Shown: positions 1-64,000 of the stretch, piece by piece
Layout of the letters: each line of letters opens with the position of its first letter
How positions within the stretch are numbered: the first letter of the stretch is position 1
Assembly: GCA_021234155.1 (NCBI GenBank)
Contig: JAJEKV010000104.1
Location: 2,055,900-2,119,899 of the forward strand
Source of the DNA: Isoetes taiwanensis
Lineage: Eukaryota; Streptophyta; Lycopodiopsida; Isoetales; Isoetaceae
DNA: 64,000 bases
Direction of reading: 5' to 3'
Program-made: the position numbers and the translations under genes
Notes under the pieces: generated by a model
The model's database searches: none
Seen by the model: the letters and a program-made list of their open reading frames with translations, nothing else
Told to the model about the DNA's origin: nothing

Positions 1-459
1 ATAGATGAGATTATGGTCAATGGCACTAAGATTACTGGAGATGACAACCTTAAAGCTGCTGCCACAAATCATTTTACTAATATCATGGGCACCACCTCCG
101 TCTCTTATCAGGAAGATAGTGAGAACTTTATCAAAATGGAGGAAAAAGTCACTCATGATCAGAATATTGCTCTAACAAGTCTGTTCTCTCTGGAGGAGCT
201 TGGCAAAGTGGTCCACGACATGAAGAACGACAAATCTCCTGGACCAGACGGTCTTCCAGCTGAATTCTTCAAAGCTACACGGGATTTTCTGGGACCCCAC
301 ATTCTGAATATTGCCAATGAGTTTATTATGAGGAAGAAAATGGATAACAGAATCAACACCAGCTTCATCACTTTGATTCCTAAGATTCCTGAACCTATAT
401 CCTTTTCGGATTATAGACCTATATCTCTTACTAATGTTATGTACAACATTATTTCAGGT
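1..459 (+). pseudogene. LINE reverse transcriptase, N-terminal segment
   Basis: Open from the window start in the frame that contains the ATG at 13. It shows the RT N-terminal block KSPGPDGLPAEFFK (about 232-273) and the following FSDYRPISLTNVMYNIISG (about 403-459), the conserved stretch before RT motif A in plant LINEs. It stops being LINE sequence at 459, where the TIR element begins; reading on beyond 459 gives non-homologous residues. The partner half starts at 3892 in the same frame once the insertion is removed. The cDNA copy is therefore inactivated by insertion, not by early mutation. Confidence 0.85.
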
Positions 460-484
460 AAGTCGTATTTAATTAAAGTGGGAC
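460..484 (+). repeat. Left terminal inverted repeat, 25 bp
   Basis: Starts AAGTCGTATTTAAT and ends AAAGTGGGAC. It is the exact reverse complement of 3863-3887 and is preceded by the AGGT duplication at 456-459. Confidence 0.93.
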
Positions 485-1003
485 TCATTCCATTCCCATT
501 TTTTTTCGGAACCCTGTTAATTTACATGAAAAGGAGCACCCCGACCCGAAAACTATCCTTAATTCGATTTTTTGTCTAGAACTCTGCATCGAAGCTTTCC
601 TCCAGTTTTCCCTGGTTAGCAAGTCGAGAACAAGAACAATGCAACTGAAACAAAGGAAATTCATTAAAGATTGAAACCAAAGTTCTAGATTGAAACCAAA
701 GTTTACAATGGTTGAAGATACCATGATGGTCGGGCTGACACAAATATTACATCATCTTCGCACACAGACCACCTACTGGGAACAACATGCAGAGCAAGGT
801 CTGAGGCGTTCCAAGCCACAAGAGCAACTTGAAGAGAATAGAAATCTGAACACGCTAGCCTGACATGGCTCCCGGTCATGTCCTTTCTGTTCGCGATTTG
901 TACTGGGAAAGGCAAAATCAAGTTAGTGCAAGTGATGCTACTGAACAATACAAATAAGAAAAACAACCAGGTTCTAAGGGCCATTTCAAGAATGTAGGTA
1001 TGA

Positions 1004-1444
1004 GGCCTTTCTCGACTCATGAAGTCGAGAAAGGCCCCTCTGATGTAGCTTAGAGCCCAAAAAAACAAAAAAAGAAGAAAAAAAAAATTCCTTCTTTTTC
1101 TAAGTAGGCAAAAAAAAAAAATTTTTTTGAGGGCCTTTCTCGACTCGCGAGTCGAGAAAGACCCTCAAGGCCCCTCTAATGGCCTTTCTCGACTCATGAA
1201 ATCGAGAAACGTAAGTCGAGTAAAAATTTTTTTTTTTTTTTTTTTTTAACTAGGAAAAAAAAAGTTTTTTTTTCAAGAAGATTTTTTTTAAGGGCCTTTC
1301 TCGACTCGTGGGTCGAGAAAAGCATCTGAGAGTAAAAAAACGCAGTTTTGGGGGGTTGAGAAAGGAAGCTCAAAGTGAAAAACAGAGTTCTGAGGTCGAG
1401 AAACGCAGTCCTGAGGACCTTTCTCGACTCGCGAGTCGAGAAAG
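1004..1444. repeat. Cluster of CTCGACTC/GAGTCGAG hairpins inside the TIR element
   Basis: Five inverted repeats built on TTTCTCGACTC / GAGTCGAGAAA occur here: 1004-1036 (14-bp arms, 5-nt loop), 1135-1160 (26-bp perfect palindrome), about 1185-1209 (imperfect), 1297-1320, and 1419-1444 (another 26-bp perfect palindrome). A sixth, with 10-bp arms, sits near the other end at 3475-3498. Between them are A- or T-runs. I saw no copies outside 460-3887. They could be transposase-binding sites or fold into hairpins; the sequence shows only the symmetry and the confinement to this element. Confidence 0.85.
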
Positions 1445-1710
1445 GCAGCTCAGGGTGGAAAACACATTCGAGGTTCAAGAAATGCACGGTTGCCCTCTGA
1501 GATATAATTTCTAGCTCCAATCTCATAGAGCACCAATCATGACTAATCGGACCAAAGAATGGTATTTTCTATGTATTTTCTAATGCACACCATATCTTAT
1601 GCATTTATTATGTATACATATCTAAAAAAAATAGACCACCTTTTTATAATATATCAATGTTTACCCATAGCTTATTTCAAATATAGATTTTCCAAATGGG
1701 ACACTATGTA

Positions 1711-1982
1711 CTATATATTTTTCAATAAGCACAATATCCTTAACCACAATATTCTATGCATTTTTTTTTATGAAAAATGGCCTCTCCATATATTACTATA
1801 TATTTTTCAATAAGCACAATATCCTATATTATGTATTTTCCAACAAGCACAATATTCTATGCATTTTTTATGAAAAATGCCCTCTCCATGTATTACTATA
1901 TATTTTTTAATAAGCACAATATCCTAATATTACGTATTTTCCAATAACCACAATATTCTATGCATTTTTATGAAAAATCAAC
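1711..1982 (+). repeat. AT-rich tandem repeat, three units of about 85-100 bp
   Basis: Three head-to-tail units (1711-1795, 1796-1895, 1896-1982). Each starts CTATATATTTTT, has AATAAGCACAATATCC in the middle and ends ATGAAAAATG-CCCTCTCC or a variant. The units differ by substitutions and short deletions. Non-coding. Confidence 0.8.
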
Positions 1983-2080
1983 ATGTATTTCCTATGGAAA
2001 AAAATGGACCCTCCCCGCTCTTTTTACCCCGCTCTTTTTTCCCGCCCATACTTAAAATTTGAAATTTAGTACATACCAAT

Positions 2081-3498
2081 TTGGTACATACCTTTGGGAC
2101 GGTTTCGGAGTCCTGCCATCGTGGATACCCATCAACGGCTATGGCGTTCTTGTTCTTCAGGCGGCTATGGCGTTCTTGTTCTTCAGGCTATGGCAGAACC
2201 GGCTATGGCGATAGGATGAGGATGGCTTTTTTTTATTCCGACTATGAAACCTTGCATGAAGGCATAACAAAAACATCTGCCACAAGACAGATTTGCACAA
2301 AAAATCCGCATTCTGGCTTGCTCGTTCTTCTGATCGGCTTGGCCGATTTGCCCTGCTCTGGTCGACACATCTCATGGGTCTTTTACTGAGCCCAAGCTTT
2401 TCTTTCTTATCACATCCTCTCACTGTTAATCGGCACTGGCCTTGGTGCAAGAAATAAAATGGTGTACCTGGGAACCTTCTGCTTGAGGAAGCCATGTGGA
2501 AATAGTCAGGCTATAGCGCCAAAGCTTGAGCTCCTAAACCTTTGGAGCATTGGGACAGTTACCGGAACTGGGGGCATTTACAAATTAATAACTTCTGTTT
2601 TCCATGCGTTGCTTTCCCCTGTTTCGAGCCTCTTGAACTTCTTGGTCCGACTGGTGCCATTGTTGGTGGAGCCGATGGCCCTTCGCCAGCGCCTTCCTCA
2701 AGATAAGCCTTCGGATCAAGCCTTCCTCAAGATAAGCCTCGGATGCGCCTTCCTCAAGATAAGCCTCGGATAAGCCTTCCTCTGTTCCTTGTTATATTCT
2801 TAGCGTTTTGGGTGGGCATGATCGTCAACAGCAGCTTCGGCTTCAACAAAGGAAACCCTTGCAGGTGCTTTTCAAAGCATTTTTCAGTTTCATTGAGCAG
2901 TAAAATAACGAAATGAGGATGCTATTGCAGAGTCTTTGTGCGTAACTGGCCTTGGTAAAGCTTGGAATTTCTGCTTATGAAGCTTCTTCTGGCTAGATTC
3001 GTTATCTCATAAAGTGCCCAAATCTCGATCATCTGACTCCATATCTGTTCTAGTCTTAGAATTAGAATTTCTAGACCCAAGATACCAACTGGGATGCCGT
3101 GTTTTTGCTCCGGCAAGAAGCCCAAGAAGCTGTACTCTGGCTATGGCTATGGCGATGTCACTTCCGCTTTGCTAAATACACCTGCAGCTGTTTCTTCTGT
3201 TTGTTTTGTTTACCTACTTCTTCCATCCGGCTACTACCCACTTCTTAGAGTCCTCTTAGAGCCCTCTGTTTCTCAGCAATACGACCTTCCATTTGGTGGA
3301 TTTGAAGACGAAAAGAGAACTTTGAAGACGAAAAGAGAACCTCCGTTTCTCAGCACTACGACCCTCCATTTGGGCGGATTTGAAGACGAAAAGAGAAGCT
3401 TGGCTATTCTTGCGAAGAGAAGGTTGGCTATTCTTGCGAAGAGAAGGTTGCCTTAAGAGAAGGTTGCCTTATGGCTTCTCGACTAGTGAGTCGAGAAG
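2081..3498. other. Unrecognised interior of the 3.4-kb TIR element
   Basis: Higher-complexity DNA than the rest of the element, with short open frames on both strands that I do not recognise. One minus-strand frame starts at an ATG at 2495 (MASSSRRFP) and runs into a possible GTACAC splice donor, so a captured host-gene fragment is possible but unproven. Short direct repeats are present: three copies of CCTTCCTCAAGATAAGCCT (about 2692-2775), GAAGACGAAAAGAGAA repeats (about 3305-3400) and GGCTATTCTTGCGAAGAGAAG (about 3403-3447). The sixth CTCGACT hairpin closes the stretch at 3475-3498. From there to 3862 it is AT-rich, then pyrimidine-rich, without genes. Confidence 0.4.
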
Positions 3499-3862
3499 GT
3501 TGAGAATACTCGTATTTAATTTAGTAATAATTTATTTATTTATTTTTATAATATTTAATTTTTATTTTTAATATGAGATTTAATTTCTCTTTAATTTATA
3601 ATATTTAATTTTCATTTATTTTTTGAAGGGGAGATCTCTCCCCCTCCAAACTCTCTTTGCCCCTTTCATCCTTGTCCCTAACCCTCCCCCCTTTGCCCAA
3701 CCTCCCTCCATCATCTCCTTCCTTCCTACCATTCTTTCTCCATCGTCTCCCCTTCTTTTCTCGGTTTGTTGTTTGTAAATTTCTATTCAAGCAATCAATT
3801 CAGAAATTTTTTTTCTGGGGTATGAGTCCCATTTTCAGTCCGAGTCCCAAAATTCGAGATTT

Positions 3863-3887
3863 GTCCCACTTTAATTAAATACGACTT
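3863..3887 (-). repeat. Right terminal inverted repeat, 25 bp
   Basis: Exact reverse complement of 460-484, followed by AGGT at 3888-3891. Further GGGACTC copies lie just inside it (about 3824-3848). Confidence 0.93.
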
Positions 3888-3891
3888 AGGT

Positions 3892-5944
3892 GCTATTACT
3901 CAAAGGCTGAAAAAGATTCTGAACAACATTATAAGTCACAGCCAATCGGCCTATTTGAAAGGGAGGAACATTCTAGATAATGTTGTTACTGCCACCCTCG
4001 GCCTTAGATGGGCAAAAGACTCTAAGCAAGAGATTGCACTCCTTAAGCTCGACATCACCAAAGCTTTTGATATGGTCAACTGGGATTTTCTTAAGCTATG
4101 CTGCAGCAAACTTGGATTCAATATCAGCTCAATCAGTGTTTTCACAGCAATTCTTAATAACTCCTCCTCCTCGGTGCTCATAAATGGAGAATGCAGTCCC
4201 TTCTTCAACATCAAAAGAGGAGTCAAGCAGGGCTGCCCCTTAGCCCCATTTCTTTTTATCATTGTGATGGAAGCTCTTCATAGCAGTTTACAGGCAGCAA
4301 AAGAAGAGGGCACAATAACAGGTTTGTATCTCCCTACAAATGATATTGCTGATCAATTCCTTAATGGGCATTTTGCAGATGACACCTTTATCCTTTTATC
4401 CATGGACCTCCAATCGATCAATCAGACCAAGGTGATTTTACATGCCTTTGGCAAATTTTCTGGCTGCAATATCAACACGAATAAATCCAAGATTACCTCC
4501 CATGACCCTGATCTGGGAACTCAGGCTGCCACCCTTCTCGATTGCAGTTTCAGCCCCTCTAATGCTCATTCCAAGCTGTTAGGCATTCCTTTTGCCATCC
4601 GTTCCAATGCTGCAGACCTTTGGAACAGCATTATTGAGAAATTCTATCACAAAGTGGACACCCTCAACTCAAGATTCCTTTCAAAAGCGGGCCGAGCTAT
4701 CTTAGCAAATTCTGTTATTGCCTCAACTCATGTATACCAATCTTCCTTCATCCTTGCTCCTAAGAAGGTCTACAGAAAACTTCAAGGAATTCTTGGAAGG
4801 TTTATCTCCTGTGGCAGCAACAGAAAGTGCTGGACTCCAGTCTCTATGGAAGAATGCTGCAAATCCAAGTCTGAAGGTGGTTTGGGCATTATCAACATTG
4901 AGAAGCATGCTATAGCGCTGGCAGCCAAATACTTCTTCAAAGCCATCACAGATAAAATTCAGCATCCGGTTTCTGTCCTAATCAAGCACTATATCCTGAA
5001 ATGCAAACCATATGGTTGGAATATCGAAATGGTGCTCCCTGATGCTGCCTTTTTTGATCTAAAGATCCCCACCAGCACTCCTCCTTTGATCCGAAAATGG
5101 TTAAAGGCTTGGCAGCAGGTAAAAGGCATGTTTTCTTGGAAGAAAGGTATCTCTCCCTCTCAATACATTTTTTGGAATCCTTACCTCCTTGGGGAAAACA
5201 GCATACATTGTCTTATCAGGAATTTTCCAGATCAAGCGAAATTATGGCAAGACAAAGGTTTGATTAGAATCTCAGATCTGTTTGATGCTAACGGTCCTAT
5301 TCCTTTTGATTTGTCCATTATTAAATATGAAGATGAAAGTAGCAGATCTCTGTATAATGCTATTCTTAGCTATACTGCTCAAGCAGATTGGAATAACAGT
5401 GACATCACTTGGCAGTTTAAAGGGAGACTCCTCTTCAAAGTCAAGGATGCCTATAAATACTTATTGAGAGATCAAACAATGAGTATCCACCTTAAATGGG
5501 GACTATCTTATGAACGCTGCAGATCCAATCTCAAACACCTTTGGAAGTCTCCAATTAATCCGAAAATCAAACATTTGGCAATTGTGGCATAAAAGTTTAG
5601 CCACTAACTGCAAGCGCTTTAACTGCAACTTTTCAGCTACTAACATTTGTCCGAGGTGCCTCTCTTATGCAGAAAATGAAGACCATCTATTCAGATCATG
5701 TTTCTGGTCCCAATGGACAATTGAAATCTCATCCGAAGCTCTTCAGCTCAATCTATCTTTGGACAGTTCTGAAGCTGACTTCTTTATACCAGTTACCCCC
5801 AGACATTGGAGCTTTTACATTCTTCTTTGGAGAATATGGAAAGGCAGAAACAAGCTGGTGTTCTGCAATGAAATAATTTGGCCACAAGCCATACTCTCTC
5901 AAACCAACTATGATGTATCTTGGATTTACAAAATCAACTCATAA
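3892..5944 (+). pseudogene. LINE reverse transcriptase core and zinc-binding tail
   Basis: Continues the RT from 1-459 in the same frame. Visible parts are SQSAYLKGRNILDN, motif A LKLDITKAFDMVNWDFL with its catalytic Asp, motif B GVKQGCPLAPFLF, and motif C FADD at 4372-4383 (FADD in place of YADD). Thumb and connection follow, to about 5570. There one base appears to be missing in KIKHF-WQLWHKSLA, shifting the tail into another frame. That frame (to 5944) encodes the RT zinc-binding domain, with CPRCLSYAENEDHLFRSC as the Cys-Cys-His-Cys motif. The catalytic residues are intact, so apart from the insertion and this frameshift the copy is fairly young. Confidence 0.88.
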
Positions 5945-6263
5945 GTTCTTCTATCTTGCAGGAAAATTCTTTCTCATGAGCAGACGGATCACCTTCCCAA
6001 ATAAGAAGTATGAAGACATTCAGAAATGGGCTGCTGACTTTCTGACAGGCTGCTCCCTGCATCACTTTGAAGAAGATTGCGATTGTACCTGCTCGTGTGC
6101 TCTTGAACCTGATCTGAAAAGGGAATTTACATGTCAGGCCACGGATGCAGCTGGGAAATACAATTTTGCCAAATCAAGGATCTGTCCATGTCTCTACTGC
6201 AAAATGACCATAATCACAAGGGGACCGGATCCCTTGGACGAGGCTGGCTTCTCTTCTGATTGA
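5910..6263 (+). CDS. Cys-rich open frame in the LINE 3' region
   Basis: A 117-residue ATG frame that overlaps the end of the zinc-binding frame in another phase. The second half is cysteine-rich (CDCTCSC and CPCLYC). I do not recognise a family. It may be the out-of-frame end of the LINE protein, since the reading frame has already slipped near 5570, or chance. No start context or homology supports independent expression. Confidence 0.3.
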   Translation: MMYLGFTKSTHKFFYLAGKFFLMSRRITFPNKKYEDIQKWAADFLTGCSLHHFEEDCDCTCSCALEPDLKREFTCQATDAAGKYNFAKSRICPCLYCKMTIITRGPDPLDEAGFSSD

Positions 6264-6558
6264 CCTTTGGGAAACCAGACAAGACAATGAAGAAGATAAC
6301 TCAAAATTTTGTTAATCTCTGTCACCTATGCGCAGAGTTTTTTAAGTCTGTTTTCTGTTCCAGAACTTCAAACTTTAACAGTTGAACAATCTAAACTATG
6401 TCCATTTACAACATGGCACCTTTGCCTTGGTAATGGTTTATCTAGTTTTTTAAGCCTTTAAGTATAAGGGCTAGCCTGGGTGGACACTCCCCATACAAGT
6501 AGTCAATTTTGTTCTCCTTTTTTAAAATATAAATACAATACCATCCTTCAATTAAAAA
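6264..6558 (+). other. Presumed LINE 3' untranslated region
   Basis: Non-coding, T-rich sequence after the last LINE frame, including AAGTATAAGGGCTAGCCTGG and a pyrimidine run before AAAATATAAATAC. It ends at a short A run. This is typical of plant LINE tails, but the boundary is a judgement. Confidence 0.5.
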
Positions 6559-9437
6559 AAGGATATAGCAAATTTATGTTTGAAGTCCATCATATGCAGT
6601 GGGGCTTACTTGGATACAGGTGTTCTACATGATGCCACTGAGCTTCATATCTTACAATGCCACTGGGCTTTACATCTTATAATGCCACTCGGCTGGTACT
6701 TGTATTCACCAGGATATAAGACCTAATGCTGCAACATATTTCAGGGTTTTTCAAGAAATAATGGGATGGGGTAGACCTCTGCTGTAATGGTAAGGGTCTG
6801 CCCTTCCTAGTATTACAGCGTATCCAACAAAGAGGTCTTCTCTCTCCTACGGTTGGAGGTAGGATTTTTTTATATATTTCCATGTTTGTAGTCTTATAAA
6901 TATTGGGACTTGTAGTGGGGCTTGCCTATTGCATGAATACACTATGATAAAACCTAGATGGACGTAATGTGAAAATTGTCTAAAACAATACCTTGAAGTT
7001 GAAGATATTTGCCTTTGAAGTTGAAGGCAACTTAACCTGAGCATCTAGACTTGGTGGTTGGGTAAGCACTCTAATTAATCAAGTTTTGGTTATGGAATAC
7101 ATATTTTAGAATTCTAAACCTATTTGGAATTTCTGGCAAAGGTCTTATTTCATGCTAGATACGGGGTTATTTTCTAACCCCAAGAAATACCGAAGTCCCT
7201 ATCTTAGGGTACCACACAGCCGCCAGACAGTGAAGACGCTCCACATGAGCCGGGGTTGGTCCGTGGCTGTAAGGCTTTCTTGGCACCAGAGGTGTGTAAA
7301 ACGTCAAATCTGAGTACATGGGCTGGAGCTCAAGGGTAGGTCATCTGACATATTGATTATTGCAACTAGATGCTTCAATGAAGCCGTATGTCCTAGGCAT
7401 GGATTATTAGCAGAAAACATGAGTTGGAGTTAGGATTTCATATGATTTTATAAACAGGGTCACATGCTTGTATTTGGCGGTAAATATCTAAATGATACAC
7501 AAAATGGTGGGAATAAATACCATTGGTATATCAAAAGCAGGATGTCTGATCATCAAGACGAATTTGATTCAGTCTAGCACACATTCATTAGAGGAAGAGA
7601 TGGTTGCTGCTATCGCGGGCTTGCCATGGTTTCTATGAGAAATGTTGGGCTAAAATGCCCCTGGCCCGAATAAAAATGTATGGGCATGCAGAATGGTGAT
7701 GGAAGCAAATAAGCTGGATCCAGCTTCAAGAACATTGTCTCAGACACACGGCTGTGAATGTGGACTGGACATTCAGGTTTGGTTAAGTTGTAAACTTAAT
7801 CTAGGTTCAAAAGTCTTTGATTCAAGTTCTTGCATAATGATGCAATTAAAATAATGGTAGGCTTTGAATAACCAAGGTATTTTTACGTGTTGTTGCATAG
7901 CTGCTGGTTCTGATAGGTGCGTGACAGTGATTTGAAAGTTGAATATAAGCCTACAGCTTGGATATTAAATGGATATTCTTGGTTGATCCTCCAGTTCTTG
8001 CAGTATAATGCATGAATACCCTTAATCTCTTTCATATGTAGTCACGCTTCTGGGTCTGTTGTGGCATAACCATAACAGTAAGATATAAATGCTTTTCTAC
8101 TTGGTTCCAAATAATGTAAAATTACATAGAGGCATGGAACTTCTTAGATTTCTTAGATGGCTTCTATTTGGGATTTGCTGTGGCATAACCATGACAGTTA
8201 GATATAGAAGCTTCTCTACTCAGTTATAAATAAGGTTAAAATAAATAATGGCTTGGAGCTTCCTAGACTGGTAGTTTATTTTGATTTCTTTCAGCTGGTA
8301 TTGATTTGAGAGCAAGAAGGCTACAATAGGTGATCAGCGAAGAGCTGAGAAACCTAATGTACCTTCTGGCCCCTCACTCATTACCATTTTTAATGCTAAT
8401 GTTGTGTTGTTTGGCTGCAAGTACCAGTTTCTCCTCTTATTGTCGTCTTTTTGCTTTCATTTTCATATGCTGGCTGGAAAAGAAAGGATTGGCTATGGAG
8501 TGCTCACTCTGGAATATGACTCTGTGAGGAGATTACATCTGGTTTCTTAAAAGACAAGGGAGAACTACCATATCATGCTTTTGCTTTAAATAGGATCTTA
8601 TTTCGATGTATCAGGCTAGCAGAGTTATTCATTTTCTGAGCATGCAGTCTAAACCTTTTTTCTGTATGTAACGAATATCTCTGCTTGTTTGGTGGCTCAG
8701 AGTATAAATCTTAAAATTCTGATCATAAACACAGTATAATAGCAGCATATGAAAATTTCTGAGCATGTTGAAAAGTTTTCAAGATGTAAACAATGTTATG
8801 ACACAAGGAATATATTCTGAGCTCTATTTGATGGTTTACTATTTTTTAAGAGTCTCCATAATGTCATTGAGTACATATGCAGATTATGATAAAATAAATA
8901 GTGAGGCATGCATTGGCTGAAAGCTAGTTGGAAGCATTAAAAGGGGTCAACCGCATATGCAAATGCATAGCAACCAACATGCGCATGGAATACTATGCGT
9001 AGACATATGATGTAAAGCTGATAAATAAAGCTTATGAATAATTTTGCATGACCTAAAAAATATTCTGCATGGATAATTTGGCCAGCAGGTGCATAGTCTT
9101 AAGGATTTCTGCATAGTCCTAAGAATGGGACTTTAATTCAAGACAATATGTCTTGATTATGATCTAACCAGTTGACATTCATTTTATAGTTGGAGTCTGT
9201 AAACATAAGGCAAGTGTAAATAGCAGGTTTAATGATATGTGTCACACTTGGGTATGTAAATATAGGTTTATTCTTGTTCTTAGAAGTTATTGTTTTTGGG
9301 TTAAAGACTTATGGTTCGGTGATGATTGGTGCCATCAGGGATTTCGATCCTAGTATGGACTGATAAGACTACAGTAGGGATTGACCTTTGTAGATGACAT
9401 TGCTAGTTGGCTGTTGCTAAGGCTAGGGTGGACTGGA
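6559..9437. other. About 2.9 kb without a recognisable gene
   Basis: AT-rich unique-looking sequence. The longest open frames on either strand are about 65-70 codons and show no domain. It could be intergenic DNA or the inside of a long intron. I see no convincing TE ends, tRNA or rRNA. The only structure I noticed is the diverged local duplication at 8058-8267. Confidence 0.5.
8058..8267 (+). repeat. Diverged local tandem duplication, about 117-bp period
   Basis: 8058-8150 and 8175-8267 share GTGGCATAACCAT-ACAGT, AGATATA-A-GCTT and TGGA-CTTC-TAGA blocks in the same order with scattered substitutions. Non-coding. Confidence 0.65.
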
Positions 9438-9464
9438 TTTTTTTTTTTTTTTTTTTTTTTTTTT
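9438..9464 (+). repeat. Poly-T run of 27 bases
   Basis: Uninterrupted T run at the left edge of the block that leads to the pogo-like element. On the minus strand it reads as poly-A, so it may be the tail of a retroelement pointing left, but no body was recognised. Confidence 0.6.
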
Positions 9465-9682
9465 GGAGGGGAGGACTAACCACATGGTAAAAACAATGAA
9501 GGAAATATTGGCTCTAATTTTGGGCCTCGATTCCACGAAACCTCAAGCCAAATATCATGCGAGGGTATTCGGCTCTCCCAATACAGGTTTTGACAGGAAA
9601 AAAATACGACAGAATAGGTATTCGGCCTGTCAATTTGTCACTGTTCTAAACTGCGAGTCAAAATACCCCAGGAATGCTTAGG

Positions 9683-9755
9683 GTTCTATACAACAGAATA
9701 TTTAGGTTTCAAGAATGCTTAGGTTCTATGCAACAGAATATTTAGGTTTATTTCG
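9683..9755 (+). repeat. Short direct duplication, about 38 bp
   Basis: Two adjacent copies of GCTTAGGTTCTAT-CAACAGAATATTTAGGTTT differing at two or three bases, upstream of the transposase. Confidence 0.75.
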
Positions 9756-10204
9756 AGTTGCAGTGTGACAATGAGTGGCAGCGCATGGCGAGGCTCCGGC
9801 CAAGATACTTCGGCATGGTAAGTCGCCCTAGCGCTGAATCCACGCTGCCCCGTACCAGGGAGCCATCCTTAGCGCACCAGGGTACCTGGCCATCCCGAGG
9901 CATGATTCAATGCTGGGGGCTGGAATTGGTGGGCTAATTCCAGCCATAATCGCCTCGAATGAGATGGATTATCAAGATTACCTAGCTGGCTCGAGCAATT
10001 CCATCAACAATTTGTCAATCCGACCAAGAATCAAGCATGTCCCCTGTTTTTGCTGCACACTGGAGCGATGGTGTCGACTAGGGCTCGACCATAGATCGAT
10101 GCCACAGTTCCGAGCACTGGCAGACCAACGGCAGTGGCTAGCAAGCAAGTTTGTGCGCCTAAGGCAAGAAGAAAGGGGCATCAGCTAGCGAATCTGCACC
10201 TACA

Positions 10205-12091
10205 ATGCCAAGGAGGCCAACAAAGCGAGGACAATGGACGGAGGAAGAGATGTCGACAGCACTCGACGAGGTAAGTGAGAATGGAATTTTAATTAGAGAG
10301 GCATCTAGACGGTCAGGCATACCAGAGTCGTCTATCAGGGATTGGCTGTATGGGCGGATTTCCAAGAAGAATGCAAGGCATCCCCATATCCTGACACCAG
10401 CCCCCAAGAGAAGGAATTGGTTGATTGGGCAATAGGCAGGGCAGAACAGGGTATGGACATGACTCTGGCTGTTGTGAAGGAGTGTGCAGCCGAGATGGCG
10501 AGGGAGGGTAATTCGGCCTTTGATGGTGTGCCAGGGAACAAGTGGTGGAAGCTTTTCAAGCAAAGGCACCCTGAGATCTTCCTTAGGAGTGCCGAAACAT
10601 TGGAGGTTTCACGCGCCCGGGCAATGAATCAAGCCAACTTGGATGGCTTCTACACAGGGCTGAAAGAAGTATATGATGAGTTCAGCTCTCCCCCCTCAAG
10701 AATTTGGAATGCAGACGAAACAGGGATCCAAGCTGGGAAAGTAAAGGGTTTGAGGATAATTGCCAGGAAAGGGGAGAATAGGGTTAGCGAGCTAGTTATG
10801 AATACAAGGGAATGGGGGATTATTTTAGTGTGTGTCAATGCAGAAGGGTTCATGCTTCAAGGGTACAAGGATGAGACAAGACAACATAGCAAGGTGTGAA
10901 GAGGGAGCAATTCAGGCAGTGCGGCAATCAGCTTGGATGACCACTGAATTGTTTAAGTCATGGCTATCTCATTTTCAGTCTAGAGTCCTTGGAGGGGTGT
11001 CACCTGATCGACCTCATCTCATACTGCTGGATGGCCATGGTAGCCATGTGGAACTGGATGTCATCCTTGCTGCCAAAGAGATGGGTATACATTTTGCCCT
11101 ACTACCTGCTCACACATCGCATAGGCTACAACCACTAGATGTATCTTGCTTTGCACCAATCAAGGCTGCATTCAAAAGACTAAGGGCAGCCTATATGGTG
11201 AGGAAGGGTGGGACTGAACCAAAGAGGGAAGACATTGCTGAACTCATTTCCCAGGCCATTGCAGCTGGTCTAACAGTGTCCAACATAAAGGCAGGTTTCA
11301 TGGCAACTGGAATATGGCCATTTAACCCAACAAAAGTGGTTCTTGGAAGGGAAGGATGAAGGTTTGCAAGGGAAGATGTGTATGTGCCTGCACCACCCAT
11401 TGAACAACCATCAACTGAGGTTATAGATGAACATGAGAATGATGTACCTAATGTCTTGCATGAGAGTGTTGTACCTAATGTCTTGCATGAACCATTGGAG
11501 CAATTCGATGGCTGTGTGCAGGGCATGGATATGGGAACCAATGTTGTGGACGGCTACAACATACAAGAAGTGGATCTACAATGGGAAGAGCATGTCCAGG
11601 CATCACTTGAACATCCTGGTGCTACACATGGGACCATGCAGCAAGTCCTCCTCCACCAGCCTGTAGGAATTGATTGTGGCCAAACCTCACAGGTCCAAGC
11701 AGAGCCAAGTACACTAAGGAGATCCTCGAGAAGGAGAGGCATCGCTCCTAATCTATATGGTAGAGTTCATATCAGCAGTGATGGCTTCTACCAAGCTCAT
11801 GCATCAGAGAAGAGAAGAAGGGAAGAGGCTGAGAGGCTTAAGAGGGAGCAGGTAGCCCTCAAGAAGATTGAGGCAACAAAGAGGAGGGTAGAGAAAGAGG
11901 AGGCCAGCAGCAGGGCTGCTACAAACAGGGCTGAAAGGGAGAGTAGAAAGCAAGCAGAGGCCTTGTATGAGGCCTCCACTAAGAGGTTGAGGGATTTCAT
12001 GTATCTGGCTGGCCAATCAAGAGTTCGGGCTGTATTTGGTTGCCAAAGACCACTGAACGAGGCTGCAAAGCAAAAGGAGGCTGGCTGTTAG
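10205..12091 (+). pseudogene. Pogo-superfamily transposase (psq HTH, CENP-B HTH, DDE_1), frameshifted
   Basis: Starts at ATG 10205. Residues 1-45 (KRGQWTEEEMSTALDEV, then GIPESSIRDWLYGR) are a psq-type helix-turn-helix. A CENP-B/Tc5-type HTH follows (NKWWKLFKQRHPE). The DDE_1 catalytic domain shows its three acids: NADETGI (Asp near 10714), LLDGHGSH (Asp 11030-11032) and HRLQPLDVSCF (Asp 11138-11140). Frames change near 10380 and again around 10870-10900. A TGA at 11357-11359, probably a mutated CGA, interrupts a frame that otherwise runs to 12091. The C-terminal part is charged and largely coiled coil (KRRREEAERLKREQVALKK). Not functional as read. Confidence 0.88.
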
Positions 12092-12137
12092 GCTCAGGCT
12101 GAAAGGCAGACAGGGTTTAAGTCCTACTCATTGCAGT

Positions 12138-12829
12138 GCACCTAGAAATAATGTGGATGAGGATAATTCTGAGGCCTATGTTCCAAGCAGCCAACCAAAC
12201 AACCTACTAGAGACACAATATGTGGAGTGCAGTCTCAAAGACACTCACTTATGCGAGGGAGACGAGGTCAACCCTCAGTCAATCAGCATAGAGGGGTGTA
12301 TTCCTTTGGTCAGACCTACAACAGACAAGGTAAGCAACATTAGGAGCCCCTTGAAGAGATGAGATCTTGCCAGCAGTCAAAGACAGTTCAGCCCTCTTGC
12401 ACGCTCCTTGAGGATGGACACACAAGGTTGGATTAACTATGTTGCAGCCAACACAGGGCCAGGGAATGAAGGTGTGCCTGCACTTGATAAGGCCAGGCAC
12501 ATTAGGGAGATGACTGAAATAGGGGTAGATGCCCAAGCCCTTGCAACAGCACGGGGCATGGATGAGGGTTTCTTCAGCGTTTGGAGAGCAGACATGGCAG
12601 AGGTATAACTCTTTTTATATACAATTCATTCAATATATCAGTTGGTAACACCTTTGTCTACGCAGGTCCAAGATGCTACACCAGCCATCTTCTTGAACCA
12701 GAGTGTTACAGATAAGGTATGTCATCTGCTGGCCTGTGATTTGGGATGGACAAACCTGTGTGCCTTATTACTAAATCCTGTCAAATAATGCAGGGTGATT
12801 ATGACTCGGACGAATCAGTAGAAGAATAG
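12138..12829 (+). CDS. Small spliced accessory gene of the pogo-like element
   Basis: Three exons share phase 0. The first, preceded by TTGCAG, runs about 12138-12602 and ends RADMAE before GTATAA. The second, 12666-12716 (VQDATPAIFLNQSVTDK), lies between TACGCAG and GTATGT. The third, 12794-12829 (GDYDSDESVEE, stop), follows AATGCAG. All junctions are GT-AG and all exons stay open, apart from one in-frame TGA at 12360-12362, again in an Arg-like context. The product is acidic and unrecognised. Being directly downstream of the transposase, it could be its alternative 3' exons instead of a separate gene. Confidence 0.5.
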
Positions 12830-13098
12830 AAGATATACTTAATGGCCAAAGAAGCCATGATAGAAAGATAAAGACAAAACTATATGTGGTATCAGATTTT
12901 GTAATTGCAGTAATATATTCCATTCAAAGTGCTTCTCGGGCAAATACATTGTTGCTTCCACAAAATGCCTTCACAAAACACTATTGCAAAATGGCACTAG
13001 GCCTATTTCAAAATTCAGCAAAACAAAAATAAATAAACATAGAAGGGCAGGTTAGAAAGAGTCGTCCATTTCGCGAAGGATCACCAGCATTCACTAGC

Positions 13099-13753
13099 TC
13101 AGGTCTCCTGATTAACAGGACTTTCAAATTTAACATTGTCCCCCTTAGCAACCGTGACACTGCAATGCACCAGATCATGCTCGCCCTTTGCATGTTGTAT
13201 CTGATCACAGATCTCTGGTGTGACCACCACATTCAGGTTAGGTCCGGCAGCAGCAGAGATCTTTTCACGATTGACAAGGCAGTTCTTCAGAGTGAAGGAG
13301 CCAAGCTCCTCTGTCTGCACAGACGCATCAGAATACCGGCGCTCCCTCTTCTTCGATCGGGAGGGTGTCCCTGGAGAGGGCTTGCGATAACCACCTCCTA
13401 CAATGCCTTGGCCCTTCCTCCAATGCCCTTCCATAGTGCTGCAAATCAAAAGGAGACGAATTAGATAGGCCTAAACTGAAACCTACAACTACAATCTATG
13501 CAAAGAACAAACATTACCTTGACTTGGAAGTTGATCGAATACCAGGAGACGAGGTGCTGATCGGAGTTGGCCGGGAGATGAGGTGCTGGGATGTCAATTG
13601 AGAGAAGATGCAACACTTTTGATAGCCAAGATTGACATGATGAAGGCTCTGCCGATTCGTGCGAGGCGCTGGAATCCACAATCCTCTCAAATCATGCGGA
13701 GAAGGCCGATTTAGGGGGTGATCAAACGTCTGGAGGAGAGATTTGTTTGGCAA
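13099..13753 (-). CDS. Two-exon antisense gene of unknown function
   Basis: Exon 1 covers roughly 13753-13518 and ends before a GTAATG donor. Exon 2, 13438-13099, starts after TTTGCAG. The 79-bp intron has consensus borders, and the frame that is open upstream joins the open exon 2 frame with one Ser codon across the junction. Exon 2 is basic and then ordinary (PSPGTPSRSKKRERRYSDAS, later GPNLNVVVTPEICDQIQ). There is no ATG at the left limit given, so the 5' end is unresolved. I do not recognise the protein. It converges on the transposase and accessory gene. Confidence 0.45.
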
Positions 13754-14792
13754 AACCTCGAAAATGGGCCAGATAGGATAGCGAATGATGGTCCCTGCAC
13801 CCTCGGTCAGTGGACCGTTGGGCCATGATGTGAACTTCGGATTGCGCGACCGCGAGCACGGCTTGAGGCCATCGAGTGAGGTGCCACCACGATGCCAGTA
13901 GGCGAAGGCACGTGAGACGGACCCTTGGGTCGCGAAAGAGGGTTACGCCCATGGCGTTCTTAGGTTTCCATAGTAGCGAATGTTGGAACACACCAGCGCG
14001 ATAGCTGGCTACCTAGATCGTGACAGGAGGCTGTTGGAGGGTGCGAAAGTAGGCCACAACCATGGCGTGAGTGGCGAGGTGTATGTCGATGGGGGCACTT
14101 ACACCCCCCAACTTTAGAGGCCCATAACTTTTTAACCATAGATAATTTAAGGGCAATTTTTCGACAGGCTTATGTCATATCTGATTAGGTATCCAATGAC
14201 ACTTGGATTAATGCCATTGGACCATTTTTTGACATTTTAATGGGTGCACGCCTCTTAAGTGCGCGGAACATGGCAACCCCACCCTATTTAACCCCATCCT
14301 ATTTGAACAAAGAAAAATGTAAAGAATAACATGGTAAAAAAGAACTGCATGCTCAGGTAGGCATCTCCTGTTATCAGAAAGAATCGGGTGAAAGCTTTTA
14401 TAAAGGAGCGGTGAAGCGGGTGAAGCGGCTATCATACTCGCTATTCTCTGTTATCTTTTTAACATCAAACCAATTTGATTTTCTACGATGACGTATTTAA
14501 TAATAGCAGCTGGACATCAACTTCATTCGCTTCAACCACTCGAACCAGCTTCAATAATTTGGCCTACTTTAAAAATGCTCCAACGGAAAAAGGTATAGCT
14601 TTCACTTTCAGGACGCTGCTCGATCCGCTCTATAAGCCACACAAGCCGGCAAGACAAGGCACAAGGCTATCTGTTGAAACAAATTCAAGTGTTTGTGCCA
14701 CAAGTATGCCTCTGCTATCATGCAGACAAAAGAATAATCTTTAAGCCAACAGCACAGAACTGTTGAAAGAGATGAGTTAGATTTTGAGGACT

Positions 14793-15052
14793 TCAGGAGC
14801 CTGCACCAGATCTTGCAGTATATTCATGAACAAGATATGCAAATAACGATTTCGAATCCTCCAATAATTTTGCAGGTGCATCATACTCTTTCACCTTCCC
14901 TGTTTTACACAATTCACATCACCCATGTTAATGAACTCCATTCTCTGATTACAATACTATCAAAAGTAGTAGTAGAGAACACAGTAGATAACATACCATT
15001 ATCCATGACTATAACTTTGTCACTGTTCATGACAGAAGGTATTCTATGTGCA
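14793..15052 (-). pseudogene. ABCC transporter 3'-end fragment (unit A)
   Basis: Matches the last exon of the ABCC gene at 63012-63118: exon 14899-14793, acceptor AG at 14901-14900, ending with a stop after SGAGS. The upstream intron follows, then the 3' part of the preceding exon (14997 to about 15052, [11 protein letters not shown]). It breaks off at about 15052, inside the H-loop region (AHRIPSV), and passes directly into unrelated DNA starting GTACGACGAGGCAAG. The nucleotide-binding core is missing, so it cannot make a transporter. Confidence 0.85.
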
Positions 15053-15339
15053 ATTCTATGTACGACGAGGCAAGTTCATTTCCTCAGATATTGCTTTGGG
15101 AGAAAAACAAAACTCTGCTTCGATTGAGTTGATGCCAGATAACCCATGCTCTTCTTCTTCTCTAAATTGTCAGCCGAAATAGAATCAAGGGCAACATTGT
15201 GGGCTTTTACAAGGGACTCCAAATCTGTCCCATGCTTCAGAAGCTCTTTGTAAGTCCCTAATTCCAATCTTACCATCACGCATAACCTGCAGACAAGGAT
15301 TGATGATCAGAAAATTTCCAAGATTCACTAGAATTTGTC

Positions 15340-17215
15340 CTGAACTTTAGTGAATCATGGGGAATCTAGGTGAATCTTGGAACAATCTTTGAGAATGTAG
15401 GGGAATCTTAAGAGATTGTATGGGAATCTCTGGAAAATCTTTAAGAATCTAGACGAATCCAAGGGAATCTTCATAATTTCTTTGAGAATATAAGGGAATC
15501 TAGGGGAATCTTTATAGAATATGAATGAATCTAAGAAAATCTACATAGAATATTGAGAAATATATGCGAATCTTGGAATAGTCTTTGGGAATCTAGAGAA
15601 ATCTTTGTAGAATCTTAAAAATCTAGGGAAATCTTCCACGCTAGTGTGTTTTGCAGGGTCGGCTTCAAGCAGTCCTTGGCAAAGCATTTATGGTTGCCTT
15701 TCAGGAACCCTCCTGTCTATGTTTCCATCAAATGGCTATAACTTGCAGCTTTCTCTCGTCGGGAGCTTTCCAATGAGTGGTGCCTTGGTATCCTTTCGTC
15801 GTAGTTGGAGCCAATGTGATGAATTCCAAGAATCTTCTTGGAATCTTCGAATTTCACGGAATCTATGATAATTCACGAAAATCTGGGGAATTTTATTAAT
15901 CATAGAGAATCTAAAAGAATCTCAAGAGAATCTTAGGGAATCTATGAGAGTCAGAAGAGAATCTAGGGGAATCTTTAAAGAATCTAAGAAAATCTAAGGA
16001 GAATCTACATAAAACCTTGGGGAATCTAGAGGAATCTTGGGATAATGCTTGGGAATCTAGGAAGAGGAATCTTGATGGAATCTTGGAGAATTTTGTGGAA
16101 TCTTTGTAGAACGTAGGAGAATCTACATAGAATCTTGAGGAATCTAGAGAAATCTTTGGATAATCTTTGGAAATCTAGGGGAATCTTTGTAGAACCTTAA
16201 GAATCTATGGAACCTTTGTAGCATCTTAGGGAATCTAGGTGAATCTTTTGCACTGGGTGTGTTTTACGGGGGAATCTTCATAAAATATTGGACAATCCAT
16301 ATTGGACAATCTTCATAAAATATTGGACAATACTAGAATCTTGAGGAAAATCTTGGGATAATCTTTGGAAATCTAGGGAAATCTTTGTAGAACCTTAAGA
16401 ATCTAGGGAACCTTTGTAGCATCTTAGGGAATCTAGGTGAATCTTTCGCACTGGGTGTGTTTTAAGAGGGAATCTTCATAAAATATTGGACAATCTAAGG
16501 TAATGTTTATGGAATCTTAGAGAATTTAAGAGAACATTAATGGAATATCAAAGCATCCAGGGGTATCTTTTTAGAGTCTTGAAGAATCTAGAGAAATCTT
16601 TATAGAATCTTCATTCGACTTGGATTTGGCTTCTAGTCAAATTTGTACAGTCCCTCTTGAGAATCTAGTGAATCTTGATGGAATCTTGTAGAATCTAGGG
16701 GAATCTTCATAGAATCTAAAGGAATGTAGGAGAATCTACATAGAAACTTAGGGCATCTAGAGGAATCTTAAGATAATATTTGAGAATCTAGGGTATCTCA
16801 AGAGAATACTAGAGAATCTATGGAATCTGAAGAGATTTTTTGGGAATCAAAGGGAATCTTCAAAAAATCTTTGAGAATCTAGAGGAATCTTGATGGAATC
16901 TTGGGGAATTTAGCGAATTTTCTTAGAATCTAAGAGAACTTAGGGGAATCTACATAGGATCTCGAAGAATCTAGAGGAATCTTTGGAAATCTAGGGGAAT
17001 CTTTGTATAACCTTAAGAATCTAAGGAATCAAAGGGAATCTTTCACACTGAGTGTATTTTGCAGGGGAATTTTCATAGAACATTGGAAAATCTAAGGGAA
17101 TTTTTAGGAATCGTTAAGGAGTCTTGGGGAATATAACGAACATTGATGGAATCTCAAAGAATCTTGAGAAATCTTTTCAGAGCCTTCTAAGAGAATCTTT
17201 AAAAATCTTCATCAG
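15340..17215. repeat. GAATCT-rich repeat array (unit A)
   Basis: About 1.9 kb in which GAATCT recurs every 10-20 bases, nearly always on the plus strand, in phrases such as GGGAATCTTTGTAGAATC and GAATCTAGAGGAATCTT. It is interrupted at about 15640-15815 by non-array DNA (TGGTTGCC...GAGTGGTGCC). Longer repeat phrases containing GCACTGGGTGTGTTTT occur near 16250 and 16450. No plausible coding frame. Homologous arrays lie at 25140-27020 and 58235-59430. Confidence 0.88.
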
Positions 17216-17689
17216 ATGGTATGTCCTTTTAAGTCTTGATATTACTATCTTTTTCACTGTATTGGCACACCGTTTTGCACTAATATGGCTGAGATTTGTG
17301 GTTGGCTAAATGGAAATTGCAGGGTCCAAATCCATGGGCCTTTAAATTATTTATTAAGCAACAACAAATCATCATTATTTGCTTTGTTATTGTATGTTTT
17401 AACGTAGGAACTTGTTTTGTATACAAGTTATAACTCAAACTAATAATGGAAATTGAATAAACATTTACCAATTTGTTGTATGAACCATTACCAATAATGA
17501 TAATGGAAAATAAACAATGTTAGTTGAATAGAAACTAACAACCATTGATTGATCACTTGAGTATGCAAGATTTCAAGTCAGGTATACTAAACCAATAAGA
17601 ATTGCATTGCACATAGAACCATTCACACTTCTCTATTTCATGATCTAGAGATGATGAAAAAGCCATAAGAAAACTTAAAATTGAACCTA

Positions 17690-18040
17690 ATACCCCAAGG
17701 TGGGGGTAAGGGGGTATTCGACTTGTGGAATAATTAAGGGGGTATTCGATTTGTGGAATAAGCAAGTGGCATTCGACTTGTGGGATAAGCAATTCGACTT
17801 GCACAATACATGCCATAGTTTAGATGAGCCCAATACCCCCTTGGGTATTTGACTTGTGTAATGCAAGTGTGAGTTTAGACGAGTCTAATACTAGGGATAG
17901 GAGGTCCGGCGGGCGAAGGAGAAATGGGAGGTATTTGACTTGCCCAATATCAACCCGAAATTGAGGGTATTCGACTTGTAGAATAAGTGTGCACGCCGAA
18001 ACCACGAGTCTAGCACCCCTATTCCACGAGTCTAATACCC
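17690..18040. repeat. GGGTATTCGACTTGTGGAAT motif cluster, first of six
   Basis: Several copies of a GGGGTATTCGACTTGTGGAATAAG-like motif lie head to tail at the left, with inverted relatives (GAGTCTAATACCCC) to the right. This gives an overall inverted layout of about 350 bp. The same cluster recurs at 27495-27855 and 62108-62440, in partial form at 23540-23625, and as one unit split by the giant element (33350-33504 plus 56939-57215). Confidence 0.8.
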
Positions 18041-18497
18041 CCCTGGAATCCTAGTCCAAATTAGGAGCCAATAAATGCACCGTAAAAACAATGACTGAAT
18101 AGGAAATGTTTTGAGAACGTGGATTGTGTATTTGAACAAAGAAAAATGTAAAGAAAAACATGGTAAAAAAGAAGTGCGTGCTCAGGTAGGCATCTCCTGT
18201 TATCAGAAAGAATAGGGTGAAAGCGTTTATAAAGGAGCGGTGAAGCGGCTATCATACTCGCTGTTTGTTCTCTGTGTATCTTTTTAACATCAAACCAATT
18301 TGATTTTCTACGATGACGCATTTAATACTAGCAGCTGGACATCAACTTCATTCGCTTCAACCACTCGAACCAGCTTCAATAATTTGGCCCACTTTAAAAA
18401 TGCTCCAACAAAAGAAGGTATAGCTTTCACTTTCAGGATTCTATAAGCCACCCAAGCCGGCAAGACAAGGCACAAGGCTATCTGTTGAAACAAATTT

Positions 18498-19605
18498 AAG
18501 TGTTTGTTGAAACTTGACAAGCAAAAAATACCGACAAGAAGAGAGCTGCATTAAGTGCCAGTCCATAAGAAAGAGAGAGGCCGACACGATCTGCATGAGC
18601 CCAGTGAATACAAAAATATTAGGCAAGGCAATAACAAAATACAACCGTCATCTATGTCAAATATTTTACCTGGTCTGACAACATTTTCTGGCAAAAACAC
18701 AAGCAATAATGTGGATGCACAAAGTACTGTTGTACCAAGCATCTCCAGTCTGTGTCCAAACCACTCATTTGCAGCATTATTGTGAAAATCCATACATATG
18801 TTAGCATTCACATGCTTGAGGTTCATGTGAGAGAAGTCTTGCTCTTTCTGGAAGCATCTGATTGTTGTGAGGCCGGCCAATGACTCTGAAAATGAAAAAT
18901 TACTGGAGCCTTCGTGATTGAATCTAAACGTGTAAGCTCCCTTGATGTCGCAATAAAAATGCCTATAATGTCATATGCTTACATTTAATACTTCAGTGCA
19001 ATTCAGTTAATTCAAATGTTGACATACCTGATATGATTTATACAACCAAGCAAGTGGCAATATAAGAAAAATAATTGGCCATGTAACTTGGCAGGTAACA
19101 ACTAAGGTACTGAGGGTTGCCATATAAAGCGACATAGCAGCTACAGAAAAAAAGGGTAGAAGGATATCCAGCATTGTTTGGTCTGTTGAAAACTGCAAAA
19201 AAATTGTAAGCGCTGTTTAGGTAGCACAAAAGCATCCGTGGCGCCCAACAGTGATTATGCTACCATAAAATAAGTTGGTTGATAACCTCTTATCCTACTT
19301 AGTATTCTTCCGTATGGAAGGAAGGAAGGAAGGAAGGAAGGTTTTTATCGTCCCACCTGAGACCAATCGGGCCATGAAAAAAAAGGACATGGGTGCTCTA
19401 AATATACTTTGCAACATGTCAAAAAGAAAATTTGTGTTGTCTTCAGTCCCACGATACAAAATGATGATCGCCGAGCAATTGCAAAAAACCAAGACGCCAA
19501 TGAGATGAAAAAAAATAGACTTCGATGAACAAAGAGGGATTAAATTGGTGTTCTCCGTGAGGTCCGACCGAAAGCCAATAGTCACTGATACTAGAAGTGA
19601 TTGCC
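18498..19605 (-). pseudogene. ABCC second transmembrane domain fragment (unit A)
   Basis: Minus-strand exons of an ABCC transporter in correct order with GT-AG borders. About 19605-19380 encodes SDYWLS...LFIEVYFF, frameshifted here. 19192-19028 encodes STDQTMLDILLPFF to WLYKSYQ. 18962-18670 encodes [17 protein letters not shown], then [16 protein letters not shown], to LPENVVRPG. 18590 to about 18498 encodes [18 protein letters not shown] and breaks after ACQVSTN. Past the break lies a copy of the ABCC gene's downstream flank. One base is missing before the SES motif relative to unit B. The fragment lacks both nucleotide-binding domains. A GGAA microsatellite lies at about 19318-19340. Confidence 0.87.
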
Positions 19606-20196
19606 ATATTATCCGCATCAACTATTATCACGCAGTGCTTTGGCCAATCATATTCTTTAGTCACACAAAAATTACATGGGAATTCGAATTTACTTAGCAA
19701 TTAGGAATAATGAATGATGTGCAAAAAGGCCGAATTTGCCACATTTTTTCCATTTGGCGCACAGTCCACAAAATATATTGCTTTAATTTGTCTTAAACAC
19801 ACAACCATTTTCCATTATTTGTAGATAGGTTTTTCCTAGACTATGTAATTATCATAATGCTTCTATATATGTACGATTATGCGACCGGAAACAAACAAAA
19901 TGACCATTTTGCATCATTGATAAAATGTATTTACTTGCGTATTACATCTTATTATCCCAGAAGCATATTTTCGTAGATTAATCCATTATATCATGTCTGA
20001 TTTCAGATTCTTTGAGAAGTCCACACGCACAAACTTAGCTAAATAAATTGCTTCCTGACATGCAAATGAAACATACCAGGTACAAATTTACAAATTAACT
20101 ATTGCAATATTTTGTGATTACCAGGTAATGACGTAACATTACTCATCTTCCCTTGGACAATTTGTTAACACTGCTGAGCAACTGAAGGGTCACAAC

Positions 20197-23100
20197 ATGA
20201 AAGGCCAAGGTGGCCAAAATCAATCAGTGGCAAAGAAGAGGGGCCGCCCAAGGCAAGTACAATGCATATCCATCTTAAAGTCCGTTTATTTACATCCGTT
20301 GTTTATTTAACTAATATTTCTTATATTTCATATTCAATAGATTACCTCTACCTTTTCCAAATAATACCGTAACCAGTGACGCAAAAAAAATTCTAAGGCG
20401 CCGTGAACAACAACGAGAATACCAGGCTAAGAAAAATGAAGAAGACTAATACAGAAGGAAAAGACGAGCAAATTTTTACACACCTAGAACTCACACCTAG
20501 GTATGAACTATGCATCTAGGTTCCCAATTCATCATCGTATATGACATTACTAATTTTGTGCTTTATTAACAGTGAAGAGCCAGACTCAAACAACAAACAA
20601 AATGATGGAAACACTGCCATTGATTACGAATGCAACAAGGAAAAAGCAGAATCCAGGTATGTGTATACTAGTTATGGAGTTCAATCTTTTAAACACATGA
20701 AACGTAATGCCTTTTTCCGTCGTCAATTCACAGCACTGAAATATTGCACAACCGTCTTATAAGAGATGAGGATATGCAAAAACCATCAGGCACAAAGAAA
20801 AGAGGCCGTCCAAGGTGAGTAAAAATGCTATTACGAATAGAAATCTAGAACTCTATTCAATTATATTTAAATTAAGTAGATCTCATACGCTCATTTAGTA
20901 GCAATATCGTATTTAGTTTTAACTTTAATAAGTTATTTCCATCCTCATGTATACGCAATCTATATGTAGAAATCTTATTAGATTTAATTAGTGTCCGTTT
21001 AATTCTATCTTTAATAGGCTACCTATAGCTGTGTTAGAAGGGCTTCCTGGCGATGAAATGAAAAAAATTCTTAGTCGTCGAAAACACCAGCAAGAATATA
21101 GAGCCAAAAAAAGGCTAAAGGAACTTGCTACGTCACCGACCACCGAAATGCCAACATGCTCAGAGCACCTACGCTCTGTTGGCCCAACGAGCAAGGAAAA
21201 GAGTGATGTGCACAAAGTAACGTGAAGAGATGTCGCCGACATACCAAGAGCTCAAAAACACGAAACATGTAGAATCAGGTTCCACGGAGGTCATATCAGA
21301 TGTTGGCCTCGTTAGAACAAAATTGCCAAAATACAATAATCACTAATCCCGATACGTCGAATTATAATACCTCAAGTGGCCATTGGCAAAAGCAAATTGC
21401 TATGATGCAACAGGTCATGAAACCTGCAGGACATGAACCATTAAGCCGACAAAGAAATGCAATATATGCCGATTGACTTGTTGGATTCTCGAGAACATGT
21501 CATTTGTTGCAACAATGGTCGCCGCTTATCGCCATCCATTGAGTCTCCTACCTCGAACCTTAGAAGAACTTTATTCGACACATGAATTTACACGGCTACC
21601 ACAAGATTGTGAATAATTTATTCTCGCTTTCACCCGCCCGGCGTGAAAGGCGTTTCATGAACCTAAAGATGCCATCATCTCTGCAATCATGGGTCGCACA
21701 TACCATCGGCTCCTATCCGCAAAAGCGCACCCAAAAGTACTCTTCATCGGGTATATATATGACTGTACTGATGAGGTATACCATTGCTACCGACATACGA
21801 GTGTCCCATATACATGGATCATACTAGTTGCCGCAACTTTGAATACCATGAATCCATATGTTAGACAATTGAGAACAATAAAGGAATTACATCCTGCGGC
21901 CCACAAAACTCACCCTCGCAGATCCTTCCACATCGATGAAATAGCCGCTATTGTACATGCCAATAACAAGTATTACTATAAAACCGAGCTAAGATGATTT
22001 GGATGCGCATGATCATGAGCCCAGATTCTTGAGTATCCTTGATCCCGCATATGAACCTCTTCAATACCCGTTATTTTTCCCACATGGAACATTGGGATGG
22101 AACCCACACAATGACCAAAACATGTCTCAAATAGATTGGTATTAAACTAAACTACTTCATGAACCACGATTTTCATAAGATAAGATAAGATAAATTTTTT
22201 ACGCCCACGGAACCCAACGGTTATGGGATCGCACATGCAAGGGCAACAGCCCATCTAAAGTCCTCGGACTAGGCCCATCACCAAACACAATAACCAAATA
22301 TTAAAAAGGCTACCAAGAATAAGATAAGATAATGAGGGAGATTGTGTGGTGAGTACCTCGCTGACATGTACCCGAAGTCGAAGAAGAGCCCTAACCATAT
22401 TGTAACTAAGGGATATCGACAAAACCCCATGCAACATGAAGACGGCAATGACGATGAGGATCCCGACAAAGCGCATCATAAAACCTACCAAAGATCCTTC
22501 CGAGGTTCTAGACGATGGTGTGATGTTCAAGTAGCGTATGCTTTATGCTTGCAAGGGTCAAAGGAAGACCGAAGCTTCTTTATAACTATGACAAATCTAA
22601 TCCAAAGATGGCTAGAAATAAAATGTAAACTACATCCAGGGCCAAAATGCATCCGACAAACCCTATGGTGGTTGTTCTCCCGTCATGAATCCAACATACA
22701 AAGAACATTATTCAAAGTATCTCGGACCCATATCCTACATGATGCACATCATTGAATTTCAAAACACGGATTGCCCCCCGGACACAATCGCTGTAAAGAC
22801 AGAAAGCATGAAATCCCAATAGACATGATCGATAATCTAATCTTCGAAATCGCCAGCCGACCCTGCTCGAGCCAGGTTGAGAAGTACATGATCCATAGAC
22901 ACACAAAACGTTGCCTCAACTAAAATAATAAATGCCGCTACAAATACCCCAAGCCATTGAATTCAACAACATACATCGACGAAAGGATACCGCACAATAT
23001 AGACGCACTGAACGTAGCGTGACGTGAACGCTTGTTCCATACATCCCATTTCTATTGAGAGAACTGGACTCTCATGTGTATGTAGATATTGCATCAACCG

Positions 23101-23331
23101 TATATGTATTTGCATACCTTACTGGTTACATATACACAAAGTTTCGACATATGACATGACTCGTTTTCACATTGATTCTACAAAAGCGGGCACGCCCACC
23201 ACAAATATTCCAACTAGTCTATTGTAGCAAAAAAAGCATCGACCAAAATAACACGAAGAATGAAATCCAAGATTATATCTCTCAAGACGATACCTATCAT
23301 CCATGGAAGCCACATGGAGAATCATGTCCCA
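20197..23331 (+). pseudogene. Helitron Rep protein, truncated and heavily frameshifted (unit A)
   Basis: Same gene as 30004-33140 but more damaged. Mini-exons encode an AT-hook (VAKKRGRPR, about 20230-20253), a basic REYQAKK block (about 20337-20500), a linker, a second AT-hook (GTKKRGRPR, about 20787-20815) and a second basic block (RRKHQQEYRAKKRLKEL, about 21073-21125). The Helitron N-terminal Cys region, a helicase-like PLQYPLFFPHGTLGWNPH-type segment (about 22055-22100) and remnants of the Rep domain follow. It ends after the segment reading SMEATWRIMSH, where ABCC-associated repeat DNA begins. No helicase domain is present. Confidence 0.8.
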
Positions 23332-23539
23332 TTGTTGTATGAACCATTATCAATAACGATAATGGAAAATAAACAATGTTAGTTGAAATAGAAACTCACA
23401 ACCATTGATTGATCACTTGAGTATGCAAGATTTCAAGTTACGTATACTAAACCAATAAGAATTGCATTGCCCATAGAACCATTCACACTTCTCTATTTTC
23501 ATGATCTAGGGATGATGAAAAAGCCATAAGAAATGGACC

Positions 23540-23625
23540 TAATACCCCAAGGTGGGGGCAAGGGGGTATTCGACTTGTGGAATAATTAAGGGGGTATTCA
23601 ATTTGTGGAATAAGCAAGGGTATTC
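23540..23625. repeat. GGGTATTCG motif cluster, partial (A/B junction)
   Basis: Left part of the motif cluster, cut off at about 23625 where unit B begins. It marks the duplication junction. Confidence 0.75.
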
Positions 23626-24600
23626 AAACGTATTGCTCCTGCTGGGCCATGATGTGAACTTCGGCTGGTGCGACCGCGAGCACGCTTGAGGGGCCATCGA
23701 GTGAGGTGCCACCACGATGCCAGTAGGCGAAGGCATCGTGAGACTGACCCCTTGTCGCGAAGAGGGTTACTTACTTCCATGCATGCTCTTAGGTTTCCAT
23801 AGTAGTCGTTGAACACACCCGATAGTCGGCTACCTAGATCGCGGATGAGGTCATGGAGGGTACAAAGTAGGCCAACCATGGCTGAGTGGCTAGGTATAAT
23901 GATGGGGCACTTACACCCCCAACTTTAGAGGCCCATAACTTTTTAACCATAGATAATTTAAGGGCAATTTTTCTCGACAAAGCTTATGTCATATATCGAT
24001 TAGGTATCCAATGACACTTGGATTAATGCCATCGACCATTTTTTTGACATTTTAATGGGTGCACTTTAAGCGCGCCGGAACATGGCAACCCCAAATTATT
24101 TAACCCCCATCCTATTTGAACAAAGAAAAATGTAAAGAATAACATGGTAAAAAAGAACTGCATGCTCAGGTAGGCATCTCCTGTTATCAGAAAGAATCGG
24201 GTGAAAGCTTTTATAAAGGAGCGGTGAAGCGGGTGAAGCGGCTATCATACTCGCTATTCTCTGTTATCTTTTAACATCAAACCAATTTGATTTTCTACGA
24301 TGACGTATTTAATAATAGCAGCTGGACATCAACTTCATTCGCTTCAACCACTCGAACCAGCTTCAATAATTTGCCACTTTAAAAATGCTAAAACGGAAAA
24401 AGGTATAGCTTTCACTTTCAGGACGCTGCTCGATCCGCTCTATAAGCCACACAAGCCGGCAAGACAAGGCACAAGGCTATCTGTTGAAACAAATTCAAGT
24501 GTTTGTGCCACAAGTATGCCTCTCTATCATGCAGAAAAAGAATAATCTTTAAGCCAACAGCACAGAACTGTTGAAAGAGATGAGTTAGATTTTGAGGACT

Positions 24601-24861
24601 TCAGGAGCCTGCACCAGATCTTGCAGTATATTCATGAACAAGATATGCAAATAACGATTTCTGAATCCTCCAATAATTTTGCAGGTGCATCATACTCTTT
24701 CACCTTCCCTGTTTTACACAATTCACATCACCCATGTTAATGAACTCCATTCTCTGATTACAATACTATCAAAAGTAGTAGTAGAGAACACAGTAGATAA
24801 CATACCATTATCCATGACTATAACTTTGTCACTGTTCATGACAGAAGGTATTCTATGTGCA
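24601..24861 (-). pseudogene. ABCC transporter 3'-end fragment (unit B)
   Basis: Copy of 14793-15052. Last exon 24718-24601, then the end of the previous exon, 24806 to about 24861, cut at the same base and followed by the same GTACGACGAGGCAAG sequence. One extra T near 24662 shifts the last-exon frame. The shared breakpoint shows that the truncation predates the duplication. Confidence 0.85.
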
Positions 24862-25139
24862 ATTCTATGTACGACGAGGCAAGTTCATTTCCTCAGATAT
24901 TGCTTTGGGAGAAAACAAAACTCTGCTTCGATTGAGTTGATGCCAGATAACCCATGCTCTTCTTCTTCTAAATTGTCAGCCGAAATAGAATCAAGGGCAA
25001 CATTGTGGGAGCTTTTACAAGGGACTCCAAATCTGTCCCATGCTTCAGAAGCTTTTGTAAGTCCCCAATTCCAATCTTACCATCACGCATAACCCGGGTA
25101 GACAAGGATTGATGATCAGAAAATTTCCAAGATTCACTG

Positions 25140-27020
25140 GAATTTGTCCTGAACTTTAGTGAATCATGGGGAATCTAGGTGAATCTTGGAACAATCTTTG
25201 AGAATGTAGGGGAATCTAAGAGATTGTATGGGAATCTCCGAAAATCTTTAAGAATCTAGACGTAATCCAAGGGAATCTTCATAATTTCTTTGAGAATATA
25301 AGGGAATCTAGGGAATCTTTATAGAATATGAATGAATCTAAGAAAATCTACATAGAATATTGAGAAATATATGCTAATCTTGAATAGTCTTTTGGGAATC
25401 TAGAGAAATCTTTGTAGAATCTTTTAAAAATCTAGGGAAATCTTCCACGCTTAGTGTGTTTTGCGTGGTCGGCTTCAAGCAGCCTTGGTAAAGCATTTAT
25501 GGTTGCCTTCAGAACCCTCCTCCTCTATGTTTCCATCAAATGGCTATAACTTCTGCCTTTCTCTCGCTCTGAGCTTTCCAAATGAGTGGTGCCTCTGGTA
25601 TCCTTTCGGTCAGAGTTGAGCCAATGTGATGAATTCCAAGAATCTTCTTGGAATCTTCTAATTTCACTAATCTATGATAATTCACGCAAAACTGGGAATT
25701 TTATTAATCATAGAGAATCTAAAAAGAATCTCAAGAGAATCTTAGGGAATCTATGAGAGCTCTAAGAGAATCTAGGGAATCTTTAAAGAATCTAAGAAAA
25801 TCTAAGGAGAATCTACATAAAACCTTGGGGAATCTAGAGGAATCTTGGGATAATGCTTGGGAATCTAGGAAGAGGGAATCTTGATGGAATCTTGAGAATT
25901 TTGTGAATCTTTGTAGAACGAGGAGAATCTACATAGAATCTTGAGGAATCTAGAGAAATCTTTGGATAATCTTTGGAAATCTAGGGGAATCTTTGTAGAA
26001 CCTTAAGAATCTATGGAACCTTTGTAGCATCTTAGGGAATCTAGGTGAATCTTTAGCACTGGGTGTGTTTTAAGAGGGAATCTTCATAAAATATTGGACA
26101 ATCTATATTGGACAATCTTCATAAAATATTGGACAATACTAGAATCTTGAGGAAAATCTTGGGATAATCTTTGGAAATCTAGGGTAATCTTTGTAGAACC
26201 TTAAGAATCTATGGAACCTTTGTAGCATCTTAGGGAATCTAGGTGAATCTTTCGCACTGGGTGTGTTTTAAGAGGGAATCTTCATAAAATATTGGACAAT
26301 CTAAGGTAATGTTTATGGAATCTTAGAGAATTTAAGAGAACATTAATGGAATATCAAAGCATCCAGGGGTATCTTTTTAGAGTCTTGAAGAATCTAGAGA
26401 AATCTTTATAGAATCTTCATTCGACTTGGATTTGGCTTCTAGTCAAATTTGTACAGTCCCTCTTGAGAATCTAGTGAATCTTGATGGAATCTTGTAGAAT
26501 CTAGGGGAATCTTCATAGAATCTAAAGGAATGTAGGAGAATCTACATAGAAACTTAGGGCATCTAGAGGAATCTTAAGATAATATTTGAGAATCTAGGGT
26601 ATCTCAAGAGAATACTAGAGAATCTATGGAATCAAGAGATTTTTGGGAATCAAAGGAATCTTCAAAAATCTTTGAGAATCTAGAGGAATCTTGATGGAAT
26701 CTTGGGGAATTTAGCTTAATTTTCTTAGAATCTAAGAGAACTTAGGGGAATCTACATAGGATCTCGAAGAATCTAGAGGAATCTTTGGAAATCTAGGGGA
26801 ATCTTTGTATAACCTTAAGAATCTAAGGAATCAAAGGGAATCTTTCACACTTTGAAAGTGTATTTTGCAGGGGAATTTTCATAGAACATTGGAAAATCTA
26901 AGGGAATTTTTAGGAATCGTTAAGGAGTCTTGGGGAATATAACGAACATTGATGGAATCTCAAAGAATCTTGAGAAATCTTTTCAGAGCCTTCTAAGAGA
27001 ATCTTTAAAAATCTTCATCA
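25140..27020. repeat. GAATCT-rich repeat array (unit B)
   Basis: Near-identical to 15340-17215, including the interruption (about 25440-25620) and the GCACTGGGTGTGTTTT phrases. Differences are mainly small indels. Confidence 0.88.
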
Positions 27021-27494
27021 GATGGTATGTCCTTTTAAGTCTTGATATTACTATCTTTTTCACTGTATTGGCACACCGTTTTGCACTAATATGGCTGAGA
27101 TTTGTGGTTGGCTAAATGGAAATTGCGGGGGTCCAAATCCATGGGCCTTTAAATTATTTATTAAGCAACAACAAATCATCATTATTTGCTTTGTTATTGT
27201 ATGTTTTAACGTAGGAACTTGTTTTGTATACAAGTTATAACTCAAACTAATAATGGAAATTGAATAAACATTTACCAATTTGTTGTATGAACCATTACCA
27301 ATAATGATAATGGAAAATAAACAATGTTAGTTGAATAGAAACTCACAACCATTGATTGATCACTTGAGTATGCAAGATTTCAAGTCAGGTATACTAAACC
27401 AATAAGAATTGCATTGCACATAGAACCATTCACACTTCTCTATTTCATGATCTAGAGATGATGAAAAAGCCATAAGAAAACTTAAAATTGAACC

Positions 27495-27855
27495 TAATAC
27501 CCCAAGGTGGGGGGGTAAGGGGTATTCGACTTGTGGAATAATTAAGGGGTATTCGATTTGTGGAATAAGCAAGTGGCATTCGACTTGTGGGATAAGCAAT
27601 TCGACTTGCACAATACATGCCATAGTTTAGATGAGCCCAATACCCCCTTGGGTATTTGACTTGTGTAATGCAAGTGTGAGTTTAGACGAGTCTAATACCC
27701 CCTTTTTAGGGATAGGAGGTCCGGCGGGCGAAGGAGAAATGGGAGGTATTTGACTTGCCCAATATCTACCCGGAATTGAGGGTATTCGACTTGTAGAATA
27801 AGTGTGCACGAAAAACCACGAAGTCTAAAGACCCCTATTCCACGAGTCTAATAAT
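27495..27855. repeat. GGGTATTCG motif cluster (unit B)
   Basis: Copy of the cluster at 17690-18040 with the same inverted layout. It contains GAGCCCAATACCCCCTTGGG, the uninterrupted version of the site hit by the 23.4-kb element. Confidence 0.8.
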
Positions 27856-28299
27856 TTCCTAATCCTAGTCCAAATTAGAGCCAATAAATGCACCGTAAAA
27901 ACAATGACTGAATAGGAAATGTTTTGAGAACGTGGATTGTGTATTTGAACAAAGAAAAATGTAAAGAAAAACATGGTAAAAAAGAAGTGCGTGCTCAGGT
28001 AGGCATCTCCTGTTATCAGAAAGAAGGGTGAAAGCGTTTATAAAGGAGCGGTGAAGCGGCTATCATACTCGCTGTTTGTTCTCTGTGTATCTTTTTAACA
28101 TCAAACCAATTTGATTTTCTACGATGACGCATTTAATACTAGCAGCTGGACATCAACTTCATTCGCTTCAACCACTGAACCAGCTTCAATAATTTGGCCC
28201 ACTTTAAAAATGCTCCAACGAAAGAAGGTATAGCTTTCACTTTCAGGACGCTGCTCGATCCGTTCTATAAGGCACAAGGCTATCTGTTGAAACAAATTT

Positions 28300-29440
28300 A
28301 AGTGTTTGTTGAAACTTGACAAGCAAAAAATACCGACAAGAAGAGAGCTGCATTAAGTGCCAGTCCATAAGAAAGAGAGAGGCCGACACGATCTGCATGA
28401 GCCCAGTGAATACAAAAATATTAGGCAAGGCAATAACAAAATACAACCGTCATCTATGTCAAATATTTTACCTGGTCTGACAACATTTTCTGGCAAAAAC
28501 ACAAGCAATAATGTGGATGCACAAAGTACTGTTGTACCAAGCATCTCCAGTCTGTGTCCAAACCACTCATTTGCAGCATTATTGTGAAAATCCATACATA
28601 TGTTAGCATTCACATGCTTGAGGTTCATGTGAGAGAAGTCTTGCTCTTTCTGGAAGCATCTGATTGTTGTGAGGCCGGCCAATGACTCTGAAAAATGAAA
28701 AATTACTGGAGCCTTCGTGATTGAATCTAAACGTGTAAGCTCCCTTGATGTCGCAATAAAAAATGCCTATAATGTCATATGCTTACATTTAATACTTCAG
28801 TGCAATTCAGTTAATTCAAATGTTGACATACCTGATATGATTTATACAACCAAGCAAGTGGCAATATAAGAAAAATAATTGGCCATGTAACTTGGCAGGT
28901 AACAACTAAGGTACTGAGGGTTGCCATATAAAGCGACATAGCAGCTACAGAAAAAAAGGGTAGAAGGATATCCAGCATTGTTTGGTCTGTTGAAAACTGC
29001 AAAAAAATTGTAAGCGCTGTTTAGGTAGCACAAAAGCATCCGTGGCGCCCAACAGTGATTATGCTACCATAAAATAAGTTGGTTGATAACCTCTTATCCT
29101 ACTTAGTATTCTTCCAGAAGGAAGGAAGGAAGGAAGGAAGGAAGGTACTTTTATCGTCCACGGAGACCAATCGGTCTATGAGTTGTGTCAAAAAAGGACA
29201 TGGGTGCTCTAAATATACTTTGCAACATGTCAAAAAAGAAAATTTGTGTTGTCTTCAGTCCCACGATACAAAAGATGATCGCTCGAGCAATTGCAAAAAA
29301 CCAAGACGCCAATGAGATGAAAAAATAGACTTCGATGAACAAAGAGGGATTAAATTGGTGTTCTCCAGAGGTCTGATCAGAAAGCCAATAGTCACTGCAT
29401 ACTAGAAGTGATTGCCATATTATCTGCACAACTATTATCA
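28300..29440 (-). pseudogene. ABCC second transmembrane domain fragment (unit B)
   Basis: Copy of 18498-19605 in better condition. The first exon reads SDYWLSDQTSGEHQFN, then ISLASWFFAIARAIIFC, then QSIFRAPMSFFDTT, matching the start of ABCC TMD2. The next (about 28996-28832) encodes STDQTMLDILLPFF to YKSYQ. The third is open through [17 protein letters not shown], where unit A has lost a base. The last encodes [15 protein letters not shown] and breaks at ACQVSTN. Splice borders are intact. It is a fragment only, with no nucleotide-binding domain. A GGAA microsatellite lies at about 29117-29145. Confidence 0.88.
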
Positions 29441-30003
29441 CGCAAGTGCTGGCCAATCATATTCTTTAGTCACACAAAAATTACATGGGAATTCGAATTT
29501 ACTGCAATTAGGAATAATGAATGATGTGCAAAAAGGCCGAATTTGCCACATTTTTTCCATTTGGCGCACAGTCCACAAAATATATTGCTTTAATTTGTCT
29601 TAAACACACACAACCATTTTCCATTATTTGTAGATAGGTTTTTCCTAGACTATGTAATTATCATAATGCTCTATATATGTACGCATTGCGTCAGATTACA
29701 AACAAGCAGCCATTTTGCATCATTGATAAAGTATACTTTGCTTACGTATTACATCTTATTATCCCAGAAGCATATTTTCGTCGATTAATCCATCATATCA
29801 TGCCTGATTTCAGATTCTTGGAGAAGTCCACACCCATAAACTTAGCTAAATAGATTGATACCTGACATACAAATGGAGCATACTAGGTACAAATTTACAA
29901 ATTAACTGTTGCAATATTTTGTCATTATCAGGCACTGAGGTAATATTACTCATCTTCCTTTGGACAATTTGTTAACAGTGTTGAGCAACTGAGGGGTCAC
30001 AAC

Positions 30004-33000
30004 ATGAAAGGCCAAGGTGGCCAGAATCAATCAGTGGCAAAGGAGAGAGGTCACCCAAAGCAAGTACAATGCATATCCATCTTAAGGTCCCTTTATTTAC
30101 GTCCATTGTTTATTTAATTCATATTTCTTGCATTTCGCATTCAATAGATTACCTCTACCTCTTCCAAATGATACCGTGATCAGTGACGCAAGGAAAATTC
30201 TAAAGCGTCGTGAACAGCAGCGAGAATACCAGGCTAAGAAAAAAATCAAGAAGACTAATACAGAAGGAAAAGACGAACAAATTTCTACACCCCTAAAACT
30301 CACACCTAGGTATGAACTATGGATTTAGGTTCTCAATTCATTGTCGTATGTGACACTAGTAATTGTGTGCTTCAATAACAGTCAAGAGCCAAGCTCAAAC
30401 ATCGAACAAAACGATGCAAACACTGGTATTGACTACGAATGCACACTGGTATGGACTACGAATGCAACAAGGAAAAGGCAAATTCCAGGTATGTATGTAT
30501 ACTAGTTATGTAGTTCAATCTCTTAAACACATGAAACGTAATGCTTTTTTCCATCGTCAATTCACAGCACTGAAACATTGCATAACTGTCTTATAAGAGA
30601 TGAGGATATGCCAAAACCATCAGGCACAAAGAAAAGAGGCCGTCCAAGGTGAGTAAAAATGCTATTACGAATAGAAGTCTAGAACTCTATTATATTTAAA
30701 TTAAGTAGATCTCGTGCGTTCATTTGGTAGCAATATCCTATTTAGTTTTAACTTTAAAAAGTTTTCACATCGTCATGTATACGCAATCTATATGTAGAGA
30801 TCTTATTAGATTTAATTAGTGTCTGTTTAATTTTATCTTTAATAGGCTACCTACAGCTGCGTTAGAAGGGCTTCCTGACGATGAAATGAAGAAGATTCTT
30901 AGTCGTTGAAAGTACCAGCAAGAATATAGAGCTAAAAAAAAGGCTAAAGGAGCTTGCTGCATCACCGACCACCCAAATGCCAACATGCTCAAAGCACCTA
31001 CGCTCTGTTGGCCCAACGAGCAAGGAAAAGAGTGATGTGCACAAAGTACGTAAGAGATGTCGCCGACATACCAAGAGCTGTCAAACACAGAAACATGTAG
31101 AATCAGGTTCCACGGAGGTCATATCAGATGTTGGCCTCCGTAGAACAAAATTGCCAAAATACAATAATCACTAATCCCGATACGTCGAATTATAATACCT
31201 CAAGTGGCCATTGGCAAAAGCAAATTGCTATGATGCAACAGGTCATGAAACCTGCAGGACATGAACCATTAAGCTGGACAAAGAAATGCAATATATGCCA
31301 GATTGACTTGTTGGATTCTGAGAACATGTCATTTTGCTGCAACAATGGTCGTCGTTTACTGCCATCCATTGAGTCTCTACCTCGAACCTTAGAAGAACTT
31401 TATTCGACACATGAATTTGCCGACAGCTCGCGCATTGTGAATAATTTATTCTGTTTCACCGCCTGGCGTGAAAGGCGATTTCATGAACCTAAAGATGCCA
31501 TCATCTCTTGCAATCATGGGTCGCACATACCATCGGCTCCTATCTGCAAGCGCACCCAAAAGTACTCTTCACTGGTATATATATGACAGCTCGATGAGGT
31601 ATACCATTGCTACCGACATACAGGTCCCATATACATGGATCATACTAGTTGCCGCAACTTTGAATACCATGAATCCATATGTTAGACAATTGAGAACAAT
31701 AAAGGAATTACATCCTGCGTCCACAAAACTCACCCTCGCAGATCCTTCCACATCGGATGAAATAGCCGCTATTGTACATGCCAATAACAGTGTTACTATA
31801 AAACCCAGAACTGCGATGATTTGGATGCGGCATGATCATGAGCCCGTATTCTTGAGTATCCTTGATCCTGCATATGAACCTCTTCAATACCCGTTATTTT
31901 TCCCACATGGAACATTGGGATGGAACCCACACAATGACCAAAACATGTCTCAAATAGATTGGTATTAAACTAAACTACTTCATGAACCACGATTTTCATA
32001 AGATAAGATAAGATAAATTTTTACGTCCACGGGAACCCAACGGGTTATGGGACGGCACATGCAAGGGCAACAACCCATCTAAAGCCTGGGGACTAGGCCC
32101 CATCACCAAACACAATAACCAAATATTAAAAGGCTACCAAGAATAAGATAAGATAATGAGGGAGATTGTGTGGTGAGTACCTCGTTGACATGTACTCCAG
32201 AGTCGAAGAAGAGCGCCCTAACCATATTGTAACTAAGGGATATCGAATGAAACCCCGATGCAACATGAAGACGACAATGACGATGAGGATCCCGATGCGC
32301 ATCATAAAACTCTACCAGCATCCTTCTGAGGTTCTAGACGATGGTGTGATGTTCAAGTAGCAGATGCTCTTGCGCTTGCAAGGGTCAAAGGAAGACCGAG
32401 CTTCTTTATAACTATGACAACGAATCCAGCATGGCTAGAAATAAAATGTAAACTACATCCAGGCCAAAATGCATCTGACAACCCTATGGTGGTTGTTCGG
32501 GCGTGTCATGAATCCAACATACAAAGAACATTATTCGAAAGTATCTCGGACCCATATCCTACATGATGCACATCATTGAATTTCAAAAACACGGATTGCC
32601 CCACGGACACATCGTTGTAAAGACAGAGCATGAAATCCCAATAGACATGATCGATAATCTAATCTTCGCAGAACTGCCAGCAGACCCACACTGAGAGCTC
32701 AGGTTGAGAAGTACATGATCCATAGACACACAAAACGTTGCCTCAACTAAAATAATAAATGCTGCTACAAATACCCGAAGCCATTGAATTCAACAACATA
32801 CATCGACGAGAAAGGATACGTACAATATAGACGACGAACAGAAGCAGACGTAAACGTTGTTCCATACATCCCATTTCTATTGAGAGAACTGGACTCTCAT
32901 GTGTATGTAGATATTGCATCAACCGTATATGTATTTGCATACCTTTACGGTTACATATACACAGGCTTCGATATGACTCGTTTTCACATTGATTCTACAA

Positions 33001-33140
33001 AGCAGACGTCCACCACAAATATTCCGAACTAGTCTATTGTAGCAAACAGTACTGACCAAAATAACACGAAGAATGAAATCCAAGATTATATCTCTGCACG
33101 ATACCTATCATCCATGGAAGCCACATGGAGAATCATGTCC
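30004..33140 (+). pseudogene. Helitron Rep protein with AT-hook modules, truncated (unit B)
   Basis: Begins at an ATG at 30004 (MKGQGGQNQSVAK). Exons with GT-AG borders carry a basic ILKRREQQREYQAKKKIKK block (about 30180-30250), an AT-hook GTKKRGRPR (about 30625-30648) and a second EYRAKK block (about 30920-30955). A zinc-binding segment (KKCNICQIDLLDSE, then CCNNG) and LDPAYEPLQYPLFFPHG (about 31864-31915) follow. The Rep part has FFITMTTNPAWLEIKC and the HUH-like IIEFQKHGLPHGHIV (about 32571-32615), then YIDEKGYVQYRRR, VVPYIPFLL and YLSSMEATWRIMSH. The Pif1-type helicase is absent. Several frameshifts and stops. It is followed at once by ABCC-associated repeat DNA. Confidence 0.85.
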
Positions 33141-33349
33141 CATTGTTGTATGAACCATTATCAATAACGATAATGGAAAATAAACAATGTTAGTTGAAAT
33201 AGAAACTCACAACCATTGATTGATCACTTGAGTATGCAAGATTTCAAGTTACGTATACTAAACCAATAAGAATTGCATTGCCCATAGAACCATTCACACT
33301 TCTCTATTTCATGATCTAGGGATGATGAAAAAGCCATAAGAAATGGACC

Positions 33350-33504
33350 TAATACCCCAAGGTGGGGGCAAGGGGGTATTCGACTTGTGGAATAATTAAG
33401 GGGGTATTCGACTTGTGGAATAAGCAAGGGGTATTCGACTTGTGGGATAAGCAAGGGGGTATTCGACTTGCACAATACATGCCTTAGTTTAGACGAGCCC
33501 AATA
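33350..33504. repeat. GGGTATTCG motif cluster, left half split by the giant element
   Basis: Four motif copies end at GAGCCCAATA (33504). The right half of the same cluster resumes as AATACCCCCTTGGG at 56939, so this unit was interrupted by the 23.4-kb insertion. Confidence 0.82.
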
Positions 33505-33533
33505 AACAAAGTTTAAAATGAAACGACTTATTT
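33505..33533 (+). repeat. Left TIR of the giant element
   Basis: Starts AACAAAGTTTAAAATGAA and continues to CTTATTT. It matches the reverse complement of 56911-56938 with a few mismatches and one gap. A hairpin, GGAATCTTT-G-AAAGATTCC (33556-33574), lies just inside, and a related GGAATCTTTCAAA lies inside the right end (about 56889-56901). Confidence 0.8.
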
Positions 33534-33931
33534 GGTTGCAACGCACTTCAAAAAGGAATCTTTGAAAGATTCCCTAAAATTCCCTTAAAAAAGTCCATTT
33601 TTAAGATTTTTTTGTGACAGGTGTGACAATTTAGGTAATTTAGGTACCTTTTTTGAGGGGTTGATTGAACATAACTTCCATGCAAAAATTTTAAATAGCA
33701 ATTTTCATCCTCCTAATTTAGAACCAAAAATAGTTACTTATATAAAGTGTAGCAAAAAAGGGGCAATAAAAAAAATAGCAAGGGTAGTAGATTGACAACG
33801 AAGTGATATATTCAAGGTTGTGAAAATTGTACAAAATTATGAACAAAATTGTCAAAAATATAGGACATTTTGACAAACACTCATCACCGCACACTTTTTG
33901 TTCTTTACATGTTCGAAGTCATCGGACAAAC

Positions 33932-36377
33932 TTACATTTTGCAAAGAATATCGATGCATCTCATCCTCGACTCATTTAATCCCCGATCACTTGAGCCTTC
34001 ATCCTCGACTTCACTCTCAAAACCGGATGTATTTGAACTATCTTCTTCCTCACCGTCTACAAGTGAGTCTTCATCATCATCTTTTTTGGCCACCTTTCTA
34101 GGTTGTTTGTCTAATCCACATGCCGACCTTATTAAAGTTTGAGTGACCATACGTAACTTATTAGCAGCAGTAAGAACAAAGTCATATGCAAGAACCTTTA
34201 CTTCAGCTAGATCTATGACAGCAGTGTTTGCTTTGGACTTTGCTCTCTTTCCTACTCCTGTTTTTATCATCTCCAAAGTATAACTCCCACTGAAAGCATT
34301 GGCAGCATTTGTTCTCATCCAGTGCACATTTAATTGAGTGGGAATTCCATCCTCTCTTGTTACCTTCTTCAAGATTTTAGCTAGCTAGCGTAATGGCTTC
34401 CCAGATTCATCATTATCACCGGGACAGCTATGAGCATTCCTTTCAATCTCCGAGGCCAACCGAGACTCGAGCAACTTGTTGTGCCGTGCGTCTGGGGCCA
34501 GTGTACATGACTCTGTCATCTTCATCTGAGCTAGCCATGATCTCTACATATTCCTCTTGATTCTCAACTTGCACAGGGAGAGTTTGCCTAGATGGCCAGT
34601 TGAATGTAACTGGTCTTCGACCTTGTAATGAAGCTTCCAACATGTCACGTTGCCGAGAAAAAAACTGAGGCCACCATAAAGCATCTGCCTCCCCAAAGTG
34701 GTTAGAGCACGACTGAATACTTGTCTCAATATAATCCAATGATTTGTTTGAGTCAAATGCTCTTTCCTCCTTTTTACTCTTTGTGATTTCTTTCAAGCTT
34801 TTTAGAGGCATTTGCTCTGCAGAGAGCATAGAACTAGTATTGGGGATGGTGCGAATGAATTGAATACCTGCTCCTGGCTGCCACTGCAAGGATGTGGCAT
34901 ATTTCTTTTCTTGTAAGATGGCCTTGCCATCTACAAGTGAAATTTTGATCTGATGCTGAAATGTAATGTTTCTCAAGGGCTCAATAGCACAGTGATCCAG
35001 TTGATCTCTCCGAAAAATCCATTCCTTGAAATCATAAGTTTCTTCTAATAACTCGATGTCTGGACGAGGATTGTAGGAATCTTGGATAACCTCAATCATT
35101 GCTGGTAGGCTGAGAGCTTTTTTTCGAGCAAGACGTTTAGAGAACCTACTGAACATCTGATCAATTTGATCGTGTGTATGACCAACAAGCAGGAAACCAA
35201 TCTTCACCTTCTTGAAGATTTGTTTCTCAACTAGCATAGCACAATAAGCAAACGCCGCCTGATTCTTATTTTCTCTTGTCGTGTTGTCTAGCTGAAGATA
35301 TATAGAACCGGTGGTATATGTTCTAGATTGGAAAGAAGCTTATTCAATATTGTGATAGTGAGATTTGGATCAGCATGAATGTTTGGATAGTTCAAAAATG
35401 CCTTGCAAGATAGTTTTCCATTAAATACCATAGCACCAACAACATGCAGGTGTATGAAATCTTCTTCAGCAGCATCCTTAGGCACATTGACAAAATGTGG
35501 TAGGGTGGTCTTCTTCTGGTCCATTCCATCAATAACAACCGATATGTAGTTGAGTGGTTGTTCCAGTGCTTTCTTCCTATGTTTTGTCAATTTTCTCCTT
35601 TCCAAAGATTGTTGTTCTCTTCGGTTGTTGTTTCTCTTTTCAATGCATCTGAAATGAAAACATGTTTAGAAAAGAACCTACTTTTAAGTAGAACTAGGCA
35701 AGAACACGCCCCGAAGCTTACTTTTAGTGTGAAGTGTCCTTGCATTTTGTCTCCGAAGCTTTTAATTCGAGCATGTAGCACAAAATAGACATCCGGTGCT
35801 TTCTAGGAATGGACACGAAAAAACTTTTTTTTCCGAGAGCACACATGAAGTAAGAGTAGCGACATGGCGCTTCTCCAAAATTCAACACACATGTCCTTAT
35901 AATTATCGTAGACTTCACGTTTCGCGAAGTTGTCACCAAGTGGTACATGGGGCTGTTAGGGGTTTCTCGCAAGACTCCTTAAAGAAACCTTCCATCCGAG
36001 GAAACACATTGAAGGGCATGAATTCGGATATACCTCCCCGAATGGCGGTAGTCATTAATGCCCGGATTCTTGTCAAGCCTTTTCTTCTTGCAGCGGTCAA
36101 GTCGCCTGCCGCCTAAAGCATGAATCAATTTAAAGGTTGTTTGACGGACGGTTGTGGCCACCAGTATTGTAAGTAAACTTCTCACCATAATCCGCCTAAT
36201 ATTGAAGGCTAAGTAGCCCCTTTGGTCTAGCAGAGTCATTGAACTGTAACTATCACGAATCAACCTCAATTCCTTTAGTCCAATCTTAAGCAAACAACGT
36301 TGAGAACAACAGTGCTTTGTATGTGTTGCCCTCAAGTGAGCCTCGTCCATGAGTTTCTTTCTTTTTGGGTTGTACAT
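33932..36377 (-). pseudogene. DUF7869-type transposase-like protein, frameshifted
   Basis: Several minus-strand blocks fit one gene. 36377-35979 (starts MYNPKRKKLMDEAH) has a Cys motif, HTKHCCSQRCL. 35650-35290 has NYISVVIDGMDQKKTTLPHF. Next come LQLDNTTRENKNQ and FLLVGHTHDQIDQMFSRFS, then a C-terminal part to 34443. A last acidic block (34372-33932, KKDDDEDSLVDGEEEDS) follows after a frame change and stop. DGMDQ, LDNTTRENKN and GHTHDQID are the hallmarks I associate with the plant DUF7869 family, a probable DDE-like transposase. The frame breaks at a 2-bp AT insertion (VLYI versus VLYLQLD) near 35299. Probably the element's own transposase. Confidence 0.72.
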
Positions 36378-36419
36378 GCTTTCTTGTGTAAGTTACGCTT
36401 TTAAGATTCTTACTTGCGT

Positions 36420-36950
36420 GAGCTTTGAATTCAACATAGAGTCTTGTGGCTTTGGTAGGTCCTCGTCTGAGAGATCAACATGAGGTGTTTCTTCGTCTCA
36501 GAGATCAACATGAGGTGTACTAGTAGATGCTGAGAGGTTTGGTGTGGGCAAGTCCTGGGGGGAGGTGCTTTCCCTCTCTGTGGGAAAAAGTAATCGAGGT
36601 TGGTGACGTAATTGACCAGCTCCGGGGTGTCGTAGAACACGGGGAGTTGCGTGGCGCACCGCCCCCACTTGTTGTGGTACCATTTAGCCAAAATGGATGG
36701 AGTTGGCGTGATTTTGCCTCCCGGGATGCACCCTACGGTGGACTATATGGGCGACGACTAAAAATGAACTGGAGGAGGTAGTCCGGCTCTCTTGCCCGTG
36801 GTGGAGTAAAACGCATTGGTGGGGGCAAACGACGTTCGTGAGCGTGGTGTGGTGGAGTAAATTGAACAGTGGTGGAAGCCGAGGTGGTTGTCTTTGGAGT
36901 AAACTCAACAGAGCGGGGGTTTGAATATCGGAGGCGAAATTTTCTTGGCT
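36420..36950 (-). other. Proline-rich putative 5' exon of the DUF7869-like gene
   Basis: The minus-strand frame upstream of 36377 encodes FTPP repeats (EFTPKTTTSASTTVQFTPP, then MRFTPPRARE) and, after frame changes, KWYHNKWGRC. Its position between the conserved blocks and the palindrome cluster suits a low-complexity N-terminus, but splice sites and start are uncertain. Confidence 0.4.
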
Positions 36951-37048
36951 ACTTCACAGTGTCGGTTGAGGTGGAGTGAAAGTCATTGCGGGAGGAAGCC
37001 TCGCTAACGAGAGTTGAGGCTCTGCAGCTTTTTCTCTCGAGCCATCTT

Positions 37049-37735
37049 GTATAAATTTATACTCTGATTTAAGAGCAGACGGTATATAAATTTATACGTA
37101 GATGGTATAAATTTATACGAGAAGGGAAACTCGAAAGCGGATTTGTATAAATTTATATGAGAGATGGTATAAATTTATACTGAGGGAGGGCAACATAGAA
37201 ACGTAAACCAGATAAATTTATACGAAAACTCACAGACACTTGTATTGGAAACTTTATGGAGAAACGCTATACGAAAAGGCACTTAACAGAGGTACTTAAG
37301 CCCGGCGCCGGTCACTCTATTTTCTACATATGTCGCCGGAGTCGAAGGCCGTGGTCAGCGCCTTTATATACCCTCCCCTCCCCCAATTTGCTCCTCCGAA
37401 CAGCTATAAGCGAATCCATACGATCATGGCCACGTAAGTCTCTATTCCGTACTATTCTAGTTTCTCCTCTCTTTTAATCTGTTGAGTCTAAGGTCCTTCT
37501 GTATAAATTTATACCGAATGTGTTCTGGAACGGTATAAATTTATACGCCTCGAGCAAGAGTGGTATAAATTTACACCACCGCTCGTGCTCGAGGCGATAA
37601 ATTTAATTTATAAATTTATACCGCTCTTCTCGGCGTGTTTATCACGAGTTTCGCAACGGTATAAATTTATACCGCCTTTGCTCGAGGCATATAATTTTAT
37701 AATTGCTCCGCAACACATTCGTATAAATTTATACG
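37049..37735. repeat. TATAAATTTATA palindrome cluster, left side of the giant element
   Basis: Ten perfect cores by eye: near 37050, 37085, 37106, 37146, 37168, 37502, 37534, 37609, 37660 and 37722, plus near matches at 37212 and 37564. Most extend to GTATAAA/TTTATAC. Some flanks extend the symmetry further: CGG/CCG at 37657-37674 and CG/CG at 37720-37735. The cluster lies at the presumed 5' side of the DUF7869-like gene. Function is unknown; symmetrical flanks suggest dimer-binding sites or hairpins. Confidence 0.93.
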
Positions 37736-38040
37736 TAAGACAACGTTTGTGGCTTCTATTCTCGTAAGGTGTCGAGAGTCTAAAAAAATGTCCTGAACCT
37801 TAGTAGTTGAGTATTAATGTTGAGTTTTAAAGGTCAAATGACACAAATAAAGGGTTAAAATAGCGTGCATTTTAGGTCCTTTTTGCCGCCAGCTTTTCTT
37901 ACGCTTTAAAGTGTCCAAAATAGTGGCTTAAAACCGTATTTTTGGTGTAAAATGGGTTTTTTGCTCCTTTTCGTTAGCCCAAAGATCAAGTTCACCGTAG
38001 AGGCCAATCATCAAAGGCGGCACCACCGAGCCACAAACAT

Positions 38041-38256
38041 ATGAACTGCCGCACCGACGTGACGCGGGTAATGCGCAATGTGGGAGCGAGAGAGCGCAAA
38101 CCCACAGAGGCATACCTTTATTTGTATCACCAGTCAGGGAGGGGAAAGTTTACCAAAGATGATTACTACCCCGCCGGGGAAATGATAACACTTACTGCAA
38201 CTGGAAATGAAGATGAGATTTTAAGCATAATTTCATTATATATGGACTTTCCCTAA
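38041..38256 (+). CDS. Unrecognised small open frame
   Basis: A 71-residue frame from an ATG (MNCRTDVTRVMRNV, later GRGKFTKDDYYPAGEMITLT). No family recognised. The stop falls in a hairpin, arms ATATGGACTT (38240-38249) and AAGTCCATAT (38255-38264), that may mark an element boundary. It could be a remnant exon. Confidence 0.3.
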   Translation: MNCRTDVTRVMRNVGARERKPTEAYLYLYHQSGRGKFTKDDYYPAGEMITLTATGNEDEILSIISLYMDFP

Positions 38257-39599
38257 GTCCATATGACTCCCAAATGGACCCGAATTTTTAGAATATAGGG
38301 GTTTTATTTGTTAGAATGATGCAAAATTTCGGGAATCGTGTAGGTAGGTGAGATGACAGGCCTTATATCTATTAAGCCAAAGAAGTGCCATCCAAGTTTG
38401 TGTCCCGCCCAAGCGCCTTCACTATAGGTGGTCTTGCATCAAAACCGCTTTCGCGAACTGGCATAGTGTAGATTCATAGTCGGGGACACTCGAATAGTCC
38501 GAACTGACGCAAATGATGGATTCACAATGAGCGAAAATGCCCCCATATCCGCGAGCCAATATTAGCTCATGCGAACCACCGCAGGTTGAGGTCTCAGAAC
38601 GAGATGAACCGTAATGGAAATGTAAGAAATCGACGCCAACTCGTGAAGCTCTTGTAAGTCCATATATATCTCAAATGCCGTAAGTGTATAGAATAGAGGG
38701 TGTATAGCACAACATAAGTGGATATAATAACATTTAATGCGAGACATTCATTATATATAAGCTTACAAACATATGGAGCATATAACATTATGACTAAATG
38801 TACAAGAGGTACCTGAATTGGGCGGGCAATTTCGAAGTTACTTCTATGCCGAAATAGTCAATAGATAACAAATAATTCTCAAAGGGTCGCTGTTCTTCGC
38901 CTTTCGTGCCTTTTTCGTGTTCTTCAATGCTTGAGCTTGAGCTTGCTTGAGCTTGTCAGAGCATCTTTCATACTTTCCATCCTCTCCATGAATTCTTGGG
39001 AGCGGGTAAAAGCATGAAAGGGTGTACGCATATCGCATCAATTGAAGGACTAATTTGTGCTTTTTTGGGGTACATTTTTAGATGTACATCAAGATACTAT
39101 GGTTTGTCGCTTTGTGTCGATATGCAATGATTGCAAGATCATCCCCGACATTCCCCAAATTTTGGTTAACCACCTAACCAATTCAATGAATGGATCCGCC
39201 CCTCCCTTTCCGAAATTCCCCCCTTTCACAGTGATCTAACATCAAACGAATTCCGCAAAAACATACAAGAAATACAAAAATCAATTTCAATCTGCTCATG
39301 GAGGGTGAGAATTCCAATGGAAGTGATGGTTCTAAGCTAAATATGCCGACATTGGCCGCTGTTATGAACAAATAAAGCAAAGTGTTGACAGGTCGGTGGA
39401 TTGCATCCTCGCTTGCCGCAAACGCTTCGGCCCGTGATCAAAGATTAGTTTTTGTGATCGCTTGTTGCAAGATGACAGGCTTTTTTCTGCTTTTCGAACC
39501 CAGAATTGGAAATCCTTCCCGGTTATTGTTATGAAATCAATGATCGAAACTTGAAAGATGGGCTTCAAGAAGTAAAGTCCGCTAATAGCAAAGATAAAT

Positions 39600-42186
39600 T
39601 GGCCAAAAAACATTCACCATGCTATCAATGATTGTTGGAAAAAAAGGAGATATAAACAAGAATGTTTCTTCAAAATTGCTAAAGATACACCAAGAAATTT
39701 ATCCAAAGTCATAAAGAAGAAGGAAGATAATGTCATTAAGGGAGCAAATGTATGGGCTTTGGCAGAAGGATGCCAAGATCAAATAGAATCGATGATTCAA
39801 TCAAATGTCGTTCGTGGAATTTTGGCTTGACAATACCAAAGTTTCACCAAAGGTTAGAGATGTCATGAAGAGGAGAACACAAGCAATACAATACCTTGAT
39901 ATCTCACAGTTTGCTCTTGTAATTGAATCAATTCAGTTTTGGAGATTATGTTTTCTTCCAAAAATTTTTTATGACTTTCTTCCTCAGACATTCTAGTTCG
40001 TTCGAAAGTGACCGTTAATGAATACACATGGTTTTCATGAAATGTATTGCATTTTACATTGTTTACATTTATACATTGTTTACATAGTAGCAGAAATCTT
40101 GCAAGATGTGCTATTAGGTACTTTTAGATGTACATCCATTAACACTTACATGTCCATGCAAACAAGCATTTACATGTACTTGAATATCAAAATTACATCA
40201 TTTTACATTTTAGTGTACTTTCGTGTAATGAAGCCAAACAAATCAGACATATGTACATTAGTTGTACTAATATTGTAACATTAATGTGATGTACTAATAT
40301 TGGAACATTAATTAGATGTACATTGATGTACATTGATGTTCATTGGGAACTGGTATCGTACATTAGATGTACCGATGTACATTAGATGTACATTAGATGT
40401 ACAAGAATGCATCGTTGAACTGTTGGATGGACATTTTATGTACATAGAACATACATTAATTGTACAATAGTATAGTTCAATACTCTTTTGGCATCTAGTT
40501 GCCGACATCATTTTGCTAACATGGTCTTTAATGCTTTTGTTATTGCAACGAGCTTTATCATCAGCTTTGTATATCGTAATCCCGATACCAAAATTCGCCC
40601 CGATACCGAAAGTATCCAAACCCGATTGCATAAGGAAATTGAAGGAGAGAAACACATGTTGTTGTGTCAAACATGAGCAAGCGGATCCGCACGTAAAGGC
40701 CTTCAATGATATGAGGAGATCCCTACATGTTAATTGCACTTGTCACGCCGCAAAGGTTGTCGCGGCATCCCAAAGAAAAACAATGGAGTATGTCAAGCAA
40801 ACAAGAAGACTTTTGATAATGTTAGTATCTTGTGGAGGTCAACAAATTATGAAATATGTGACGGATGAATGGCATAAACTAAAATGCATCAAAGGCTTAA
40901 TGTGATGAATGTGGAGTGAAGAAATTAGACATCCGGTCCAAACGAGGAAGATGGAATTTAATGTGGACCGGCAAGTATATGCATATGTCAATGAGCCATC
41001 CAAAAAGGTACATCCGTAAGGCTTAGATTAGTTGATCGAATGACAAAGCATCCGCTTTGTTAAAGAACATGAAAAATCAGCTTGCTAAGTTTACGATCAT
41101 AACTTTACAAAGACACCGCGCAGAGTAAACAGCTTTAAAAGATGTGTTGAGAAACTCCCGATAATAGTGTGTTGTCCGTTGTTGACTTTGCAGAATTACA
41201 CATTGAAACCAGGGACAAAAGTGCAATCCGAGCATTGGAATCCCTGATCAAATTAGTATTTTGGTCCATATTTCAATGATGAAAATAGAAGGTAAGCTTA
41301 AAAAAAAGGCATTTCTATGTTTCGGATGACAGAAAGCATGACACTCATTTTGTGCAACATGGTTTTAAATTACATTTGGGGTGGCTTAAGAATAATGGAG
41401 GTGGACACATAAACCTTCATTATGTGTGGTCTGATGGTTGTGCATCTCAATTCAAATCAAGAGACGGCATGGTATGGAATCAGATACCATGTTGAAAATA
41501 AAATTCGAAAGTGATATGGAATTTCTTTGGATCCGCCATGGGAAAGGCACACATGATGGCGAGGCTGGTATAGCAAAGTTGTGGCTTGAGAGCGAAGCAG
41601 AGAAAACAAAATGGCATGCCGACAGATAAAAAGCGTAAACAAATTTGTGCGCTTTTAAGGGCCAAGGAATCTGGATTGTGAAAGGGTGTTTTGGGAGGTT
41701 GGAAAAACAGATGTGAACAGGCAAAGAAGCATTCAATTGCAAGACTTTACCCGGTACTCGCCAGATACATTCTCAGGTCAACTATAAACCCAGCCAGATC
41801 CAACAAAGTTGCTATGCACCACTCTTGTGCTTTTGTGATGCTTGCATTAACTTCAATTGGTTGAATTGTGAGAACATTAAACATTGTGGAGAATGGTCTC
41901 TAAAAAGTTTGGAGCCCACAGATCATATTGCCTCTCGTGGTTGAAGCCGAAAATGATGTGGATGTTTTGTATGCAGAGGACGAGGTCGGTTTAGATGACA
42001 CCCAGAGTCGCTTTCAGCATGTATTTGTGTCTTTTGGCAAAAGACCGCATAATGTGGAAGGTGTTTCATACTATGTTCTCATGTGCACCAGTGGAAAAGC
42101 ATGCATTGGAAGAAGATTCAATTGATGACTATGGAAATGAATACTCACCGGCACTAGTGTCATTGAAGGACAATATTATGAACTAA
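39600..42186 (+). pseudogene. DDE-like transposase of the SDGC...QFK / HGKG...DG family, degraded
   Basis: Plus-strand fragments in order: FWLDNTKVSPKVRDVMKRR (about 39815-39870), an AT-rich gap with ATGTACAT repeats (an intron or insertion), KPDCIRKLKERNTCCCVKHE (about 40618-40675), DFAE-NYTLKPGTKVQSEHWN (about 41183-41240, one base lost), SDDRKHDTHFVQHGF (about 41324-41370), VWSDGCASQFKSR (about 41427-41465), HGKGTHDG (about 41538-41562). I know this block order from uncharacterised TE-type proteins of plants and animals; the Asp residues in DFAENY and SDGC look catalytic. Many frameshifts; not functional as read. Confidence 0.68.
40120..40480. repeat. ATGTACAT cluster 1
   Basis: Many copies of ATGTACATT and relatives in both orientations, densest at 40315-40410 (GATGTACATTAGATGTACATT). 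It lies in the gap of the SDGC/HGKG gene. Confidence 0.85.
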
Positions 42187-42454
42187 TCCCAGTCGCCACA
42201 ATAAGTATAAACCGCTTCCTACTAAGAATGTTTTGGTACCGCAGAATCTGTGATTGGGGTTCAATCCCATTCAAGAAAGTAAAACACAAGTCAAGGGGCA
42301 AGCACAAAGATTTCACTTGCCGATGAAGTCCATGAGACATTGTTATCACAACTTCCAGCAATTGTAGATGACATGGACTAAGTCGACTGTAGTACTTTCC
42401 CTGAAATATTGTAATACTTTTGTTATAAGAACTCAAGAACTGACTACTTCGAAG

Positions 42455-42525
42455 TGCATTATGTACATCATCGTACATAAGATGTACAACAAATGTACAT
42501 CTTATGTACATCCGTTGTACATTCC
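42455..42525. repeat. ATGTACAT cluster 2
   Basis: Seven GTACA-containing palindromic units in about 70 bp just downstream of the SDGC/HGKG gene, for example GATGTACAACAAATGTACAT and CTTATGTACATCC. Confidence 0.85.
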
Positions 42526-42529
42526 AAAA

Positions 42530-45500
42530 ATATTATAAAAATTTGTTAAGTGTAAGTTGATTAGAATTGAACACAAGAAAGTTGAATTGCATAAACATTA
42601 AAAATGGTTTCAATCATGGCAAAGATAAGAAATGGACAAAGTTTTCATGTACAAATGGTTGATATATTTATATTGTGGACATAAATACAACACACCCGAA
42701 AAATGAGCATGGCTCATAATTCATGACCAAGCTTCAAAATGTCAAGAGGGAGCCCCGATATCTTATGACTATTGCATCATGTCTTCCAGCCCGAGAGGTC
42801 AAGAGATATCCTCTAAAGCAAAGAGTCCATGCGGTTTCTATAGCACGTGCCACCGGCAAACCTTTCCATCCTACATGGCCTCGTGATCTTCCAGACACGT
42901 GCCTTCCCCAAGGGTTGTGCAACAAGTGATTTGCTGCCAATATACCTTTCAGTCATGGTTGCTCGCTCCTCATAATTTTCAATTTGCTCAACCTTTTCCC
43001 AAAGTTCGTGAACAAAGCAGATAGAGGCGATAATCGGTCCCCAACCCTATGTACTTGCAGCCTGTGTTGGTTTGTATTACCTCCGGGTGCGCAGAACTCT
43101 ATCTCTTAGTTTCTTAATAGTCTTTTGTGTTTCAAATTATTCATCTACAAAGCAAATGAAGATCACTTAATTATGTATACACACTCATAATTGTACCAAT
43201 AAGAAAGACAATAAGAACAGAGTACTCAAGTGCAATGAACAAAAACTTTGATACATATATTCATAACATTTGAATTTGTACATCACCAAAAGTCCGTACT
43301 AACAATGGGCCGAGAGGCCAATAACATGATGGCAGCTTTCCCATTCCTTGTTCAGATATTGACTAAATTTAGGCAAAGAGCACCCAAGTTGCTGCCATAG
43401 TTTGCCAAAGAAAAACTGCTCCACCCGCCCTGATATGCCATCCACCGCATTAGTCATTGGATGCTCTTTTCACATAAACTATACCATCTTCGGCCATTTT
43501 GAATCCATTAAGCCATGGAATGAGCTCCATGACAAGCAATCTGTCACCAAATAAATATCGGTGTCCAAGAGAAAGGACATATGTAGCTTCCTACAGATTC
43601 AAAGTGGATTTGTATCTTTCGTCGTCGATCGAATCAGATGTCCATAGTACTGGGTACTCTTTCCATACCACGCCTAATGGTTTCACAAACAACCCCTTTG
43701 AGGTTCAAGAGGGTGTTTGTGTGGCGAGTCCAACATCGCCCCCCGGGTCAGAAACAAACTTCAGCTTTATGGAAAAAGCATCACAAATATGTTCCACAAT
43801 TGGTTGAAGATTTTAGAAGTGAGTGAAGACCGTATGGCAACATCAAACCCTTCTCTTACAAATGCTAACAAGGATGCTAACCCCGCCCGCAAAGAAAAAC
43901 CCGCTTCCTATATTAAATTGAAGCTCATCTTTCTCGATCTGTTGGTATCTTGAGTTAATATTTTCATTCTTGTGCACACTCTTGCCCAACACGTAATTTA
44001 AGTCAAAGATAATGAGCTTTCCCCCAATTAGATGATTCACCCGCCGCCAAGAAAACACTTGAGATTCACAATTTATAATTACATTTCGCATACACAATTG
44101 AGAAAACACATTGATAATTACACGATTGTTATTTGCACAGTGTAAGTGAGACAAATAAATTAATTTTTTCATTACTTATTGAGTACAAAGAAGCTCTGAG
44201 CATGGCTCATACAAAACCTGTAATTTACAAACAAGTCAAAGGGACTATCTACCCCGTAGGAACAACCGCTTGTATATTCATCTCGCCTTCTACAATTAAT
44301 GCCTCCATTAGATGATCCCTCCGTGACTTGGCATAGGCATCGCTGAACCAACCGGGTGTCATCTCCATGGTGCACAAGTATTAGAGGACTATACCAACAA
44401 ATAACTAATAGGAAAATAACATGTTCTACTTACAAAAATGGAGCTTGGCCGCATCAACCACTGCATCTATGAATTTGTGCATGTAAGCCACAATGTACAT
44501 GCAAGGGTTGCCGGGTACTAGTTTCGCATTTTAGGACAAAACACGTGAGCATCAAAGTTCTTCCTACCATGGTTTAAGCCGTTGATCCGAGCATCATGTT
44601 ATTGATCACAAGCTTATGAAACCCGCAAAATTGCAATGTGAGAATAAATCAAGCATAAGAAATTGCAATATGAGAATAATCAAATCATAAAAACAAAACG
44701 TAAACTCATACTTACTTCTCGACCACTTTAGCATCGGGTACATAGCCTTTGACAGAGAGAGGATCTCAGATACTTGGGCTAGCTATAGATGGAAAAGAGC
44801 TTTTCAAAGGACCAAAGTTACAAAGTATTGCCAATGCCACATTTGGGCCTTGCGAATTGAACAAATATGTATTGGCATCTTGCAATCAAAATGCCATCCA
44901 GCCCTTCCTTTATGTTAGTGTTCTCAGCATCCCTCGCTTCTTGAGGGAATTCACAAAATTGAAGGTGTCCTACGAACCGGAAAAACTTGTGTTTCCAATC
45001 GATGGAAGATCGCTACAAAGGTACCGCGCACACAAATCCGATTACATATTAATACATAAGATGAGTGACTTAGGAATGAAATAACATAAATATGTTGAAA
45101 TGCTAGCCTACCTCCCATAGACATCTACCATCTTAGAGGTCAAGTCCAGCCTTCCAACAGAACTCGCCAACATCACTTTGAAAGATAGAGGGTGCGTGCT
45201 TAGGAGGACAAATTCCTATAAGGAGTGAATGGAACCAACCTTTTCACGGTTCACTAAACTGTATAAGGAAACAACAAAGATTAGCAAAAGAATATATCTA
45301 TTGTAATCAATTGTATATTACTCACCTTGTAAATTCATCACCGCTTCAAAGATCTTCCTCGAGGATCAAGCCGACCTTATTTGTTATCACATCAATATTT
45401 GCTTGTAGATCCTCTTCCTCTTCCTGCCCGACTCGGCGATCGGATCGCTTCCTTCACTACCGTGGATCGTGTCCTATGTACAAAAAAAAAATGTGGTTAA

Positions 45501-46215
45501 TTACCATAACCGGAGATGTTTAACAAAAATTAGTTCATCTTGGACATACCTCTTTCTAGGTGGTGGTGGCACTTTTTGCCCGAGATTTTCTTTCGAGGAC
45601 ATTTTTTGTTGGCCGAGATTTTGCCTGCTTTTTTCCTTTGGAGTGCCATCACCAAAGATTCTTTTGCCTCCTCTTTTGAGTGGACTCAACTACCAACTCA
45701 GCCTTCCTCTTCCCCCGGTATCTCCCCGGATAAAACTGATCTCGGTCCTTTGTAGCTTTTTCCTCAGAATGTGTCCGTAACCGGACCCGGCAGATGATGC
45801 CGAGACGTGTTTAATCTTTCTTAGCTTCTCCAATTACTAATTTAGCACTTGGTGATGAAAGAGTTTCTCGGTGCAGCCATTGAAGGCTCCGCACCGCAAT
45901 CGCTTTAGCTTTCAAGTGCCATCCTCTCAATTTCCTCAACTTCACTTTGCCATGTTCGAGGAGGCACCGCTGGCGTATGGTTCTATTATCGGGTAATCAG
46001 AAATGTCATTGGTGATCCGAGCTCGAAGGTTGAGGGTCTACTGATTCTGGCCCGCTTATTATGCTCAAGAAAAATCAGAAGAGAGTCGATGCAGATGGCT
46101 CAAGAACATCAGCCATTAAAGCCGCTTCGATAGGAACAAAATTTCATCCCAAAACAAACAAATGATCTAAATTTCAATAGACATAAAAGAACATGAAAAC
46201 AAACTAATGAGAAAT
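42530..46215. other. Degenerate stretch with no gene I can name
   Basis: Short open frames on both strands, the longest about 110 codons (44749-45084, plus), none with a recognisable domain. A lysine-rich minus frame (45689-45501, MSPLKRGGKRIFGDG) may be an exon of the coiled-coil gene to the right. Isolated ATGTACAT copies occur (42646, 43276, 44490), so it belongs with the nested element. Confidence 0.4.
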
Positions 46216-46219
46216 ATCC

Positions 46220-46680
46220 GTACATTCTCGCCAAGCATGTACATTTCATGTACATAAATGTACCAAATGTACGAATTACATTTAACTATAGCCAAATGTA
46301 CATGTACATGTTCCTCAATGTACATAGAGGTACCTCAATGTACCCGTGATGTAAATTCGTGATGTACCTGTGTATCCAAGGGGAATGTAGATCTATGCCC
46401 AAAAAAGCACATATATGTAAAAATGCACATACTTATGAATCCATCTACGATGCACTCTAAAGATAAATGCATGTACATCTATTTGCAGATGTAGACTCCA
46501 TTAGAGACATGTACAACTCGATACAACCGCAATCCAAGCTCAAAAATAAAAGCATCAATAAACAAGCAAATATATGCCTATGTACCTCCTCAACACAGAT
46601 GTACACTAAAAAGTTATACATGTACAAGGAATAGCAATGCAATCGAAAGCCATACATGTAGAACTATGCGATTACAATAA
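46220..46680. repeat. ATGTACAT cluster 3
   Basis: Dense GTACAT/ATGTAC copies (such as CATGTACATTTCATGTACAT at about 46238) over 460 bp, in both orientations. Confidence 0.85.
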
Positions 46681-46858
46681 CAAATATGAATGAAGAGAAA
46701 TATAAGTTTAAATTAGTTGAGAGCAATGCATACCTTTCACAAAGAGGGAAACCAAGTCAATTCAATGCCCTCATCCCGTGATGCAACCTTTTATGCAATT
46801 TGCCTTTCATGGACTGTGATAACACAAGCGTAAGAGGCAATAAGCATCTCGCATGGAG

Positions 46859-47935
46859 CTAGCAAAGAATAAACCCGCTTTTGCCAAAGCCTTGGCCACA
46901 AATGTACATGAACCTAATGTGATGAACTGCTTTATAGAAGTAGCTCCTACTGTAGGGCCTCGGGTGCGTAACAATAGGTCCCGCTTCCCCATGAAATCCA
47001 AAAATCATGGAATGCCTTTGTTGAACCAATTCAATGCAATTAAGTTTTTCCTTTGCTTGTTCAATTGAGATTTCATGCCTTTCAATGTCTTTAGTTGCTT
47101 CCCGCAAACCAATTTCTAGCTTAGAAGAGTGCCGTTTTTTATCATGTCTACTCATAACCAAGTCTTCCAACTTGTACTTCAACACCAAGATAACTTGATT
47201 TCCAAAGCAGGATCCTCGGGACAATTTGTCAAATTCCCGCTTTGTCTCATCTATTTTCTCGGGCAGACTGGCCGCAGATCTTCTGATAGCATATCCTTTC
47301 TACCCTCAATCCGCTGATGACCTTCAATGCATCCCTCCTTTTTCTTCCAAAGGCTTCTACTTCATTCAATAGGTTAGTTTTCTCCTCCAACCCATGCTTA
47401 AGTAATCGCTTTATTGTGTCAACATCCGATCTAGAATAACCTGTGGCTCTAATATTCTCACGCAATACGATGTCCCCGCTTGATAGTTGAGGATTTACCT
47501 GCTGTAGGGTCCTCTCAGACGCCCCGAAATGAGGGTTTTGGCAAGATCTTTGGCGGTCCTAGCCACGCCCATCCAATCAACAAGCCGCCCCTTCAAGTGA
47601 AGAGCAAATGCTCGCAAAATAGGTTGAAATATAATGGTTTGTAACCCGCTTTCTTGCCATAAACCAATTCATAATATTTAAAAATCATCTTTCCATGCGC
47701 TCGATTCTCCCTTCCTTGAATCCTCGCCTCTGCTTTTTGAGCTTCACCCCATACCTCGCTCATAACCATCTCTAGGTTGGGTATGTGGGCCTCGCGATGT
47801 TTATCACAGAGGTCTTTGGCTTGGATCACCTCGTAACCCAAACGTAAACTCCTTGAGGTAAAATTCCACCGCCGGAAGCACCGCATCTTGCTTGGCTGTG
47901 GTGATGAGCAAGCACTCATCCGGGGCGCTTTGGGG
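46859..47935 (-). pseudogene. Coiled-coil protein of the nested element, frameshifted
   Basis: Minus-strand blocks: WPQSAPDECLLITTAKQDAV at the right end (about 47935-47875), then YEVIQAKDLCDKHREAH and GRENRAHGKMIFKYYELVYG (to about 47600), a second block at 47465-47247 (GLEEKTNLLNEVEAFGRKRR) and a third at 47224-46859 (SKLEIGLREATKDIERHE). Helical, charged residues dominate, suggesting coiled coils. Frames change between and within blocks. I do not recognise the family. Together with the transposase on the other strand it may be the second protein of the nested element. Confidence 0.45.
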
Positions 47936-48379
47936 CCATAGCTAGATGAAGAATTCGATCGAATTCAAGCAGAGAAGGCAGGGCGGATAGTGAACGAGAG
48001 GCAAACCAAGAAAGAATTTGGGAAAGAATTTCAAAATCCAATAATTGCGGTTCGAGTAGTGGATAGCCATTAATCATGGCGCTTACTAGCTGGTCATGAT
48101 GACATTATTCCAAAATGTGCATTCTAAGTACATATGTATATGTACAAAAAGGGCTACATTTATAGACACCCTTTCATGCTTTTACCCAAATAAGGACTTA
48201 TTTCCCTCCTCTTCTACCTCATGTGGAGTTGACTTCTCAATCATCAAGACTCTCAAGAATCTCTTAGCCATTGATTCTCGCACAAAGAATAAATCTTCTG
48301 TTAGAAATCGTAAGGTTATGCCAATTAAAAACACGCCATTTAAATACCTAATATTAAGACAAAAGAAAACTTTCTCCCA

Positions 48380-48770
48380 AGGGCCAAAAATGAGCTGGCC
48401 CAATTTGCCCTGTGGGTTGTTACCTTGCATGGCAAATGTTTTCCCCAAGGGCCAAACCGGCTGGCACCCAATTTGCCCCTGGGGTGTTGTCTTGCATGGC
48501 AAAAGTTTTCCCCAAAACCAAACCGGCGGGCGCCCAATTTGCCCTAGGGGGTGTTGCCTTGCATGGCAAAAGGTTTCCCCCAAGGTCCAAATTGGGCGGG
48601 CGCCTAATTTGACCCGGGGTGTTGCCTTGCATGGCAAAAGTTTTCCCCAAGGGCCAAATTGGGCTCAATTTGTTCTCTGGGTGTTGCCTTGCATGGCAAA
48701 ATGTTTTCCCCAAAAGCCAAACGAATGGCCCCTTGGCCTTTTCAAATTGGGCGGGCGCCCAATTTAAGGG
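48380..48770 (+). repeat. Tandem repeat, about 64-bp period, with GGGCGCCCAATTT blocks
   Basis: About six units of GTTGCCTTGCATGGCAAAAG, then TTTTCCCCAAGGGCCAAA, then a more or less complete GGGCGGGCGCCCAATTTG palindrome. A long open frame runs through (48096-48767) but only because the period avoids stops. Non-coding in my view. Confidence 0.85.
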
Positions 48771-49720
48771 GTTTCCGGGATGGCAGAATAAACTTTTTGG
48801 CATAACTTTTGCATCCGGACTCCGTTTTCAGCGTTTTTTATCTCGTTGGAAAGCTTGTTCAGAGGGCTTTGATAAAGGCAAAAACCAAGCATATGATTTA
48901 TAGAAGTAGACCCTGAAATTGGGCTCAAATTGGACGGGCGCCCAATTTTAGGGGCTCAAGGGTGGCAGTATAGGTTTCTCGGCATAACTTTTGGTTACTT
49001 GACCAAGCTTTTGGCGTTCTTTAGCTTCTTGGAATGCTTATTCAGAGGGCTTTGATAAAGAAAATAATCAAGCATAAGATTTATCTAAATGGGCTCCAAA
49101 TATGGCTCAAATTGGGCGGGCGCCCAATTTGAGTGGCTCCGGGTGTCAGAATACTTTTTTTGGCATAACTTTTGCATCCCGACCCGCTTTTGGCGCTTTT
49201 TATCTCGCTGGAAAGCTTGTTCAGAGGGCCTTTCAAGCATACTGTTTACATAAATGGGGCTCTAAATTAGGCGGGCGCCCAATTTGAGCGCACAAAGGTG
49301 GCGTATGTATACGATTTTGGCATAACTCTTGTATTCTGACTCTTTTTGGTGCTTTTAGCTCGTTGGAAAGCTTGTCCAGAAGACCTATAAAGCATAGTTA
49401 CACAAATGGGGCTCTAAATTGGGCGCCCGCCCAATTTGAGGGGCTCCGTGGTGGCAATGCATAGGATTTTTGGCATAACCCATGTATTCTCGACTGGTTT
49501 TTGGCGCTTTTAGCTCGTTGGAAAGCTTGTCCAAAGGGCCTTTCAAGCATACCATTTACACGATATGGGGACCCAAATTGGGCCCGCCAAGTTGAGGGAG
49601 CACAATGGTGGCGATATGTATACCTGGCTTTTGGCATAACTCTTGTATTCGGACTCCTCGTTGGAAAGCTTGTCCAGAGGGCTTTTCATGCATATTATTT
49701 ACACAAGTGGGGTCCCTTGA
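48744..49720 (+). repeat. Tandem repeat, 150-185 bp period, each unit headed by a GGGCG palindrome
   Basis: Six units start at about 48744, 48927, 49109, 49264, 49416 and 49574. Each has AAATTGGGCG, two bases, CGCCCAATTT (perfect at 48744-48765, 49109-49130 and 49416-49437; one mismatch at 48927 and 49264; decayed at 49574). A body with TTTTGGCATAACTTTTGCAT and CGTTGGAAAGCTTGT-CAGAGG follows. Spacer bases are GG in most and CC at 49416. Confidence 0.88.
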
Positions 49721-50210
49721 TAAAGTTCGGCCTAGGGATAGGCACGTGGGCACCTATGGAATAATGGAATCTCAGTAATTCTACCTATAGAGCAAGATAA
49801 TCCTTATAGAGCAAGATAATCCTAAGGATGTGCGCTTCTAAAGCATACTAGCATAGCAAAAAAAAGATAGATGGAAAAGGTGAAAACAAGAATAAAACAT
49901 ATAGAATGTGGATTAAGCTAACAGGAAAAAAGGCCTCCATACTCTACAAGCAAGAAGAACATAGATCTATGACAGATGAAGAGAACAAGCTTGAAAATAA
50001 GCACCTGTGATTATTCTCCTTCTGCTATATCGATGTAGATGAAGATAGCGGCCTATAAGGTATGGCGCCACTGATGCAAATAAGATGCTTAATGATGTTA
50101 TCAGCAAAGAATGGAGGTCGATGTGCCAAGAGCTAGGCGTGGTGCTCTTCTGAGAGAGAAGGAAGAAATAGGGGCCCCCTTTTCCCTCCCCGGCCATTAG
50201 AACCAAACGC

Positions 50211-50465
50211 CCACGATTCAAATTCAAATTTTGAATGTGGGCCCGTTGCGTTCCCCATCTCCCCTCCCGCCCACCATTCAAATTCAAATTTTGAATGTGG
50301 GCCCGTTGCGTTCCCCATCTCCCCTCCCGCCCACCATTCAAATTCAAATTTTGAATGTGGGCCCGCTATGCTCCCCATCTCCCTCCCTTCCATGATTTAA
50401 ATTCAAATTTTAAATGTGGGCCCCTGCTGTTCTCCTCAAGACGTGATTCAAATTCAAATTTCACC
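50211..50465 (+). repeat. 60-bp tandem repeat, about four units
   Basis: 50221-50280 and 50281-50340 are identical; 50341-50400 and the next unit are diverged. Each contains AATTCAAATTTTGAATGTGG and a C-rich stretch, CCCCATCTCCCCTCCCGCCC. It is open on the minus strand only because the period is a multiple of three. Confidence 0.93.
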
Positions 50466-51212
50466 CCCCATATTACATGACTACCTATGCAGTTGCAGAG
50501 CAGTATTGGGCATTTTACTACAGGGCGATCGGCTCCATCACTAGCTTGGCGACTGCGTCTTTGCTGATAACATCATTCAGTGGCGCCCAGCGACTCTAGT
50601 CTTGCCTCTACTATGTTTAAAATAGAGGTATGGTTTCTTTTACATATTTTTTGATTATGTAGCTTTTATCAATCTATGTTTTGGTCATCTTGTGTCTAAT
50701 AGACGAGTTACTTGTATTGTCTCCAGTACATAATTTTTATATCCATTCTTGTTTAATGTTTCTTCCCAATATCATGTGCCCATCTTGTTCAGTTAACTTG
50801 AATTCTGTAAGAGGCCAATGTGATACTTCAGTAAAAAGTATCTCAATCTTCAAAAGGGTGATCTGGCTATTTTAGTGGCCCCATCTAAATTGTTATTCTT
50901 TGAGCGCCAAAGCCTTCTTTACCTATATAGGTTGTCATATCACACAGCACAGTTCATGAGATGCACTTTGCTTACTTAGACCGACTCAAGCATTTGCTTA
51001 CCTAGACCACCCAATATGTTTGCTTACCTAGACCGACTCAAGCATTTGACCACCCAATATGTTATCGTATGACACAGTGCCTGTCCACTTTTCCTATCTA
51101 AATTAGGTAGTCGCCCAGTATATTTATAGATTTCCTATCTAAATTAGGTAGTCACCCAGTATATTTATAGAGGATAAGGCACCTGGTCCATGAGATTCAC
51201 TTTTTCCTATCT

Positions 51213-51764
51213 AAATTGGGCGGGCGCCCAATATGTTTATAAGATAAGCCCCCGGTCCATGGGATTCACTTCTTCCTATCTAAATTGGGCGGGCGCCCAG
51301 GATAAGCCCCCAATCTATGAGATTCACTTTCTCGTCACTAAATTGGTTCACTTTTTTCCATCTAAATTGGGCGGCCGCCCAATATATGTCTGATAATGCT
51401 GTGTCACACTCGTTATTGGTTCCCTTTTCTCCACCTAAATTGGGCGGTCGCCCAATATGTAATGCTCCTCGACCGATCACATAGGGACTCTTTACACGCA
51501 TTCATAGACAGATCGCACACACTTACCTACCTACGGTCGTACGTAATTATGCATGTCATATCACCGTAAGAGTTCCCCGAGATGCACCTTCAAGCAGAAT
51601 ATATCCGTAAAGCTAAACCATTTAAATTGGGCGAACGCCCTATTCACAAGTTTTTTCGCTAGAAACATCCATACTTATCATCTCTTTTGTTTGTTTACGA
51701 TCATAAGATTCAAAGGATTCAAATAGCTTTTGAATCCTCATTTCTAAACTATTTAAATTGGGCG
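51213..51764. repeat. Second cluster of AAATTGGGCG-N2-CGCCCAAT palindromes
   Basis: Palindromes at 51213-51234 (spacer GG), 51282-51300 (GG, cut short), 51364-51385 (GC), 51437-51458 (GT) and 51624-51644 (AA), with a half site at 51754. The arms hold while the two central bases vary, the pattern of a site read by a dimer. Surrounding sequence has short repeated phrases (TTTCCTATCTAAATT) but no gene. Confidence 0.88.
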
Positions 51765-53150
51765 ATTTCGCGTAAACTTACATATCTTGTTACTAGAAGC
51801 ATTTACGGATCGTAAGCATGAAGCCAAATAACATTAATAAGATTGAAATCCCCAAATTTGAAGCCTAATTTTGAGAACTTTCACATTCATATTTTAACTT
51901 ACGGGATCTAACTTCATCTTCAGATTTCGGATTATTTGCTTCGTGGTTTGGACCCTTTCATTTCTTCAATGAGTTCTAGCAGCCTAAAAGGAATGTGCAA
52001 GACCGCTTTTACTCCATAAGTAAATGTATGATGAGCGCATCGATGGAACAAGTATCAAGTGAAGAAGCGTGCAATGATTCAGTCGACCTTCGATTCACTT
52101 GTAGGTTATTAACAAAAAAAGATCATGTATACGCATTTGAGACCTCTACCACGACCTAGCCCGACCAAAACTCTGTTGCCCTTACTTTTTTAGCCCGGAC
52201 CGGCTTCGAGCTTCGGAGAGCCGATGACATCTCTCATTCTAGCCGCCATACCAAGAACACTAGCCCGCTGACATCGCATACCTGGTAGCTCCCCCATCGC
52301 TGCCTGGCACCAAGCACAGCTACTCCGCCAAGCACAGCTACTCCGCCATAGCCGCCCTGTTACGTTGAGAATTTAGGGTTAGGTCATGTACATTTATTTT
52401 ATTGCCCTAAGTTTTTTTTTTTTTTTTTTTTTTGGAGTGCCATTTCAAATATGAATATCACCTCGTTGAAATGTATGCCATCACACATGTTCTTCTACCT
52501 CTATGTTGCATCCCAACTAGTATTACAGGTTGCATCCTAACTACTAGTACACGTGAATGCTAATATGGAGGTTGTGTAGGTGTGCAGTTTGATCACCATG
52601 GCATTATGAGCATTATGATGGATATGGCGACTTGCAATTTAATTTGATCCACAATGTGAAGTCACACATGATGTTGGTATATGACATGTTGGCCGACTGA
52701 TGTTGGAAGAAGAGATCGAGGCCAACAACTCCTAGTTACCGTCGATCTATGATCTAGAGGTAACATCCAATATCGACCCATGTAGGGACCCCAACATGTG
52801 GTAACTCATTTTTATTTACGTCTAGCATTGGCTCTAAATTACAGCGTCTATGATCTAGAGGTAACATTCATCGTCAACCCATGATCTAGAGGTAACATTT
52901 ATTGTCAACCCATGCAGGGATGGTAGCTAGTTTATGAAGCATATGCAGCACTCGCTTGGGACGTCTGTTAGTCGACTATGCTTGGGAACCGTCGAACAAG
53001 AATAAGATACCCAATACTATCAAGATACACGTGCATGCTGCTGAGGCATATGCAGCACTCGCAGGGGATGTCAATTAGTGTATGGAAAAGAGTCTGATGC
53101 GAGAAGGCCAAAAAGTGGTCCATAAATTTAGGTATTGTCCATAATTAATG
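51765..53150. other. Stretch without a recognisable gene
   Basis: No convincing coding sequence. It holds a 22-base T run (52412-52433), a short duplicated phrase, GCACAGCTACTCCGCCA (about 52314-52347), and repeated GATCTAGAGGTAACAT phrases (about 52750-52900). Upstream exons of the ParB-like gene could lie here but I cannot identify them. Confidence 0.45.
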
Positions 53151-54380
53151 AAATTGTGCTTTTTTGATGAAGTGCAATCATGACAGCGGTGAAGTCTTTT
53201 ATGTTCTGAACAGCAGAATGCTCCTCATAAGCATGTGCAGACCTAAAGACGTCCATGATTACATGGCGGAAAATTACAAGAATGGCTATGTAAGTATGTC
53301 TTAGTGGCTTCATGTATAAATTTATACCGTCACCTTTCTAATTTACCCTGCATTACAGGACATAGTGGACATTTTGTCCTCAGTAATACTTTGTGAAGAA
53401 AAAGAAATGGTAAAGGGTCTTTGGTACCCACGTCCTCAAGAAGATGTCGAAAAGGACGACGTTTCAGAACAAGAAGAGGAAGAAGAGGAGGAACCGGTGG
53501 TGCCAAAGGGAAAGGGTAGGAAGCATTCCCTGGTAGTAGATACACAGCCTCCTACCAAAAAGAAAAGAACCACAAAAGCCTTGACTATAGATGAGTCTGC
53601 AGAAGCTCTCCAGAAGGCTCCTGGAGCAGATCTTGTTGTGAAGCCCGCAGATAAGTCAAGTGCTATTTTAAAATGGGTTAATGACACTAAACTGCTCAAG
53701 CAAACCATTTCTTTGACATTGAGCACTATTAAGAGGCCACCTAAAAATGAAGATGGTGTCAGAGTGCTTCAGGTCCGGAAGCTGTACGCGGCACATGTGG
53801 CTATACTGAAGCAAAGAATGAGAAGGAATCCTCATGCCCATGTGTCGCCACTAGTTGTAATGGTTGACAGGAGTCAGTGCAACCAATTAAAAGATTACAA
53901 AAAGGCTGACTTCGAAGATTACACCTATTATGTTCTTGGAGGCACACATAGTTACAAGGCAAGGAAAGAACTATCAAAGGAAGAAAGCCGTAACTAAGTG
54001 GATGAAGAGGCAAAAGTCATTGCCTTGAGTCATAATCTCGACAATGACTTCAGATTGAAAATGAGCCTAATAGACAAGATCCGCTTTATGCACCGAGAGT
54101 ACGTGGAGTTCAAACACGTGCATGGAGAGGACTTTAAAAAACAAAAAAACAAGCTCCAAGAACTTCGAGAAGCTTGTGTCACAGAGTGTTGCCTTAGCTA
54201 TGATTCAGATAAGAAGCCCATAATGGCTGTGAAGCAGTACGACAATTACTTCCAACTTGCCTTCAGAGATGGTCAAGTAAGTAAAAGCTTTAATTTAGTC
54301 CTCTGTAGTATCCTTAGCATAGCTTAATTTGTGTATTAACATCGAACTTTGTAAATACGTACCAACCATGGAAGCCTGGT

Positions 54381-54516
54381 CACGGTATAAATTTATACCG
54401 TGGCTGGTCACGGTATAAATTTATACCGTGCCGAGGTCACGGTATAAATTTTATACCGTACCCAGGCACGGTATAAATTTATACCGTGACCTGCCACGGT
54501 ATAAATTTATACCGTG
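54381..54516. repeat. Five-unit array of 22-bp palindromes in an intron
   Basis: Units start at 54381, 54409, 54438, 54467 and 54495, spaced 28-29 bp. Four are perfect 22-bp palindromes, arms CACGGTATAAA and TTTATACCGTG; the third has one extra T. Spacers are short (such as GCTGGT, ACCTGC), often continuing the symmetry with GGT/ACC. The array sits between a GTAAGT donor at about 54279 and the exon that starts near 54600. Confidence 0.95.
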
Positions 54517-55598
54517 ACCAGGCCACCGTGTGCATTTAGACAGTAGACTGCGCAACAAACACTTGTACGCCATTCAACACTAAACTACTTGTGTTTGATT
54601 ATTGTGGGATCTTCAAGAAAGAATATTTTGTATGTTCGAGGATGGTGAGCTGAAAGAACAAGCTAGCTCTGCAGGAAAAAAACCAAAAAAAGGTGGTGAA
54701 GCAAAACAAAAAAACATGAGCATTGTACCCTGGACGCAGCTACAGGGTTTAAAAAGCAAAGAAATTTTTGTGCTTAATTTTAAAAAAAGTAGTGGCCAAG
54801 GAATTCACTCTAGACGAAATGGCCAAGGAAGCTAAGACGTAAGCCACGTTTGCTATGCCGTGTTCTTTTTTCCCACATTTTGTCTTACCACATTTTTCCC
54901 TCTGCAGTCAAAAAGACATTGTCACCTGCCAGGCCGAGTTAATGAAGCAACTAAACCCGAGGACTTTGGAGGAGTGCAAGCTTTTATATCCAACTTGTAT
55001 TACGATAGTATTATCGAGAGCACGCCGTTAACTTCAAAGTATCGGGTAAGTTTTACGAAAAAATACTTTTTGTTTTCGCGGCCTTTGTCTCACGCTTTTC
55101 TTACGTAACAAGAAGAAAGGGCTACCAACGTGTTTTTAAACTTGGTTCAGAGGGCCAAGGAGGAGAGGCGGCCGAAAGGCCATTGAGCGAGGGAAAAGAA
55201 GCCGGCACTACAAGTTTTGACACTAGCTATGAGAGATTTACGACATGTGGTCGGATCGCTTGTCTGTGGTTGTTGTCGGGAGATTGCACGCAGGTCGGGA
55301 ACTCTTTTTGGACAAGCAAAATTTTACACCGCGGCATTGCGCATATTCCATACTTTTAAAATTAAGGATAGCGCTTTTGACGAGGGAGGCCTTCACGCGA
55401 CGCAAGTCCGCGCTTTTTGGACGGCTGAAGGAAGTCACGGGCCACATCCGCAAACCGGAGGGTCATCATTTTTCATTCCGACCCGCAGACGATGTCGGTG
55501 CTTTTTGCCATTGGGAGTCGCCAGAACGCTGGCTTCAAAACCGCTGCATGGTAAGCTTTAAATTTATTGCTTTCCTATTTACTATAACACCACCTGCT

Positions 55599-55732
55599 TA
55601 AATTTATACAAAGAAGCCGCTTCGTGGTATAAATTTATACAAAGAAGGCAACCTTCAGATAAATTTATACTGAAGATCTACACCATGGTATAAGTTTATA
55701 CAAAGAAGGCAATTGTGGTATAAATTTATACC
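55599..55732. repeat. TATAAATTTATA palindromes between methyltransferase-like exons
   Basis: Perfect cores at 55627-55640 and 55717-55732, a one-mismatch copy at 55688-55701, a partial at 55599, and a copy at 55653-55675 with its own extra arms, CTTCAG and CTGAAG, and one base missing. Another perfect single copy lies in an upstream intron at 53314-53327. Confidence 0.92.
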
Positions 55733-56456
55733 GCCACACCACTCGAACTAACTTATTTTCTTTGTTTTCTTTCTACTAATTTTTAATTGTTGTATTGTTT
55801 GGCGTGGGCTAAAAATAAATGTCAAGGGACATGGTGGTGGTCCGCTTAGTAAGTCAAGTTTTGAGCATTTCCATATAGGTTTTACAAATACGGACGCCAA
55901 AAAGACCATGGTTCATTTCAATACGCGCAATGAGAAGACTCCTCCTCGCAACGCTTTCAATTTCCCTACCGCTCGCAAAATTGAGAGACCCACGACAAGG
56001 CTACGGGTATCCCATTATCGGGGCTGCACGAGGCTAATTAATAATTTAATACGGTGGTTTTCTCGCCCGAGACCGGATTTTGATGCATTTTCTCGCTCAA
56101 GCACCATTAAAGAAGCTTGCCCTTGCTGTGGGCTAACGCTGTTCTCTCGACATAGACCCGGGATAAAATAAGTTTCATCGTGACCGGATAAGCTCTTGTG
56201 AATCCTTTCCCGATGAAAACGAGGAACCGGGAGCAAAGAACGGTGTTGGCGATGTTAAAGGCACGATACGTAAATCCAAAATCCACTTACCGAAGAAGAG
56301 ATGAGGAAGTGGAGTTTGTCGACTGAGCCTATGCGCTACCGAGAAACCTCTGCATTTGGAATCGTATGTGTGCCTCTCGCTATTGTACCCTCACAAGAGA
56401 TGATCCTAAGGGGTAATGAGTCCCGTGGACCGGAAGACCCACCTCCTCCACCTCCC

Positions 56457-56470
56457 GTATAAATTTATAC
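56457..56470. repeat. Last TATAAATTTATA palindrome, 3' of the methyltransferase-like gene
   Basis: Perfect GTATAAATTTATAC, about 470 bp from the right TIR. From here to the TIR the DNA is AT-rich with no gene. Confidence 0.92.
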
Positions 56471-56910
56471 AGTCAGGATTATAAACTAACTTTCATTGTA
56501 AACTATGTGCTAAGAATTATAATAATATTTTGATGAAGATTTTTAAACTGAAAGCTTTGTCTCTTCAACAATGCTTAATTAGAACAACTCTTTCTTGCTC
56601 TATGATTTCACACTCTTTGTCTTTCCTATGTTTGATTTTCTTAGTACTTATATTAAGCTTGCAAAAAAAACAAACTATATTTCCTTCTATTTTCAACAAT
56701 AAATACTTATTGAGTTTTCAAATTTAATGTCTCTCTCCTCAAAACAAGCATTTTTTTTTGCCCTCTTTTAAAAATGAAAAGGCTTCAAAAATGTTGTTTT
56801 TTTAGGGGTATTTCGAATGCTACTTGCTCAACAATCTATTTTGCTCCCTATTTTGTCCGCTTTTTTTCAAGTTTCCAATTTTTATAAAGGAATCTTTCAA
56901 ACGACTTCTT

Positions 56911-56938
56911 AAATAAGTGCTTCATTTTAAACCTTGTT
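56911..56938 (-). repeat. Right TIR of the giant element
   Basis: Ends TTCATTTTAAACCTTGTT, imperfect reverse complement of the left TIR, followed by AATACCCCC of the split repeat. Confidence 0.8.
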
Positions 56939-57215
56939 AATACCCCCTTGGGTATTCGACTTGTGTAATGCAGGTGTGAATTTAGACGAGTCTAATACCC
57001 CCTTTTTAGGGATAGGAGGTCTAATGCAGGTGTGAGTTTAGACGAGTCTAATACCCCCTTTTTAGGGATAGGAGGTCCGACGAAGGAGAAATGGGAGGTA
57101 TTTGACTTGCCTAATATCAACCCAAAATTGGGGGTATTCGACTTGTAGAATAAGTGTGCAAGCCAAAACCACGAGTCTAATACCCCTATTCCACGAGTCT
57201 AATACCTCTTTGGAA
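56939..57215. repeat. GGGTATTCG motif cluster, right half
   Basis: Continuation of the cluster cut at 33504. It contains a local duplication: ACGAGTCTAATACCCC plus TTTTTAGGGATAGGAGGTC occurs twice (about 56981-57020 and 57040-57077). Confidence 0.8.
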
Positions 57216-57229
57216 TCCAAGTCCAAATT

Positions 57230-57652
57230 GGGGGCCAATAAATGCACCGTAGAAACAATGACTGAATAGAATATTTTTTGAGAACGTGGATTGTGTATTT
57301 GAACAAAGAATAATGTAAAGAATAACATGGTAAAAAAGAAGTGCATGCTCAGGTAGGCATCTCCCTCGTTATCGTAAAGAATCGGGTGAAAGCGCTTATA
57401 AAGGAGCCAAGTGAAGCGCTATCATACTCACCGTTTTCTCAGGTATCTTTTAACATCAAACCAATTTGATTTTCTACGATGACGATTTGATAATAGCAAA
57501 ATGACATCAACTTCACTCGCTTCAACCACTGAACCAAATTCAACAATTTGGCCCACTTTAAAAATGCTCCAACTAAGAAGGTATATAGCTTTCACTTTCG
57601 TGACGCCGCTAGATCCGCTCTATAAGCCACCCAAGCCCAAGCAAGACAAGGC
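57230..57652. repeat. Copy of the ABCC gene downstream flank (chimeric segment C)
   Basis: Matches 62460-62880, the DNA just downstream of the ABCC stop, with small indels. Other copies start at about 14284, 18060, 24115 and 27870. It breaks at 57652, after GACAAGGCACAA, where it joins a USP fragment. Confidence 0.82.
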
Positions 57653-57654
57653 AC

Positions 57655-58054
57655 AATAATAACATGATCCCCGGCTTTGCCATATTCTCTAAGGCCCATC
57701 TTAGAGCATGTTTGTCGCTTTGGTGAGAAATAGATGGCCACACCGGCAGTTCTTTGTGCCATAGCCGCTCTTTTTCTCCAAATCCGGCACTTGAAAATAA
57801 AATTTTATGCACTATTTCAAACCTAACAGAGACTAATTTCGCAGATCCAAGCCCTAAATCGGAATGTATTTCAAGAGCCCCAAGGCTTTGAAAGATTCAG
57901 AGGATCTGACTCAAGGCAGGCACTCCAACGGGGCGGCAGAAGCTGTTGCAAAGCTCGAATTCCAATGAAACAATGGAGAAATGGAATAATGTCTTAACGA
58001 AGAATACCGTTTCCATTTTCCATTACCGATTCTTATCTCCATAACTAGCAGATG
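57655..58054 (-). pseudogene. Universal stress protein 5' fragment (chimeric segment C)
   Basis: About 400 bp nearly identical to 60838-61248: part of USP exon 1 (KHALRWALEN; upstream residues garbled by indels) and its upstream region. It is fused on the left to ABCC flank at 57652 and on the right, at about 58055-58066, to GTACGACGAGGCAAG, the same sequence that follows the ABCC fragments at 15056 and 24865. No intact frame. Confidence 0.82.
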
Positions 58055-58234
58055 ATTTCCTGGAATTTGTACGACGAGGCAAGTTCATTTCCTCAGATAT
58101 TTCTTTGGGAGAAAAACAAAACTCTTCTTCGATTGAGTTGATGCCAGATAACCCACACCTTTGGATTCCTCTCGTCGGGAGCTTTTCCATGAGTGGTGCC
58201 TTTTCGTCGCAGTTGGAGCCAATGTAATGAATTC

Positions 58235-59430
58235 CAAGAATCTTCGTGGATCTTAGAATTTCACGGAATCTATGGTAATTCACGAGAATCTAGGGAAATC
58301 TTCATAAGATCTTAGAGGATCTAAAGGAATCTCAAGAGAATCTTAGGGAATCTATGAGACTTAGAAGAGAATCTAGGGGAATCGTTATAGAATCTAAGAA
58401 AATCTAAGGAGAATCTACATAGAAGCTTGGGGAATCTAGAGGAATCTTGGGATAATGCATGGGAATCTAGAGGAATCTCAAGAGGATCTTAGGAAATCTA
58501 GGAGAATCTAAAGAGGATCTTTGGTAATCTATGGGAATCTAAGGGAATCTTCACAAAATCTTTGAGAATTTAAAGGAATCTTGATGGAATCTTAAAGAAT
58601 TTTGTTGAATCTTTGTAGAACCTAGGAGAATCTACTAGAGTAATCTTGGGATAACCTTTGGAAATCTAGGGGAACCTTTGTAGAACCTTACGAATCTAGG
58701 GAACCTTTGTAGCATCTTAGCTTAATCTAGGTGAATCTTTCGCACTGGGTGTGTTTTGTAGGGGAATCTTCATAAAATATTGGACAATCTAAGGGAATGC
58801 TTATGGAATCTTAGAGAATTTAAGGGAATATTGATGGAATCGCAAAGCGTCGAGGGGTATCTTTTTAGAGTCTTGAAGAGAATCTTCATTCGACTTGGAT
58901 TTGGCTTCTGGTCAAATTTGTATAGTCCCTCTTGAGAATCTAGTGAATCTTGGTGGAATCTCTCAGAATCTAGGGAATCTTCATAGAATCTAAGGAATGT
59001 AGGAGAATCTACATAGAAACTTGGGGAATCTAGAGGAATCTTAAGATAATATTTGAGAATCTAGGGGAATCTCAAGAGAATACTAGGGAATCTATGGAAT
59101 CCGAAGAGAATTTTTGAGAATCAAAGGGAATCTTCAAAAAATCTTTGAGAATCTAGAGGAATCTTGATGGAATCTTGGAGAATTTAGGGAATTTTCCTAG
59201 AATCTAACCTTAAGAATCTAGGGAATCTTTTTGGAATCTTAGGAGAATCTTTCACACTGAGTATTTTGCAGGGGAATTTTCATAAAATATTGGGCAATCT
59301 AAGGGAAGGTTTAGGAATCATCAAGGGTCTTGGGGAATATAAGGGAACATTGATGGAATCTCAAAGAATCTTGGGGAATCTTTTCAGAGTCTTAGAGACT
59401 CTAAGAGAATCTTTAAGAATCTTCATCGGA
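58235..59430. repeat. GAATCT-rich repeat array (segment C)
   Basis: Shorter and more diverged relative of the arrays at 15340 and 25140, with the same GCACTGGGTGTGTTTT phrase (about 58741) and the phrase TTCATTCGACTTGGATTTGG (about 58886). Non-coding. Confidence 0.87.
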
Positions 59431-59439
59431 TGGCTACGC

Positions 59440-60520
59440 ATTTGGCTTCTATTCGGATTTGTACAGTCCCTCATAGTACAAAAACTTGTATATATATTTC
59501 TCTATAAAATTCTGCAATCCAATGGCCTCAAAAAAATTTGAAACACCCCAAACGATGTTGAGATAGCAACCACATGGTAAAAACAATGACCTAATAGAAA
59601 ATTTCTGGGAAATTTACCAAAATAACCTTAATTGTTCACTTAATTCCCAAAATGCCATTGGTATTCTGAAATTCCCAAAATGCCCGTAATTTTTAAGTAT
59701 TTTCCAAACTAGCTTTTTGTATTTTAATGATCACCAAAAAACGCTGCTTTTATAATAGCTCGATCATTCTTTAAAAGGGAAGTGTTTCTCATAAATGACA
59801 ATAATTTGAAAAATAAATTTCAGAACATCTCATTATGACAAAAGTACACAATGGAAATGTCAAATAGGATTTCTGCAACCTAGATGGAGATAAAGCTTTG
59901 AACATTGTCGTCGAAAAAGAATAGCAACAACTGCATGACCACATAAAAATCCTAACATTTGCCACTCCAAGCACGAACATCTGTTAGACTCAATATTAAC
60001 CACAACCGATTGCAGGAACTTTGTACTTCAAATACAAGTGCATCAGAAGGAAGTATGCGCACAAAGCTTCTCCTTCAACGCGATTCTTACAAAGGCGTTG
60101 AGCTATGTTTATGGGTTTTGTTTTTAACGTTGAATATGAACCATTGATCTTCAGCATATCCCGAGCACCATACCAAATCAATGGCTAACATCTTTTTCCC
60201 AAAAAAATGCTTTGCCGCTTTCTAAGGTTAATTTCAAACATACAAACATTTAATTTCACCATTTATTAAATTTAGAACCTTTGCATATGACCATGATGTT
60301 CACATCAAAACCTTTGTACATCATCAACTCCCACTTATTCACATTCGAATACAACAGATTACAGCATGTAAAAGGGATCACACAAAAACATATGTACAAG
60401 CTTCTAGAACGTCCCGATTGGCTGACAGCTAGGAGCCAAGATCTGCTGGGAGCCAAGAACAAACGCAGAAACGCTATATGAAGATCACAGCCTTGAATTT
60501 AGCAAAAGTAAACCCAAAGC
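59440..60520. other. No gene recognised
   Basis: AT-rich DNA with open frames of at most about 70 codons. I searched by eye for the missing third exon of the USP gene (glycine-rich ATP-binding part) on the minus strand and did not find it. Confidence 0.45.
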
Positions 60521-61925
60521 AATTACTTGTTTTTCCCTAGCTTGAAGCTCCAGCAGTGCGATTACTTCCGGATCTGATTCCACGCCATATCCGGCCATAA
60601 CTTTTCCTAGCTTGAAGCTCCAGCAGTGCGATTATTTCGGATCTGATTCCATGCCATATCCGACCATAACGTGTTTATCTCCCATGTCGCATATGGGAAT
60701 CAGGGCTGCAAAGAACAGAACATTTGAACAATCAACAGCAACATTTTACAGCAAAAGGAAGAAAGACGGCAAAGCAATTCTTACGAGATCTGTTAGCTTC
60801 CCAAAGGGCAGATTTTTCATCCTCAAGATCACTCTTTACCACATGCACAATAATAACATGATCCCCTGCTTTTGCCACATTCTCTAAGGCCCATCTTAGA
60901 GCATGTTTGCTGCTTGGTGAGAAATAGATGGCCACACCGAAGGTTCTTTGCGCCATAGCCGCTCTTTTTCTCCAAATCCGGCACTTGAAAATAAAATTTT
61001 ATGCACTATTTCAAACCTAACAGAGACTAATTTCGCAGATCCAAGCCCTAAATCGGAATGTATTTCAAGAGCCCCAAGGCTTTGAAAGATTCAGAGGATC
61101 TGACCTCAAGGCAGGCACTCCAACGGGGCGGCAGAAGCTGTTGCAAAGCTCGAATTCCAATGAAACAATGGAGAAATGGAATAATGTCTTAACGAAGAAT
61201 ACCGTTTCCATTTTCCATTACCGATTCTCATCTCTATAACTAGCAGATGCTTCTGCTCTCCTTGCCCCTGCCCCAGCCCCCCTTCCGAAACTTGCCTGAT
61301 CACAAATCTATGCTGAAAAAAAATCATGCTACCTACAAAAAAAAAGGGAAAAAAAAAACAAGGCATCAGCATGAAGTCTATGCTGCTACAAGTATTCCTG
61401 GCTGGAGGATTCCAACCTCCAGGCCGGCTGTGACGGCCTCGCTAGAGCCCCACAATATCATCCCTTACCTCCGCTTCACCAAATGATGGCTTCACCAAAG
61501 CTCACCGAATCATGGCTTCACCGAATCTGTTGACCCCAAAACCCACGCTGCAAATAGAAAGCAACGTCACATCTTATCCATGCCCTAGTCCGGCTCCAAA
61601 GAAAACATAAAATACCTTTCTTCTTTCTAACCATGGCAAAAAAAAATCCATCCAAAAACACACCAAAATAGAAAAGGTGACCTCTAAATGAAATTAAGCT
61701 GCTCGAACATGCTAAAATATATGGGGCATACAATACATCCCAAGAATCATAGTCCACACCATTGCGAGAAGCTCCTCCCCCAATCCCAAACTCAAACATT
61801 GGAAGTTTATAGCATTGGAATGACATGCTTATACACCGTAAAGAATTTGAAAATACTAAGTGCGTTTTGAAAATTAAGCCAAGAATTAAGGTCATTTTGG
61901 TAAATTTCTCAAAACATTTTGAGAG
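59591..61925. repeat. Imperfect inverted repeats flanking the USP region
   Basis: 59591-59656 is the imperfect reverse complement of 61861-61925; they share AATTAAGG-ATTTTGGTAAATTTC. They enclose the USP exons. They may be ends of one element or two copies of a short repeat in opposite orientation. Inside, 61260-61860 holds nothing recognisable. Confidence 0.6.
60527..60956 (-). pseudogene. Universal stress protein gene, first two exons
   Basis: Exon 1 (60956-60785) starts at ATG with MAQRTFGVAIYFSPSSKHAL, then RWALENVAKAGDHVIIVHVV and KSALWEANRS, and ends at GTAAGA: the N-terminal half of a plant USP domain. Exon 2 starts at 60705 after TTTGCAG and reads PLIPICDMGDKHVMVGYG. Within it a 69-71 bp segment is duplicated (60602-60670 and 60531-60601). 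The first-read copy has lost a base (GATCCGAAATAA), giving a stop; the other reads DPEVIALLELQAREKQ before GTAATT. The C-terminal exon was not found. Likely a broken copy, or an incomplete gene whose last exon is elsewhere. Confidence 0.8.
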
Positions 61926-62107
61926 CGTGGATTGTGTATTTGAACAAAGAAACTCACAACCATTGATTGACCACTTGAGTATGCAAGATTTCAAGTTACG
62001 TATACTAAACTAATAAGAATTGCATTGCCCATTATAGAACCATTCACATGTCTCTATTTCATGATCTAGAGGTGATGAAAAAGCCATAAGAAAACTTAAA
62101 ATTGGAC

Positions 62108-62440
62108 CTAATACCCCAAGTTGGGGGCAAGGGGGTATTCGACTTGTGGAATAAGCAAGGGGTATTCGACTTGTGGGATAAGCAAGAGGGTATTCAACTT
62201 GCACAATACATGCCTTAGTTTAGACGAGCCCAATAATACCCCCTTGGGTATTCGACTTGTGTAATGCAGATGTGAGTTTAGGGATAGGAGGTCCAGCGAA
62301 GGAGAAATGGGAGGTATTTGAACTTGCCTAATATCAACCCAAAATTGGGGGTATTCGACTTGTAGAATAATTGTGCACGCCGAAACGCCGAAACCACGAG
62401 TCTAATACCCCTATTCCACGAGTCTAATACCCCGTGGAAT
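62108..62440. repeat. GGGTATTCG motif cluster next to the ABCC gene
   Basis: Same inverted layout as 17690-18040. It includes GAGCCCAATAATACCCCC (62226), which has three bases more than the versions at 17828 and 27636 at the very site where the giant element is inserted. Confidence 0.8.
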
Positions 62441-62459
62441 CCAAGTCCAAATTGGGAGC

Positions 62460-63011
62460 CAATAAATGCACCTTAAAAACAATGACTGAATAGAAATTTT
62501 TTTGAGAACGTGGATTGTGTATTTGAACAAAGAATAATGTAAAGAATACCATGGTAAAAAAGAAGTGCATGCTCAGGTAGGCATCTCCTATTATCAGAAA
62601 GAATCGGGTGAAAGCTTTTATAAAGGAGCGGTGAAGCGGCTATCATACTCGCTGTTCTCTGTGTATCTGTTTAACATCAAACCAATTTGATTTTCTACGA
62701 TGACGCATTTGATAATAGCAGCTGGACATCAACTTCATTCGCTTCAACCACTCGAACCAGCTTCAACAATTTGGCCCACTTTAAAAATGCTCCAAGGGAA
62801 GAAGGTATATAGCTTTCACTTTCAGGACGCTGCTCGATCCGTTCTATAAGCCACCCAAGCCGGCGAGGCAAGGCACAAGGCTAAGTATCTGTTGAAACAA
62901 ATTTAAGTGTTTCGTGCCACAAGTATGCCTCTGCTATCATGCAGACAAAAGAATAATTTTTAAGCCAACAGCACAGAACTGTTGAAAGAGATGAGTCAGA
63001 TTTTGTGGACT
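62460..63011 (-). other. ABCC gene 3' untranslated/downstream flank
   Basis: DNA directly downstream of the ABCC stop. It is the apparent source of five further copies (about 14284, 18060, 24115, 27870 and 57230). No coding frame of note. Confidence 0.6.
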
Positions 63012-63970
63012 TCAGGAGCCTGCACCAGATCTTGCAGCATATTCATGAACAAGCTGTGCAAATAACGATTTCGAATCCTCCAATAATTTTGCAGGTGCAT
63101 CATACTCTTTCACCATCCCTGTTTTACAAAATTCACATCACCCATGTTAATGAACTCCATTCTCTGATTACAACACTATCAAAAGTGGTAGTAGAGAACA
63201 CAGTAGATAACATACCATTATCCATGACTATAACTTTGTCACTGTTCATGACAGAAGGTATTCTATGTGCGATGCTAATAACTGTTGAGCTAGAGAACTC
63301 TTCCTGCATTACTCTCTGAAGTATGACTTCTGTCTGTGCATCAATAGATGCAGTGGCCTCATCAAGGAATAGTATACGGCCGCGCTTTTAGCAATGCTCT
63401 GGCAAGACAAAAAAGCTGTTTTTGTCCAACACTCCAGTTATCACCATTATCAAGAACTGTAGAGCAATCATATATCATTTCAAAGCACAGAAAGAGGGAA
63501 AAACTAGAAAACTGCAAAATGTACCTGGGGAATCAAGTTTTCCAGCCTTCTCACGAATACTATCACCCAGCTGGGATTTATCAATAGCCTGTAGTAAGGA
63601 AAGGTCAAGTAATGGACTGATTCAGTGACGAACAAATGCATCTTTGTGATCAACTTGCACCTACCTCCCAAATTTCTTCATCAGTATGTTGCCCAAGTGG
63701 GTCAATATTGTTCCTTATGTTGCCTTCAAACAGTATTGGCTCCTGTGGGATGATGCCGAACTTGGATCTGAGGTCTGCGAGCCCCAACTTAGTGATTTCA
63801 ATGCCATCAATTATTACTTTTCCACCAGATGGTTCCACTAAACGAAATATTGCTTGTAATAAGGTTGACTTTCCACTTCCTGTCCGACCAACAATTCCAA
63901 TCTTTTTGCCTCCCTTTATCTTGAGGGTTATGCCTTTTAGAACCAGTGGAGTATTAGGACGGTAGCGAAG
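63012..63970 (-). CDS. ABCC (MRP-type) transporter, C-terminal nucleotide-binding domain; 5' end outside window
   Basis: Membrane ATP-driven exporter family. Four exons with GT-AG borders: 63970-63665 ([13 protein letters not shown], Walker [11 protein letters not shown]-loop FGIIPQEP), 63588-63525 ([20 protein letters not shown]), 63456-63216 (signature WSVGQKQL, Walker [14 protein letters not shown]-loop IAHRIPSV), 63118-63012 ([13 protein letters not shown], ending SGAGS and a stop). Exon phases agree only if one base near 63385 is removed: an extra G breaks the frame between LLK and RGRILFLDE. Given the noise in this assembly it may be a sequence error. Upstream exons, including both membrane domains, lie beyond the window. 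Confidence 0.9.
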
Positions 63971-64000
63971 CTGCACATTTTAACAAGTTACTATTTTGTG

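Follow-up and report, generated by a model that had tools for sequence, protein, structure and literature searches.

Among the closest known parallels to the transposon analysed here is VANC, a transposon-encoded, trans-acting anti-silencing protein of the Mutator-like VANDAL elements of Arabidopsis (PMC5735166; PMC10398659). As described in the available parts of these papers, the protein recognizes in trans a short motif whose clusters lie in non-coding DNA, both in introns and in the region upstream of another gene; related proteins affect different elements, and protein and motif diversify together (PMC5735166; PMC10398659). The Isoetes taiwanensis element appears to share each of these features. 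The VANC21 motif YAGTATTAY is not termed palindromic (PMC5735166) and no methyltransferase is described in these parts, whereas the Isoetes element encodes a predicted amino-methyltransferase and its host is a lycophyte. Set beside the Mutator-type transposase of VANDAL elements, the other gene of the Isoetes element belongs to DUF7869 and its target duplication is 4 bp.

The putative enzyme has partial parallels elsewhere. Bacterial beta-class adenine methyltransferases (CcrM 6pbd, MboIIA, RsrI) share its motif order and give its best PDB matches, but the Isoetes enzyme is encoded by a eukaryotic transposon that brings its own site clusters. In phages, fusions of ParB and methyltransferase (P0001 of PV036460) resemble the Isoetes gene, as reconstructed below, in placing an N6/N4 methyltransferase behind a ParB-like domain. 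P0001 is 26.7% identical to the Isoetes methyltransferase over 77% of the query; the phage fusions are single-ORF genes, whereas the Isoetes gene is spliced. DIRS retrotransposons are eukaryotic transposons with an adenine-methyltransferase-like domain, although both the methyltransferase and the transposon class differ, and we know of no private palindromes in them. N4CMT of bdelloid rotifers is a bacterial N6_N4 methyltransferase that a eukaryote has captured and that acts on transposons, as the Isoetes enzyme would; in the available text it is a host gene with a chromodomain and an SPPY motif, read as repressive and not described as transposon-borne (PMC8885841). DNA transposons with their own DNA-modification enzymes are also described in fungi, where the available text reports TET/JBP genes whose products oxidise methyl groups, whereas the Isoetes enzyme class adds them (PMC12730594).

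Results

The palindromes lie within a single transposon

The 64-kb stretch of DNA that we analysed (the window) contains 23 copies of the 12-mer palindrome TATAAATTTATA, 18 perfect and five with one mismatch, all within 37050-56469; 100 shuffles of the window gave a mean of 0.62 sites and a maximum of three. The original prediction had counted six near-perfect copies besides the 18 perfect ones, and the sixth is probably a copy with an inserted T near 54443 that was spotted by eye. It had also placed all palindromes in one transposon and both of their groups in one element. Both claims are borne out, since every site lies inside 33505-56938 and the two groups share inverted termini at exactly these positions (AACAAAGTTTAAAATGAA... 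at 33505 and ...TTCATTTTAAACCTTGTT at 56938) with AATA on either flank. Alignments of the element to two other copies, L003 and L004, span the same interval. The ~15 kb separating the groups corresponds to a nested insertion, and the element minus this insertion is about as long as other copies. The same termini (consensus in this family, family A, AACAA[AG]GTTTAAAATGAA...) recur in other copies, and a 4-bp target duplication is present in eight of the nine copies showing both ends. Features of the element are listed in Table 1.

Table 1. Positions of the transposon and its component features in the window.
Feature	Position	Strand	Remarks
Left target site duplication AATA	33501..33504		Flank of terminus
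Complete family A transposon	33505..56938		Inverted termini; ~8.5 kb without 14.9-kb insertion
DUF7869 gene	33935..37045	-	ATG at 37045-37043; frame broken in window copy
Palindrome cluster 1	37050..37222		5 perfect + 1 near-perfect; begins 5 bp upstream of DUF7869 ATG
Proposed first exon (ATGGCCAC)	37426..37433	+	Putative; GTAAGT directly after
Putative intron 1	37434..37977	+	Contains palindrome cluster 2
Palindrome cluster 2	37502-37733		5 perfect + 2 near-perfect; within putative intron 1
Exon 2, first part	37978..38222	+	Ends at nested insertion
Nested insertion, 14,939 bp	38223..53161		Interrupts exon 2 of second gene; outside the system
Exon 2, second part	53162..53289	+	Resumes after nested insertion
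Lone palindrome	53315..53326		Intron 2
ParB/sulfiredoxin-like exon	53359..54276	+	GGTHSYKARKEL box at 53938
Palindrome cluster 3	54386..54511		Intron 3; four perfect sites, CACGGTATAAATTTATACCGTG type
Linker exon E3	54602..54839	+	96% identity to L004 over 57 residues
Linker exon E4	54909..55019	+	73% identity to L004 over 37 residues
Methyltransferase exon 1, motif IV region	55133..55550	+	Decayed in window copy; L004 equivalent ADIPYGF
Palindrome cluster 4	55628..55730		Intron between methyltransferase exons 1 and 2; 2 perfect + 2 near-perfect
Methyltransferase exon 2, motif I region	55806..56461	+	Decayed: FDAFSRSST vs LDAFSGSGT in relatives
Final palindrome	56458..56469		Overlaps methyltransferase stop codon as read in L004
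Right target site duplication AATA	56939..56942		Flank of terminus

The sites are enriched genome-wide and occupy non-coding DNA

The palindrome proved private to the element family and not to the window copy, the 12-mer being found at 14,884 places in the I. taiwanensis genome against 327 for the reversed word. Enrichment of the 14-mer pairs was 4,852 against 0, and the words of two sister families gave 3,720 against 0 (family B) and 64 against 11 (family C). Family A loci contain 383 14-mers with no more than one mismatch; 307 of them are perfect, whereas their flanks vary. A spacing of 28-33 bp is common between neighbouring sites of family A (127 of 235 pairs), and one of 41-42 bp between those of family B (51 of 63). 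Helical phasing was considered as a reading of these clustered spacings, but we do not rely on it because duplication of units would account for them just as readily and spacings of 28-29 bp are at odds with it.

The sites occupy the divergent promoter and the introns, that is, non-coding DNA: among loci with at least 600 coding bases, none of 374 perfect sites falls half or more within a coding match. Palindromes do occur in elements without the gene, where an equal frequency would have counted against the original prediction. Of ten arrays sampled, six lack the gene, but each of the six belongs to the same family, which is to be expected of a protein that acts in trans.

The two genes are divergent

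The gene at the left of the element was confirmed as DUF7869 by matches to PF25273 in two overlapping ORFs (E 3.1e-41 and 1.2e-7). Its product is probably a transposase; comparison with solved structures gave a single, uninformative match (E 1.1). Among the first 100 ParB-like matches listed in the genome, 31 have a listed DUF7869 match within 10 kb, with the two on opposite strands in 30 of these 31 pairs. A control shift of 1 Mb left 0 of the 100 listed ParB-like matches with such a neighbour.

In a Pfam scan, the window ORFs at 53.3-56.5 kb gave no convincing family, because the window copy has decayed, and we therefore examined relatives. The better-preserved relative L004, with exons defined by tblastn, matches PF01555 with E 1.3e-15 (58.4 bits against a curated cut-off of 26.7), in agreement with the methyltransferase originally proposed. 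The best PDB match is CcrM (6pbd, E 1.3e-9), and the whole methyltransferase domain matches the phage ParB-methyltransferases in a profile comparison (probability 98.2). Relatives have the beta-class motif order, ADIPYGF or ADLPYGF and then LDAFSGSGT. The motif pattern matched at all in 27 segments, and 26 of these have motif IV as A-D-[IL]-P-Y-G-F. By these sequence criteria the gene product is a predicted beta-class N6/N4 DNA methyltransferase, and the D-[IL]-P-Y motif makes N6-adenine a likelier target than N4-cytosine. Profile scans of the exons found no nuclease family above cut-off, and searches of viral contigs found no relative of the family C methyltransferase exon or of the ParB-like domain.

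In the window copy the ParB/sulfiredoxin-like exon has a stop at 53995-53997, with ~14 residues absent beside it. Among stop-free family A copies, to which the calculation was confined, median dN/dS was 0.11 for the ParB-like exon (21 pairs), 0.07 for E3 (28 pairs) and 0.14 for methyltransferase exon 1 (21 pairs). Purifying selection thus acts on the family A gene.

A ParB/sulfiredoxin-like domain may precede the methyltransferase

Several comparisons lend moderate support to the ParB-like segment of the original prediction. The three PHROG families matched by most members are ParB-like; phrog_1033 was matched with E 4e-6 by L025 and 0.0012 by L004, while L010 matched no PHROG at 0.1. Relatives carry a GGTHS or GGNHS box. 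Sulfiredoxins, which have the same fold as ParB, make up six of the nine weak PDB profile matches, Srx-1 (E 1.2-2.3) ranking beneath unrelated matches. Both phage matches in tblastn, two records of one phage, are ParB-like, as are eight of nine plasmid matches (all E 0.1 to 4); the eight probably represent a single protein carried by related Pseudomonas plasmids. In hhalign the domain scored 62.6% to P0002 and 0.3% to the P0001 set. Against these results, Pfam ParB_N (PF02195) had no match across the genome and is absent from the families listed in the Pfam scans. A profile of 12 copies gave nothing significant against 77 phage sequences; alignment A1 comprises seven copies, and L001, L002, L013, L024 and the window copy, all among the 12, are outside it. 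A single-sequence structure model of the damaged window copy had pLDDT 38 and pTM 0.26. We tentatively place a ParB/sulfiredoxin-like domain ahead of the methyltransferase.

Enzyme and palindrome diversify together

Sister families with diverged methyltransferases bear other palindromes in the same constant frame, GTAT-N6-ATAC, the centres being AAATTT in family A, TCCGGA in B and GAATTC in C. The methyltransferase clade matches the palindrome in all 30 site-bearing rows of a tree whose bootstrap had not settled: 12 in A (100/99), 15 in B (100/100), including L040 on the strength of one degenerate site, and only three in C (98/98). The tree comprises methyltransferase rows of at least 100 residues and so omits L013, L026 and L043. 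Five of its 35 rows have no 14-mer site in their 2.1-kb piece (L030, L031, L032, L042 and L045); ParB-like, E3 and E4 matches are all absent from these pieces, and a single TATTCCGGAATA 12-mer occurs in L045. In A loci the density of core A is 13.9 per 10 kb and core B has two sites; in B loci core A is absent and core B reaches 6.4 per 10 kb. Two A-type elements outside the tree, C925:1930566 and C1060:7001871, have the C word at most 0.5 kb from the methyltransferase exon.

Since copies within a family are closely related, the 30 rows represent few independent events. As in VANC-type systems, related elements differ in their clustered non-coding motifs, and these differences go hand in hand with differences in the protein. 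Our strongest result, and a new one, is this co-diversification of enzyme and palindrome as read from the sequences; because the palindrome switches with the enzyme clade, the predicted link between gene and palindrome is strongly supported. Co-diversification alone cannot identify the protein that reads the sites, since the DUF7869 gene rides in the same element.

Discussion

The best explanation, to which we give an even chance, is a trans-acting, sequence-specific self-marking system that uses a bacterial-type methyltransferase, with anti-silencing as the likeliest benefit. A lycophyte DNA transposon family would encode a spliced protein combining a ParB/sulfiredoxin-like domain with a beta-class N6/N4 amino-methyltransferase. 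This protein would recognize the GTAT-N6-ATAC clusters that its own family has in introns and in the divergent promoter, and would methylate DNA there, more likely at N6-adenine than at N4-cytosine. It would work in trans, so that gene-less members retaining sites would also be served. A lineage's shift in enzyme specificity would bring a matching shift in its site clusters (AAATTT, TCCGGA, GAATTC) and, site clusters following specificity, each family would therefore mark mainly its own copies. Regulatory DNA would thereby stay active despite silencing by the host, the service that VANC performs for VANDAL elements. Binding, methylation, the base modified and anti-silencing are steps that we infer. 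More tentatively, the system may be an adenine-methylation address code, in which families write N6-methyladenine at their own GTAT-N6-ATAC sites, keep themselves and gene-less kin unsilenced, and give rise to new families by switching the six central bases along with the enzyme.

It is also conceivable, though somewhat unlikely, that the DUF7869 protein, as probable transposase or repressor, binds the palindromes for transposition-complex assembly or autoregulation and that the methyltransferase has another job. One cluster all but touches the DUF7869 ATG, the two genes adjoin divergently, as the listed pairs and the shifted control indicate, and gene-less members retain sites; however, the sites are internal and not subterminal, and several clusters lie within introns of the methyltransferase gene. 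We consider it unlikely that methylation times the element's own transposition or transcription instead of countering host silencing. Dam methylation times bacterial IS10 and IS50 in this way, and both the CcrM-like enzyme class and the sites in the divergent promoter adjoining the DUF7869 ATG would suit such a role, but the downstream introns and gene-less copies are packed with sites beyond what a promoter needs.

The ParB-parS-like system originally proposed, in which the protein would load on the palindromes and then spread, pair or segregate copies, is very improbable. The palindromes are clustered as at parS, and the GGTHS/GGNHS box and PHROG matches recall ParB; yet an integrated element has no need of partition, the domain joined to the ParB-like one is a methyltransferase, and the assignment to ParB is weak, with no ParB_N match in the genome. 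Gene-less copies bear sites, and segregation or pairing finds no support. Equally hard to credit are intron hairpins controlling splicing: many sites are intronic, but others precede the two genes or occur in copies that have no gene, and a constant frame with family-specific centres better suits a reader of DNA. Tandem repeats that multiply passively through slippage and copying, with no reader, would account for the local duplication seen in the spacings but hardly for perfect 14-mers between varying flanks, one frame with different centres in three families and the lack of sites in coding matches, and we give them very little credence.

Adenine methylation in land-plant DNA is disputed; the available text of one paper cites doubts and reports the AMT1-6mA pathway as lost in plants (PMC12695648). 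The self-marking system proposed here would supply a high-copy, plant-borne candidate writer together with candidate targets, in three specificities found in nature and at thousands of sites, which opens the question to direct testing. Such tests should be easy because common restriction enzymes (EcoRI, BspEI and ApoI) read the three centres. The logic of the machine has a precedent in VANC, and its parts have precedents in phages; the open-access literature searched, covering part of the matching papers, yielded no description of a transposon methyltransferase combined with its own palindromes. The family may also be a source of sequence-specific DNA writers. If the proteins methylate their own palindromes, these transposons would possess a self/non-self code derived from a bacterial modification enzyme, joining the logic of VANC to a chemical mark.

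Palindromic sites within a single transposon

The clustering of TATAAATTTATA palindromes in one transposon was confirmed, with 18 perfect and five one-mismatch sites in the window against 0.62 in window shuffles. In the genome assembly searched (1,658,258,908 bases, 1,110 contigs), the 12-mer was found 14,884 times compared with 327 for its reverse, and 14-mers paired at 5–30 bp numbered 4,852 versus 0 for the control. The 21 loci assigned to the same family (family A) contained 307 perfect 14-mers and 76 that were one base off.

The inverted termini of the window element match and AATA is present at either side. A 4-bp target duplication was recognized by eye in eight of the nine copies with both ends visible, the exception being locus L018. 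Alignment to relatives revealed that the two groups of sites are separated by an insertion of 14,939 bp in exon 2, so that a single element of approximately 8.5 kb contains both groups. The insertion has its own tandem repeats. Other repeats in the window comprise long, degenerate AATCT-type arrays, alike in structure at three places (units of about 10, 20 and 31 bp), and GGGGGTATTCGACTTGTGGAATAA-type tandem repeats of 27–28 bp, one of which adjoins the left end of the element.

Positions of the element, its sites and neighbouring features
Feature	Sequence	Position	Remark
Element	window	33505-56938
All 23 palindromic sites	window	37050-56469
Insertion in exon 2	window	38223-53161
Tandem arrays, e.g. 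GGCGGGCGCCCAATTT-type	window	48.4-49.7 kb	within the insertion
AATCT-type arrays	window	15384-17005; 25200-26807; 58314-59381
GGGGGTATTCGACTTGTGGAATAA-type repeats	window	17706-17789; 23558-23627; 27517-27599; 33368-33470; 62127-62201	33368-33470 at left end of element
ORF with DDE_1 domain (PF03184, E 6.5e-15)	L004, a better-preserved relative	8794-9768 (-)	just beyond right end of element; different transposon
A-range exon match	G000:C925	1930744	C word GTATGAATTCATAC at 1930566
A-range exon match	G000:C1060	7001000	C word GTATGAATTCATAC at 7001871

Sites are found in introns, ahead of the DUF7869 ATG and at the stop codon of the methyltransferase gene. Among loci whose coding bases number 600 or more, in which coding matches make up 94,162 of 245,286 bases, none of 374 perfect sites of families A, B or C (the latter two being sister families) lay half or more within a coding match. 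Ten site arrays were sampled, mostly by contig order; four have genes (L013, L016, L019 and L020) and six are gene-less (L011, L012, L014, L015, L017 and L018), L012 retaining a 26-residue gene remnant. All six gene-less arrays align with the left-end sequence of the element among the alignments listed, and both termini are visible in L012, L017 and L018.

Gene plan of the element

Ten copies chosen because their two genes were listed near each other (L001–L010) follow a common plan: a DUF7869 gene (PF25273, E 7.7e-53 in a profile search with L001) and, on the other strand and divergent from it, a second gene. The latter has six or more supported exons, and a tiny first exon is proposed in addition; one exon carries a GG[TN]HS[YF]KAR box and the last two encode the methyltransferase. 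Among the matches listed, and hence as undercounts, at least 31 of 100 ParB-like matches have a DUF7869 match within 10 kb (30 of the 31 on the opposite strand), and at least 18 of 50 methyltransferase matches have a ParB-like match within 10 kb (17 of the 18 on the same strand). Moving the ParB-like positions by 1 Mb left no pairs with either.

The last exon of L004 matched PF01555 (E 1.3e-15), phage methyltransferases (3.9e-16), PADLOC type II methyltransferases (4.3e-17) and, among NCBIfam models, CcrM (3.8e-11, a score well short of the cut-off set for that model). CcrM was also the best PDB match of the spliced domain (1.3e-9), and a profile of five spliced copies matched phage ParB-methyltransferases across the whole domain with a probability of 98.2. 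Counting only segments with a pattern match, 26 of 32 have LDAFSGSGT as motif I and 26 of 27 have ADIPYGF or ADLPYGF as motif IV. An aspartate in motif IV indicates adenine rather than cytosine as the target, and this residue points to adenine as the favoured base of the element enzyme. The N6_N4 methyltransferase domain has switched repeatedly between adenine and cytosine, according to one report (PMC8885841).

In the window copy, the gene is disrupted by a stop codon, a small deletion and the 14,939-bp insertion, and both methyltransferase motifs have decayed. In stop-free family A copies, where synonymous differences are near saturation and the omission of copies with stops biases towards low values, the median dN/dS was 0.11 for the ParB-like exon (21 pairs), 0.07 for linker exon E3 (28 pairs) and 0.14 for the first methyltransferase exon (21 pairs; pooled pN/pS 0.32), with pooled ratios of 0.30 for exon 2 (66 pairs) and 0.12 for the last exon (3 pairs). 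Even with these biases, selection has clearly acted on the gene.

The evidence that the remaining domain is ParB-like is suggestive, not conclusive. Phage family phrog_1033 matched L025 at 4e-6 and L004 at 0.0012, and phrog_723 was matched in five of seven members; L010 had no PHROG match at 0.1. With tblastn, both phage matches (E 0.1) came from a single phage recorded twice and were ParB-like, as were eight of nine plasmid matches (E 0.8–4), which probably represent one protein in related Pseudomonas plasmids; the ninth, which scores best, is annotated 'nuclease'. Six of nine weak PDB matches were sulfiredoxin sequences (E 1.2–2.3). Using hhalign, the domain gave 62.6% against a phage protein and 0.3% against the set of phage ParB-methyltransferases. 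A profile search found no ParB_N match anywhere in the genome, unrelated entries outscore the ParB- or sulfiredoxin-like ones in the Pfam and PDB lists, and no confident fold was predicted for the domain in the damaged window copy, which we count against ParB identity.

The palindrome centre follows the enzyme clade

Sister elements were found through a genome search for PF01555, in which 150 of 1,444 candidates were scored. Five of the six chosen (L022, L023, L024, L026 and L027; family B) have GTATTCCGGAATAC and lack the family A site, and the sixth (L025; family C) has GTATGAATTCATAC sites plus one A core; these sites lie in introns and upstream. Among 19 further pieces selected from the methyltransferase matches, 12 have B-type sites, two have C-type sites and five lack a 14-mer site of any of the three types. 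These five, 2.1 kb in length, show no match to the ParB-like or linker (E3, E4) exons, as if truncated.

In a methyltransferase tree of 35 rows, for which the bootstrap is unsettled and near-copies swell the row count, a branch with support of 100/99 has all 12 A rows on the same side; the 15 B rows are all contained in a second clade (100/100), and the three C rows likewise in a third (98/98). The site-less rows group with B (L042 and L045, the latter with a single TATTCCGGAATA) or with C (L030, L031 and L032). Core A is absent from the 19 B loci, L040 being assigned to B on one degenerate site, and occurs once in six C loci; core B occurs twice in the 21 A loci, both times in L013 beyond its A array. 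Genome-wide, the B word was found 3,720 times versus 0 for the control, and the C word 64 times versus 11.

Seven matches are at least 94% identical to the family C exon. One is on C1094; for the six others, covered by the C words listed, such words lie within 6 kb in four (contigs C1037, C1059, C1043 and C1034) and in neither C1055 nor C1002. Two matches in the family A identity range, on C925 (69%) and C1060 (70%), run counter to a clean split, each lying within 0.5 kb of a single C word; they may be intermediate stages in a change of the six central bases, or simply departures from the pattern. Degenerate searches for other paired centres, which would overlook sites as far apart as those of family C, gave no count higher than its control (1 versus 14, 0 versus 5 and 0 versus 11). 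By the clade and palindrome comparisons, the outer GTAT...ATAC is constant and the inner six bases track the enzyme, with rare exceptions.

Neighbouring family B sites are 41–42 bp apart in 51 of 63 pairs, about four helical turns, and three family C sites in L025 are spaced by about 115 bp. In the family B loci (L022–L024, L026, L027 and L033–L046), the central CpG carries a C-to-T or G-to-A change in 42 of 61 single-mismatch cores. Such transitions, also a mark of decay, are as expected if the host had cytosine-methylated family B copies, and their excess leads us to predict 5mC in silenced copies.

Discussion

The original prediction, drawn from palindromes clustered beside a gene with ParB-like and methyltransferase-like segments, proposed either a ParB–parS-like system or one that marks the element. 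The observation behind it holds, and its interpretation is supported in part. The sequence comparisons establish the structure and the co-diversification of enzyme and palindrome; binding, methylation and purpose we infer. An element-encoded reader would track the sites. The DUF7869 protein, linked in the same element, may be this reader, yet the methyltransferase gene appears the better candidate, because several of the clusters lie in its introns and enzymes of this kind typically target hexameric palindromes. The retention of sites in gene-less copies speaks for an action in trans.

We found neither a paper on DUF7869 nor a description of such an element in the open-access literature searched, subscription papers being mostly outside this scope. 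The red alga Asparagopsis taxiformis is reported to have 66 N6_N4_Mtase genes and 33.48% DNA transposons (PMC12115072); these genes may be transposon-borne too, as a similar case. The closest working precedent is VANC, the anti-silencing protein of Arabidopsis VANDAL elements. VANC motifs occur within introns and in upstream regions, and they diversify together with the VANC protein (PMC5735166, PMC10398659). By this analogy, anti-silencing would be the favoured purpose of the system.
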